From contig OX359245.1 of assembly GCA_947179485.1 (NCBI GenBank), positions 20,881,067-20,945,066 of the forward strand: DNA of 64,000 nucleotides. The letters run 5' to 3'. The stretch comes from Allacma fusca (lineage: Eukaryota > Arthropoda > Collembola > Symphypleona > Sminthuridae). This document shows, piece after piece, positions 1-64,000 of this stretch; within the stretch, counting starts at the first letter, position 1, and each line of letters starts with the position of its first letter. Position numbers and translations under genes: made by a program. Under the pieces are notes generated by a model that was not told where the DNA came from, made no database searches, and saw nothing but the letters and a program-made list of their open reading frames with translations.

Positions 1-914
1 ATTTGAAATAATTTACCAAGTGACCTGAGGCTCCGCGATTGCTTACCAAATGTGTTCCAGAAAATGTTAACTATAAGCACATTCTTATGAAACGGGACTC
101 CGACAACGTAGCGTATTAACTTAGTCAGTAAGTTGTCGGTGCTTCCCGCACAACTGTTTTCATGGGATGCATACAGGGATACTGCTACTGGAAATTCGTT
201 GGGCGTTTTATCGAAAATCCGAACGCGTGTCCTGCAGAAATGCGCTATGACCCTCTTGCCATATGCCTTTTCCTATATGAACATTCCCAACTGGTTGCAA
301 TATTGACCCTTCGAACATATTCAGTTAAGCATTCAAATATTTATATTCAAAACCATTAGAGTAAACTTACATAAATACCCACACAATAAGCTCCAAAAAT
401 AAATAGGGAAAGCTGGGTTCGGTACAGTATCCATCTAAAAAATAGAAAGAATTTAAATTCATTTATATTGCTTTAAACCTAAATTAATAATGATATGACA
501 GCTTGAAACCTGAAATACAATTATACAGCATACGTAAGTAGACATTTTAAAACGTGAATAAAGGGATGTAACTATTGCTGACTAAAATATATGTTAGTAA
601 TTAAATACTCAGGAGAATTCAACTACTGGTTACAATTATCTTCATTTCATTCAAAAAAAATTAATTTCAGAACTTTTATTTAAAATTAAGCAGGAAAGAA
701 CCGTCCCACTCCACTTTAGAAACCTGCAATAATGAATTGCAATTCAAAACCTGAATTAATACAAAAGTAAAGTAAACTACTAATACTATTTAAATTATTT
801 TGAAGTAAAAGAACTATTTAAAAGCGTGCCCATAAATTTATTGTAGCCTTCGTCTTCAAAAAAGGTTGATTGTGAAATTCCATCCAACGTGTTCTGGTTT
901 TATACGTAAAATGA
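1..914. other. AT-rich sequence without recognised genes
   Basis: No open frame above 65 residues, no splice-bounded exon and no clear repeat structure is visible. The short frame at 162-359 has no recognisable domain and looks like chance. Confidence 0.5.
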
Positions 915-1975
915 AGAGCAAAAAATTAATTGAAAGTGTCAATAAAACTAGGAATTATTGGTAGCATAACAAGACCTATTTGCTGAGAATTATTCTCCAG
1001 TAAATCAAGGCAATATTCGAGGAGGTATTCGACAATGAGCGAACATTCAGAATGTATGTGCATAAAGTTTTTGCCTAATGGGATTTACGCGTCAACAAAA
1101 ATGCTTTTAGATCACGGCTTCCGTTAGGGCTGGGATAGGGAACGGGACAAAGTTTTATTACCATGTTATTTCTGGGCAGAATCCAGGTGAGCTTTTCAGT
1201 CCCGAAGATTTCGGGACGGGGCGGAACAATAAATCGAGACAGGAAAAACTACAGTACAGTATACAATTGCTGTAAAAATTATTATGTTTGGGAATAGTTC
1301 CAATTAAAAGTTCTTATTCTGTACGTGAATTCATTTCAAAGTAAACTTTCGCTCTTAGTGGAGGTGCTTTTATTTAACTAGTGAAATGTGGAGCATTCCT
1401 TTTGAGATTCGGATTGTGAATCGGGATGGTACGTCCCGAAGATTTCGGGATGGGATGGAATTGTCTGCTAGACAAAAAGGTCTATGCTACTTAGATTCAT
1501 GTATTTTAATTGTTTGATGATTGTGCTTGTTAAGTTTTTTTATTATTTTAAAATTTTGGTCGTTCAAAATAAAATCACTGCATAGTGTTCCTACAAATAT
1601 TCAGCTGAATTGTTCCTATTGTTTCCCGAACATTCCTCCAGAAGAACAAAATATGTACTTCACCTATTTTAGATTTACATCAATGACAGGAATATACAAT
1701 TATTCAACGACGTTTCAGTTTGCTGTCGTGCATACTAATTTGACCTTTATGATAAATTGATATTAATGCTACTAAGATTTCTCTCAAATGCACATTGCAG
1801 GAACTTGCTCGGATTTAATGCGTAAGAATTAATTGGAAGAGTAAATAAAACTATTATTATAGGTAGCAATATATGGTCTAGTCGTTGAGAATTATTTTCT
1901 GGCAATTCAAGGAAACTTTAACTTGACCGCTAGTGAGCATTCTTGACCCAAGAATGCATATATAAAGCATATATT
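915..1975. repeat. Diverged direct repeat pair with a GGGACGGG-type repeat between
   Basis: About 0.15 kb at 915-1075 recurs in the same orientation, diverged, at 1825-1975 (shared words include AATTAATTG, AATAAAACTA, TTGAGAATTATT and AATTCAAGG). Between them the word CCCGAAGATTTCGGGA appears at about 1201 and 1435, inside a GGGACGGG-rich stretch (1126-1460). The same low-complexity vocabulary recurs at 43495-43640 and resembles 11785-12768. The arrangement could be remnants of one repeat family inserted twice; no target duplication was found. Confidence 0.45.
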
Positions 1976-3485
1976 GTGAGTTGCCGCGGTTATAATTATT
2001 TTAAATATTTCTTGTGCATTCGTCAACCACAATAAAAATATGTGCACATTGATTACCTTAGCATGAGTTTTTGCACTTCTGAGTCGTATTGCTTTTCCTG
2101 ATGTGTTGTGTTTTAATGCGTGTGAACTACTCGAACATTGGCAGCACGTAACAACTTGATATAACAATGTATACATCGTAATAATATTCCTTTCATCTTC
2201 TGAATATAGGGATTTACATGTTAAAAATGCTATTGGAAAACAAGATAAATCTAACTATCGGAATGTTCTTGTAAACATGGGGTATAAAAGATTTTGAAAT
2301 ATTGTACTCACCAGTCTGCCCTTTAAGAAATTTAAGAACACGTGAAAACAAAAGCAATTGAATTAGTTTAAGCATACTCAGTCACTCGAAATGTATAGGA
2401 TCCTATACCTAAAATCTATAGGATGACTGTATCAGATTTGCGGAAGTTATCTCCAACAATTTTGCTAGAGGATCCTATACTTTCACATAGTTACTGGTTC
2501 CAACCTCGTATGGGATTTTCCCTAGCTTTTCCTATAAATGAATATTTATAAATATCTTATTCACTTCTCTACCTCGACTCCATTTTCCTCCAAACTTAAA
2601 ACTTCACAGCTATCTTTACTACAATTAGTTTAATTTTAAGACAATTGTAAATTGTTGCAGTATTTACAATTGTCTAAACAAGTAAGCTAACTGCTACAAA
2701 CATTTGCATACATATACATCTGGAAATGACACCCGTGTTATACCATACACTGTAGTTACACCATAGATGCACATCCTCATGAGGATAGAGTGCAGCACTC
2801 GCACTCATCGTACTCATGAGTCTACTTTGAGGACGAGTACATTATATTAAAACCGTGCACTCATAATCATGAGTGCGAGTACATATCATAAATACGTTTA
2901 CTAATAACGTGCCAAGACGAAAACAATAAAATGTACTCATTTTTATCAAATGCAATACTCTGCCCTCTGCTGCACAAAATGTAATTTAATGCTATGCTTG
3001 CATATATGGTATGTATACACATATGTTTACAATGACGCATAATAGAGACGAAACAAAATCGTTTTGTGAGTATCGGTGTAGTAGTGTTCGGTGAGAATTG
3101 CAGCCATTAATATTTCAGCCATAATAGGGGATCCTTGGCGCGCTTCTGTCGAATCACACGTACATTTATTTATTTCTCAAAATCTTAATCCAAATTCCGA
3201 CTCAATGCAACTTAAGTTCAAGCTACAAGAACCGCGTCTGCTGTTTATTTTCACCCCTGGACAAGAGTCGCTTTTCACTTTCTGTTCCCGGGTACACCTG
3301 GCTAGTATATAGCAATCTGTTTTTGGCAAAAAAAGAAAACGCTGGAGGAGTTTCTCGGGCCACTGCTCAGGAACTTCTCTTAGAAACTTTGCTCGGATTC
3401 TCTTGTTTTTCATAGGATTCCCCTGCGTTTGTTCCATTGCAACGGATTAACCAAGTATCTGCTCCTATTTCACTATCATCTGGGG

Positions 3486-4435
3486 ATGGTTCTCACAAGA
3501 TCTCCGTCCGGTGAATACCGGGAAATGTCCACACCATCTCAGCAGAAACCAAAAAGTAAAGCATCTTCCGACTCTGAGACGGATGATGTAATACCCGAAA
3601 CTCATAGAAAGGAAATGAGACAAACCCCGGATTCGTTCCCTATAACAGAACTCACTAGCCTTGCCCATCTGATCCTCTCTACCAAAGCAGATTTGCTGGG
3701 TGAAATCCGAAATGTGGAATCCAACTTGGTTTCTCGTCTCGACATTAAGGTCCAAGCCCTCGAATCCAAATGTTCCTCACTTGAGATCTGCTTTGAACAA
3801 CAAATGGAAATACCTGAAGACCTGAAAACCAAACTTCAGTCCCAGGAAAAGGACATCGGCATTTTGAAGGCTCAGGTGCTTCGCTCGGTAAATGATTTCA
3901 AGATTCAAGGCAACGGCAACCGTTACCTCAATCTGATTGTTAAGGGTTTGCATGCTCCGTCAACTAACAACAACTCCGAGATTAGCTCCGTGGTCAAGAG
4001 TCACCTTTTACCCAAACTTTGGGACAAAATCGAAGATATTGAAAACTGCTATTCATGGTTCGAGTGGTCATTCATTGTGGCAAAACTAAAACTGAATTCC
4101 CAGCATCAGCAACCTACAACCGGTATGTACACTCTAAAATTTTGCTCCAAAAATAATTTCTGTCTCCTTAAATCCAGATGCTTACTGGCACCGGCATTTC
4201 AATCTCTGATAATTTACCCCACGTTCTGCAACTGATCAGCAGTCACCTGTTATCCAAAAGGAAAGAACTCAGATCTGAAGGGGTGAATTGCTCAGTACAC
4301 GCAAATAGGTACTTAATTATACGGCCACCAGGATCGGATGAAGAATTTTATGAGTCAGACGGCTCTACGCTCATTAGATTCCCAGGAATAGCAAGATACA
4401 AATCAAAACCTGCGCATCACCCAACATACATTCGA
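3486..4435 (+). pseudogene. LINE ORF1-like protein, frameshifted
   Basis: The frame starting MVLTRSPSGEY (ATG 3486; the frame is open upstream to 3429) encodes a polar, Ser/Lys-rich N-terminus, then a heptad-rich coiled coil (about residues 60-130) and an RRM-like segment beginning near GNRYLNLIVKGL. ORF1 proteins of Jockey-like and L1-like elements have this order and act as RNA-binding chaperones in the retrotransposition particle. Around 4170 the frame shifts: the continuation (GTGISISDNLPHVLQL, RKELRSEG) is in the frame of 4178-4438. One frameshift therefore separates it from a full-length ORF1 of roughly 315 residues. It is non-functional as it stands. Confidence 0.7.
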
Positions 4436-4462
4436 TAGGACACCGGCGGCCCTGTATCATCT

Positions 4463-5200
4463 TCTAAATTATGTAATATTATTTTCTGGAATTGCAACGG
4501 TATTAAATTGTTTTTAAATTTATGCTCCGCTGACAAAAAGGTATTTTTAAACGCTGATTTTATCTGTTGGGGGGAAACTTGGCTCACTCAACCTAACTGT
4601 ATCTGCCCCACTGGCGACTTTAAGGACTTCGAAATTTTTGTAAACCCTGCTTCCAGTCAGATTCATGCAGGAAGAGCAAGTGGAGGCCTCATTATTTTAT
4701 TAAAAATAATTTTAAAATTGTCAAACACTTTAACACATGATTTTTTATGCACGTTCGTTGTGAAACACCATGTAACCCATAAATTAATTATTTTATTTTT
4801 TGTTTATTTTAACCCTGGTAATGGCAATACTTTGTAGGCACATTGGGGGAGGTTATTGAGGATATTTCTGCAGAGTTCCCTGGAGAGATTATGCTTATTT
4901 TGGGAGATATGAATTCAAAGGTTGGTCATAGCAATTATTTTCCTGACCTAGATTTTCCGGCATTGACAAAAACAGATACAGTCCTGATAACATAATTAAC
5001 GTCCGAGGTAAACAAATGTTTGCTGATCTTACGGATCGGGACTTTGTATTGATCAATGGCCGTTGTCAAAGCGACTCACCGGCGAATTATACTTATATAT
5101 CACGCAATGGTTCTAGTGTCATTGATTTAGTATGGGCGAACCTCATTGGTCTTAATTATATCCATGACCTTCATCTTCTGGATATGCTCCTCTAACCCCA
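4463..5200 (+). pseudogene. LINE ORF2: apurinic-like endonuclease domain, broken
   Basis: Translation pieces match an exonuclease-endonuclease-phosphatase fold in order. They are an N-terminal IIFWNCNGI-type start (about 4478), FICWGETWLT with the conserved Glu-Thr-Trp (4559), GGLIILLK (4684), LILGDMNSK with the catalytic Gly-Asp-Met-Asn (about 4893), and SVIDLVWAN near the domain end (about 5118). This domain nicks target DNA to prime reverse transcription. At least two frameshifts, at about 4830 and 4980, interrupt it. Confidence 0.75.
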
Positions 5201-5255
5201 CCTCCCGATTTGGCCAGATCTTAAACACATCTCAGCCAACCCAAGCATTCTATCT

Positions 5256-7323
5256 GTGGTTAAGAAATCGATTTTAAAATGGTATGGTAGCTCCGAAGAA
5301 TATGTTAATTCTCTAAATGTTTCTTTATGTACAATTCCAGAAAATTTACCCCATAACAGTTATAACGATGCCATTTGCCAGGCCATTCGAAATGCAGCAA
5401 GGGACTCCAGGATCCAGCGCCGTGTTTCAGTTGGTGGTATAATAGCGCGAAACAAACCTTAGTTTGCTCAAGATTGCAGGATATCTAGTAAAAACATTTC
5501 GACCAAACTAAAGATTTTGCGTAAAAGGTTTTATTAACAACATCTCATCTGGAGTATCTTGAGGCAAAGAAATCCTAAGGTGACCTTACTAAATCAAAGA
5601 AAAAGAACCATATTGAACCCACGGCCGAGTCCTGGGAAGAATTGTATGCAAATGTTATGCCCGCAAAGCAGCCCCCAGTTTATCATATGTTTCGTACCAA
5701 AGTTGACTTTCTGGATTCAGAAATCTCGCCCGAGGAACTAGATTCGGCTCTTCAAAAGCAATAAAGCTGCGGGCTCCGACGGAATCAGCAATGAATTCTG
5801 GAAATCCGCTACTCTAGATTTGTGCCGTCACATTTTGTCACGTTTCAACCGTATCTTTTCCAGTGGCTCCACGCCCACAATTTGGTCCGAAATCGAAATC
5901 CTTACGCTTTTTAAAAAGGGCGACAACACCCTCCCTAATAATTACCGGGTAATAGCCACTCTTCACTCGTATTCTTTATAACTGGTTGTCCACCTGGTGT
6001 GAATCAAACTATATTCTCCCTGAAACCCAAGCGGGCTTCAGAAAGAATCGGGTTGTATTGACCACATCTTTTCCCTTCTGGAAATAATTCAATTAAAGCT
6101 CCAAACCCCGGTGGGAAATTATTCGCGCTTTTTATCGACCTATCCGGCACTTTTGATTCTTTGAACCATGACCTCTTTTGGAACAAGTTGGACAGCTTAG
6201 GGGTCCATTAATAATAGCGCTGTTCTTAAAGTGAGGGTGGGGGTGGCCCACACATCCCCTTATGAGATATCGCAGGGCGACATTTTGAGTCACCTACTTT
6301 TCACTTTGTATATCGCCGACCTCGATACATTCTTTGAGGAGAAAGGGGCCACACCAGTAGGTTTAGTGGGTCATAGTTTTCCGAAACGGGGGTATATAAA
6401 TGAGTCCTGGGGCTGGTATCTCAAGGGACAAAAAATTGATATTGTCTCGGAGTACACATATCTTGGAATTAAATATACATCTTTTGCTTCATTCAGAACA
6501 GCAGCAAAGGACATGAAGCGTAAAGCATTGTCTACTATTGGGCCCACACTAAAGATTCTTAATGCTTCGAGGACAGACTCATGGGAGTCAAGAATGAAAC
6601 TCCTTGACACTGTGGTCATTCCCCCGATGACATATGCCTCCGAAATCTGGTCTATCAATATCCCCTCTGAAATGGAAATTATTCAAACCCAATTTTTGTA
6701 GAAAATGTTATGGTTGCCTCAAAGTACTCCCTCATAAGCTCTGAGTTGAAACCGGAAGTGTAAAAGTATTTTTCCGGATTATAAGTGGGCGTTACGCTAC
6801 TGAGTCATTTACGACAGATTACGATCTGTTTGTTGCAACTATAGTTGCAGAAACAAAACTTAGTGGCCGAATTTTATCAGAGGCCTCTTAATCAAGCATT
6901 GCTTCTCCTCCGTTTCCGTCCGAATTCCAGTCGGCAGACTACCCTGCCGGCTTTTTCAAAACTATTGTAGCAACTATTTTTGATTCATTTGTGTATAAAG
7001 ATGTAGACAAAATCCATTCATCTACCTCCCTTCCTAAATATAAATTAATTAAATCGCACTTTTCAACCTCTAACTATCTCACCTACAATATTCCTTTCCA
7101 TTACATTCGTTTATTCGCTAACATCAGGTTGAGTTCTTCGACACTTTACACTACCAGAGTCAAATTCAAATTGTCACTTCCGGACCTCTGTATTGATTTT
7201 AACCTTCAGGAGCAGAATAACCTCCTTCATTTGCTAACGAGCTGTAGGATGTATGACCTTCACAGGCGTTCATTTTTGGAGAAATATTATATATCGTCGG
7301 CTAAACTTGCTAACCGGCTATAA
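5256..7323 (+). pseudogene. LINE ORF2: reverse transcriptase and C-terminal part, broken
   Basis: Recognisable reverse-transcriptase segments are CGSDGISNEFWK (about 5770), ILTLFKKGDNTLPNNYRVIA (about 5900), QAGFRKN (6028), FIDLSGTFDSL (6130), YEISQGDILSHLLFTLYIADLD (about 6261) and then EYTYLGIKYT (6451), followed by a thumb-like helical region to 6700. The catalytic YADD-type motif expected between the last two is missing. The tail 6991-7323 ends with NNLLHLLTSCRMYDLHRRSF, a Cys/His-type segment often seen near the end of such ORF2 proteins. Multiple frameshifts and in-frame stops are present. Confidence 0.75.
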
Positions 7324-7550
7324 TTTAAAATGCTTAAAACGAAGAACGGCTATAAAGCTGAAATCTCAAATGTGAAAACCGTCCGTAATTCCCCACTTCC
7401 TCTCATCTATGCGGACCGGGGTTTATGCTCTACAGCACATGGGAATTATGGCCGTGTTTCACTTTAGAGTTTGTAACGGGAGCGCTATAGCCGGTTTTCA
7501 TTTTAGGCATTTTAAATTATAGCCAGGTAGAAAGTTTAGCCGACGATATA
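7287..7550. repeat. Foldback repeat at the LINE 3' end
   Basis: About 60 bp at 7287-7350 (containing TATATCGTCGGCTAAACTT and TATAATTTAAAATGC) recur in inverted orientation at 7492-7550. The LINE C-terminal coding end is thus present twice, head to head, suggesting a local inverted duplication or twin-primed insertion. Confidence 0.6.
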
Positions 7551-7697
7551 TAATTATTAATCCGAAACCTCACTCCTGTCTCTATTTAAAAACCCTTCCA
7601 AGGATCTTATGTGCGATATTTTTAAATTTATCTTTAATTGTACGATTAGGAGTAACCTCATTTTCTCTATTTCTGTCAATGTTTGATGATCATACAT

Positions 7698-8337
7698 GCT
7701 GGACCCAAGATTTAAATCACTTTTGTTTGAAAGTAATTCAGTTTCATAATTTTATTCAAATTTTATGATTTAATTAGTGATAAGTAATGTAATTATAAAT
7801 ACTGCAAATGTAATCGGAACTACCACACTATAAAATATTGATTTTGTAGCTTCAGACGCACTCAAGCATGGATTTCAGTCCGGGACTTCCGCAATGAATA
7901 TTTTGGAAAGCCGATATTCAATGTAAAAGCGATGTTCAGGCCAACCTGGTCTCCCCCATCCGCCCAATGTTCAGACAAACGTTCAAACAAAACAAGGGTC
8001 TTTATTACAACATATAGCCTAGGTAAAACGACTCAAAGAATCAAATATTTTGGATCCAACAAAATAAGAAATCGATCGTTATATGGAGTTGCAATATGAA
8101 AAGGAAGATTCCAAACCATTAGATTTCTGGAAACTTAACGAATCTAATTTTCCGATCTTGAGCAATTTGGCCAGAATTTATTTAGGTTTTCCGGCATCCT
8201 CTGGATTGGCCGAACGACTATTCAGCATTGCGGGTGCTCTGCAACGTGCACCAGGATCTAATCTTCAATGGTCTCCAATTAAACATATTTTGTGCTACCG
8301 TGATTTCCGCATTGTTGAACTAAACCTTTACACATAA
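7698..8337 (+). pseudogene. hAT transposase remnant (LDPRFK motif and C-terminal dimerisation domain)
   Basis: A short piece at 7698-7749 reads MLDPRFKSLLFES, the LDPRFK block typical of hAT transposases. The frame at 8083-8337 encodes 84 residues with the hATC dimerisation signature: PLDFWKLNE, then FPILSNLARIYLGFPASSG, then LAERLFSIAGAL. In the family this domain holds the transposase multimer together; the catalytic RNase H-like core would lie upstream. That upstream part is missing or unrecognisable, so this is a dead copy. It belongs to the element with AGTTACAC duplications around it. Confidence 0.85.
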
Positions 8338-9991
8338 CGATTTCCCGCAGTTGGTCACCTGTGTTTTAGTTTAATATTTGTAGCCGTTGGAAGCATTTTT
8401 TATTTACTAATATTTTTAATCATTTCAAATTGATCGTTTCCTTTCCGTAAAAGTGTTCCAACTTTAGAAAACATTCTGAAGGTGATGCGTATTGTTTTAT
8501 TTACTTATTAACACAATAAAATTATATGTACAAAAAGATACGAGATAATGCTATTTGAATGTAATGCTGTTGATAAGGCAGGTATGTATATCAAATGCAT
8601 CTTGAGTGCGAGTGTCAGCATCAAATACTTGTCTTCTGTCCTCATGAGGACGAGTGCGAGTGCAGACTAGACACGTGAAAACATATGAGTGTGAGAATGA
8701 GTGCAGTTCATTCAATTCATATTGAGTGTGAAAGGGGTGCGAGAGCGAAAGAAAATGTGCATCTATAAGTTACACATTGAAATAACATGTAACTCTTCAC
8801 AAAATAAAATTGCCGCCATAACGCCACAAGCGAGTAATTCAACGTAAGAATCCAAAAAACAACAATAAACACACTGGTTATATTTTCTTATTCTGTATTA
8901 CTTTTACTAACTCTGAGTTAAAATTGAAATAACCTAAAGAATAGGTAAATCGATTTGACGTTAAGCACAATGAAAGAACATGTGAACGTCAACTGCTGCA
9001 GATGAAGTATGGCGAATTTGGCAGTTACAGTTTATGTCTTGTACAAACGCTGAGGAGCGCAGAATCCTTGTCAAAGCAAGTACGGGATTTTTTTAGAAAT
9101 TGAAGAATTTTAGAATTGTTCACTCAGCATATAGGATTTTTCTGGAAATGTCCTGTGGTACTCCAACTCGCAGGATATGTGGCACCGAACTTATAGGACT
9201 GTGAGAGGTAGGGGAGTTTATATGTAATTAACCGTGTGGTGGTAACTGTAATATAGAGAGCGACAAGTTATTTTGTGAAATTACCCCAACAAACCCTCTA
9301 CGACCTCATAATAATTATTGTATTAATGAGCAAATGAAATCCTTTAAAAAAAGAAATAATAATGCATGAGCGAAATGAACGTTTGATCCGCTGGTCCTCG
9401 CGGAAGAGATGAGATGACCAATAATAAAATGAGCTGGAACGGAGTGACTCTTATTGTTGGTAAAGTGTTTTAAAGTTAACTATTTATTACTCACATAATA
9501 TTTGTTCGCTACGGAAAATAATAATAAGAATGAGTAGCAACAAGGATATATTTCCTAACAACTAATTGTAAGTCTTAACTCGAAAGTTGCTCCAGAGTCA
9601 CAGAAGCAACTTCATGCCGCTTCCCAAGCCGGCGTGGCTGCGAGGTAGAACTGGAGAAATTTAAATGTTCAGTAGTTAGAGTATGAGGTTTCAGTGTTTA
9701 GCCTCATGCTGACATCAGTCACAGGAGTTTTTAAAAATCTTCCTGTGGTACCGTCAACTTAAAGGATTTTTCTGAAGACGTCCTATGGCACTCGACCTCG
9801 CAAAAATTATGCAACCCAACTTATTGGAATTTTCTAATAACTTCCTATGCCTTTACTTAAAAGAATCGCGTGCAAGTTTCAGACGAGCTGGATGATTTCT
9901 ATAAGATCATATATGGGTTATGGGATTTATGGTACATTTTCTGGCAGAACTTGCATCCTATAGAAATCCCATACAGTTTTGAGTGACTGGG

Positions 9992-11100
9992 TACATTAAA
10001 GTACATGCAACGAAGACGTATGCACGTTTGGTTCAAGTCATGGTCAAGTGTAGTTTTGGCAGCACATGATCATGTTCAAGTGACGCAAAAAGTACTTGAT
10101 TACTTTGCCATCAATTAATTAACGTAATTACGTGAACATGAATTTCCGTTGTTCAAGATCGTGTGAAAAAAATACTGGAATTCTGGAATTTACTTGACTT
10201 GAGCGCAGAACTGGTTATAATATGCTAGTGTACTATACAGTGTACCGTAACTGGCTGAAATGTAAGTTAATTTGACGGGAAATAGGAAAAGGTATTGGCA
10301 GAGACAGTTTGTGATAGTTTCCAGGGTGGCTTACAACACTATTTATTTTGAAATTCCAGCGGCTTTACGTTGTGGACATTAACAGTATGTCATATACATA
10401 TGGTGATTCGAAGAAGCAAATTGAAGCTTGAAACTGTTGAAGCTGGCTCTGGTGAAGAATTTGATACCGATGAAGAATCCGGCTCTAAATTTCAGGACCT
10501 TCGCACTAATTGTAAGTTGGTGGAGTTGGATAGTGTCCACTCCTAAAGGTGTTCGTGTTGAAGTTGAATGCCGTCGACTAAATCGTAATGATGATTGGTT
10601 TGAGTATTATTGAATATACCATGTGAATGTGAATCCCAGAATATTTTTATCTTTTAAAAAGTACCTTTAATCTTAACACCAGTGAATTTTTAGTATTACG
10701 TGTGTATATAATTTTGCCAAATTCCCAGCCATTTTAAATACGAGTAATCATCTCTTACAATTTACTATCGTTGCTTAATACATGTGCTTTTGTTGTCATT
10801 TTCTGCGCAATCAATAAAAGTTCAAACAAAGATTTTTAGTTTGAGATTTATTTAATTAGTACCAAAACACGGGCCGAATTCTCGGAAGACTAAACTACAA
10901 ACGTTTGATTCACAAATAAACACCCAAGTGTCTGAAAAATAAAAATAGTTTATAAAGCAGAATAATAAGTTCTCAATAGTAAAATTCACAACCAATAAAT
11001 TGATATAGTAAGCTAAAGTACTACTGTTCACCATGAAATACTTCCAACACTCAGAATAAGTCTATACCATAAAATTTGTATTACTTTTTCAAAAGAGTTT
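9992..11100. other. Mostly unassigned sequence with one possible small exon
   Basis: Apart from the candidate exon at 10387-10618 no coding, RNA or mobile feature is evident. An AATAAA-like word at 10813 follows that candidate. Confidence 0.4.
10387..10618 (+). other. Possible small exon or decayed ORF
   Basis: After an acceptor-like TTAACAG (ending 10386) a frame from ATG 10400 reads MVIRRSKLKLETVEAGSG and continues acidic (EEFDTDEESGSKFQDLRTN). A strong donor-like GTAAGT follows at about 10512. If read on, the frame stops at 10544, while the neighbouring frame downstream also looks protein-like (RLNRNDDWFEYY, stop about 10612). This could be one exon ending at the donor, or a decayed reading frame with one frameshift. 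No family is recognised. Confidence 0.25.
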
Positions 11101-11474
11101 TAATGATATTGAATCAATGTAGCAGCATGAATGGGGCCATTAGAGCTTCTACTCATAGGGGCAAATGGTTCGGTTTAAATACGTAGATGAAATGATGTAC
11201 GTCCTTCACCAGGTAGGGCAAAATGATTCGGTCAAGATTAGGTCAAATTTGCAAAGGTGTAATGGGTAGGTCACATTCACCCGTGCAATACAGTTCGCTA
11301 CAATTCAGTAGATAAAAAACTTTCGGTCAGTTTCATTCGGTGAAATGATCTCTGCATTACTGCCCGTGGCCGTATCCTGCTGTTATCTGTTAATTTAAAG
11401 CTTGCCGCGCTCATTTCACTGTATAGCATGCCGCTATGTACTATAATATTTCGCTATAGCCAAGGAAGCCGAGA

Positions 11475-11538
11475 AGCACAGTGAGCTGAAACCCTGTCGC
11501 AGAGGAGAGCTTTTTCAGCTCGCTCAGCTCACTGTGCT
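11475..11538. repeat. Hairpin: AGCACAGTGAGCTGA foldback
   Basis: AGCACAGTGAGCTGA (11475-11489) is the exact reverse complement of TCAGCTCACTGTGCT (11524-11538), with a 34-nt loop. It lies immediately upstream of a larger foldback. Confidence 0.7.
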
Positions 11539-11557
11539 TATATACCACCTGCTGACA

Positions 11558-11674
11558 GTCTACTAGAAGCTGAGTAGAGCATACAATATTAAGCAATTTT
11601 AGATTAGCGCTTTAATATATGGCGATAATCTAAAATTGCTTAATATTGTAAGCTCTATTGAGATTCCAGTAGAC
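11558..11674. repeat. 117-bp foldback with perfect 25-bp inner arms
   Basis: The inner arms 11582-11606 and 11626-11650 are perfect reverse complements (arm begins TACAATATTAAGC) around a 19-nt loop. The pairing continues with few mismatches to GTCTACTAG (11558) and its complement ending 11674. It may be a palindromic MITE or could form an RNA hairpin if transcribed; nothing shows transcription. Confidence 0.75.
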
Positions 11675-11696
11675 TTCCCAAGCGCAATTTTCTCTA

Positions 11697-11722
11697 CTAG
11701 TAGCAGCCCTGTGCTTCACAGG
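11697..11722 (-). mobile_element. Helitron-like 3' end (minus strand)
   Basis: Read on the minus strand, the hairpin CCTGTGAAGCACAGG (11708-11722) is followed by seven bases and then CTAG (11697-11700) with T next. A short GC-rich hairpin about 10 nt before CTRR, with insertion before T, is the Helitron 3' signature. The 5' end was not located. Confidence 0.45.
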
Positions 11723-11784
11723 AACAATTACTTGGAGAGGTGGTAGTGTGAGTGTAGAGGCTTAACCGCTTACAAATTAGTTTC

Positions 11785-12768
11785 TTATCGGGACGGGAAT
11801 ACCGACGGTATCGGTAACGGTATCGGAACGGGACGTTACCGGTACCACGAAAATTTTCCGTTTTCACTACCGGGACGGAAACGGGAAAACTGAATCAGAT
11901 CCGATAAAATCGGAACGTATTCGTTTGAGGTTTCGTTACCGAAACCGGTAATGTAGTACCGATCGGGAAAGGTATGACAAGCTAAATTTCCCGAAACCAA
12001 AGTGTTCGTACCGATAGTCCCGAACAAGTAACAGCCTGGCTGAAAAAATGTGTAGCAGAAAATGTGAAATCAAAATGTACATGGTTCTAATTACTTCCCA
12101 AGTGCGCTTCGCATTCAGCAAATATGTGAACTCTTCTTTACATCCTCTTATCTAGTATTTTTTTGCATGGCTCATAAATTAGGATTTTAATTCAGATGAA
12201 GCGAATTCTGCTTTGTCAGAGAAACCCAAGACCCAACGAAAGAATATTGGACGTCGAAAGCTAGGAAACCAATTACGAAACCAGGTCTAACATGATACCG
12301 ATACCAACGTATTATTTGAATGCATGGCTGGGTCGAAAAACGAGGATTCGGCCGTGTAAAATAAGTTGCTTAGAATAATATCAACCATGTTGAAATAATT
12401 GGAATAATAATAAGTTGCTTAGAGCACCTGGGAATTGCAGATTAGACTACTGCGTGGAAAGTGAATTGTGGTTTTGTTTATGTGTAATAAGGACTTGAGC
12501 GTAAACCTATGAATATATAACATGTGAACTGATACTTAAAATCAGTTATCGGTACTGATTCGGAACGGTTCGGGATAAACCAATATCGGGTCATTCGGTT
12601 TCGGGATAGTATCGGTACCGGGACAAAAAAAATATTTTTTTCCCGTTTCGGGATAATAATTTCCCGAACCGAAATTTCCGGTACCGGAACGGTACCGGTT
12701 CCTGATTTTCAAGATTTCATTCGGTTCGGAACGGTACGGTGGTCGAGACCGTTTTTTTGTCCTGATAA
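11785..12768. mobile_element. TIR element with GGTACCG-rich ends
   Basis: TTATCGGGAC at 11785 and GTCCTGATAA ending 12768 form short inverted ends. The subterminal parts (11785-12020 and 12550-12760) are dense in degenerate GGTATCGG, GGTACCG and CGGGAC words in opposite orientation. No coding potential or clear duplication was seen; the right flank is disturbed by the next element, which inserted directly beside it. Confidence 0.55.
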
Positions 12769-12773
12769 TAAAC

Positions 12774-15034
12774 CAGTGATGGGCGTTTCAGCAAGCGCTA
12801 TTCTATTCTACTCTATTGTATTTTTCAATAGTTGCAGCATCTATGACGCTTTACTCTACCAGCGGTTTTGGATAGAATAGAGGACCTCTACTGCTATTAT
12901 GTTTAGCTGACTTGCTAGCTATTATTCTACTCTATTATGTGTTAAAGTGATTGTCGCTACTCTACCTCTACTCTACTCTCTAATTTTTTTTGGCTCTGCA
13001 AGCTACCACTACCTCTACCAAAAAAAATACAGTATTTACAGAGAAATTCATGGTATTTTAGAATAAAGAAGCAGAATGTAATGTAAACAGTAATGAAGTT
13101 AGAACCAATAGTCCTCACTTGTACCTATAAACGGTTCATTAAGAATCTGAATTATCATTCAATTTCTACCAGTATGTCGGAATTCGAATTGCATATTGCC
13201 CCGAAAACTTTGACCCTCGTTTGTATTCAAATGGTCATTTTCCATGAGTAATTGTGAGCATGGAAAAATAGATCACTGATAGTAGAATCGGAATCCAAAT
13301 AGAATTTTTGCATTCCGGTGCTCACAATAGATGTAAATCGGGGTTTTAAAAAAGAATTTGAGTCGGAATTGGTATTCAAAAAATCCTCTCCAAAATTGAA
13401 AGTTTGTTTCATGAATACCTAGCTTTGTGCTGAATTTTTCTATCGTATCTCAATAATTAAAAAAGTAGCGGTATTTAGGCCCGTGGCAGCCCTGATTTCT
13501 GCTAGTTTAACGTTAATATTGAGGCTTTATTGAATACAATAAGATCAGTACCCCATCCGTACAACCAGAGCTATGCAGTATTTTCAAATACAGTATTTTA
13601 AAATACGTATTTTCAGGCCACAAAGTATTTTGTATTTGGTATTTTCAAGTTAGAAAGCAGTGGGCAAGTATTTTGTACTTAGTATTTTAAGAGCCTGTAA
13701 GTACAAAAGTATTTTGTATTTGCTTACTTTCAAGGGCCTGGAAAATGTATTTCAAATAAATATTTGGCTCAAAATACTTTTCACCAGCATGATTACAACT
13801 TTGACATTGTTTGTAGTTTACATGATGTTCAATATCTGTGCGAATTCCATTTTAGCAATGCAATAACATGCGACGGAATGAATCCTTTTTACTGGATACA
13901 TCAAACATTTTCAGGTTCTCCATTTTCAGTATTACATAACGTCACTGAAAGGGCAAAATATTCTACGCGCGCATGCTTTTGTACATAACGATCACATAGT
14001 CCACCTTGCCAGTTTAACAACAATATTTAAGATCCGTCCAAGGCACTCAATTTAATTTTCAGATACTAACTCAGATACTAAAAATATCATAATAATCTAC
14101 ATCACTGAATAAACAATCAAAATTACTGATTATCGTTAGTCAATGTAATTATAATTAACGGACTGACCAATTCAACAAACGTTGAACCATTTGTTACTAC
14201 ACCAGTCTTATATGCAGTCCTTGAAGTGATTAGGTATCTAATTAATTTTTTAAATGATGAATTTGAAAGCTGTTTGAGCCCCAGAAACTGAAAATAGTGA
14301 GCATTATTTGGGTATTTTAAGAAAAGTATTGTATTTAAAATACAGTATTTTGTATTTGAGTATTTTGAATTACCGACCATGTATTGTATTTTTATTTGTA
14401 TTTTAGTAATGTACCCTGAGGTATTTTACTTTGTATTTTCTATATTTCACTTCAGGTATTTTATTTGGTATTTTGTAATCTTAGACCAAGTATTTTGCAT
14501 AGCTATGCGTACAGCTAAAAAATTACCACAAGCTAAATTAGATCACAGCTTTAAAACTAGCGTGTTTATAAAGGGAATGACGTGGTTCTGGAATTTATTT
14601 ATGTATTTCCAATTCCCTTCTATTGCATTTGCAGCTACAAAACACGTTTATGAGTTACTGTAATGATGAAGTGAAGTGACGTTGTATATACGGACACCAG
14701 ATGTCGTTCCGAGTATTAAATTGGGTGTTCAGGGAAACGGTAAATTTATGAATTACTTCTTATTACTATAAGCTTACTACTACCTCTACTCTATCATTAG
14801 AATACGATGTACTGTTCTACCTCTACTCCTACTACTGGTATCTAAATTGGGACCCTAAATAACGCTCCTCTACTCACTTAATTTTATGCTAGCTTACTAT
14901 TTTCCTCTACCTCTATTATGCTAGAATTTCTGTATACCTCTACTGCACCTCTACTAATGTTTTGCTGATTTTAACGACCCTACTCTATTTCTACCACTAC
15001 CTGTATTTTCAGTAGAGTAGAGGTCCCAGCACTG
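12774..15034. mobile_element. Non-autonomous hAT-type element, CTCTACT motif, TSD TAATAAAC
   Basis: A perfect 8-bp duplication TAATAAAC (12766-12773 and 15035-15042) flanks ends CAGTGATGGGC and GGTCCCAGCACTG. Both ends (12800-13020 and 14770-15020) are long arrays of degenerate CTCTACT/CTACCTCTA words in inverted orientation. No transposase is visible. Another element (13566-14507) is nested inside, so this one is older. Confidence 0.85.
13566..14507. mobile_element. Nested non-autonomous hAT-type element, GTATTTT motif, TSD CGTACARC
   Basis: CGTACAAC (13558-13565) and CGTACAGC (14508-14515) match at 7 of 8 bases and flank ends CAGAGCTATGCAG and TTTTGCATAGCTATG. The inverted subterminal arrays (13580-13780 and 14310-14500) are built from degenerate GTATTTT and AAAATAC words. 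The interior (13790-14300) shows no convincing ORF; the small frames there are chance. Confidence 0.8.
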
Positions 15035-15042
15035 TAATAAAC

Positions 15043-16137
15043 ACTATTACAAATCAAGCCCAGTCGGGCAGACTTACTGTATGACTAAATGTTGCGCGCT
15101 GGTCTTAAGAGTAGAGCGCGAAATTTTAATAGCCACAAACTCCATGCCTAGGCGATTAATTTATAAGGATTAAATCCAGAATGCGTGTCTCTCCCTCTGT
15201 GTGTCGATCTTCAAGCGTACAGCAAATGATCTACTGTACTCATATGTGCCATGGTTATGGAACTCAATTCTATCTCCACACATTACAATTTATTGCCATC
15301 TGATTATTTTGTCAATTCGAAACCGAAAGGTCACTATGCTCAATCGTTCAAATTAAATGTACTTTCTAATTTTTTAGACCTTAAGAATTTGAGAAGAGGA
15401 GAATTTTAGTGGTTAAAACTATGTACGCAAAAGTGGGATTCCTATTAGGGAAAATCGAATGGAATTGGAAGTACTTATTGTAACACTTTATATTTACGTC
15501 AGTTAAATTCTCAAATACTGTATTGCTGAAGTTATTTGCTTTTTTATTTTTTAATTACAAGCCTTAGAATCCACATTTGATCTTTATATCCCCTACAAAT
15601 ATCATTAGGCAATAAAGATTGATTTGTAGAACCCCTGAGTTTCAGTGACTATAGCATGCGAAAAGTGCTGCGCTACTACGAATTCCTTTCAGATTTCCTA
15701 TTTGAAATAATCAGTGCGTCCAGTGTCGGAGACTTCAGTTACATTATTACGGTACAACTGAGATACGCATAATTATAATAAAATTATAAAAACTCATAGG
15801 CGAAGCACCATACAGTGATGCAACAACAGGATTTAATTGCAATGCAATGTTGGTATTAAATTGATCAAGCGATTAGTTAAATTCCACGTGTATAGCCAAA
15901 TATTGAGTTTGGGAGCGAACCTTGGTGGGCCGGAGCGTTGTACCATAATTTTTTGATGATATAATGTCAGCTACCTATATGAAACGAATTGTTATTCTTC
16001 TTACAATTAATAGCTCACATGTCTTACATGAGATTACTTTTCCCGGCGAAGCGGGCTATTAACATTAAGCCTTCTCTCCATAGCCATTTACGGCAGGTCT
16101 TAACTTTGTGTATACTCACACAATTCTCAAGTACTTG
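15043..16137. other. Unassigned sequence with a dispersed-repeat fragment
   Basis: The piece around 15851-15891 (TTGGTATTAAATTGATCAAG) recurs at 42562-42605, so a low-copy dispersed repeat is present. Near 16043 a GCGAAGCGGGC hairpin similar to Helitron ends occurs, but no CTRR follows at the right distance. No gene is recognised. Confidence 0.4.
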
Positions 16138-16165
16138 CCCCTGTGAAGCACAGGGCTTTTACTAG
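16138..16165 (+). mobile_element. Helitron-like 3' end (plus strand)
   Basis: The hairpin CCCTGTGAAGCACAGGG is followed by CTTTTA and CTAG (16162-16165) with T next. It is the same terminus family as 11697-11722 in the opposite orientation. The 5' end was not located. Confidence 0.5.
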
Positions 16166-16179
16166 TTGCGTTTAATTTG

Positions 16180-17412
16180 TGAGTAGTGCAAATTGACGCC
16201 AGGTGTATTTGAAATAGGTTACATTGACAAATTGAATTTCATTCGGTAACATGTCAGTAGGCGTATTAATGCGTCACGAATTTTTGCATTCATAGAGATC
16301 ACGGATGTAGTCTGATGAATTCATCAGTTGTTTTTTTAACACTAAAATTTGTATAAAATCATTTTGGACTCATTATATAGGAAATTTTATTGGTTTTCCA
16401 CACCTTTGGATCCCGCACGGTGATCCTCGTGGAAGTCTGTGGTCATGACCCATAAGAACTGATGTGAGAACAAGTTTGAAGAAATTTATGTTTCGGGACC
16501 AAAAGGGTCAAAGATACAGCAGTAAGTTTATGACCGTGCCATTTTTTCATGGGTGACCTAGCCTTTTTTAAAGCTGTTAAGAATTTTAGAATTGCAGATG
16601 TTTTTATGAAGATTCATTTGGTTTAAAAATTATCCTCCTAAGTCAAAAAATACGGTCTCAGGACCCAAAAATGTGAGGCAAGTTTGAAACAAGGAGAATC
16701 ATCGGTCATATAACCTACACAAGAGAACGACTTATAAAATATTTGATGGCGCCAGTTTCAAGCAAATTTAATTATATTTTTTAAAGATTTATTTCATTCA
16801 TCTGGGTGGTTACTTAAAGACACTTTTTCCAAAGACCTGATGCAAAGTTGGAGGTTTTTATAAACCTTATAAATGAAAACTTCGTAATTTTGGCACTCTC
16901 ACACAAACAGTTCAGAAAATGTTGACTGCGCGAAAAACCTATACCTGGGAATGAAGTCCAACAGTAACATGCAAATGCTCCATATTTATTTTCTACGGGA
17001 CTTGCGGTAAAAAGACTGCACTTTATATGAATAATATCGCTTATAAACATTTCCCCCTCATTTAGGTCAAGCCTCATTAAAAATATTATTCTCCTTTGGA
17101 AAGAATATTTTATGGATCAATTTTTCCCAGCCCACACTGACATTCTTACTCTGACGGAAATAATATTTACAAAAAATTTTTATTTCAATTATATTATTAT
17201 GTCATGAAAATTAAATACACTGAACCAAATATTTACGAAATGTATCCAGAATTTCCAGCAATAATTTTGATCTTAAATCTTCAAGATGTATATTACTCAT
17301 CCCTCGTGACATTATACTCAGCCCGTGACTTTGTCAGATGGTACAAATTTGCGGTGAATTTGAAACTGACCACGTTTAATACAATAGTACATACAGCCAT
17401 ATGTACATAGTA
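16180..17412. other. Unassigned AT-rich sequence
   Basis: There are no gene, RNA or repeat features that can be supported. The minus-strand frame at 16814-17077 lacks any recognisable domain. Confidence 0.4.
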
Positions 17413-17420
17413 TAATTTCC

Positions 17421-18252
17421 CGGGTCTCCCTAAAACACTGAACAACTGAACATACAATAAACACTGAACAACTGAACGACTGAACAGCTGAACAACTGAA
17501 CAGCTGAACAACTGAACGACTGAACAACTGAACGACTGAATAACTGAACCAGTAACCACTGAACCCCATAAAACAATGACTAGAACTGACCTGCTGTAGG
17601 CTGACCTCCCCCAAAATCTTGTATTATAAATTCTAATAAATAAATAAAATAATATTAATATTATAAAAATATTTATTTAAACATGTTTTTTCACATGGCT
17701 AACTGAAATCAAAAGCTAAATCAAAGAACCAACTGAAGAATTCCCAGAACTAGTTTGCAACCAATGCAATGCGTCTTTGATATCTCTATTTCAAATCCAT
17801 AAAACGTTGTTAGTATTTATTGGCTAATAAAAAATTTCTAATAGATAAGATTTAGTTCTGTCTAATAGTTTGCTTTTTTAAAATAAAAAATGAGAAAGTC
17901 TAAACTTTAGATACTTGTATGAACTAGCTAATGAAAAATAATGTGTAACCCTATATGTAAACACGTTGTATGTAGACAATAGCAATATAACTATAAGCAG
18001 GTCAGTACTAGTCAATGTTCCTGGGGAGGTCAGCAGGTCAGTTCTAGTCAGTGTTTTAGGGGGGTTTAGTAGTTCAGTGTTTAGTGTAACGTTCAGTTGT
18101 TCAGTTGTTCAGTGTTTTAGTGCAATGTTCAGTCGTTCAGTTGTTCAGCTGTCCAGTTGATCAGTGTTTTAGTGCAATGTTGAGTTGTTCAGTTGATCAG
18201 TGTTTTAGTGAAATGTACAGTTGTTGAGTTGTTCAGTGTTTTAGGGAGACCC
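17421..18252. mobile_element. Non-autonomous hAT-type element, CTGAAC motif, TSD TAATTTCC
   Basis: TAATTTCC (17413-17420 and 18253-18260) is a perfect 8-bp duplication. The ends GGGTCTCCCTAAAACACTG are inverted at both termini. The left arm is an array of CTGAACAA/CTGAACGA words (17440-17565) and the right arm the reverse complement array (18080-18240). The serine-rich and phenylalanine-rich ORFs that cross these arrays are translation artefacts of the repeats. Confidence 0.85.
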
Positions 18253-18600
18253 TAATTTCCTCTCTTGTTTTTGGAAAGGTTTTTTGTGCTTCAATTAAAT
18301 CCGCTCATCACGTCCGCCGTCCACACTGTCGGTAATTATTTTGGAAATTATTCCGCAATTAATAAAAACAGGTAGGTTCCATTTTGACTTTATTCCGTGA
18401 ATCTATTCAAGTTTACAACTATCATTAAATTTGTATGGAATTTAGTGGAAGGTCGAGGAATTTCAGGGCTAGATTTTACAATCCCGGCCGTTTCCACTTT
18501 TCCACCTTTTCCCCACTTTTTCCACCCTTTTCCACTTTTTCCACCCTTTTCCACTTTTTCCACCCTTTTCCACTTTTTCCATCTTTTTCCACGTTATCCA

Positions 18601-19920
18601 CCTTTTTCCACTTTAAATTTCAAAATTCCCGTCGCACATTCGCCGTATTATTCGGCCAAATTAATCGAAAGGTCACAACTTACTTGACACTACGGATAAG
18701 TAAACAACTAAATTGTAAATAATTAGGATACTGATGGTGGATTGACATCCCTTCGAAATATTATTACTTTCAATTTGTACTAGGTTAGGTTAAGATGGAA
18801 AATATTGATCACATACAGGTTACTATTTTGATTGATAACACCAGTCACCATTTTTATACTTTTACACAGGTCCGAACTCCATTAACAATTAACCTTAAAG
18901 CTGCCAGATCTCAAAAAACAAAAGAGATTTAATTGTGATCTCTTTTGGGAATCAATTAAATTTTTAAGATTCACTCAGGTATATACCGCTGAATATTTAC
19001 AAGAGATTTAACAAAAATTTCATCGAAAAAAACCAATTTCTTTGAAATATCCAAGTTTTTTACATACCTACATAGATCTTAAATTAAAATCCCAGAGCCT
19101 ACTTTTTGTTTTTCGGGATCTGGCAGCTTGAGGGTTAAGTAATGGTTAAAGGATTTTACATCTACATAAAAGCACATGTAAAAATTGCAAGTAGGACATT
19201 TTCGAAGGGATGCAAATATATTATCAGTATCCTAATTATTAGTGTTTACCCAGAGATGCCCAAATGAAATGGTCTTCCTTCACACCTTCAAAGGGTAATT
19301 TAAAAACAAATCCTGCCTTCCTCCTGCCAATAAATGAAGCCTTTAAAATTATTTGCATATATAAAAATAAAAACATGCATGTTTTCAAAATTCATACACG
19401 TTTTGGTACCATTTCAATAATTATGAAATAAATGAAGGCCCAATTTGAAGGAGGGATATTTTTGGAGGAAGGGTGAATTCATTTAAAAATTGAAGGAGGG
19501 TTGATGGAAGACAAATTTTTAAAGGCTTCGTCTTCATTTATAGGCAGGAAGAAGGCACGATATTTTAAAATTGCCCTTTGAATGTGTCTCTTTTGTATTT
19601 CGAGAGCTGGCAGCTTTAGGGTTAATGGTTAAAGGAGTTCGGACCCGTGTAAAAGTATAAAAATGGTGACTGGTGTTATCAATCAAAATGGTAACCTGTA
19701 TGTGATCAATATTTTCCATCTTAAGCTAACCTAGTACAAATTGAAAGTAATAATATTTCGAAGGGATGTCAATCCACCATCAGTATCCTAATTATTTACA
19801 ATTTAGTTATTTACCTATCCGTAGTATCAAGTAAGTTGTGACCTTTGGCCATTAATTTGGCCGAATAATACGGCGATTGTGCGACGGGAATTTTGAAATT
19901 TAAAGTGGGAAAAGGTGGAT
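18601..19920. mobile_element. Long inverted-repeat element inserted in the palindrome's left arm
   Basis: About 300 bp at 18601-18904 (containing CCCGTCGCACATTCGCCGTA and the gene-like word CTAGGTTAGGTTAAG) recur inverted at 19620-19915 with few differences. A third diverged part-copy lies at 19125-19245. Between them a small inner foldback with CTTCCTCC and GGAGGAAG words (19250-19560) holds another likely MITE. No transposase was seen. Confidence 0.6.
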
Positions 19921-20244
19921 AAAGCACTGCTGCCACTTTTCCACCTTTTTTCATCTTTTCCACTGTATCCCACTGCTGCCCGCCAGGCTACCTAGTATAG
20001 TCTTTAAAATTTAGAACCGCAACTAGTCAAGTCTGGTCGTCAGCTGTATGTTTAAGTAGCAATAGTCAAGTCTAGTCCTAGTCTTGATTCTGCAGTTGGT
20101 TCCCTAGTCAAGTCTAGTCAATTCCCCTAGTCACATTGTATTTTTCATAAAAATTCCTTCGTTTTGCTTAGCAACATTACTTATTTTCAAAACCGTGCGT
20201 ATCGTTGAGTTCAAAATTTTCAGATTTCAGCGAACACCTCTAGC

Positions 20245-21194
20245 CAAAGGTGGGCAAAATAGTTTGCCTCGCCTATATCCTATATATATTTTTAATACCC
20301 AATCCGACCTACATTTTGCCTACATTTATGTCACTAAAATAAATACACGGACATATATGGAAGGATTATTCGCAAGCCTACCTAGATGCCTACTTTTTTA
20401 AAAAGAAAACTATAGCCTACATATAGGCCTGCATATTCTTGAAAAAATCCACGGCCTACACGCCTACATAATTGTAGTCTATATTTGCGCCTATGAGTAA
20501 TATGTAACTGTTTATAGGGATTCTATGCTGATATAGGAACGGTTGAGTTGTCTCCCTACACAAGGATTTCCCCTATGTCAAATTGGGGTTCTCCCGGCGT
20601 TATACATTTTATTAATTCACCCCAAATTTAGGTATATCATACATAATTAAACTACCTCCACTAACAATAAGAGATATATATAGTATGTATGATAGCGCCA
20701 ATATATGATGTGCTTGTAGTTCCCCTCCTTCCTTGACATCACCTGGGAAAACTTTATTTCAAACAAACATAATAACATTATTTATCACTATTAGGGAAAC
20801 TCACTGCAAGACTTTTGAAGTGTTCATTTCCTTAGAAAATGTACATAACCCCATGTATGCACCCTCAGAATAACTAATTTGAACACTTCGGGAAAATTTA
20901 ACAAATTATTAACTTATAACAGCACTTAGAATTAATTTCCTAGCTATTCATCAGTTTTTGTAAAAAAAACTTTAAGGAAGCACTATTTAAACAGTAGAAA
21001 ATGTCCACAGCATAGTAAGTACATCAACCTAACATATATATGAATAAGTTATTATGCCCAACACATTTTATAGGCAATCTACACAACAAGTTATCCCTCT
21101 ATCCTATAATGCCTATAATTAACATGAGAATTTTTTTGCAGCCTATATTTTGCCTACTTGTAGGCCCTACATGTAGGGGAGACGCCCAACTTTG
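20245..21194. mobile_element. Non-autonomous hAT-type element, GCCTACA motif, TSD CCTCTAGS
   Basis: CCTCTAGC (20237-20244) and CCTCTAGG (21195-21202) flank ends CAAAGGTGGGC and GCCCAACTTTG. Subterminal arrays of GCCTACAT/GCCTATAT words occur at both ends in inverted orientation (20260-20480 and 21060-21170). Removing it joins the two halves of the surrounding palindrome arm (21203 continues the match to 22470), an internal proof of insertion. Confidence 0.85.
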
Positions 21195-21380
21195 CCTCTA
21201 GGAAAAAACAAGGTCATTTTTATTCACACCAAACAAGTACAAATGAGAAAAAATACGTGTAGTAGGGAAGCTCATGGGAACAGGACCAACCCGGGTATTT
21301 GGGTACAGGAACAGGAACAGGTCCAAAATGGGTACAGTTTAAAAGTTCCCAATTGTAACAGGAACAATACAGGTACTTTT

Positions 21381-21580
21381 NNNNNNNNNNNNNNNNNNNN
21401 NNNNNNNNNNNNNNNNNNNNNNNNNNNNNNNNNNNNNNNNNNNNNNNNNNNNNNNNNNNNNNNNNNNNNNNNNNNNNNNNNNNNNNNNNNNNNNNNNNNN
21501 NNNNNNNNNNNNNNNNNNNNNNNNNNNNNNNNNNNNNNNNNNNNNNNNNNNNNNNNNNNNNNNNNNNNNNNNNNNNNNNN
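21381..21580. other. Assembly gap (200 N)
   Basis: A run of N of rounded length. Sequence on its left (21270-21380) is an AACAGG/GGTCC-type low-complexity array beginning GGGAAGCTCATGGGAACAGG, probably the arm of yet another motif-rich element whose other end fell in the gap. Proteins read across the N run are meaningless. Confidence 0.95.
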
Positions 21581-22188
21581 TACCAGCTCCATAGGCGGAC
21601 TAAGTTTTCTGAAACTGGTGCTGACAACAACGAATCACGATTTGATTCCACCGGAATCAACCTTGGTATTAATTGACAAAAAACTGGCTCTGACAGTGAG
21701 CAACTCAGTAAGCTACACGTAGTTGGTTTTAAAGAAACCAGGAATTTATACGGTATTAATACTAGTTGACATGTTCTGGATGAGTAAACAGACATTAAAA
21801 TGTTGGAGGTGAATTAGAATTTGGGGAGAATTCTTCCCCGGGTCAAAATATTTCTGAGAGGCAAAATCACGAAGTAAGGGATTCTTTTTGAGAAGGTAAG
21901 ATTCAGCAGGGAAATTCGGAAATGATTTTTCAGGGAGAATTACAAAAATCTGGTCCCTGGGTTCAACCTACTACAAATTCCACACCTTGTGCCTGGTATT
22001 TCTCCTTTTGAGTCGTGGAAATTTCATATAGATAATATACCAGAAACTCCAATGTAAAATTCCTATATACCAGATAAGACCATAATTTTCAGTTCAACCA
22101 TAATTTGCTATAAAGCCCTATTTTCTAAATTTGATTCCGAACTTACGGCTAAAGTTGCAAAACCTGCTTGCAGATAACTACAGACTAT

Positions 22189-22351
22189 CAGGATTGGATT
22201 AATAAAATAATTTGTACCCTGGCCTTAACCCTCAAAATAGATTTGTGGGCCTTTACATATACAATCTAAGGGCCTTGTTGTTTTTTTACCTTGACCCTAA
22301 ATTTGTTACCATGGTCGGGTCAGGTTGAGCCAGCCCATCAATCCACCCCTA
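22189..22351. mobile_element. Small hAT-type MITE, CAGGATTGGATTAAT family
   Basis: CAGGATTGGATTAATAAAAT at the left and ATCAATCCACCCCTA at the right match, with divergence, the 175-bp MITE at 41639-41813 along the whole length (shared ACCCTGGCC, CTCAAAATAGATTTGTGGGC). No intact target duplication is visible here, so this is the older copy. Confidence 0.7.
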
Positions 22352-22841
22352 CTGAAAATTTTTGATTCGGCAAAAATCTTACTGAAAATTATTATTGATG
22401 TTGTTAACTACACGTATTGTTTCTAATTTGTACTTCTTTTGGTGTGAATAAAAATGACCTTGTTTTTTGCTAGAGGTGTTCGCTGAAATCTGAAAATATT
22501 GAACTCAACGATACGCAAGGTTTTGAAAATAAGTAATGTTGCTAATCAAAACGAAGGAATTTTTATGAAAAATACAATGTGTCTAGGGGAATTGACTAGA
22601 CTTGACTAGGGAACCAACTGCAGAATCAAGACTAGGACTAGACTTGACTATTGCTACTTAAACATACAGCTGACGACCAGACTTGACTAGTTGCGGTTCT
22701 AAATTTTAAAGACTATACTAGGTAGCCTGGCGGGCAGCAGTGGGATACAGTGGAAAAGATGAAAAAAGGTGGAAAAGTGAAAATGGCCGGGATTGTAAAA
22801 TCTAGCCCAGAACAGGTGCCATTAGAATTAATTAGCATACC

Positions 22842-23575
22842 TATAATGTGCAATATTTCGGCCGCAACAAGTCTAACGTAGTCAGGCGAGACAAATTGTT
22901 GAGAAAATTTTGCCCCGTTTCAAATTCCCTATTATTTATTAGGATTAATGATTACTTTGGGGAAAATGGGATTGATGATTACGATTACAAAATACTTTCT
23001 GCTAAAATATCATTTACGATTACAATTACAAATTACTTTTCAGTAAAGTTGCAGTTACGATTACAATTACAAATTACTTTTCAGTAAAGTTGCAGTTACA
23101 ATTACAAATTACTTTTCAGTAAAGTTGCAGTTACGATTATAATTACAAATTACTTTTCAGTAAAGTTGCAGTTACGATTATAATTACAAATTACTTTTTG
23201 ATGAATTTTCATATACGGCTACAATAACAAATTACTTTTTGAAAAATTTTCATTTACGATTACAATAACAAATTACTTTTTGATAAATTTTCATTTACGA
23301 TTGAAATTACAAATTACTTTTTGATAAACTTTCATTTTCGATTGAAATTACAAATTACTTTTTGGTAAACTTGCATTTTCAATTACAATTAACGATTAAT
23401 GATTTATAATTTAATAATTGGCGATTAAAATTGATGATTGATTTTCGAAAACGGTTAATTGATGATTACAATTAATGATTCTTTCAAAAAATCCAAGCTT
23501 ACTAAATTAACGATTGTTGATTAATAATTAGGAATCGTTAATCATTAATCGTGATTATTAATCGTTGACATCCCT
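22842..23575. mobile_element. Degenerate hAT-type element with a roughly 41-bp GATTACAATTAC tandem array
   Basis: A near-tandem unit built from AAATTACTTTTCAGTAAAGT and TGCAGTTACGATTACAATTAC is repeated from about 22975 to 23400. The right end (GTTGACATCCCTG, ending 23575) is a typical hAT terminus in reverse (CAGGGATGTCAAC). The sister block at 52830-53220 lacks it and has unrelated sequence in its place; flanking sequence on both sides matches the sister block. The left terminus was not identified. Confidence 0.55.
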
Positions 23576-23724
23576 GCTGAACTGAATGAATTGCAAATTA
23601 ATGGACTCTCTATTCTACAGATAGAATACCCGGGAAGGATCCCACATTCTCACGAGAATTTAAAAAGAGTAACAACTTGCGCAATCACCACTGTGCATAG
23701 GCGTAGAAGCTGCATAGTAAAATC

Positions 23725-24291
23725 ATGCTAATAATGGAATTGAAAGCCGGGAATCTTCTCCAATGCACAGTGTGCATGCTAACAATACTGTCTGTGCTAT
23801 TGTCCGGATCGGACTCGGGCTCCCTGAAGTTCCTTACTTGGGGTGAAAAGTGCTCACCGGGGGAGAACCTCAAGCCGAGTGATGAGTGTGACCTGAGCAA
23901 GGGTTTGTTGTGTCAGCAGTACACTCAAGGGACTTACTGCGGCTGTAAGATCGGTAGTTCCTTGACGTGGGACAAGGAAAGTGGAGAGTGCCGGAGAAGA
24001 GTGGCAAATGAGTGCTTCTACGATGAGATGACATCAGAAGATTGGAAAGAGCTTCCTTTCAATCACAAGTGTCACGAGAGGGCTGAGTGTGTAAAGGTCA
24101 ACTGGACAGCCATCACTGGACGGAAGAACAATGATGACAAACACATTTGTCAGTGCCAGGGTGGGTATGTGGCATCGAAGGATTTTTCCGAATGTGTGAA
24201 CATTAACCGAACACCTTCTGTGGCTTCACAAATGGACATGGGTTTCCTAATCTGTGTGGTTTCCGTGGTTCTTTGGAGGATTTGTATTTAG
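23725..24291 (+). CDS. EB-module-like secreted cysteine-rich protein, copy 1
   Basis: The frame encodes 188 residues, apparently in one exon. The N-terminus (ATG 23725, or the second ATG nine bases later) runs through a hydrophobic stretch (CTVCMLTILSVLLSGS, about residues 14-29) that reads as a signal peptide. A cysteine-rich region follows, with EKCSPGENLKPSDEC, LLC, YCGC and GEC, the spacing style of arthropod EB modules. A second Cys group (NEC, HKC, AEC, HICQC, EC) carries an N-glycosylation site NWT. The C-terminus MGFLICVVSVVLWRICI is hydrophobic and fits a membrane or GPI-anchor signal. The substrate or partner is unknown. One Cys conserved in the other two copies (RQC/WQC) is Tyr here (QQY), so one disulfide may be lost. 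The frame is otherwise intact, and a long conserved 3' flank follows. Confidence 0.75.
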   Translation: MLIMELKAGNLLQCTVCMLTILSVLLSGSDSGSLKFLTWGEKCSPGENLKPSDECDLSKGLLCQQYTQGTYCGCKIGSSLTWDKESGECRRRVANECFYDEMTSEDWKELPFNHKCHERAECVKVNWTAITGRKNNDDKHICQCQGGYVASKDFSECVNINRTPSVASQMDMGFLICVVSVVLWRICI

Positions 24292-26620
24292 TCGTTTCTT
24301 CAGAAGTATTATAATTAGTTAATGAAATCATACAATTATACATAATTATTGCGTGTACACCGGAAATGGTACGTGTAGCTGGAAAATTTCGACATATTTT
24401 TTAGTTGTACTTAAATTCCATTTTGACAATCCATTAATTATATGTGTAACAAATAATTATCAAATTATAATGTTTATTTCGACTAAATAGTCACTGGCTG
24501 AACTTATGTTTCGGAATTGTTTGATAAAGGATTGGGTTGATCCTTTTTAGTATTGTTATTTCAACAATTTTTGATATCTTTTGTAAGGGTCCTTTCTTAT
24601 TTTTGTACCTGACTGACTCTCACAGCTCTGTTAATGAACTGTACGTTCCGTATTTGCATTTAAAGCTAGTAGGTATAGTAAGCAGTGCTAAAACAATAAG
24701 GCACTGTCATGCATTTATTAGTAATGTTTTTACTGTTTATGCAGTTATAAAAGTTATCTCCAGCAATAACAGTTATTAATTTTATAGTTTATGGAAAATT
24801 AGTATTTCAAACTAAAATAATGCTAAATAGCAATTTAGGTATAGTGATTCAACAACAAAACTTTATACCATAACGTATCAAAAATTATTAGTAGTATTAA
24901 GTCAGTGTCATAAACCATAAACATTACCAAACAATGTGTTGTTCGGGAAAGCAGCTCCTTTGACAAAGTCATTCTTTGAATTAACTACAGAACTATATAA
25001 TGTTCATCCATGTGTATGTATGTAAGCAATAATTATTATGATATACATTTTACTTCCCGTTGTAACAATTATAACAATATTGCATTTGTAATTTATTATT
25101 ATATCTTATACTTCTTCAATTCCCGGTCTCTGGAGAATAATGCAAAAACAGTGTTACTTAATATAATTCTGAAATTATTGGAAAAAGTTGGTTATGCATA
25201 CTCTATGAAATTTAAGGAAAGTGATACACGTGCACAAATACTATTTAGGATACATTTTATAGAACGTTTTCTACTTTATATATTTTGATGACACATCGTA
25301 TTTAGAAAGCGTATGATAGTTAATAATTATCCGACATCCTTGAGTTGTTTCAAGCGTACAGTCCTTTGAATGAATGTCCATCTCTATACTATAATTTGAA
25401 GAAGACGGTGACAGTGGAAGTGGAGACATTTTTTAAGCCTCGCTCTCTCTTAAACGCAACGTTTGCGAGTACGCATTGCCATAAAGAGCTTTTGTAGCAT
25501 GTAACATGCTGTATGTAATTCAATGGGAGAGCACACGGCACGCAGCACGCTTTGGCTTCAGCTCGAATTGTCGCTCCGCGTCCTCTTCCATTTCATTACA
25601 TACAACGCTTCCACTTCCACCGACGCAGGCGGTGGATATGCTGCTCGTGTGAAACATAAAATGTTGGTTTAGAATGGCATCGTTGATTGTCAAAATGGGA
25701 ATATGGATCTTGATGATTCCATGTTTGTAACTGGCCATATAAGCATATTTAGTATATTAGATCTATATAAAATGTGTGTACGAGACGAGTATTATTGAGA
25801 ATGTAAGTATGTGAAATGTGCTCTAGAATAAATCACAAGAGTTGTAGAATCATTATTGATTACACAATATATGTACATTTATTTACATACACGTAATACA
25901 TATACATACATAATTATACAGTATGCAGATGTTATTAAGTAAATATTTGCGTATTCTTGTTTTGTAAGTAATTTATTTTTGTTCATCAATGGAATGTTCT
26001 TGTAGCTGTCATTCAGCGTACTAGATTGTGTTAAAAATGTACAAGTTATATCTTCGGTAAAAGGAGTAAAAGCGAAATTTTGTTTATTGTGATTACATCA
26101 TTATACAGATGGTGACTTTTGCTTCATCGGCCAGGAAAAGTAAGACAATATTGAAGACTCAAGTGAACATCTGCAGTACTGATTATGTTATTACAAATTC
26201 TCACTTTGTCTTCTGAAGATTAGCCAGAACCAACGATATGTCATACTGTAAATAGCAAAAGTAAATTACAATTTTCAATTGTAAAGCTTTTGCATTCACT
26301 CAACATTGAAATTAGAACAGATTTGATTGTTTATGAATATAACGCTATACAAATAGATACTAGCTGAAGCTCGGATATCAAAGTTTTTGCATGATATAAA
26401 AAATATATGATAACTTACTTCTAAAATTTATGTTCCAACATTATTATTGGTTTATTCGCTTGTTTCGTTGTTTGCAAGTAATCTGTTTTACTGAACTTAA
26501 GTACAGTCATGTCTCTTACGGAACGATTTGGGATCGTTATTGTATTATGTACACCAGTACTAAATTCATTCGATAAAATGGACTTAATAGCGTGTTATGG
26601 CTGACAAAACAAACAAATTA
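24292..26620. repeat. Block A 3' flank, shared with blocks B and C
   Basis: Sequence downstream of EB copy 1 matches the minus-strand flank of copy 2 (52149 down to about 48100, minus insertions) and the plus-strand flank of copy 3 (60155-62990). Agreement is nearly base for base over long stretches. No conserved ORF is present, so this is duplicated non-coding DNA, perhaps with 3' UTR close to the gene. Differences between copies are mainly insertions, listed separately. Confidence 0.8.
25382..25647. mobile_element. Helitron-like insertion present only in block A
   Basis: Block C has the uninterrupted junction at about 61341 (CCATGTGAAACATAA); here 266 bases intervene between CCA and TGTG, starting TCTCTATACTATAATTTG and ending GCTGCTCG. 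Starting with TC and sitting between A and T without target duplication fits Helitron behaviour. Its interior shares CGCTCTCTCTT, GCGAGTACGCA and ACTATAAT words with the reverse complement of the 171-bp Helitron at 60905-61075. The 3' end lacks a perfect CTRR, so the call is moderate. Confidence 0.5.
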
Positions 26621-26660
26621 AATGTGTAGGTACACGAAAGGAACGACTCACACTGAGGAG

Positions 26661-28370
26661 CATACATGGGCACCCTCACGAGTGAATGACGGATGCCTCG
26701 CCCTCGTCCTCACAAACTGCGAGGGTGATGGTGAGTACACGTTGTTTTTAGGCGCCCTCATGAACATGAGGGAGATGACCTATGAAGAGGATGTGAAAGA
26801 GGGGGAGGCAGAGTACACATGTAAGCCCTCATGACCTTCTCTTACCTTAATCGTTATGCGAAAATCATGCGTTCTGTAGCAAGCCCAACTTTATAACGTT
26901 CATGGTTTATGGCCCAGCACAAAAATCGCAGTTTTAGTCCTCTTGTTTAGGTTAACATTTCTCATATTAAACTCCAGAAAACAATTTAATTTTAGGATGT
27001 CGGGGAGACATGGTCATTTGTAAACAAGGGGGTTTGTTTTTTTCAAAGCGGACAGCGACGAAAGTCACTTTTTTAAAAAACATGTTCATATAAGTACTTA
27101 AATGCAGAGTGATTTGAAAAAAATTGTCCACCAATTTTTTTTCGTAAAAACAATTTTGAAGGTCAAAAAACCGAAAAAACCCGAAAACTAAAATATTTTT
27201 TTACAGCCATAATTTAATATTACAAGACAAACTGCCTATCTTATATTTTTTGTCGTAAAGGAATGTCACCTCATACATTTTTTCCCGATCAAGGCATTAA
27301 TATTTCGGTTTTTTTAACAAAATTACAATGTAAATTTGTCTATATTCAAGATTTTTTTTCACTATTAGCCCACTCTAATGTGATCATTTTTAGAAGCTTA
27401 AGCGACAAGACTGAATTGGTACCACAATTTAAATTAAAAAAATGTGTCACATTAGAGTGGGCCCGTCTTCAAAATCGAGAAAAACCGAAACGGGTAATTC
27501 ATATACATATACACATAAGGGGCCATGCAAGTGTATTTATACGTACACACGCAGGATTTTCTTGTGGAGGTGAGAGGCGCGCTGTCGTGCAGCGTAACGA
27601 GTATGCAGCCCTTACATGTACACAAACAACCTCATGACGCAGCTCCGCGTTCGTTCTTCCGTCACACAAAATAGTCCCACTTATTTCTTGTAATATTTTT
27701 TTATATGATTGGTCCTACACCAATCAAAATTGGTGTGAGGGTTGACCACGATATTCGAAATATATGTATGTACATTACATGTACTTTATATTAAAAAAAT
27801 ATTCAACCTTGCACTGTCCGCTTTGAAAAAAACAAACCCAAGGCTCTACTTGGTCTTTGTATTTGATTAATGCTGTTTTCAGACCCTACTAATATACGAA
27901 TCCTAATATGTACCTATACTCAAATACCTGGGTAAAGCCTGTATTTTTGAATACTGTAGTTTAATTCAACGCCAATTTTTTCTAAATTAGCTTTAACGCT
28001 AGGTTGTAGGAAATTTTGTAAACTTTCCTTGTTACTTTTTTCTTGTAAGCTATCCAAAAGTTCTGTACGTTAAGAACTGGGGGTATGTCAACACATATTG
28101 AAGTTGTCATACTTTAACCAAGTGTCCGTGAAAAAGGTATTTGAAGGCAGAGGGATTGAAGGAAATTGTCGGGGGGTTTATTTACGCGTAATATAAAGTA
28201 ACGAGGGCCCTCATGAGTGCGAGAGAGAGGGGTCTATTTTAAAAGTAGCACCTCACGAGGACGAGGACAACCCGTAGCGTGACGCTCGATTGATGACGAG
28301 GGAGAGTACGAGCAGTCCATATCCCATCTCTCGCACAAAGAGGCAGGGGGGAGAAAAATGCCCATCTATG
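26661..28370. mobile_element. hAT-type element, GAGGG/CCTCATGAG motif, TSD CTGAGGAG, empty site known
   Basis: CTGAGGAG (26653-26660 and 28371-28378) is a perfect duplication. The ends CATACATGGGCA and TGCCCATCTATG are inverted. The arms (26670-26830 and 28200-28360) are arrays of GAGGG, CCTCATGAG and CTCGTCCTC words. Block C at about 63014-63030 carries a single CTGAGGAG with the same flanks and no insertion. The ends are close to those of the hAT at 2762-8767. A second TIR element (27030-27839) is nested inside. Confidence 0.9.
27030..27839. mobile_element. TIR element with 26-bp perfect ends, possible 4-bp TSD AAGG
   Basis: GGGTTTGTTTTTTTCAAAGC and six more bases (GGACAG) are exactly inverted at the right end (27814-27839). 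AAGG lies outside both ends (27026-27029 and 27840-27843). An inner hairpin pairs GCCCACTCTAATGTGA (about 27367) with TCACATTAGAGTGGGC (about 27447). The ORF 27263-27637 crosses it with no recognisable domain. The superfamily is unresolved; Sola-like or Ginger-like families make 4-bp duplications. Confidence 0.65.
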
Positions 28371-28674
28371 CTGAGGAGGAGGATTGCATGAGTGCAAATT
28401 GGTTGTAAAGTAAATTAATAATGCAATATATTTTAGTTTAAGAAGCAAAATTTAGTGTGACTGGCGTACTGCCACCCACACAACTGCCACAAGCACAACT
28501 TCCACAATTATTTTTGCCCCCTCCATAAATACTTAGATGGTAATATCTGCCACAATGCCAACTGCCACCGGTCATCATAATAATGTGCTATGCTAAGTCC
28601 TATGGTAAACTCAAGTTCCAGGTCGAAGCTCGCGCTGTAAAGACTGACAGTAGTGCTAAGCATAATATTTTTCT

Positions 28675-29673
28675 GATAATTAGCATAGTATTTAGCTATG
28701 AGACTTGGCAAATTATTTAGCTATGAGACGTAACATAGTATTTAGCTATGAGACTTACAATTAGCACAGTATTTAGCTGTGACTTAGCATAGTATTTAGC
28801 TATGAGACTTAGCATAGTTTTTAGTAGGCATTGGCATACCGATATAGCTATACGATAATATCGTCCATATCGTACATTTTTCGAAACGATAATTGAACGA
28901 TAATTCTCGTAAATTTTGAACGATATATCGGTCAGTTTCCATATCGTAAATACGTGATCCAATTCCCAAAATAATGATTCGCCCCAACATTTTAATGTAT
29001 ATTAACTAATTTGAAACATCATGTCCGTCAGCTCATAGTAATACCATGTAAATTCCTGGTTTCCTCAAAACATACTTACGTAAAAACATGCGTTAAAACA
29101 GGTGAAATTACGGGATTTGCTCATTGTCAGAACCAATTTTTCTGTAATTAATACCAAGTTTGTTTCTGCTGGAATCAAAACATACTTGGTGGAACCTGCG
29201 TGATTCCTTATTGTTCTCACCATTTTCAGACAAATTAATACCAATTATGCTGTCAGTGAGGTTAAAATATACTTGGTCTGCCTTACGTAAATACGAGTAT
29301 ATAATTAATCATCAATGCTTCGGCAGTGTCGGTCGGATATTTTTTAAAATATTATTAACCGATGCGTTTTAAATTGAAACAAATATCGTTATATCATCCT
29401 TCGATATCGTTATCGTCATTTTTAGGATGAACGATAACGATATTTAAAAAATGACCGATATGCCAATGCCTAGTATTTAGCTATGAGACTTAGCATAGTA
29501 TTTAGCTATGAGACTTAGCATAGTATTTAGCTATGAGACTTAGCATAGTATTTAGCTATGAGACTTAGCATAGTATTTAGCTATGAGACTTAGCATAGTA
29601 TTTAGCTATGAGACTTAGCATAGTATTTAGCTATGAGACTTAGCATAGTATTTAGCTATGAGACTTAGCATAG
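28675..29673. repeat. 25-bp minisatellite TTAGCATAGTATTTAGCTATGAGAC, interrupted
   Basis: Degenerate copies occupy 28675-28816. After an insertion (28825-29472), about eight nearly identical units follow at 29473-29673. The array then meets a pogo-type element at its own TA and resumes at 34382-34410, and again at 36004-36025. Three transposons have landed in it. There are no spacers between units, so it is not CRISPR-like. Confidence 0.9.
28825..29472. mobile_element. Non-autonomous hAT-type element, ATATCG motif, TSD GTWTTTAG
   Basis: GTTTTTAG (28817-28824) and GTATTTAG (29473-29480), one mismatch, flank ends TAGGCATTGGCAT and ATGCCAATGCCTA. Subterminal arrays contain CGATATAGC, ATATCGT and AACGATAA words in inverted orientation (28835-28945 and 29380-29465). 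Its middle (29000-29340) has three diverged copies of an AACATACTTGGT-type unit. Confidence 0.8.
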
Positions 29674-30134
29674 TACAGTAAAACCTGTATATAGTGGCCG
29701 TTCATATAGTGGATTCCTGTTTATAGTGGACACATTTTACATCCCGGTGCCACCTCCTATCCTTTAACATAGGAAACTCCCTCTATATAGTGGTTTTCTA
29801 TATAGTGGAAACCTGCTCATAGTGGACTAATAATCATACCCCTTCAGTTAAAAATGCAGCTTGAAGTACCTGTATATAGTGGTCACCCAGTCAGAACGAA
29901 GGAATACAACTCGCGCGAACCCGAACCAATAACACGGCTGCTTGAATTTAACTCAATTACAGGCATTTGGACTACGTTTTTATTTTCAGAGGTTTCGTAT
30001 TGTATGTACCTGTACTAAATCAAATGCTTATTTATTATATCGATTGTCCATATCTAAGTAATTTGTTTTTTATTAGTGCTTTGAAGTATTTTAAAGTAAT
30101 TACTAGTTGTTTCTACTCATAATATAATTATTAG

Positions 30135-30377
30135 TTGCTTTGCAATAATTCAAATAATTTAGTCATGATTCGACCAAAATTACGCAAAGTACTTACACTC
30201 TCAAATCAAGTGGTCGAAAAATATTTAGACCAGATTTCCCTATGGATAATGTCTCAAGACACAGAGTGCTCTGAAAGTCACTGCAGTGTTCATCAATTAC
30301 AAGATTTCCTAGCAAAGATGAAAATTCGAAGTCTGAAGCAGAAAAAAATTAGTGGTTATTTTAAAAAAGGGGAATAA
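30135..30377 (+). pseudogene. Tigger/pogo transposase C-terminal fragment
   Basis: The frame has 80 residues; from MIRPKLRKVLTLSNQVVEKY it ends in LQDFLAKMKIRSLKQKKISGYFKKGE. A short Lys-rich QKKIxxYFKK ending is characteristic of Tigger-family transposases. The DDE catalytic core is absent. Its position inside a TA-flanked element with CAGTAAAACC ends fits the assignment. Confidence 0.6.
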
Positions 30378-30869
30378 CTGATTTTCAATACCGTGTAAAA
30401 GTAAAACTTTGTTGGGTTCGTGCTGGTAGGAAGGTCCAAGCTGGCGTACAGCATACAGTCGTGGAGTCAATTTAGCATACAATTGTATGCTACAGCACAC
30501 AGCATACAGGTATACATTTAATTCAAGCTAGCATTCAGCATACAACCAATGATTCAAGTTGGCATACAACATACAACAGTTGATTCAAGTTAGCATACAT
30601 AAAAAACATCAACTTAGCATACGGCATACAGCAGTTTATACAAGATAGCATACAGCATATAATTAGGAAGGATCATTTCAATGGAATTGTTTTTACAAAT
30701 AGGACGTTTTGTTACTGAAATTAACTTATGAACATATATACTGACCACAAGTAGCTTAGGTGATCGTGACTGTCAACAAATATCAGTTTTCCAATGCGAA
30801 GGGTGACGGGCACTGTAATACAGGACTTCACAGTGACCCTTAATTTTGTATCGAAGCAGAAATCCGTTA

Positions 30870-32619
30870 GGGAGTGTGCACATATTACGTTTCATTTTTG
30901 GGGAGGGAGGGGGTCTTGAAGCTGATAATTTTGTGTATACCAAGGGGGTGGGGGTAATCTTGCTGATGACGTTTCACCCATTATCACAAAAATGTAAGGA
31001 ATAAACACGGATAATTGTTAGACTAGCGTTTTTAGTAACAAACTTTTATTTGTGAAAGACCACTGATACATTTTATAAACATACGCAAGCCGTACATTAG
31101 TCCAAATGTCTGACAACCATGAGCATTCTGAAAACTCAAGGCTCACGCAAGAATTTGCTGCAAAATCACATCCGTCAATTTTAGTTTTGCAAATAATTAG
31201 TTTTCATGATCTCAGATGCAACTTGGACAAAGTTTTAATACAGAAGTTTCTCCAGGTTCCGGTGCTCTGTAAGCAGGATTTTTCTGGAGTTGGTATTTGA
31301 AAACCCGGACGATTCATCTGCCTACTTTGACGGGGTTTGTTCATGCTAAATATCTGGAAATGATCCTCTGTCTACTATTGCCCCAGCATTCAAGACAACC
31401 TTGAAAGTCAAACCCACCATGCGTGCAATTACTATTTTGTTATCAACATTGCATATGAACCCCACAAAAGAGCTGCTCATAGAAATTTGTTAGAAAGCAT
31501 CTCGAAAAATATTGAATCTGTTGTTCAAAGTAATCAAATGCAGTTTTCCACAGCATTTGAAGGAAACACCGATGGAAGTTATTGTAAATGTGGCTGACTC
31601 GATACAGAGCGAATTTGCCTATATTACTAACGTTAAATGTTAATTTTATAATAAAAGGCTCTTTGCAAAAACAGTAATAATTGCAACTTCGCTTTTGTCC
31701 GCGAAGAAGAAACCGAAATAAAATGGCCACGATCTCAAGTTTCCCAACCGGTATTTATTCGTTTGCCTTAATTATTTTTTTCTTCCTTCAAAATTTAGTT
31801 TATTTTGTTTAAGTACGAACACGTGGACCGATTTCAACAAATAACAAGCTCATCAATTTTGAACAAAATGGGTCGAGCATTTTTGGAGGAAAGTACAGAT
31901 TATTTTTACGCAAGAACACGCTGACCTGTTCAATCAATAACAAACTCATACGAGTTTTCGGCCTATCCAATGATAACTAAAACTTTGAACGGTTTGGTCT
32001 AGTAGTTTCGGGGGGAAACTACATCGCGGACAACGCTCTCATATAAGGGGGCTGACGCCGCCCTGTAAATGCTGCGGATTAAACTTGTTTTTTCTTTGTT
32101 TTTGCTTTGATAACGTTTACAGGGGAGGGGTGTCATGGATTAATGATGTTAGGATTAGTGATGCCAATGGTCTGGTCCGGACCATTTATAATGGTCCGTT
32201 ATTGGTCTGGTCCGATCTGGTCCAACACTTGGACCAGACCAGATGCAATTGGTCCAGTATCAGGACCAGACCATACCAGACCAAAGGACCATGGTCCTAA
32301 TCTTTCGGAAAATGACAAATTTATGGATTCACGAAATCCCATGTAATGTTTAAAATTGTCACTTTTAGGGATAAAAACAAAATTTCACTTAATAAAACTT
32401 GATTATTTAATTACTATTAATGGTATTCTGGACCATGGTCTTTGGTCTGGTCTGGTCCGAAAAACTGGACCAGACCAATAGTCTGGTCTTACCTTTGGAC
32501 CAGACCAGTTTCATAAATCATGGATCAGACCAGACCATTGGCATCACTAGTTAGGATGACAACAGGGGGGTAGGGTCCAAAAATTGTGGAAAAATGTAAC
32601 GTAATATGTGCACACTCCC
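30870..32619. mobile_element. PIF/Harbinger-like element, TTA TSD
   Basis: GGGAGTGTGCACATATTACG at 30870 is inverted at the right end (32600-32619), and TTA flanks both sides (30867-30869 and 32620-32622). A 3-bp TWA duplication and ends starting with GGG and rich in GTGT fit PIF/Harbinger. The interior (31000-32100) has only small frames without a recognised domain, so any transposase has decayed. A GGTCTGG element is nested at 32156-32549. Confidence 0.7.
32156..32549. mobile_element. Non-autonomous hAT-type element, GGTCTGGTCC motif, TSD GTTAGGAT
   Basis: GTTAGGAT (32148-32155 and 32550-32557) is perfect. The ends are TAGTGATGCCAATGG and its inverse CCATTGGCATCACTA. The 394-bp element consists of inverted arrays of GGTCTGGTCC/GGACCAGACC around a 90-bp AT-rich middle. 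A sister copy with its own perfect duplication is at 61512-61908. Confidence 0.92.
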
Positions 32620-32996
32620 TTATGAGCTCAATGTGGACCAAAATTAGTAATACATGCATCCTTATTGTCATATAAAAATTCACAAAGTGGTCGCAGGATT
32701 AAAAGTTGATATATAGACATATTTTACTTAGACATTATTGAATTTCGTCTGTAAACATAGAAGCAATCAAATTTCATTTATATATTCAAGCTCAACATGA
32801 AACAATCCTTCAAGGTGTGACCATGCTTAGTAATTAATTAGTAATGCTACCAACGTTGTTTGACATTTTCAACAAGCAATTCCGATACAGCAACATACAG
32901 TTCTCATAAAACCCGTTATTCTTGAATTTACAGAAACCTTTACAAAGTACTTTCCTCACTTTCAGGACCCAATATTTTGTAGCGTAGACAGCAAAT

Positions 32997-33292
32997 GTCA
33001 GACCACACCATTGATCTGGTCCAGTTAATCGAACCAGATCAAAGACCACGGTCCAGAAAACCATTGAGAGTAACTAAATAATCAGGTTTTATTAAGGGAA
33101 ATTTTGATTTTATCCCTAAAAATGCCTATTTTAAACGTTACAAGAGATGTTGTAAATTCTTTAATTTTTAATTTTGTGCAAGGCTAGGACTATGGTCCTT
33201 AAGTCTGGTCTGATCCAACACTCGGGACAGACTGGGCCAGACCAACAACGGACCATTATAAATGGACCGGACCAGACCATTGACATCCATAG
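32997..33292. mobile_element. Diverged GGTCTGGTCC-family copy
   Basis: The same motif vocabulary and middle sequence as 32156-32549, but diverged. The right end GACCATTGACATCCATA is recognisable, the left end is eroded, and no target duplication remains. The ORF across it is an artefact. Confidence 0.65.
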
Positions 33293-34409
33293 CGGACATT
33301 CTCGTTGCATTCTAAGTTTCTAAGGCGAATGATAATGAAATGCTGAAAATGTCATGCAATACATTTTTACATTTAGCGGGTGCTTTCATATTACGCCTTT
33401 TCCGTGGATTTACAAAATTCTGAATCGTTTGAATTGCAATTCAAAGAGTACGGTTCAGTTCAATTCATTATTGTAAGCTGAATCATTCAGTTCAATTCAG
33501 TATTGTAAACTGAATCATTCAGTTCAATTCCATCTTGACCTGAACTGAAAAAATTATGAACTGCACTGAATCAAACTGCCCTAAATCATAATTTTTAGAT
33601 TTCGGACAGAATCGATCCGACCACTTATGTACGAATACCATCGTACATGTATCGATTTTTGTCGATGATAAACATGGCGTTAATTTTAAAAAAACATTTT
33701 AGAAGCTTATCGGTAAAATATTGGAGGTCAATACCTAATTGGTTTTTCCAGAACGCTTCTGTTCTCTCCTTGCAACCTTTGTTTTTGATAAGTGCAAGGT
33801 ATACAACTTTGTCCGAGCCATATTTTTCTGCTTTAGCCCTATAACCCTTGTACTATTTGAAACCGCGTGTATTTATTTAATTCATGTTTTGCTGATCTGA
33901 AGTTGTTTAGTATTTATTCGTGCATTGACAATTACACATAAATACACTATGCCCAGCAACTGAATTAACATTCACCTATTTGTAAAAACAATTCCATTGA
34001 AATGATCCTTCCTAATTATATGTTGTATGCTATCTTGTATAAACTGCTGTATGCCGTATGCTAAGTTGATGTTTTTTATGTATGCTAACTTGAATCAACT
34101 GTTGTATGTTGTATGCCAACTTGAATCATTGGTTGTATGCTGAATGCTAGCTTGAATTAAATGTATACCTGTATGCTGTGTGCTGTAGCATACAATTGTA
34201 TGCTAAATTGACGCCACGACTGTATGCTGTACGCCAACTTGCACCTTCCCGTGCTGGTATACGTATATGTGTATGTATTTATATAGTGACCCCTGACCAC
34301 TATATACTTATATAGTGGTCCCTGTCTATAGTGGACAAATTTTAGCGTCCCTAGGAAAACCACTATATACAGGTTTTACTGTATTTAGCTATGAGACTTA
34401 GGCTAAGTT

Positions 34410-36003
34410 TTTTACTTGAATCATTCGGGTCAAGTTCAGGTACGTACCCGGCTTGACCATGACATTCTAAGACAAGTCAGGTTCAAGTGCAAGTAAGACA
34501 AATTTACTTGAACCCCAAGTCAAGTTCAGGGTCAAGTAATGGAAAGAAAAAACTTGAACATGAACCTGAGGTTTAATGGTCAAGTTCAAGTAATTTTAGA
34601 TTGCGCATGCCATAAAGGACGGAAGAAATTTCAAAATCACAATCCAATTTCTTGTCATGTTCAGCATATTTTGTTTGCGTATGTTATAAATCAAAGAACA
34701 AAATTCAAAACCAGAGTTAGTTTTATGTAGGTTTTGTTTAACTGACGTTGTTAGTTGTTGCAGCAACCTCTCCATGAAATGAAAGAACTATCTTGATAAT
34801 TCGTATTATTACTTCGAATTATTAGTTTCAACTTAGGTATTAATTTTCAATATAAAATGAGCTTGGATTGTCCATTACAAAAATCAATTAAAAAACAAGT
34901 AAATACTAGTTTACTTTATTAAATATTAAGTTAAGAATACTGGGAATGCTCAAATAGGTATATGTATACATACATATATGAACATTAAATAAAACTTGAC
35001 ACAATATAATACTCGTCATATATACAGTGAAGGTCCATTATAAGAGATCAGCTTATAAGGTGTTATGGGGGAATGGGGATGAGGGATGATTTGTGTGTGT
35101 GTGCGTATGACTTGTTATGTACGCTAATGTTTGGGGGGAAGGGGACTCAAACTTGGAGTGAGAGTGTACGTGACCAAATAATGTACTGTATGCGAGAGAT
35201 TGTAATAATATAGAGAGGAAGAGAGTTTACTAATTGTGAGCCAAAACTGAACCCACTTACCTAATGTAACCTAAACCTAAAGACTAATGTTATGTCAAGT
35301 GTCCTCATACGAGTTCTCTCTCGTTTATATATGATTATAATAATGCAGAGTCAGCTTATTCTTACTTACATGATTACACAATATCAGATGTATCATACCA
35401 AATAATATTCGATTATCATGCACATTACAAAGAGTGACTTCATGTCAGTGTCTCAATAGTATTATGTCGTAACAAAGGAATGTATCGATATGCGGGATGA
35501 ATTTGTATGACCTCAACTTTTATTTACACAGTTAGACGTTTCTTGTAAGGGAAATTGGACAAATTGTTCTATCCTTTATACCTAACTTTTACTGTATTCA
35601 GTATACGCTAAAGGATGTCCTCGAATGGGTTTAAATAAAAAATAGCATTAAAATTGTTTTCTGAATGCGTTTTGGTTTTCAGTCCGACGGAAATAATTTG
35701 CCGATGTATGCTAAAAAAATTTGTAGACATATTTTATTTCTTGTGATACTTAACTTGAATTATCAAGTTCAAGTCACGTTCAAGTCATGGTCAAGTCAAG
35801 TTCAAGTCAAGTTTGGAACTGTAACTACTTGATCAAGTTCGGGTCTTAGAAAATTTACTTGATTACTTGAACTTGACAAGTCAAGTAATTACAGGAACGC
35901 AAGTTATCAAGTTCAGGTTGTGTCTTGAAAATTACTTGAAGTTTCATGGTCAAGTCAAGTTCATGATCAAGTTTTTAAATTACTTGACCCGATCGCACCA
36001 CTG
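34410..36003. mobile_element. hAT-type element, TCAAGTTCAAG motif, left end unclear
   Basis: The right end ...GATCGCACCACTG (36003) is a hAT-like terminus in reverse (CAGTGGTGCGATC), followed by GTATTTAG, the minisatellite word used as a target by the element at 28825. Both ends (34410-34580 and 35750-35995) are arrays of TCAAGTTCAAGTCAAG words in inverted orientation. The left terminus lies within a shortened minisatellite remnant and could not be fixed. A TA-flanked pogo-like piece is nested at 35025-35594. Confidence 0.65.
35025..35594. mobile_element. Possible diverged pogo-type MITE with TA flanks
   Basis: CAGTGAAGGTCCATTATAAG at the left, preceded by TA, and ...TATACCTAACTTTTACTG at the right, followed by TA, form a diverged inverted pair. 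No coding content. Confidence 0.4.
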
Positions 36004-36025
36004 GTATTTAGCTGAGACTTATTAT

Positions 36026-36712
36026 AATAATTTTTTTCAGCGTTACTATTTACAATTTTGAAAATCGTACTATCTCAGATTTACTATCTAATACCCAACA
36101 CGGACAGCAACTTCTGTGTTGACATAAATGTGGTGACATGCATATGCAAACATAAGTGCACAGCATTGACATATAAATAGTGCAGCCAATGAAATGAAGA
36201 AATATGTGGGAAAAAACAAATCGTTATTTTTAGCGGACCTGTAGTTTAAATGAAGGTTCCAGCACATTCCAAGGTTAATTTGATCCTTAAAAGTGGGGGG
36301 ACAGCAGTATAGCCTGTCCCTCCCTGACATTTTTTGGGAGGGACAACTTCCCTCCTGTCCGGAGTACCTGACTACCACGCATGGATTGTATGCGTTTACA
36401 TACAGCCAGCATGCAAGCATTGCCTGCTCGCTGTTGTAGTCGAGGAGAGGTGGTTCCTGCGAACGTAATACACGGGCAGCGCCTTCGCTGTAAACAGAAA
36501 GCCCTATCAGGCTCGATTCCTTGGGACCGTGCCGCAGCTCAACTATAGTCCCTAAATTATTTTTTAAATAATTTTGGGTTGGTTGACTGCAAACTAATTA
36601 TATTTGGCTTCAATAATATCCACAGTATTTAAAATGTATGTATGTACGTTATATGTACATATCCCAAAAAATGTTTCACTATGGGAATGGCTGTTCTGAA
36701 AAAAACAGACTG
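36026..36712. other. Unassigned sequence with a weak tRNA-like patch
   Basis: At about 36431-36540 a stretch contains GGCTCGATTCC, one base from a pol III B box (GGTTCRANNCC), with a possible upstream A-box region. It might be a decayed tRNA-derived SINE head. The rest shows nothing recognisable; the small minus-strand frame 36088-36420 has no known domain. Confidence 0.25.
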
Positions 36713-37022
36713 GTACTTTCTAAGTAAGACGTAGTGTCATTAACATAGGCTAAATAGATGCTCATTAATTAGCAGATAATTTATAGCTTATTAGATCTAT
36801 TTATTGAAAAAAATATCAGTCCGTCCCATAAAACATTGTATTGTTCGTAAGTGCATACAGAATAATTATACATATACAAATGCACACTTTCACCATGCGA
36901 AAAATTTCTTTAGAATTGCTGTTGTAATTGTTAGAGGAAAACAATAATTATTAGCTGAATAAATTCGGCAAAAAGAATTTAACGTACAGCTTTCTGGAAA
37001 TTAGTACATAAATGTAATGATT

Positions 37023-39674
37023 TCACAACCTTACGTACACACAGAATGAGGGATTGGAAGGCACCGATCCACAAATTAATCGCAGAGAATTGCTTTCTTG
37101 TAAGTTTTCAGCACTGTGTGACTGTATACTAAAGTTTTCTAGACTTTCAACCGAAATAGCTTGTCCTTCTGGAGTAAGTATAATGGGCCCTGTTGGAATA
37201 ATTTAAAATTTAAGGGTGTCGGGGGTGGCTGGAGACGAATCTTCTTGTTCAAGTCGAGCTCCTCGAGGAGGGGAGTCGGGCCAAACTTCCTCGTCATTTT
37301 GAATGCTGTCTGTTTGTTTGAGTTCAATCGAAGATGTCAAGGTGTCCCATGAACCTGGGCCTTTTGTTTCTACGGAAGCACCAGTGGTAACCGCATCGTT
37401 TATTCTCCACTTACCACCACTTCCTCCCCAGCCGCCCCCTCCTGTGCCTCTCCCACCTACTCCTCCTTGATTGCCGCCATTCCCACCTACTTCTCCACCT
37501 CCTCCTTGATTACTTCCACCCCACCCCCCACCACCGCCTCCTTTTCCTCCGCCGCCAGTGCCACCTCCTTGTCGTCCACTTCCCCCAACCTCCCTCTCCT
37601 TGACCTCCGCCGCCGCCAGATTTACCTCTTCCACCGCCACCAGAACTGCGCCAACCTCCACCTCCTCCTAGACCACCACCGCCCCATCCCCCTCCTCCCT
37701 GGCTGACCAACCCAGCCTCCAACACCACCACCTTGTCCACCGCCACCCCAACCACCTCCTCCTCCTCCTCCTCCCTGGCCTCCTCCCCCCAACCACCGCC
37801 ACCCCAATCAGTCGGAGCACCCCAGCCCCATCCATCCCCGCCACCCTTAGCTTTCTTCTTTTCCGCTATTGCTTTAGCCTTGGCGATTCTCTTCGTAGCC
37901 TTTGCTTTAGCTTTAGATACTTTCTTACTTGGACAGCTCTTTCCTCCGCCACCACCGCCCCATCCTCCGCCACCACCACCCATTCCTCCGCCTCCCCAGC
38001 CTTGGCCTCCACCGCCTTGGCCGCCTCCACCCCAACCTCCACCACCTTGACCACCTCCTCCATATCCTCCACCGCCGCCGCCTACACCGCCTCCTGCACC
38101 ACTCCAACCTCCACCACCTTGGCCTCCTCCACCACTCCAGCCTCCACCACCGCCTTGTCCACCTCCACCACCGCCTTGGCCACCCCTACCACTCCAGCCT
38201 CCACCACCTTGCCCACCGCCTCCATAGCTTCCACCACCGCCTTGCCCACCTGCAATTATACGGATTATTTCATAGCAATTTGTCTATTTCACAGTATCCA
38301 GCTAGCCAGAAGAACCTACACCTTAATTTCAATTGCCCCAAATTAATGTGAGAAAAATTGGTGAATAGATTTAATAAAGCCATTGTTTATAGTCATTACG
38401 AGAAAATATTACCATGGACCCCTACTATTGTAATAATTATGTGTAAACGAATTACAATAAAGCACTATAAATACCTGTATTCCTAGTAGCTATACCAGCA
38501 GTTAAAATGGCCTTTGGCATTACCATACCCATTGTAGGCGACGGAATTTTCGCAATCAGGATATTTTTCAACAGTTTTGCATGTCTTTTCCTACTTCGAT
38601 CCAGGTCAGCGGTATCTCCAAGATAGGTAGACTCGGGAAGAGACTCAGCAGAACTCTTGGTGACATTTTCTGGCTGAGTTCTACTTTCCCGGCCACAAAA
38701 TTACTTTCCACCTTCCACTCACCCATATATTAACACTGTAATACATAAGTAACTTCCACCAGACTTCCACCTCCCACCAAACTTCCACTTGTCCTTCCAC
38801 TAGACTTTCCATCCAACCTTCCACTTGTCCTTCCACTAGACTTTCCATCCAACCTTCCACCTGACCTTCCACGTGTTCATTCATTTGAAAATAACAGTGT
38901 TGGATCAATTTCGGTGTGTTAACTTATGTTTCGCATTTTTTATTCGTAAAATTAACACGGAGGTGAAAGCACTTGAGTGTTTTAAGTTAAAACGAACTTG
39001 TATTACTAACTATAAAAATGCATGGTACCTGAATGGAGGAAACAAGTTACTGTTACAAAATCATTATGAGTACAAGCATTATGGTCAGATTTCGATGGCG
39101 TTGCGTAAAACTATGTCAAAGAACTGATAAAAATCAACCACTGGAAAACGACTTGGTTCGAAAGAACTCATGGTGAAAGAGCTTACCGGTGAACTGATTT
39201 TTAACAAAAATGTTAAAACGTTTTTAGGAAAATTCCGTAACAACTAACGATTAATGGTAAGACGCAAAATTTCTGGCGTTGCTACTTACTTTTCCCAATA
39301 AATGAAAACCTTGATTTACGGTTTGAATATTCGCATACAGGGGCCAACGCATTAACTATCTCCAGTTCGCACTTTCTGTTTCACCCATCAGAACACAGAG
39401 GGATATGTTAATCAACATAGGGAACCAGGTAGAAGGATCCTCCATCCTTCCAAATTTAAGTGAAAGATCTGGAAGGTGGAAAACCCGTAAAATTTTGGTG
39501 GAAGGTCAAATGGAAGGTCTAGTGGAAGGTGGAAATCCTGGTGGACGGTGGAAGGCAATTTTTTGCCGGGAAAGTAGAACTCAGCCCATTTTCTCTTTTA
39601 CCAAACAACAACCGACGCTGGGGTTCTTCTTTGTTCGTTGAGGTTATTGCGATGGCTACAACCATCAAACCAAC
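37023..39674 (-). pseudogene. Glycine-rich secreted protein gene, copy 1, disrupted
   Basis: On the minus strand, an exon beginning after an acceptor-like CGTACAG (at 39675) reads in frame GLMVVAIAITSTNKEEP, a probable signal-peptide segment. It continues to ...GKREN at 39595, is interrupted by a 915-bp transposon (38672-39586) and resumes exactly in frame as VTKSSAESLPES to ...TAGIATRNTG. A GT donor at 38477-38476 opens an intron of about 228 bp that ends in CAG at 38250. Exon 2 encodes GGWGGGGQ-type repeats, a Lys/Ala-rich block (KKVSKAKAKATKRIAKAKA, about 37890) and a C-terminal domain (WRINDAVTTGASVETKGPGS onward). At least three frameshifts occur in the G-rich part, at about 37805, 37710 and 37590. 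CAA to TAA at about 37201 removes the last roughly 60 residues found in copy 2, which end at 37023. The composition suggests a cuticular, silk-like or egg-coat secreted protein; its exact role is unknown. Some frameshifts could be assembly errors in low-complexity DNA, but the insertion and the stop are clear. Confidence 0.7.
38672..39586. mobile_element. Non-autonomous hAT-type element in an exon, GGAAGGTGG motif, TSD CATTTTCT
   Basis: CATTTTCT (38664-38671 and 39587-39594) is a perfect duplication. The ends GGCTGAGTTCTACTTTCCCG and the exact inverse frame arrays of CTTCCACC/GGTGGAAGG words (38700-38880 and 39465-39560). Removing it and one duplication copy restores an uninterrupted reading frame in the glycine-rich gene. 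Confidence 0.9.
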
Positions 39675-39802
39675 CTGTACGACACAAAAGCGGATTGCAA
39701 TTTATGTGCACGCGAATACTCTGAAATCGGTCAAATATTTAAAATCGTTTAGGGAGAAAAAATGTAAAAATAAATATATCCTTTATAATCAAATCCAGGC
39801 CG

Positions 39803-40318
39803 CACTGATCGGCGCACTCAACTCGCACTCAGAACTCAAAATTTGAGTGCCGAGTGTGAGACCCGCGGTATTCTGACCAGAACTCAGTTTGTGAGGCCGA
39901 GTGCCATAAAAATAGATTACAGTCATTGAGCGAGAATGTGAGGGTAGTATTTGAAGCTCATGTATTCCATAACGGAATGCATGTTGTCCCATCTACACTT
40001 ACAAATTTAGTACATTTTGCCTGCATTTATAGTTTTGATGATTTCGCTTCCGCTAAAAATGAGAGTAATCGTCAGTACAGGGGACGGGTTCAGCGTTATT
40101 CTTTGGCGGATTCCTTGAAATGGCGCTAATTTTAATTTGTTACTGAGAGTTCCTGAGTGCGAGTTTGAGTGCAAGATTTCAGCATGGTCACTCATGAGTG
40201 CGAGTGCGAGCTCTTGTTTGACTCAGAATTTGAGTTCCTGAGTGAGTTCTGAGTTCCGTTTAGAGACTCCTAGCACTCTTGAGTGCAAGATCGAGTTCAA
40301 AAATTTTGCCGATCAGTG
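39803..40318. mobile_element. Non-autonomous hAT-type element, GAGTGCGAGTT motif
   Basis: The ends CACTGATCGGC and GCCGATCAGTG are exact inverses. CCAGGC occurs just outside both ends (39795-39800 and 40319-40324) but the 8-bp flanks match only in part. The arms are arrays of GAGTGCGAGT/ACTCGCACTC words. The next element (40324-42378) abuts and shares these flanking bases. Confidence 0.65.
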
Positions 40319-40436
40319 CCAGGCACTGCTGCCCGCCAAGTTTTAATTCTATTCTATTCTATTCTGTTTACAACTAAGTCTTGTATATTCAAGTCCTATT
40401 ATATTCTGCTAAAGGTTTGGCGAGGCTATTCAAGTC

Positions 40437-41370
40437 TAGTGTTTCTGTCGGTGCAAGTTTTGGGAATAACCGAACTTGCAATTACAATTACAATTGATAA
40501 TGCAAGTACTGGTAATGCCGTAACTGGTACTTGCTAAAATGCGGCAATTAAATCATGCAAATAACCGAAGTTGAACTTGCAATTAGTTGCAAGTACAATT
40601 GCAAGTGCAATTGCAATTTGTAATTGCAAGTTAACTGATATACAGTATAAATCGTCAGCGAAGAGGCAAATTGATCTGTGCATTTTTGATTCGTGGCAAG
40701 ATGATATTCATGTTTCGCTAAATTGAACAAAGTGTATTAAATAAAATGATCTAGATGCAATGCATAATGACAGAAAGGTGCACAAATGAAATAGCCTTTC
40801 TTTTAGCCTTCCAAGGCTAAAATATTGTAAAATTTCATCCTTTTAACATATATTTACAAGAAACACTTAAAATATTAGTATAACTATAATGTATACATAT
40901 TTATATAGGCTATAATTTTGATGCTAATCAAAAATTCACTTAGATTTTGCCTCCTCACCAACGGAATTGTGCACTCACAATCAGTACAATAATTATTACA
41001 CTCATTGAGACATTACTCGTGATTATTATGTACATTTGTTATCATAGCGGAATGACTTTTTGAGGCATTTTGTGGAATTTTGCGCTCAAATTCGAAACGG
41101 TTGCAAGCTGCAATTAAATTGATAAGTATTTTTTAAATTGCAACTTTTTGCAGTGCAAGCACTTGCAATTGCAATTGAATTTCTATCAATTTCAGTTAGG
41201 CATAACCGATAATTGCAAGTATTTAATGCTTGTGTAATTGCAATTTAAGTACACAGAAATTGCACTTGCATCGGCAATTGCAATTTCCTGGTGTAGAATA
41301 ACCGTAATTGAACCGAACTTGCAAGTGCAATTAGTAATTGCGGTTAACTTGCAATTGACAAGAAACACTA
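40437..41370. mobile_element. Nested non-autonomous hAT-type element, TTGCAA motif, TSD TTCAAGTC
   Basis: TTCAAGTC (40429-40436 and 41371-41378) is perfect. The ends TAGTGTTTCTGTC and GACAAGAAACACTA are inverted. Subterminal arrays are made of TTGCAATTGCAAGT words (40475-40630 and 41130-41360). Confidence 0.88.
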
Positions 41371-41638
41371 TTCAAGTCTATTCCTATTCCAACAAAATTA
41401 GATAATTCCTATTCTATTCCTATTCAAATTCTATTCATCAGCAATTAAAAACCGCGCGCTGAAAACTAGTGGATAAAGCGCGCTGTGTAAATATAACTAC
41501 ATTTTCTTTCACAATTCCAATTTCCAGGTCCTTGAATTATAACTTGCTATTGACAATGATAATAAAATAACTGATATTTACCAAATTTACGAGTCAGCAG
41601 AAGAGAATTAAACGGGCGTATAAATAATTATTTGTACT

Positions 41639-41813
41639 CAGGGGTGGATTAATAAAATAATTTTTACCCTGGCCCTAACGCTCAAAATAGATTTGTGGGC
41701 CTTTAGACACGATATCTGCAATTTGAGGGCCTTAGTCAACATTTTTTTTTACCCTGGCCCTAAATTTTTTACCCTGGCCGGCCAGGGTGGGCCACCCCGT
41801 AAATCCACCCCTG
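41639..41813. mobile_element. 175-bp hAT-type MITE, CAGGGGTGGATT, TSD TTTGTACT
   Basis: TTTGTACT (41631-41638 and 41814-41821) is perfect. The ends CAGGGGTGGATT and AATCCACCCCTG are near-perfect inverses. It contains ACCCTGGCC repeats. A diverged sister is at 22189-22351. Confidence 0.92.
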
Positions 41814-41890
41814 TTTGTACTCAATAATTGACAGTTAACAGGCCTGAATTAATAAAGTAATGCCTATCTTCAAAATATATTTCTAGTTTT

Positions 41891-42082
41891 TAGGGTGGCG
41901 CCAGCCCCTTAGTAAAAAAAACCTTGTCTGTACGTCCGTATGTGTGTCCTTCCGCACGATATCTCAAAAACCGCTGCACCGATTTCAATGAAATTTATAT
42001 TATAATTTTTTGAAAAAAATTATGAAATTAAAAAAAACTCAAAATTCTTCCTACTTTGACGGCGGTAACTGACGCCACCCTA
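41891..42082. mobile_element. 192-bp MITE with TAGGGTGGCGYCAG ends
   Basis: TAGGGTGGCGCCAG at the left and CTGACGCCACCCTA at the right are inverted. The interior contains CCGCACGATATCTC and ACCGATTTCAATGAAATTT, a word set I associate with common dispersed insect repeats. No clear target duplication. Confidence 0.6.
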
Positions 42083-42386
42083 CTCGAAGCCTCAAATTAT
42101 CGCGTATCGATGATCTTTACTCATGCAACCAAAGGGTTTTAGTTAATTTTTGTTGTTGTTTATAACATTCTCAGAGGCTCAGATTTGAATAAGAATTTTG
42201 CTGTTTTTACTATTCAATTCTAATCTTGGCATCAGGTGCATATTCTATTCTATTCTAGTCTGGGAGTTTCAAAAATCGAGCTATTCAATTCTATTCAATT
42301 TATTTCTGTATAAATGACGGCAATTCTATTCAAATTCCTATTTTCCTATTCAAGTCGGAATAGAATAGGGCAGCAGTGGTGACAGG

Positions 42387-44083
42387 CCGTGGTGTCTTCG
42401 TTACACAATTCAAACTTCGCGACACAACCACCATAGAGCTAATAGTCTATGCTATGCTATGGAACACTCCGCATGCATGGTGCCAGGCGCCAGACAATGA
42501 GGATACCTTTCTATGGTTTCCTGCAGAGCTTCGCACCCACTTACATGTCCATATGTTTTGCACTGTTGGTATTATATTGATCAAGTGATAAGTTTAATTC
42601 TACGTGCAAAATCCTATTCAGTTTGCAATCGCGAAAAATTAAAAACATACTGACAATCCAAATCATCACATTTAATTAATCAACCGATTTCTTGCTAACT
42701 GAGCTACAAATTATAATGAAGTTATAATTTGTAGTATAATCATTTTTATCAGTAATACGTGTTAAGCCACGAAGGGACAGGTTATAACATGGTGCCAGCC
42801 AATTAGGATACCATTAGTAGTAGTATAGATTTATTGATTTGAGCTTGCGCTCCTTCAATATTGAGATACAAGTGTAATTAGGATACCATTATGTGGTTCT
42901 CACTAGATCTTTGGAAGTGGTGATGGCAGTTCTGCTTAATCGAGTAAGAGAGCGGGTTTGTATTAGCGAGAAAGACCATGCGAGAGAGCGAGATGTTATT
43001 GAGAGAGCGGGTTTGTATTGCGAGAAAAACGAGAGAGACTTAGATTTAATTTAGAGAGACCGTTCATTTAGAGAGACCTTGATTTCACTTAGAGACCGAG
43101 AATCCACTGAGAAACCGAGATCGGGTTTGTGTTGCGACAAAGGGCGAGATACAGAGAGAGCGCGCGCGAGATTTTTTTGAGAGAGCGGGGTTGTATTGCG
43201 AGAAATAGAAAGAGAGGAGACGGTGATTCCACTGATAGACGGGATTTTATTGTGACGAAAGATCCGGTCAAATTCACGCCGTGTTGTCTGTACGTAATTC
43301 AAACCACGCGGCACAGTCCATGCAACATAGAGTAAATGCGCTACTAATCTGTTGGGTTTTCAATGTACTTCCCACCTTTCCCAGTGCAACCTCCTCTATT
43401 AATTCCACAACGTCGTGCCTCTAAACCTCTATTGTATAAAGTAGCAGAAACTAAGTGATCTTCATTTGCTTAAGTTGACAACATAAAGGGCTTCTGATCG
43501 GGACGGGACAATTTCGGAACAAATATTGGCCCCATATTATTTCGGGGCGGAATCTGTACAAATATTTTTGACCCGAGTTATTTCAGGTTGGGATTCGGAC
43601 ATATATTGCATTCCAAGGAGTTCGGGAGGGGCGGAATCTTCTGCTGGAGAAGTAGAAATCAAAAAAACCAGTTATGCAAAACAGCAAATGTGGGGCTGTT
43701 CCGAATCAGTTCTATGATGACAATTAATAAAAGTCGGACAAACATTTGATCGACTTTGAATTTATTTGCCATCACCAGTTTTTACGCATGGTCAGTTGTA
43801 TGTGGCATATTCTAAAGCTACGACGGGGAGAAAAGTAAAAGTCAAAATTAACTCAATATTGAGGGCAGTAACTCAATATTTACTACCGATGTTGTTTTTA
43901 AGGAGATTTACAATAGTCAAATGAATTTCATACGGGACTAACTCCCAGCCGCGATCTACGGTTCAAACTTTGGGCATGGACAGGGCCTTTGTAAGACGTT
44001 TGCCTAATCATGATGCACTGTAAACTATTTGAAACGGTTGTTTTACTGGAATGTAATCCACTTATACTAGATTATTATTATTA
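42387..44083. repeat. Unassigned sequence with degenerate tandem repeats
   Basis: From about 42941 to 43260 a degenerate unit (GAGAGAGCGGGTTTGTATTGCGAGAAA in two halves: GAGAGAGCGGG and TTTGTATTGCGAGAAA) is repeated several times. 42480-42610 resembles 15790-15895. 43495-43640 has the GGGACGGG/TTTCGGGG vocabulary seen at 1126-1460. The ORFs here follow the repeats and are not credible genes. Confidence 0.45.
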
Positions 44084-44110
44084 GCCTTGCGAAGCGGGCT
44101 ACCTTTCTAG
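44084..44110 (+). mobile_element. Helitron-like 3' end
   Basis: The hairpin GCCTTGCGAAGCGGGC (44084-44099) is followed by TACCTTT and CTAG (44107-44110), then T. The structure and loop sequence (GCGAAGC) match the other Helitron-like termini in the window. The 5' end was not found. Confidence 0.5.
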
Positions 44111-44632
44111 TTTACCAATAAGCAACGCTGCATTGCTAAAATTTCTTTGAACTGTACGATTTCAAAATCTCATTTTATTTTACAGAATGTATATAGTTTA
44201 CTAGTATGCAAGCCATCCACCAAGGTATATGGGAAAACTGGTATAGCATAGGTTTGTAAAATATTAAAAATATTAAACTTAATATATAATTAGGCCATTT
44301 TTACATATAAGGCTGTTCTTCGTTTAAATAAATGCAACGTATCCTTTAAACCTCTAATCAGCTTCGATTGGGTAAATTTTACGACCGAAAACAACTTCGC
44401 ATTAATGATTTTATACATAAATTGTTTTGCTTACGTTCCTTGCAAAGGTAAGTTAAATTTAATTTTTGTAAACCAACGTGAATTTGAGGGGGTCGACTCT
44501 GGTCCGGCCAGGGTACACAAAAATAACAGACCCTTCCATGCGCAAAGGCGTTTTTATTTATTTGACTATTTATATTATTCAAAGTCCCCCGTCACTGACC
44601 TCCATACATAAGCAATGACTTATTGTTAGTAT

Positions 44633-46371
44633 GTATTTGTATTTGTATTTATTTATTTAAGGCCCTATAGGCTTTCGCCCATGGCCCGATATTAGTAATA
44701 CAAAATTTTACAATAAGCGTACGATTCTCCGCATTTGTAATTACAATGTAGACATTTTATATTAAGGATTTTATAGATAGATTAGAGCATTTGTAATTTT
44801 CTGATGTACAGTCACTAAAGAATTCTCGTCAGGAATTTTTTGAATCCTTATAGCTTCTAACATTTCTGCTCTTAGTGCTAAAGAATAACATATGTATAGT
44901 CACAATAGGTACATATTAGTTTGGTCGCCTTTTGAACAATCGCATTTTGACGTTCCTATATTTAATATTAAATACATTGATTCCAAAGAAATATTCGTGC
45001 ACTTGGTTGGGTCTTGCAGAGCTTTCAGTCTTCACAGTTTTCTTAATTGGGTCAAGTGCTAAGGAATGTTTATTACTATTTCTTCAACTCTCGGGTTTGA
45101 CAATGCTGAGTTGGTATGCAGCTGCCCAGCTTCCAATCTGATTACTTAATCCGGTGTAAATTTGCAAATATTTTGAATTCATTTGAGAAAATAACTGATG
45201 AACGTCTCGTGTTTCCTTTGAGCATCCCAGGAACCAATTTGCGAGCTAATAGCAGTCCTGATGTATGTATGTAATGGGACCACCCTTTGTCTCTTTTAGG
45301 TATAACCAACGCATAAGAATTGCATCTATTTAAACTAGGGAACACTGAGTCTAATGTTTTCAAATTTTCCTATTTTTTCAACTTGGAATTTGTTGTGCTA
45401 CGTTTCAATTGTTCACAAAAATAGATGTACCAATTAGAAATTTTCTTTCTATATTTGGGGAGATTTAATACACTGTTAAAACCCTTCATTTCTAAAAACT
45501 CACTACAGTCATTGCGTATTATGGTATTTTGAGTCACAAAGTTTCTCAAACTTCAATTACAGACCATTTCGGGTCCATGAAGTTCAATGTGTAGGTAGTT
45601 TCTGAACCATTGCCAAAAGTCACAAACATTTTTTCGTAACGGATTCTACAGGACACTTTGATGTCTTTAGTTTTGAGCTCTCTCATTTTTTCAGCTAGAA
45701 TCTTCCGTATTTTTATTTCCCTAGGCGTTTTCTCGGAGCTGATGTATACGTTGGCAAGTTCTGGAATTCTGGAAGCTTGTTTGGCTGAAAATATTTCGTA
45801 CTTGTCTTTTACCTTGAGTAACGATATGGCTATGGGTCTGCATTTTCCATCTATCTTCTTTCCGATTCTTCTTGCTGTGTCGAATTCCTTTCCGGGTAGT
45901 CCTAGCTTTTGAAACAGTTCATTGACTCCAGCATGTAGACTCTGAAAGTTTTCGTCCTTTCTCTCAAGTGATCCAAATATGACAATAGACTTCTCATTTA
46001 ATTTTTGGTGAATAAACTCCAATTTGGTTTCAAGCTTTTCAATTCTTGTTTCATGGGTCTTCAGAATTTTTTCAATTACCGTATCTATTTTCTCGTGCAG
46101 GCCATTTATGAGATCCTTTAGTTCTTGTAACGTAGCAGCCATGACTTTTGATTTTTTGGAGGGTCTTGGAGTTTTAGTTTCACTGCTGGTTAATTTTTCT
46201 GGCGGTGTGATACTTAAATCCCGTTTGACTGCGTTTCTCGGCATTTACACGTAGCTATCACTAGCATGGGCTATACATAGCCTCGATACTAACTGCCACT
46301 CACGGAATGTCAAGAATTTGCGGATAGATATTTTTGCGACTGCACTCGTCGGCTGCCGAATAGAGAATCTC
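44633..46371 (-). mobile_element. ORF1-only LINE with 16-bp TSD GACTTATTGTTAGTAT
   Basis: The 16-bp word GACTTATTGTTAGTAT is present on both sides (44617-44632 and 46372-46387), and the sister block at about 56490-56530 lacks the insertion. Minus-strand order: about 127 bp 5' UTR, intact ORF1 (46244-45546), about 900 bp without a long ORF, then a 3' end containing CGGGCCATGGGCGAAAGCC and TATAGGGCCTTAAATAAATA and a short AAATAC-type tandem tail. That 3' structure is typical of Jockey/CR1-group LINEs. No endonuclease or reverse-transcriptase motif was seen in any frame. The element must therefore move with enzymes from a partner, like mammalian HAL1. Confidence 0.85.
45546..46244 (-). CDS. LINE ORF1 protein (coiled coil plus RRM-like), intact
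   Basis: The frame encodes 232 residues uninterrupted, with ATG in ACGTGTAAATGCCG. The N-terminus (residues 1-35) is basic and rich in Pro/Ser/Thr. A coiled coil with regular heptads spans about residues 38-85 (LQELKDLINGLHEKIDTVIE, then LETKLEFIHQKLNEKS). An RRM-like domain starts at SIVIFGSLERK and includes ARRIGKK, RPIAISLLKVKDKYEIF and a C-terminal portion with VYISSEKTPREIKIRK. This arrangement is that of ORF1p nucleic-acid chaperones, which trimerise through the coiled coil and coat the LINE RNA. The open frame despite the missing ORF2 suggests recent insertion or selection. It is unrelated in sequence to the ORF1 at 3486. Confidence 0.8.
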   Translation of the reverse strand: MPRNAVKRDLSITPPEKLTSSETKTPRPSKKSKVMAATLQELKDLINGLHEKIDTVIEKILKTHETRIEKLETKLEFIHQKLNEKSIVIFGSLERKDENFQSLHAGVNELFQKLGLPGKEFDTARRIGKKIDGKCRPIAISLLKVKDKYEIFSAKQASRIPELANVYISSEKTPREIKIRKILAEKMRELKTKDIKVSCRIRYEKMFVTFGNGSETTYTLNFMDPKWSVIEV

Positions 46372-47738
46372 GACTTATTGTTAGTATTCAATGTCTAACC
46401 TACATTTCGTATGTAGGTTTTTGAAGTAATAAACTTCATTGTTGTACTGACTTCATCTGTAGTCACAATTAAACATCGCATGGAACTGACATAGTAGCTA
46501 GATATAAAAACTACTCTTAGAAAAACTGAAAGATTCCTATTTATGTTAGCAGCATTGTCAGACTTTGGTAAAAATAGGATTAGCTGATTTTTAAAAACTG
46601 AAGCCTCTCCTTTCATTACGTGAAGTCCTCAAAGAATAATTTTTAGAATTGTTCTCAAACTTGGCAAACGGTGACATAAATGTTTTTTGAAAATATTTAA
46701 ATGCTGTTTAGTAAACAGGGGCTGTACAGGATACTTATAAAATTGTAATTAAATTATTTAAGCTGAGCAAATGTTTGCAATTTGAAATTGTCCTAAGAAT
46801 TGACCACAAAGTATCAGCTATCAAAAACCCTAATTTTTGACCACGAAAGTGTAATTATTGTAGTAACCCAGAACACTCATGCATGATGGCTACAGCATTA
46901 TAATTAATTTTATGTCTGACATGTGTTGGTGGACCCCAAAGTTATTCTTACACTCTACATACTCGTGGTAGTTAAAAGATGATGACTTATCAGATTACCC
47001 ATCCTGTACTAAATATTCAAACGCGTACATATTAAGATAGTCCGGGTTTTCCCCACCTGTACTATCTGCAACATGACTAATGTTGAAGGTGTAGGGAAAA
47101 AGTGTATCAGCGTAAGTATAAATGCAATTTTATAATAGTAATTTGTATGTATGTATGTATTTATTGTGTTTTTGAAAAGGCTCATACACAATCAAAAGTT
47201 CACAAAATTTCTTAAATTCATAGTGTAGATCATTAATTTATAATACTAAGTCTTCACCTATATAGTTTTACACATTTCTTAAAAATATGCATATATTATG
47301 TATATCCAACGTATAATAGTAATTTGAGCTTAGCATAGTGCAATAAATTCGGGCGAGCATTTATAATGATATGAGTAATATTTAATTTAAAAAATAATTG
47401 ATAATTGAAATATATTCCTCGAGATATGAAGTAATAACCATTTGCATAAAGACAAAATATCGAGATGCAGTTTAGATCCAAATAAAAAACGGTTTTCATA
47501 AAGACTATTCTGTCTTCATTGGTCTTTTGTTCTTTTTTTAGAATTTGAGATATAGAACATAACGTCTGTAGTGAAAGCTGTGTAAGGATTTGATTTATAT
47601 GAAACAATAAACTCAATAATTTTGAATTATGAGAATTAAAAAAGTAAGAAAAATGTATGGAAATTTAAAAAATGATATAAACGTTTGAGCAGCATAAGTT
47701 CTTGTGGTATAGTTGTTCATCCGTTTGGTGACCTGTAA

Positions 47739-48000
47739 TAAAATAAAATCGTAAATAGCAGGAGCAAGTAGTCGTGGATTCGAGATAGCCAAGGACCTTG
47801 TCCTTACGTTGATACAGATTCCTCGAACTGTCAACGACACTTTCCCTTCCACTTCCAGAGTTTCCCATTTGGAAGCTCCGCTGGAGTACGAATCAAAGGA
47901 AACTTTGCAGCAGCTTTTGTACAAAGTTATCTTTGATTCGGCTCCAAATAATGATGTCAACGCTTCTAAGATGGTGGTGGCATTATGCCAATACTGCTGA
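47739..48000 (+). pseudogene. Degenerate fragment resembling a HECT ligase C-terminus, copy 1
   Basis: Read on the plus strand, the frame runs RGFEIAKDLVLTLIQIPRTV, then NDTFPSTSRVSHLEAPLEYE, then SKETLQQLLYKVIFDSAPNN and ends ALCQYC before a stop at 48000. The order F-I--V-ND-PSTS-C--L--P-Y-SKE-L---L resembles the end of HECT E3 ligases, where the thioester Cys follows PTAST. Here RV stands where TC is expected, so it would be inactive. Stops lie just upstream. The family assignment is by eye only and uncertain. The fragment lies in a block duplicated at 55073-55369. Confidence 0.35.
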
Positions 48001-48278
48001 ATAGTTCTAGCCGAGCAGTATAAGTAGTACATGCCGTCCGGGGGATCATATCCAATTGGAAACTAGAATTCAAAAATATGGTTGAATAATAAGAGTGTCT
48101 GAAAATTGTAATTTACTTTTGCTATTTACAGTATGACATATCGTTGGTTCTAGCTAATCTTCAGAAACCAAAGTGAGAATTTGTAATAGCATAATCAGTA
48201 CTGCAGATGTTCACTTGAATCTTCAATATTGTCTTACTTTTCCTGGACGATGAAGCAAAAGCTACCATCTGTATAATG

Positions 48279-49519
48279 TGTTATAAATATGATAAATTTA
48301 AAAAAAAACAAAATCAAAAGTACATTACCTGTATTGATGCCAAATATATGCCCTCCCCCAACTATACACACTCTCTCACTCAGACTCTCACACCGACCAT
48401 ACTATGATTTTGCCGCGTGGGTGGAGCTACCTCTTCCCATCCTCTCCACTCACTCTCCCACCTTACACATAACCCTATACTAAATCTTGCCGTCCTAACT
48501 CACACGTCATCCCTTGCTATCATCTGCTTTCATAAGTGCCTGCTTCAGATTCCAACCTGACTATCTTCACCCTCGATACCCTTCCATTGGTAAGAACCCT
48601 TTCTTAATTTCTCTGCTAATATTTTATTAGCTAATGCCGTTTGGCAGGACATAGAGGATAGCACCTACCTATTTTATTTATTTGTATTTTCAGACACGGT
48701 ACTTCCAACAGCCAGTCCTATATAGCTTACTCTCCTAGAGGTAAATTATATGGGTACATACTTGGGCATTCTATTCTACCTACCTTATTCCATCTTTCAT
48801 ATTATTGCCTTAAATATTAGCTTATGCTATATTTAAGATATATATGCATTTCCTTGTGTTTTGCTCTATCGTATATTAAATAAATAATTCTTTTCTATAC
48901 GTATATGTCATTAATTTCTCGGTTGTGTGGCGTATAAGTCCAAGCCCACTTCCAAGACATATATTAGCCTATAACACCATCTTTCCCGTGTTATAGGGTA
49001 GGGTATAATAGCTCTGGAGAGGTTCTACGCTCTCGTTTAGAGGCGCAGAGCAGAGCTGTCCTGTAGGGATAATTAGGCTATAGGCCAGGACACTTCTTCC
49101 AGGGAAATTACTTCCAGGGGTAAAACAGACCATCGCCCCAAGTACCCCACAAACGTATATAATTATTTTATAAGGAATTATATGAGTCTGTAACTAACTG
49201 TAGCGCCGTATACACATGGTATAATCATAATCTTGTAGAGCTACCACGTAGTGTGATCTTGAATTGTTATAGATCTCGGTAATTAATATATTGGAGTATT
49301 ATCCTCGTAATTAAAGCGACGTATGTAGTCTAGGGGAGACGTCAAATTGTATAGTATTTTGAGAACTGTATTTGCACCTCACGGTAAATTGTATCTGGAA
49401 CTATAATTAATTCTATTCTGGGTTATATTGAATAAATACAAAGAGTTTATTCCAGTATTTTTGTATCTGAGCCTGCCTTTATTACTCAGCACAGGTAATA
49501 ACCGGGGCGGTTCATTACA
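48279..49519 (+). mobile_element. Solo LTR, TG...CA, TSD AATG, empty sites known
   Basis: A 1241-bp insertion begins TGTTATAAATATG and ends GGTTCATTACA, with AATG on both sides (48275-48278 and 49520-49523). Blocks A (about 26095-26110) and C (about 62388-62402) carry the uninterrupted site (reverse complement, ATTACATCATTATACAG). TG...CA ends with a 4-bp duplication and AATAAA-type words near the 3' side (about 49430) identify a long terminal repeat left after recombination. No internal retroelement sequence remains, so the superfamily is unknown. The frame at 48289-48483 is chance. Confidence 0.85.
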
Positions 49520-50326
49520 AATGATGTAATCACAATAAACAAAATTTCGCTTTTACTCCTTTTACCGAAGATATAAATTACACATTTTTAAGGCAATCTA
49601 GTACGCTGAATGACAGCTAAAGGACATTCCATTGATGAACAAAAATAAATTACTTACAAAACAAGTATATGCAAATATTTACGTTAATAACATCTGCATA
49701 CTGTGTAATTATGTATGTACATTATGTATTACGTGTATGCAAATTAATGTATATTGTGTAATCAATAATGATTCTATAACTCTTGTGATTTATTCTAGAG
49801 CACATTCGTTCACATTTCACATACCTACATTCTCAATAATACTCGTCTCGTAAACATACATTTTATATATATCTAATATACTAAATATGTTTATATGGCC
49901 AGTTACAAACATGGAATCATCTAGATCCATATTCTCATTCTGACAATCAACGATGCCATTTTAAACCAACATTTTATGTTTCACATGGACATTCATTTAA
50001 AGGACTGTACGCTTGAAAAAACTCAAGGATGTCGGATAATTATAAACTCTCATACGCTTTCTAAATACAATGTGACAAATATATAAAGTAAAAAACGTTC
50101 TGTAAAATGTTTCCTAAATAGTATTTGTGCATGCGTATCACTTTCCTTAAATTTCGTTGAGTATACATTAACCAACTATTTCCAATAATTTCAGAATTAT
50201 ATTAAGTAACACTGTTTTTGCATTATTCTCCAGAGACCGGGAATTGAAGAAGTATAAGATATAATAATAAATTACAAATGCAATATTGTTATAATTGTTA
50301 CAACGGGAAGTAAAATGTACATCATC

Positions 50327-51384
50327 AAAATTCATCATTTGAGAATATTTCGCTAAATTTTTCGCAAATTTAGCAAACATTTTCAGATCATTTCGCAACT
50401 TTCGCAGCCTTTAGTTTTTATTGTATGGCAGTCTAAAAGAAGTACCTTGAATATTATAAAAAAATCTGTTACACCGCATCGCTGAAATTGTAATAATTAC
50501 TCAATCATTGTTGTCATCCGAATTGTCTGGGTTAACAGTTGAGTCGTGAATTACCACTCGCATATGAAAGTAAACATTTTCTTCGGTAAGTTTTAGACGC
50601 CGGGGAGCAAGAAGCTTTTTTAAATAAGAAAAGCTTGTCTCAACTGGAGCGCTACTACTGGGTACGGAAATTACTTTTAGTGCCAACTCCGACAAACACG
50701 GGATGTCTCGAGAAAATTTCAGCCAAAATTCCATAATATTTCAGCCGACTAAAATTCTCTATTTTACTCAGTGTACGGTATTGACCCAAATATTCTAATG
50801 GAATTGGCCTGCTCAAAACTTTTGAAAGCGACGTTAAATGCCCTTGCAAATATTTTCCGGGCAAAATAGAGGACCCAAAATTTGAGCGTCTTTCCTGGGT
50901 TTATTTGTTGGGAGTTTTTTGTTGAGATAAAGCGACAATTTAGCAGTCCACTTTCCGGAAACTGCTGTAAACTTTTGAAAGTTGTGAAATTGAATTTTTT
51001 AATGTGTTTGTATTTTCATTTCTCTTAATTACTTTTATTGCTCAACTATTTACTGCAAGCTGGCAGAAATTCACCACTTAAATTTGAAACGTTATTTCAA
51101 GAATTTACTGCATTAAAAGTTGGTTAAAAGTTTTTCGTTGAATAGACAGCACCGAATTTAATAATAAAAATTTCTAAATATTGCTGGTCTATGTAAAATA
51201 CTTTACAAGATTCAGGATTTTGTAATGCGATTTAATATTTCGCAAGTAACCTCCCTATTTCGCATTTTTCGCAATTTATTTTTTCATTTTTGGATTCTAC
51301 CGACATCTGGGGTTACATTTCACCCCCATGGGAGTACCGTAACTAATCGTCTTCAGAATTTGGCATTTTTCGCAAAATCCCAAG
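50327..51384 (-). mobile_element. hAT element remnant, TTTCGC motif, private to block B
   Basis: Blocks A and C have continuous sequence (about 25037 and 60838) where block B has about 1.06 kb extra. The end reads GGCTTGGGATTTTGCG on the minus strand. Arrays of TTTCGC/GCGAAA words lie near both ends (50340-50405 and 51235-51380). A hAT C-terminal dimerisation ORF is inside. Target duplications are not clean. Confidence 0.75.
50501..50734 (-). pseudogene. hAT transposase C-terminal dimerisation domain fragment
   Basis: The frame has 77 residues with the hATC pattern CLSELALKVISVPSSSAPVE, then TSFSYLKKLLAPRRLKLTEE and a downstream VYFHMRVVI. In hAT transposases this segment mediates dimer or higher assembly. 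The catalytic core upstream is not recognisable (50735-51200 shows stops in all frames), so the copy is inactive. It ties the TTTCGC motif-array architecture directly to hAT transposase. Confidence 0.85.
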
Positions 51385-52149
51385 CCTAATAATAAATTGC
51401 TTACATATATACATACTCATGAATGAACATTATACAGTTCTGTTGCTAATTCAAAGAATGACTGTCAAAGGAGCTGCTTTCCCGAACAACACGCTGTTTG
51501 GTAATGTTTATGGTTTATGACACTGACTAAATACTACTAATAATTTTTGATACGTTATGGTATACAGTTTTGTTGTTGAATAACTACACCTAAATTGCTA
51601 TTTAGAATTATTTTAGTTTGAAATACTAATTTTCCATAAACTATAAAATTATTAACTGTTATTGCTGGAGATAACTTTTATAACTTCATAAGCAGTAAAA
51701 ACATTACTAATAAATGCATGACAGTGCCTTATTGTTTTAGCACTGCTTACTATAACCTACTTCCTTTAAATGCTACTAGGGAACGTTCAATTAATTATCA
51801 GAGCTGTGAGAGTCAGTCAGGTACAAATATAAGAAAGGGCCCTGACAAAAGAAATCAAACATTGTTGAAATAACAATAATAAAAAGGATCAATCCAACCC
51901 TTTATCAAACAATTCCGAAACTTAAGTTCAGCCATGACTAGTTAGTCGAAATAAACATTATAATTTGATAATTGTTAGTTGTTACACATATAATTAATGG
52001 ATTGTCAAAATGGAATTTAAGTACAACTAAAAAATATGTCGAAATTTTTCAGCTACATGTAACATTTCCAGTGTACACGCAATAATTATGTATAATTGTA
52101 TGATTTCATTAACTAATTATAAATAATTATAGCACTTCTGAAGAAGCAA

Positions 52150-52713
52150 CTAAATACAAATCCTCCACAAAACCACGGAAACCACACAGATTAGGAAACC
52201 CATGTCCATTTGTGAAGCCACAGGTGTTCGGTTAATGTTCACACATTCTGAAAAATCCTTCGATGCCACATAACCACCCTGGCACTGACAAATGTGTTTG
52301 TCGTCATTGTTCTTCCGTCCCGTGATGGCTGTCCAGTTGACATTTACACACTCCGCCCTGTCACGACAATTGTGATTGAAAGGAAGCTCTTTCAAATCTT
52401 CCGAAGTTATCTTATCGTAGAAGCACTCATTTGCCACTCTTCTCCGACACTCTCCACTTTCCTGGTCCCACGTCAAGGAACTACCGATCTTACAGCCGCA
52501 GTAAGACCCTTGAGTGCACTGCCGACACAACAAACTCTTGCTCAGGTCACACTCATCACTCGGCTTGAGGTTCTCCCCCGGTGAGCACTTTTCACCCCAA
52601 GTAAGGAACTTCCGGGAGACCGAGTCCGATCCGGACAATAGCACAGACAGTATTGTCAGCATGCACACTGTGCATTGGCGAAGATTCCCGGCTTTCAATT
52701 CCATTATTAGCAT
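52150..52713 (-). CDS. EB-module-like secreted cysteine-rich protein, copy 2
   Basis: The frame has 187 residues from the ATG matching copy 1 (MLIMELKAGNL); it is open seven codons further upstream to 52734. The signal-peptide-like segment CTVCMLTILSVLLSGS is identical to copy 1. The Cys pattern is complete, including the RQC Cys that copy 1 lacks, so this is the best full-length representative. The glycosylation site NWT and the hydrophobic C-terminus LICVVSVVLWRICI are kept. It differs from copy 1 by scattered substitutions and loss of one Ser near RTPVASQ. It sits in inverted block B. Confidence 0.8.
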   Translation of the reverse strand: MLIMELKAGNLRQCTVCMLTILSVLLSGSDSVSRKFLTWGEKCSPGENLKPSDECDLSKSLLCRQCTQGSYCGCKIGSSLTWDQESGECRRRVANECFYDKITSEDLKELPFNHNCRDRAECVNVNWTAITGRKNNDDKHICQCQGGYVASKDFSECVNINRTPVASQMDMGFLICVVSVVLWRICI

Positions 52714-53295
52714 GATTTTACTAGGTCTATGCACAGTGGTGATTGAGCAAGTTGTTGCTCTTTTTAAATTCTAGTGAGAATGCGGGATCCTTCCTGGGTA
52801 TTCTATCTGTAGAATAAAGTCCGTTAATTTACAATTCATTCAATTCAGGCATACACAAACGGATCTCTGACCACAAATGCACCCCTTATCCAGTACAAAA
52901 TATTGCAAACAACACTAATTGCTAATAATGCAACCTTTAAAATGTAAACAAATCCAACTGCAGAAACAACGCAGTAAATAGCCGAAATGTCATCTTTTGA
53001 GATGTGTTTCCCAGTTGACGTAATAGTATATTATTCTAATTTCATTAATATAATTCACGTACATTTATTGTTGTAAATTCAAATTGATGTTGTTTTAACA
53101 CTTCAGCTAATGTAATTAATCAGAAATGTCTGTCAAACTCAATTGACGTCTTAACTCCCATTCTGAGTAAGCTTTAATGCGCACATACGAAGGGTTACTT
53201 GTAATTTAAAAAGGTATGCTAATTAATTCTAATAGCACCTGTTCTGTCTTTAATGTGACAGCTGACAGGCCACCACCCATTCATCCCATAAGTGG

Positions 53296-53457
53296 TTGCT
53301 AATTTCCATCACAGCACTCCATCCCACCATCACACCACTCCATCACAGCACACCATCACACCACTCCATCACACCATCACAACACACCACAACACGCCAT
53401 CACAACACACCATCATAACACAACATTACAACATACCATCACAATACAGCATCACAG
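53296..53457. repeat. CCATCACAACACA-type minisatellite, short array
   Basis: Degenerate units of CCATCACAACACAC/CCATCACACCACT follow the upstream end of block B. They have the same vocabulary as the large array at 58626-59608. The ORF through it is an artefact. Confidence 0.8.
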
Positions 53458-53459
53458 CA

Positions 53460-54188
53460 GTTCTTATTTCTCTAAATGTCCACTAGCCAAAGAATTTGAA
53501 AATAAACGTATTTCTCCCGGTTTAATTTCAAAGAATTCAATGCGCTGAACAGTCCAACACGAACCATTTTCTACAAGTGTTTTTCTTTTCTGTTATATCA
53601 AAGGAGCTCTGCAATAATATGGAAGTGATGGATTTGGAAGTTTGGAGTTTGTGATGTGCAGACTTAAAATATATTAACGATAAATAAATTCAAATATATT
53701 ATTAATATATCTCTTGAAACTTGCTGCGAGGCAACCCGCCCCTCCTACAATGCAACGTAGAGAGCTCGTCCCACTTGAAGTGCTTTTGTTGTTACGTACA
53801 GGACCAATATCATCACCAAAACTGAAAACCAGGTTGTAGCATTAGTCTCCCATCAATCATTACAATATTTTGTCGGCATATAATTTAAGCACTTACTTAT
53901 CCAGTTTTCTGTCTGCGTAGGACGTCAACCATACTCTGGATCATTGCTGTCACTGCTATTCTTCTGCGCAGTTAAGTCTTTTCAAAGAATTTCTAAATGG
54001 TTTTAAAATTTTAAAAATTTAATTAAATTAAATTTTGCTTCTATATTTTGAAGTGTTCCCAATGAATTATTTATATCTGAGATTGGTAGAAAGTTTGCGA
54101 AAGCTAGCAATGCTGCCATAAGCCATGGTTGCATGAATACAAGTGATACAAATTCCATTTTTACATATGCTTTTTTTCTTTTTACAGG
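53460..54188. other. Unassigned sequence upstream of the coiled-coil ORF
   Basis: No gene or repeat is recognised. The end has a pyrimidine-rich tract and CTTTTTACAG, an acceptor for the next exon. Confidence 0.4.
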
Positions 54189-54900
54189 AAAAGAAAACAG
54201 TCCATTCCGAAGGTGAGAAAATGTGGGACAACCTTATTCACAGAAACAAAGTCCCTTATATGCGTATTTGTCGTATCGATGCGGACAGCGAGAGTAACTC
54301 CTCCGCAGAGGAGCCCCGCTCTTCAGGATCTCGCACTGTAATTAAATTTCTTTTGCTCAATTTGTAATATTCCCACGGTGCTCACAGAATAAGATGCGTG
54401 AAATATTTTATGCCCATGTCTTGATTTAATACAGTTTAGGTTCCTTACAAGATTCCTAAACTTTCAAGTGAAGTTCCGGTACCATTACCAAAATCTTGTA
54501 ACCATGAACCAGAGATTAGACAACTTAGCAACGAGTTGAATACCCGGAAAGGAAAGCATCTGCACGGCAAACTTCACTATGATGAGGGTTGTACCAAACT
54601 TAAGAAAATAGAAGACGAAGTACGCCAAAAGGACAAAATCATCCAGAGCCGGGACAGGACCATCCGGGAAAGGGACGCAGCTCTGCAAGCTATGGACTTG
54701 TCCCTGCAGAAGAATGATGCGCTCTTGCAGTTCTAGGATCAGCTGCTGCAGTCCAAGGAATCTGAACTGAGTCTGCTCCGTGCTCAACTGTCCAACGATC
54801 ATACTCGCATCAGGAACTGTGATGCAAATATTAATTCATTTTCCGACTATCTAACCTTTCTCAAAACCAAACTTTACTTCCCGCATAATACTTTACATAT
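54189..54900 (+). pseudogene. Coiled-coil protein gene fragment, two exons, in-frame stop
   Basis: Exon a (54189-54339) follows a strong acceptor (TTTTCTTTTTACAG) and reads EKKTVHSEGEKMWDNL to ...SGSRT before a GTAATT donor. Exon b begins after CAGTTTAG (54439) with VPYKIPKLSSEVPVPLPKSC. It runs into a highly charged coiled coil (IRQLSNELNTRKGKHL, then VRQKDKIIQSRDRTIRERDA, about residues 30-110). A TAG at 54734-54736 interrupts the coil; the same frame then continues coiled (QLLQSKESELSLLRAQLSND). The family is not recognised. It may be a pseudogene, or the stop may be a sequence error. It is single copy in the window. Confidence 0.45.
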
Positions 54901-55042
54901 TCTCTGGTTTTATTAGATTACATCACCGCACGTGGTCAACCAATACTTTTGATCTTCCAAACCACTTTGGTAAGCTTCGCCATCGCCTCATATCAAAGTA
55001 ATTTTCTTTCTTTAAATGTTTTAGGTTTTTAAATCTTAGTAT

Positions 55043-56900
55043 TTAGACATATTTTCGAATTCTAGTTTCCAATTAGATATGATCCCCCGACGTCATGTAC
55101 TTCTTATACTGCTTGGCTAGACCTATTGAGCAGTATTGGTATAATGCCACCACCATCTTTGAAGCGTTGACTTCATTATTTGGAGTCGAATTAAGGACAA
55201 CTTTGTACAAAAACTGTTGCAGTTTTCTTTGATTTGTACTCCAGCGGTGCTTCCAAATGAAAAACTCTGGAAGTAGAAGGAAAAGTTCTTTTGCTATCCC
55301 GAATCCACGCATATTTGCTGTTGCCATTAATGATTTTCGTTTATTACAGGTCACCAAACGGATGAACAACTACCACAACAAGAACTAATGCTGCTCAAAT
55401 TTTTATACCATTCTTTAAATTTCCATACATTTCGGTCTCTCTTTCTAATCCTCATTATTCAAAATTATTGAGTTTCATACAAATCAAATCCTGACAATGT
55501 TCACAAACGACATTATGTTCTACATCTTAAATTCTCAAAAAAGAACAAAAGACCAATGTAGACAGAATAGTCTATGAAAACCGTTTTTATTTGAATCGAA
55601 ACTGTATCTCGATATTTTGTCTTTATGCAAATGGTTATTACTTCATATCTCGAGGAATATATTTCAATTATCAATTATTTTTTAAATTAAATATTACTCA
55701 TATCATTATAAATGCTCGCCCGAATTTATTGCACTATGCTAAGCTCAAATTACTATTATAAAATTGCATTTATACTTACGCTGATACACTTTTTCCCTAC
55801 ACCTTCAACATTAGTCATGTTGCAGATAGTACAGGTGGGGAAAACCCGGACTATCTTAATATGTACGCGTTTGAATATTTAGTACAGGTTGGGTAATCTG
55901 ATAAGTCATCATCTTTTAACTACCACGAGTATGTAGAGTGTAAGAATAACTTTGGGGTCCACCAACACATGTCAGACATAAAATTAATTATAATGATGTA
56001 GCCATCATGCATGAGTGTTCTGGGTTACTACAATAATTACACTTTCGTGGTCAAAAATTAGGGTTTTTGATAGCTGATACTTTGTGGTCAATTCTTAGGA
56101 CAATTTCAAATTGCAAACATTTGCTCAGCTTAAATAATTTAATTACAATTTTATAAGTATCCTGTACAGCCCCTGTTTACTAAACAGCATTTAAATATTT
56201 TCAAAAAACATTTATGTCACCGTTTGCCAAGTTTGAGAACAATTCTAAAAATTATTCTTTGAGGACTTCACGTAATGAAAGGAGAGGCTTCAGTTTTTTA
56301 AAATCAGCTAATCCTATTTTTACCAAAGTCTGACAATGCTGCTAACATAAATAGGAATCTTTCAGTTTTTCTAAGAGTAGTTTTTATATCTAGCTACTAT
56401 GTCAGTTCCATGCGATGTTTAATTGTGACTACAGATGAAGTCAGTACAACAATGAAGTTTATTACTTCAAAAACCTACATACGAAATGTAGGTAAAACTG
56501 AATATTAAGCCATTGCTGATGGAGTTCAGTGACGAGGGATTTTGAATAACATATATATAGTCGAAAACGTATAAATAGAAACGCATTTCCGCATGGAATC
56601 TAAGGATCTTTTTAAACCCTGGCCGGAACAGAGTTGAACCCCCTTAAATTCACCTATAGGTTTTTAAAATTTAACTTACTTTTGCAAGGAAAGAAATGAA
56701 AAAAATGATGTATGAAGCAATAGTAAGCGACGAAGTCGGTTTATGTCACAGATCTTACTTAATCGAAACGGATTGGAGGTTTACAGGATCCGTTTCATTT
56801 ATTTAAACGAAGAACAACCTAATACCATGTAAAAACGGCCTAATTATATAATGTTAAGTTTAATATTCTGTTATGGTTTACAAACCATTGCCATTCCCGT
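55043..56900. repeat. HECT-like block copy 2 (plus orientation of the duplicated block)
   Basis: Aligns in inverted orientation with 48080-44215 and lacks the LINE found there, thus giving that insertion's empty site (about 56490-56530). At its end a perfect palindrome CCCATCCACCTTGGTGGATG (about 56903) occurs where the sister has only one arm. Confidence 0.8.
55073..55369 (-). pseudogene. Degenerate fragment resembling a HECT ligase C-terminus, copy 2
   Basis: Homologous to 47739-48000 in inverted orientation. It reads NMRGFGIAKELFLLLPEFFI, then KLQQFLYKVVLNSTPNNEVN, then ASKMVVALYQYCSIGLAKQY, ending KKYMTSGDHI. The segment between (the PSTSRVSHLEAP region of copy 1) has shifted frame here. 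It extends 15 codons past the stop in copy 1, so the ancestor had a longer C-terminus. The family assignment is as uncertain as for copy 1. Confidence 0.35.
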
Positions 56901-56954
56901 TTTCCCATCCACCTTGGTGGATGGGAAAATCATATCCTACACATATAAATCCTC

Positions 56955-57300
56955 CATATAAATCAAATCCTTACACAGTTTTCACTAAGGACGTTATGTT
57001 CTATATCTCAAATTCTCAAAAAAGAACAAAACACCAATGTAGACAAAATATTCTTTATGAAAACTGGTTTTGATTTGAATCGAAACTGTATCTTAATAAT
57101 GTTTACGCAAATGGTTATTACTTCATCTCTCGCGGAATATATTTCATTTATCTAAGTAAATATTTTTCTGATCATTATAAATACTCGACCAAATTTATTG
57201 CCCTATTTTAAACATAAATTACTCTTGTAAAGTTGCATACATACGACGGTACTTCTTTTCCTATACTTTCAACATTACTCATGCTGAAGATAGGAACCGA
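56955..57300. repeat. Local tandem duplicate of 55474-55850
   Basis: TATGTTCTATATCTCAAATT, ATGGTTATTACTTCAT and following sequence recur in the same orientation with divergence. The short frame at 56873-57073 is chance. Confidence 0.7.
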
Positions 57301-58625
57301 TGGAAAAATCCAGGTGGACGAACGGGGGTAAAAAACCAGGACCGTTGGACGGGGGGTTAAAAACCATAGTCATTATGGACTACTTACATTATTACCATTT
57401 CTGAATGGAAATTTCTGCAAAATATTTTCGCCAAAAAGGATTCAAAATCGCTAGTTCCTGTTATGAAAATAAACTACTGTATCTATAAGAGATTCCTTTG
57501 AGAGTATTGTCTCTGCAGTAGCAGAAAACAGTGTATAGTCTCAACATTAAAACTTGTTGGTCTTGGATCAAATTCAACTTCAAACCCAGTTGGCGATTTG
57601 TTGGAATGGCTGCTGGGCACTGTTGGACTAATGGCCATTTCCAACAAATGGCTAATGGCTGACTGGGAGGAGCATTTCCGTTTGCTACAATAAGTTTATA
57701 TACATTACTGCATTCTTCCTTATAATAGCCAGCCTCTGCTTAAATGAGTCAAACTTCGTTAAATTTCGGGATGTTGTTAAAAACAAAGATAGTTTAACTA
57801 TCTTCTCCAAGATTTTAATTTCGGCACAGTTCGTCCAAGTACTTACAATAATTATTAGTTCTTAATAATTGGAAACGCTTACTCTTTCCTGAATCGTTAT
57901 AAACATACAGTCCGCACTGCACAGTAATACTACTACAATCTTACCGGGCAAGTTAAAGACTAAGATTTTGAGGGTTGTGACCCAAAAGGTTATTATTGTT
58001 ATTTACATTCCCAATTACTTTTACTTTAAGAAAGTTTTCCAACACAACTTATCACAGCAAAACGGACTCACTTATTTCGCTACTTTTACTCCTCGTAAAC
58101 CATCTCATCCCCCAAGTGTGGATTCTGTGTGGTGGTCGTTGAGTGACAGTGAGGGTTAGGTTAGTTTAGGCTGGAAAGGGGTGACGTGACTATGATGGCC
58201 CCGAAGGGGCCTTCAGAATCACATTGGCACCCCTATCCAGTTCTAAACTAACCTAAACGGAACGTCCGAAACGACGGGTTAAGTTTTCAATCTCGAAAGC
58301 TGCTATGCCCTCCTCATAACAAGCTTGGTTCACTTATTGAATTTAGAAAACTAGGACACTTATCTTAATTCGGAACCTGGGATACTTATCGTAAACCGGA
58401 AAGTTGCCATTCCTTCCCCTGAATCCTCACCCTTCCACCAAAGGGTCATCCTTTCCCGATTCCCTTATGTTTGTCCTTGATTTGTGGCAGTTATCGTAAT
58501 TCGGGGACACTTAACGTAAACCGTAACATTCGACTTTTAGGACACTTATCGTAGTTGCCCCTTTTTAGCTGTAACATGTGAGCTGAGCTAAAAACAAATT
58601 AGAATTTTCAATTTTTGTTTAACAA
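57301..58625. other. Unassigned sequence with a TTAGG-containing foldback
   Basis: Nothing coding is recognised. 58155-58257 is a foldback: TTAGGTTAGTTTAGGCTGG at the left pairs with CCAGTTCTAAACTAACCTAA at the right, around a perfect GGCCCCGAAGGGGCC core. Confidence 0.45.
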
Positions 58626-59608
58626 TGGTGTGATGGTGTGTTGTCAGGGTTGGCAAGCGGCAAGAAATGGCCTGGTCATTATTGGTTAAAATACGGTTCT
58701 AACCGGCTTGGACCTGTTGAATACGTTGGTATAAAATGGTCATAATCAATAATATCCAAATAAATCCACTACAATAAAAACTGGTTTGACCCAAAACGTA
58801 CCACGGTCATGGCTAATATTACGCATGCACGAACAAAGGGTTGTCAAGTGGCAAGAAATGGCCTGGTCTTTATTGGTTAAAGACCGGTTCTAACCGGCCT
58901 GGACCTTTTGTATAGGTTGGTATGAAACGGCCATAATGAATACTATCCCAATAAGCCCACTGTCCAATTAAAACCTGTTTTTGCCATTTCGTGCCACTTC
59001 CTTGACCTTTATTGATAAAATCCAACTCTGTGTGTTGTGATGAAGTGCTGTTATGGTGTGTTGTGATGATGTGATGGAGTGTTGTGATGCTGTGATGCTG
59101 TGTTGTGATGGTGTGATGGAGTGCTGTGATGCTGTGTTGTGACTGTGTGATGGAGTGATGTGATGCTGTGTTGTGACTGTGTGATGGAGTGATGTGATGC
59201 TGTGTTGTGACTGTGTGATGGAGTGCTGTGATGCTGTGTTGTGATGGTGTGATGTGATGCAGTGCTGTAATGGTGTGATGTGATGCAGTGCTGTAATGCT
59301 GTGTTGTGATGCAGTGCTGTAATGCTGTGTTGTGATGCTAAGTTGTGATGGTGTGTTGTGATGGTGTGTTGCGATTGTGTGTTGCGATGGTGTGTTGTGA
59401 TGGTGTGTTGCGATGGTGTGTTGTGATGGTGTGTTTTGATGGTGTGTTGTGACGGTGTGTTGTGATGGTGTGTGGCGATGGTGTGTTGTGACGGTGTGTT
59501 GCGATGGAGTGCTGTGATGATGTACTATGATGGTATGTTGTGATGGTGTGTTGGGATGGTTTGTTGTGATGCTGTATTGTGATGGAATATGTGATGGTAT
59601 GTTGTAGA
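58626..59608. repeat. Minisatellite TGTGATGGTGTGT (CATCACAACACA), interrupted by a MITE
   Basis: Units of TGTGATGGTGTGT and TGTGATGCTGTGT fill 59031-59608. A short piece (58626-58644) lies left of the MITE. Higher-order units of about 50 bp repeat at 59100-59240. The array ends abruptly inside the homologue of the EB coding sequence (after GTTGTAG, at 59608). Long His/Thr/Ser-rich minus-strand frames here are repeat artefacts. Confidence 0.9.
58645..59030. mobile_element. hAT-type MITE in the minisatellite, CAGGGTTGGCAAG, TSD TGTGTTGT
   Basis: TGTGTTGT (58637-58644 and 59031-59038) is perfect but is also a word of the minisatellite. The ends CAGGGTTGG and CCAACTCTG are inverted. It contains two direct copies of a roughly 180-bp unit (from 58648 and 58845) with GGCAAGAAATGGCCTGGTC and TTCTAACCGGC. 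Confidence 0.75.
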
Positions 59609-59609
59609 A

Positions 59610-60154
59610 GCCGGGAATCTTCTCCAATGCACAGTGTGCATGCTAACAATACTGTCTGTGCTATTGTCCGGATCGGACTCGGTCTCCCTGAAGTTCCTTA
59701 CTTGGGGTGAAAAGTGCTCACCGGGGGAGAACCTCAAGCCGAGTGATGAGTGTGACCTGAGCAAGGGTTTGTTGTGTTGGCAGTGCACTCAAGGGTCTTA
59801 CTGCGGCTGTAAGATCGGTAGTTCCTTGACGTGGGACCAGGAAAGTGGAGAGTGTCGGAGAAGAGTGGCAAATGAGTGCTTCTACGATAAGATAACTTCG
59901 GAAGATTGGAAAGAGCTTCCTTTCAATCACAAGTGTCGTGACAGGGCGGAGTGTGTAAATGTCAACTGGACAGCCATCACGGGACGGAAGAACAATGACG
60001 ACAACACATTTGTCAGTGCCAGGGTGGTTATGTGGCATCGAAGGATTTTTCAGAATGCGTGAACATTAACCGAACACCTTCTGTGGCTTCACAAATGGAC
60101 ATGGGTTTCCTAATCTGTGTGGTTTCCGTGGTTTTGTGGAGGATTTGTATTTAG
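59610..60154 (+). pseudogene. EB-module-like cysteine-rich protein, copy 3, truncated and frameshifted
   Basis: The homology to copies 1 and 2 starts at KAGNLLQCTV, directly after the minisatellite, so the natural start codon and upstream region are gone. An internal Met (59634, MLTILSVLLSGS) could in principle start a shortened signal peptide. The Cys pattern is intact to NDD. At about 60003 one A of the AAACACATT run is missing (GACAACACATT), shifting the frame. Sequence after that still encodes HICQCQGGYVASKDFSEC and the hydrophobic tail in the other frame to a stop at 60152-60154. This is probably a pseudogene; a single-base assembly error cannot be excluded for the frameshift. Confidence 0.75.
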
Positions 60155-60904
60155 TTGCTTCTTCAGAAGTGCTATAATTATTTATAATTAGTTAATGAAA
60201 TCATACAATTATACATAATTATTGCGTGTACACTGGAAATGTTACATGTAGCTGAAAAATTTCGACATATTTTTTAGTTGTACTTAAATTCCATTTTGAC
60301 AATCCATTAATTATATGTGTAACAACTAACAATTATCAAATTATAATGTTTATTTCGACTAACTAGTCATGGCTGAACTTAAGTTTCGGAATTGTTTGAT
60401 AAAGGGTTGGATTGATCCTTTTTATTATTGTTATTTCAACAATGTTTGATTTCTTTTGTCAGGGCCCTTTCTTATATTTGTACCTGACTGACTCTCACAG
60501 CTCTGATAATTAATTGAACGTTCCCTAGTAGCATTTAAAGGAAGTAGGTTATAGTAAGCAGTGCTAAAACAATAAGGCACTGTCATGCATTTATTAGTAA
60601 TGTTTTTACTGCTTATGAAGTTATAAAAGTTATCTCCAGCAATAACAGTTATTAATTTTATAAAATTAAAACTACAAAAATTATTAGTAGTATTAAGTCA
60701 GTGTCATAAACCATAAACATTACCAAACAATGTGTTGTTCGGGAAAGCAGCTCCTTTGACAAAGTCATTCTTTGAATTAACAACAGAACTATATAATGTT
60801 CATCCATGTGTATGTATGTAAGCAATAATTATTATGATGTACATTTTACTTCCCGTTGTAACAATTATAACAATATTGCATTTGTAATTTATTATTATAT
60901 CTTA

Positions 60905-61075
60905 CTAGCGTAAACAGCCATCGGCTTCGCCAATGGAAACTACATATATATTTCATGCATAAGCCGTTTAGCAATTTTGTAGTGTGTACTTGCGAATCTA
61001 TAAAGCGCGCTTAGAAGAGAGAGCGAAGATTTAAAAAACTCTCTTATGGCACGGCCAGATTATAGTATTTAGTGA
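60905..61075 (-). mobile_element. Small non-autonomous Helitron, both ends defined
   Basis: Block A reads ATATCTTATACTTCTTC without interruption. Here 171 bp separate TTA and TAC. On the minus strand the element starts TCACTAAATAC and ends with the hairpin CCATTGGCGAAGCCGATGG, nine bases, then CTAG. It lies between host A and T with no target duplication. All four Helitron criteria (5' TC, 3' CTAG, subterminal hairpin, A^T site) are met. Confidence 0.85.
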
Positions 61076-61511
61076 TACTTCTTCAATTCCCGGTATCTGG
61101 AGAATAATGCAAAAACAGTGTTACTTAATATAATTCTGAAATTATTGGAAAAAGTTGGTTAATGTATACTCAACGAAATTTAAGAGATACGCATGCACAA
61201 ATACTATTTAGGTAACATTTTACAGAACGTTTTCTACTTTATATATTTTGATGTCACATTGTATTTAGAAAGCGTATGAGAGTTTATAATTATCCGACAT
61301 CCTTGAGTTTTTTCAAGCGTACAGTCCTTTAAATGAATGTCCATGTGAAACATAAAATGTTGGTTTAGAATGGCATCGTTGATTGTCAAAATGGGAATAT
61401 GGATCTTGATGATTCCATGTTTGTAACTGGCCATATAAACATATTTAGTATATTAGATATATATAAAATGTATGTGTACGAGACGAGTATTATTGCGAAT
61501 GTAGGTATGTG

Positions 61512-61908
61512 TAGGGATGCCAATGGTCTGGTCCGGACCATTTATAATGGTCCGTTATTGGTCTGGTCCGGTCTGATCCAACACTTGGACCAGACCAGAT
61601 ACAATTGGTCCAGCTTCAGGACCAGACCACAAGGACCATGGTCCAAAAAGTATGCAAAATAAAAAATTATGAGTTAACGAAGTCCCATGGAACGAATTAA
61701 AAATGTCATTTCTGGTGATAAAACAAGAATTTCACTGAATAAAATGTGATTGCTTAATTGTACTCTATGGTTTTCTGGACCATGGTCCGGACCATGGTCT
61801 TTGGTCTGGTCTGGTCCGAAAAACTGGACCAGACCATTGGTCTGGTCTGAGCTTCGGACCAGACCAGTTTCATAAAATCTGGATCAGACCAGACCATTGG
61901 CATCACTA
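61512..61908. mobile_element. Non-autonomous hAT-type element, GGTCTGGTCC motif, TSD GGTATGTG, empty site known
   Basis: GGTATGTG (61504-61511 and 61909-61916) is perfect. Blocks A (about 25805) and B (about 49820) carry the site once without the insertion. The ends TAGGGATGCCAATGG and CCATTGGCATCACTA and the motif arrays match 32156-32549. Confidence 0.95.
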
Positions 61909-61982
61909 GGTATGTGAACGAATGTGCTCTAGAATAAATCACAAGAGTTATAGAATCATTATTGATTACACAATATACATTA

Positions 61983-62168
61983 CAGTAAAATCTCTTTATA
62001 ACGGCCGCTTTATAACGGAATTCTCTTTATACCGGACACATTTGTTCATCCCCACCAAAAGTAGTTGTGTAAGCATATAATGTCCGCTATACTCATATAA
62101 CGGGATACTGTTTATACCGGACAAAAATCCAAGCTCCCTTGCGATTCCGTTATAAACAGATTTTACTG
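61983..62168. mobile_element. pogo/Tigger-type MITE
   Basis: CAGTAAAATCTCTTTATAAC and the inverse ending ATTTTACTG, flanked by TA on the left and TG on the right. TATAACGG and TATACCGGACA words repeat inside. Block A lacks it at about 25871. The ends are related to those of 29676-34381. Confidence 0.8.
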
Positions 62169-63186
62169 TGATTTGCATACACGTAATACATATACATACA
62201 TAATTATACAGTATGCAGATGTTATTAAGTAAATATTTGCATATTCTTGTTTTGTAAGTAATTTATTTTCGTTCATCAATGGAATGTTCTTGTAGCAGTC
62301 ATTCAGCGTACTAGATTGCCTTAAAAATGTACAATTTATACCTTCGGTAAAAGGAGTAAAAGCGAAATTTTGTTTATTGTGATTACATCATTATACAGAT
62401 GGTGGCTTTTGCTTCATAGTCCAGGAAAAGTAAGACAATATTGAAGACTCAAGTGAACATCTGCAGTACTGATTATGTTATTACAAATTGTCATTTTGGC
62501 TTCTGAAGATTAGCCAGAACCAACGATATGTCATACTGTAAATAGCAAAAGTAAATTACAATTTTCAGACACTTCATCTGCGAACTGCATGCGCTCAAAT
62601 TAATCCTGTCGAAGTTGTAAAGCTTTTAACATTCACTCAACATTGAAATTAGAACAGATTTGTTTGTTTATAGATATAACGCTATGCAAATAGATACTAG
62701 CTGAAGCTCGGAAATCTAAGTTTTTGCATGATATGAAAAAAGATATGATAACCTACTTCTAAATGTTCCAACATTATTATTGGTTTATTCGCTTGTTTCG
62801 TTGTTTGCAAGTCAACTGTTTTACTGAACTTAAGTATAGTCATGACTCTTACGGAACGATTTGGTTGGGATCGTTATTGTATTATGTACACTACAGTAGT
62901 ACTAAATCCATTCGATAAAACCACGTGGTTGCGTGGACTTCAATTGAAATTGCGTGTTTTGCCTGATAAAACAAAAATATTAAATGTGTACGTACAGGAA
63001 AGGAACAATTCACACTGAGGAGGAGGATTACATGAGTGCAAATTGGTTGTAAATTAATAATGAAATATATTTTGGGTTAAGAAGCAAGATTTAGCATCTA
63101 CAGAAGTAGCGAAAAGAAATAGTCGTGCAGGCACGAACGGCATACGAAGACACAAAGTAGCAAAACTGAACGATCCATGAATGTTT

Positions 63187-63490
63187 GGTGCTTCCTAAGT
63201 AAGACGTAGTGTCATTAACACAGGCTAAATATATGATCATTAATTAGCAGATAATTTATAGCTTATTAGATCTATTTATTGAAAAAAATATCAGTCCGTC
63301 CCATAAAACATTGTATTGTTCGTAAGTGCATACATAATCATTATATACAAAGGCATACTTTCACCATGTGAGAAATTTCTTTAAAATTGTTGTTGTAATT
63401 GTTGGAGGAAAAAAATAATTATTAGGTAAATAAATTCAAAAAGAATGTAACGTACAGCTTTCTGGAATTTAATACATAAATGTAACCATT
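63187..63490. repeat. 3' flank of glycine-rich gene copy 2
   Basis: Matches 36713-37022 downstream of copy 1 nearly base for base (CTAAGTAAGACGTAGTGTCA, then TTAGCAGATAATTTATAGCT). The duplication therefore includes gene and flank. Confidence 0.8.
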
Positions 63491-64000
63491 TCACGACCTT
63501 ACGTACACACAGAGTGAGGGATTGGAAGGCACTGATCCACAAATTAATCGCAGAGAAATGCTTTCTGGTAAGTTTTCAGCACTGTGAGACTGTATACTGA
63601 AGTTTTCTAGACTTTCAACAGAAATAGCTTGTCCTTCTGGAGTAAATATAATGGGCCCTGTTGGAATAATTTGAAATTTAGGGGTGTCGGAGGTTGCTGG
63701 AGACGAATCTTCTTGTTCAAGTCGAGCTCCTCGAGGAGGGGAGTCGGGCCAAACTTCCTCGTCATTTTCAATGCTGTCTGTTGGTTTGAGTTCAATCGAA
63801 GATGTCAAGGTGTCCCATGAACCTGGGCCTTTTGTTTCTACGGAAGCACCAGTGGTAACCGCATCATTTATTCTCCACTTACCACCACCTCCTCCACTTC
63901 CTCCCCAGCCGCCCCCTCCTGTGCCTCCTCCACCTCCTCCTCCTTGATTGCCGCCATTCCAACCTCCTCCTCCACCTCCTCCTTGATTACTTCCACCCCA
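63491..64000 (-). CDS. Glycine-rich secreted protein gene, copy 2, 3' part (runs off the window)
   Basis: Minus strand; the stop is TGA at 63491-63493 and the frame is open to the window edge. From the edge it encodes Gly/Trp-rich repeats, then WRINDAVTTGASVETKGPGS, WDTLTSSIELKPTDSIENDE and a C-terminal domain ending SVPSNPSLCVYVRS. The codon that is TAA in copy 1 is CAA (Gln) here (DTPKFQIIPTGP), so the natural C-terminus extends about 60 residues further than in copy 1. The 5' exons lie outside the window. This may be the functional member of the pair. Its neighbour upstream on the plus strand is EB block C, as copy 1 neighbours block A. Confidence 0.75.
   Translation of the reverse strand, partial: WGGSNQGGGGGGGWNGGNQGGGGGGGTGGGGWGGSGGGGGKWRINDAVTTGASVETKGPGSWDTLTSSIELKPTDSIENDEEVWPDSPPRGARLEQEDSSPATSDTPKFQIIPTGPIIFTPEGQAISVESLENFSIQSHSAENLPESISLRLICGSVPSNPSLCVYVRS

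Follow-up and report, generated by a model that had tools for sequence, protein, structure and literature searches.

Family-specific word arrays at the ends of hAT-type transposons in Allacma fusca

The window, a stretch of 64,000 nucleotides of Allacma fusca chromosome 1, is best explained as nested cut-and-paste DNA transposons, which fall into two kinds that share array-rich ends. On this best explanation the hAT kind is built of a short terminal inverted repeat (TIR) with an 8-bp target site duplication (TSD), followed by about 100–230 bp in which a family-specific word of 5–7 bp is repeated many times. The other kind, the GG class, has 8–10-bp (mostly 9-bp) TSDs and inverted arrays, and is most like Mutator/Foldback elements. 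A preliminary description had placed twelve motif arrays in one hAT class, with inverted arrays of a different, private motif in each family. That observation is largely real and as a whole was confirmed in part: eight of the arrays mark elements with 8-bp TSDs and hAT-type ends, and the four others differ. Specifically, the CTGAAC, GCATACA and GGAAGG arrays belong to elements with GG-starting ends and 8–10-bp TSDs, and the TCAAGTT element (H10) has a right end only (36003), without a recognisable left end. Its interpretation held for hAT partners with the same arrays; it was not supported as to inverted arrays, membership of all elements in one superfamily, or families that diverge completely. 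The elements are listed with window coordinates and strand (a point where none is assigned).

H1, 2762..8767, +: decayed hAT element with TIR CATAGATGCACAT/TATAGATGCACAT, exact TSD AGTTACAC, GAGTGCGAG arrays and a left-tip palindrome at bp 13–24; PF05699 match at 8068–8334 (E 4.2e-13). The interior has open frames, LINE-like by eye, with no Pfam match.
H2, 12774..15034,.: hAT element without transposase; CTCTAC arrays at both ends, mainly on the same strand; exact TSD TAATAAAC.
H3, 13566..14507,.: hAT-type, nested in H2; direct GTATTTT arrays; TSD CGTACAAC/CGTACAGC.
G1, 17422..18252,.: GG class; strictly inverted CTGAAC arrays; 9-bp TSD TAATTTCCC/TAATTTCCT.
G2, 18466..22808,.: GG class, interrupted by H4; inverted TTCCAC arrays; TIR GGGCTAGATTTTACAATCCCGGCC; no TSD found.
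H4, 19925..22742,.: hAT-type; CTAGTC arrays; TSD GGATAAAG/GGATACAG; its left arm copies, in inverted form, the right arm together with 36 bp of the right flank (309/314 bases identical).
H5, 20245..21194,.: hAT-type, nested in H4; GCCTAC arrays; TSD CCTCTAGC/CCTCTAGG.
H6, 26661..28370,.: hAT-type; CCCTCA/ACGAGG/CATGAG arrays; exact TSD CTGAGGAG.
H7, 28825..29472,.: ends of TAGGC type, which depart slightly from the hAT pattern; ATATCG/ACGATA arrays; TSD GTTTTTAG/GTATTTAG; inserted in a 25-bp satellite.
G3, 30429..34249,.: GG class; inverted arms of 275 bp (99%) that contain GCATACA arrays; 10-bp TSD CGTGCTGGTA; exact 9-bp TSD in 9/10 other copies.
H8, 32156..32549,.: hAT-type MITE; GGTCTGG arrays in both orientations; exact TSD GTTAGGAT.
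H10, 34405..36003 (start approximate),.: TCAAGTT/ACTTGA element with hAT-like right end CAGTGGTGCGATCGGG.
G4, 38672..39586,.: GG class; inverted TGGAAGG arrays; TSD CATTTTCT; other family copies have 8- or 9-bp TSDs.
H11, 39803..40318,.: hAT-type; GAGTGC/GAGTTC arrays; TSD CCAGGCCG, exact after discounting the adjacent H12 insertion.
H12, 40324..42378,.: hAT-type, holding H13 and H14; direct CTATTC arrays; TSD GTGCCAGG/GTGACAGG.
H13, 40437..41370,.: hAT-type, nested in H12; palindromic TTGCAA arrays; exact TSD TTCAAGTC.
H14, 41639..41813,.: 175-bp hAT-type MITE, nested in H12; few CCCTGGCC repeats; exact TSD TTTGTACT.
H9, 61512..61908,.: second intact copy of the H8 family; exact TSD GGTATGTG.

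The same phenomenon was also observed outside the interval of the preliminary description, at 2762–8767 and 61512–61908.

An 8-bp TSD, exact or 7/8, is present in 13 window elements (H1–H9, H11–H14), and 11 of these 13 have a short TIR of the CANNG/TANNG type at both ends, the exceptions being H6 (one end) and H7 (both). Window TIR pairs with YANNG ends (at least 9/10) are flanked by an 8-bp duplication with at most one mismatch in seven cases, against a chance expectation of 0.08 (mean of 12 Markov sequences); the same filter gives one case at 7 bp, none at 6 or 9–12 bp, two at 5 bp and ten at 4 bp. A second filter returned nine cases at 8 bp, none at 6, 7, 9, 10 or 11 bp, and four at 5 bp. 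Empty sites within the window are clear for three of the 11 elements tested: H9 has two empty paralogous sites, H6 has one at 62846–63094 (81% and gapped), and H5 has one at 22618–22407, in the copied arm of H4. The result for H7 is ambiguous owing to its satellite context. The boundaries are constant in the genome as well, since copies of H3, H8 and H13 keep the same ends; among the best 40 candidates listed for each, 30, 31 and 35, respectively, are end-to-end copies, the window copy counted. Of ten H3 copies fetched with flanks, nine show an exact TSD of 8 bp, and a length of 7 or 9 bp occurs in none; one of the nine shares its TSD with the window copy and probably lies in a duplicated segment. 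The arrays far exceed Markov expectation, with 12 versus 0.65 for CTCTAC in H2, 19 versus 0.41 for CTATTC in H12, and 13 versus 0.2 for CTGGTC in H8.

The key check of the preliminary description, autonomous hAT-transposase partners sharing the motif arrays, was positive and included partners of window elements. We read 30 transposase loci chosen by their matches to PF05699, the C-terminal dimerisation region of hAT transposases. Both ends and an 8-bp TSD were recovered at 18 of them, the remaining 12 giving no pair of ends that entered the analysis, and all 18 have subterminal arrays, representing about 12 motifs. A TSD-length control on 20 transposase loci gave ten cases at 8 bp (two later dropped) and none at 7 or 9 bp. 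Short TIRs of the CANNG/TANNG type occur at both ends in 13 of the 18 elements; L017, L023, L030, L033 and L036 deviate. Two loci, L011 and L014, have the exact H2 TIRs and CTCTAC arrays around PF05699 domains. H1, by its own domain, and H2, through these loci, are the window hAT elements linked to a transposase in this way; no partner came to light for H3, H4, H7–H9 or H12–H14, where the search covered copies of H3, H8 and H13. PF05699 was found in 8/8 scanned C-terminal ORFs of transposase-bearing elements. zf-BED exceeded the cut-off in L032 only and was sub-threshold in L037, L038, L017 and L028; N-terminal ORFs scanned from L010, L011, L015, L016, L019, L023, L027 and L031 gave no match at E up to 0.5.

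The arrays of the hAT class, previously described as inverted, are instead mostly direct or mixed. In the bulk of the arms, direct 6-mer sharing exceeds inverted sharing in 12 of 13 transposase-bearing motif families (family sums), with a ratio of at least 2 in seven; with the tips included (bp 13–230) this holds for 11 of 13 (L019 76/81, H1 63/64). The direct count stays at or below the maximum of 100 composition-matched resamples in five of 19 transposase-bearing elements (L010, L017, L031, L032, L036), and inverted sharing, too, lies above the resample maximum in the elements with the words CGGATA, CGGTTCGGAT, TGAGGG and GAGTTC; the arrays are therefore mixed and not strictly one-stranded. 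Among non-autonomous elements, H5, H7, H8, H9 and H13 are neutral in orientation and H11 is mildly inverted. Inverted sharing exceeds direct in all four GG-class elements. G1, G3 and G4 combine the Mutator/Foldback traits of 8–10-bp TSDs and long inverted repetitive arms, and G2 has the inverted arms only. No transposase was found inside G1–G4. The genome contains 49 MULE-domain matches, of which three were fetched; one (L081) lies between long inverted arrays, and none is linked to G1–G4.

A perfect palindrome within bp 8–34 marks the tips of many elements, with a bias to the left end. Among 16 transposase-bearing elements it occurs at the left in eight, at the right in one, at both ends in none and at neither in seven. 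Across all 25 elements tested the counts are left 11, right 3, both 1 and none 12, the left/right labels being arbitrary for the nine without transposase. The background is 386/10,000 interior windows and 40/644 array-zone windows. In L015, L016, L019, L023 and H1, which fall into two clades, the palindrome occupies exactly bp 13–24, and 5/6 positions vary in step with their pairing partner. Tip palindromes mostly consist of the same word as the tails; that of L016 is a one-base variant of its own word.

The words mostly differ between families, as previously claimed, and are not fully private. GAGTGCGAGT occurs in two elements with unlike TIRs (2762–8767 and 39803–40318), and the TIR CACTGCTGCCCGCCA is common to the CTATTC and CTAGTC elements. 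Nor is divergence between families complete, since several related transposases have related motifs, namely the groups GAAGG, AAGGC and TAGGC; TGAGGG, GAGTGCGAG and GAGTTC; and CGGATA and CGGTTCGGAT. Over 13 families, word spectra correlate with the transposase tree (Mantel rho -0.32, -0.19 and -0.23 for k=4, 5 and 6; p 0.004, 0.017 and 0.014), and the tree neighbours GTAGAG (L011) and GTAACG (L027) have almost no spectrum in common. Similar ends may reflect descent alone.

Judged from sequence, these patterns probably represent known hAT biology, that is, subterminal sites for the N-terminal DNA-binding domain of the transposase, in which the word would change while the geometry is largely held. 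Each word would be the site of the N-terminal (BED-type) domain of its own transposase; the tip palindrome would seat two such domains and, in line with a proposal for Hermes, single out the left end to be captured first. The polar tails would add further weak sites. The word may then drift with the transposase, while the shape of the complex would hold distance from the cut and polarity. We advance more tentatively, as a possibility that the balance leans against, a sequence-free end grammar for hAT transposons: an own-word dyad whose spacing from the left cut is constant, then mainly one-strand tails at both ends, with a word that can change with the DNA-binding domain, so that one genome would hold about a dozen orthogonal systems of the same geometry.

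Other forces could shape such ends. Selection at the RNA level might favour same-strand purine-rich arrays because they prevent a hairpin between the 5' and 3' ends of the transposase transcript, and hence RNA silencing. In 18/18 elements the purine share of each arm, read on the coding strand, reaches at least 50% (means 0.58 and 0.56; cores 0.52), and the window GG-class elements, with no transposase identified inside, are inverted. As the explanation of the arrays this is nevertheless unlikely, for it leaves the tip palindrome and the left-end bias unaccounted for, the MULE locus L081 tolerates long inverted arrays, and several families lie near 50% purine. RNA-level selection may act in addition. 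Slippage and gap repair, expanding short repeats near the ends, would make the arrays by-products of no binding role, with word and orientation accidental. Repair does reshape ends, as the wholesale inverted copy in H4 demonstrates, and some arrays are truly tandem (CTGAACA-type with period 8; TTTCCAC-type). Yet both ends carry the same word, often kilobases apart, the palindrome recurs near one tip at the same distance in five elements, and the spectra correlate with the transposase tree, which makes a by-product origin quite improbable. Binding of host proteins, such as DNA-bending factors, in place of the transposase appears very unlikely: one word across families would be expected, but the words vary between families and in part follow the transposase tree, and tip palindromes mostly share their word with the tails. 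A host factor is invoked by the Hermes authors for sequence past the first 50 bp, in the part of their report available (PMC10368747).

The transposase-binding reading bears on left–right discrimination between ends by hAT transposases and on their need for 150–200 bp of end DNA; the Hermes structure, in the available excerpt, accounts for the first 35 bp and not for inner sites (PMC10368747). A word changed about 12 times in one genome, with position and polarity largely kept, amounts to a natural mutagenesis experiment. From sequence alone it would predict the words bound by many BED-type domains, and it would offer transposon sets expected not to cross-react.

The idea is partly already in print. 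Nearest to the GG class are Tm1 and Galileo, the latter a P-superfamily element. The Foldback/Mutator element Tm1, as excerpted, resembles it in inverted short-repeat arms, 8–10-bp (mostly 9-bp) TSDs and GGA near the ends, and differs in repeats mostly of 13–15 bp (PMC3169594).

For the hAT kind, multi-copy subterminal sites of one word, bound by transposase, are known from Tol2/Tgf2. Ac/Ds (AAACGG; PMC3260210) and Herves (CGATTCAT; PMC3143072), in the portions of the sources available, likewise have multi-copy subterminal sites with one transposase-bound word per element. All of these are single elements, whereas here word, polarity and tip palindrome are compared within one genome. Hermes, a hAT element of Musca, is alike in its 8-bp TSD and hAT transposase, for part of our elements in a quasi-palindromic site pair at bp 11–27 of the left end (LE) only, next to our five palindromes at bp 13–24, and then in opposite-sense sites on the two ends (PMC10368747), which we take to lie on a single strand throughout the element. 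Specifically, the excerpted text describes palindromic STR1–STR2 on the left end only, STR2–7 antisense on the LE and STR1–5 sense on the right end (RE), cleavage harmed by a one-bp shift, and transposition hardly reduced by mutating inner putative sites (PMC10368747). Sense and antisense, which we read from that text as counted inward from each tip, would give a same-strand layout. The Hermes site has 4 bases, in 17 and 14 copies (PMC10368747), whereas the words here are longer and number about 12 in one genome; some families here have weaker polarity, and by eye the flip in certain families seems to fall within the right arm. DNA-binding domains of the CGGBP/hAT BED-Hermes group have diverse specificities according to the available part of that study, and four hAT proteins yielded PBM motifs that fit their own subterminal regions (PMC8097297). 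That study measured proteins, while ours describes end layout and polarity from sequence.

The assembly of the globular springtail Allacma fusca spans 392.7 Mb, with six main contigs of 81.89, 75.61, 66.08, 58.81, 55.59 and 48.06 Mb, and the window corresponds to C1:20,881,067-20,945,066 (C1, chromosome 1). Scanning the window for imperfect TIRs with YANNG ends, we found seven pairs flanked by 8-bp target site duplications (TSDs), where 0.08 were expected, one pair with 7 bp and none with 6 or 9-12 bp; a variant filter on the window TIR pairs gave nine with 8 bp and none with 6, 7, 9, 10 or 11 bp. Once pairs read by hand are added, hAT-type insertions with two recognised ends number 13 (H1-H9 and H11-H14). 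The preliminary description is partly right: its arrays, its ends and its duplications are real. H10 is represented by its right end only, a degraded copy of the H8 family lies near 33290, and H7 and one end of H6 depart from the YANNG pattern.

The insertions are nested: H3 lies inside H2, H5 inside H4 inside the GG-ended element G2, H13 and H14 inside H12, and H8 inside a Harbinger-like element inside G3. H12 is inserted against the right end of H11, whose TSD is the exact CCAGGCCG once this later insertion is discounted. Among 11 insertions tested, empty paralogous sites within the window confirm H9 (two sites), H6 and H5. A Pfam search of 14 window ORFs gave a single match above cut-off, the hAT domain of H1; the interior open frames of H1 are LINE-like by eye and gave no Pfam match.

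Features of the window
2762-8767: H1, a decayed hAT element with a hAT dimerisation domain, GAGTGCGAG arrays and exact TSD AGTTACAC
19925-22742: H4, TIR CACTGCTGCCCGCCA with CTAGTC arrays
23577-26660, 48100-52848 (inverted) and 59608-63022: three copies of a segment with a small cysteine-rich protein
28680-29675, 34383-34400 and 36005-36020: 25-bp satellite TAGTATTTAGCTATGAGACTTAGCA, interrupted by a number of transposons; the part at 29471-29675 has about eight identical units
29674-34384: element whose ends are of the CAGTAAAACCTGTATATAGTGG type and adjoin TA, presumably pogo/mariner-like; G3, the Harbinger-like element and H8 lie serially inside it
30879-32613: element bounded by GGGAGTGTGCACATATTACGT and a TTA duplication, which we take to be PIF/Harbinger-like
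40324-42378: H12, the same TIR as H4 with CTATTC arrays
46381-47145 and 55746-56508: the two arms of an inverted repeat, 99% identical and separated by about 8.6 kb
50564-50743, minus strand: second hAT dimerisation domain, with one stop

A TIR/TSD pair was sought around the second hAT domain, and none was convincing. The cysteine-rich-protein segment is a local triplication and served as empty-site control; its first copy gave no Pfam match. The TIR shared by H4 and H12 recurs at position 3516 of locus L009, and its pairing with CTAGTC in one element and CTATTC in the other is possibly a one-base word change inside a family.

Copies across the genome keep these boundaries. Among the best 40 places listed for each family, end-to-end copies account for 30 with H3, 31 with H8 and 35 with H13. 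The flanks of ten H3 copies carry an exact 8-bp TSD in nine cases and a 7- or 9-bp one in none; one of the nine, with the same TSD as the window copy, is probably a duplicated segment.

A genome search with the hAT domain PF05699 gave 150 scored matches of 860 candidates, and 30 loci were read. In the first 20, TIR pairs around the domain had an 8-bp TSD in ten cases, against zero at either 7 or 9 bp; the L026 match and the second L028 match were dropped as chance matches or damaged ends. Since chance matches were common in two relaxed scans (46 and 37 with 7-bp, 17 and 20 with 8-bp, 3 and 2 with 9-bp TSDs), pairs from these were kept only with a TIR of at least 10/12 plus arrays (10 elements). 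A second candidate pair in L036 (1559-5635) was unused, and the L020 pair with TSD GTATACGT/GTATACTT was left out of the count. Both ends were accepted in 18 of the 30 loci; the other 12 gave no end pair that was used. Arrays are present within the outer 230 bp of all 18 elements, most weakly in L010.

Array words of the transposase-bearing hAT elements
GTAGAG: L011, L014
GAAGG: L015, L016
AAGGC: L017
TAGGC: L010
TGAGGG: L019
GAGTTC: L023
GTAACG: L027
CGGATA: L028, L029, L030, L038
AACGTT/ATAACG: L031, L036
CAACAA: L032
AGTACAA: L037
CGGTTCGGAT: L033

The window element H2 shares its ends and arrays with L011 and L014. PF05699 was present in all eight scanned C-terminal ORFs of hAT elements, and among the ORFs scanned a BED finger exceeded the cut-off in L032 only.

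To assess the orientation of the arrays, we counted 6-mers shared between the arm bulks (bp 45-230), summed per family. Direct sharing, with the word on the same strand in both arms, exceeds inverted sharing in 12 of the 13 transposase-bearing motif families, and in 11 of 13 when the tips are included. Seven families (GTAGAG, GAAGG, AAGGC, GAGTTC, GTAACG, CAACAA and AGTACAA) reach a direct/inverted ratio of at least 2; five others have ratios of 1.3-1.7, and TGAGGG falls short of 1 (38/41). Direct sharing lies above the maximum of 100 composition-matched resamples, which retain the strand bias created by the arrays themselves, in 14 of 19 elements, the exceptions being L010, L017, L031, L032 and L036. 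Elements with CGGATA, CGGTTCGGAT, TGAGGG or GAGTTC surpass the resample maximum for inverted sharing as well, so these arrays are mixed. All 18 elements have arms of at least 50% purine on the coding strand, some barely.

Of the window elements that lack a transposase, four are direct (H2, H3, H6 and H12), five neutral (H5, H7, H8, H9 and H13) and two inverted, H11 mildly so (12/23) and H4 at 9/258; H14 is too short to judge. H4 at first resembled an extended, perfect inverted repeat, but its left arm repeats the right arm and 36 bp of right flank in inverted form. This copy sits behind the original 10-bp tip, gives the element its long inverted repeat, and is likely a product of aborted excision or faulty gap repair. 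H4 was therefore excluded from the orientation argument. Inverted arrays as the common design were rejected for the hAT class; the four GG-class elements are strongly inverted (direct/inverted 0/333, 8/148, 75/424 and 24/141).

All four begin with GG: G1 (CTGAAC), G2 (TTCCAC), G3 (GCATACA) and G4 (TGGAAGG). The behaviour of the class is not that of hAT. G1 is flanked by a 9-bp TSD containing a single mismatch, the window copy of G3 by a 10-bp one; elsewhere, nine of ten G3 copies have an exact 9-bp TSD. Ten G4 copies show 8 bp in five (one with a mismatch, and two probably one duplicated insertion), 9 bp in two and none in three. Many of the 12 motifs assigned to one hAT class do belong to hAT elements, but the GG ends and TSDs of G1 (9 bp), G3 (9-10 bp) and G4 (8-9 bp) rule out a single class for all. 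In TSD range the GG class resembles Mutator/Foldback elements such as Tm1, for which the available part of the source gives 8-10 bp, mostly 9 bp (PMC3169594); the CMITE paper, in its accessible part, is about piggyBac-like MITEs (PMC2872659). The genome holds 49 MULE-domain matches, and of three fetched loci two are without array ends. The third, L081 (C1:28724431-28729206), has its MULE domain flanked on both sides by long inverted arrays, built of the 20-bp repeat GTAAGCTCCGAAAATGCAGT, with the right end outside the fetched DNA, and is a Foldback-like Mutator element. These three loci linked no transposase to G1-G4 themselves.

When the hAT arms were read by eye, one tip often had its outermost one or two sites flipped relative to the remaining sites. 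We scored tip palindromes within bp 8-34, requiring perfect half-sites of 6 bp separated by a gap of at most 4. Among 16 transposase-bearing elements, eight have one at the left end, one at the right and none at both; for all 25 elements tested, nine of which lack transposase and have arbitrary left and right, the counts are 11, 3 and 1, and 12 have none. The background is 386/10,000 for interior windows and 40/644 for array windows. Five palindromes sit exactly at left-end bp 13-24: L015 TCCTTCGAAGGA, L016 CCCGTCGACGGG, L019 CCCTCATGAGGG, L023 AACTCATGAGTT and H1 TCCTCATGAGGA. Each is built from its own element's word (in L016, a one-base variant), and five of six positions covary with the partner. 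They are not five independent events, because they are confined to two clades of the transposase tree. Searched in the 30 loci, YANNG combined with a palindrome of 12 bp at bp 13-24 had 11 matches, three of them known ends, where 3.9 were expected; the pattern alone therefore does not find elements.

The words were described as fully private, as if each had radiated independently; comparison with the transposases contradicts this. Across 13 families, arm spectra correlate with transposase distance (rho -0.32, -0.19 and -0.23 for k = 4, 5 and 6; p 0.004, 0.017 and 0.014), and tree neighbours have similar words (GAAGG/AAGGC/TAGGC; TGAGGG/GAGTGCGAG/GAGTTC; CGGATA/CGGTTCGGAT; CAACAA/AGTACAA). The neighbours GTAGAG and GTAACG have spectra without similarity. 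The correlation speaks for drift over independent invention, and it could stem in part from shared ancestry of the ends.

As a whole, the data are probably best read as elements whose own-word sites serve the N-terminal transposase domain in a largely held geometry; each family word would then be the predicted site of that domain. A broader reading, a sequence-free end grammar common to hAT transposons in which the word changes along with the transposase domain, is tentative and rather less probable. Both readings are weakened by the composition-matched control and by the arbitrary left and right of elements without transposase. The interest lies in a geometry largely constant while the word changes: on this basis, the part played by subterminal repeats in hAT elements can be tested.

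Searches of the full-text literature, mostly without subscription papers, found no study that compares word, polarity and position of the palindrome inside one genome; in the portions available, the Hermes and CGGBP work comes nearest on array polarity and diversification. Binding of diverse words by hAT-type domains is already known from CGGBP/hAT proteins, according to the accessible part of that source (PMC8097297), and excerpts on Ac and Herves give subterminal sites of other sequence. In Hermes, as far as the available text of PMC10368747 goes, a palindromic site pair at bp 11-27 of the left end alone is bound by two BED domains, left-end sites 2-7 are antisense and right-end sites 1-5 sense, a one-bp shift impairs cleavage, and symmetrised ends keep little or no activity. 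If counted inward from each tip, these senses read as one strand across the element. On that partial account, many springtail elements appear to follow a Hermes-like end layout, with words of their own.
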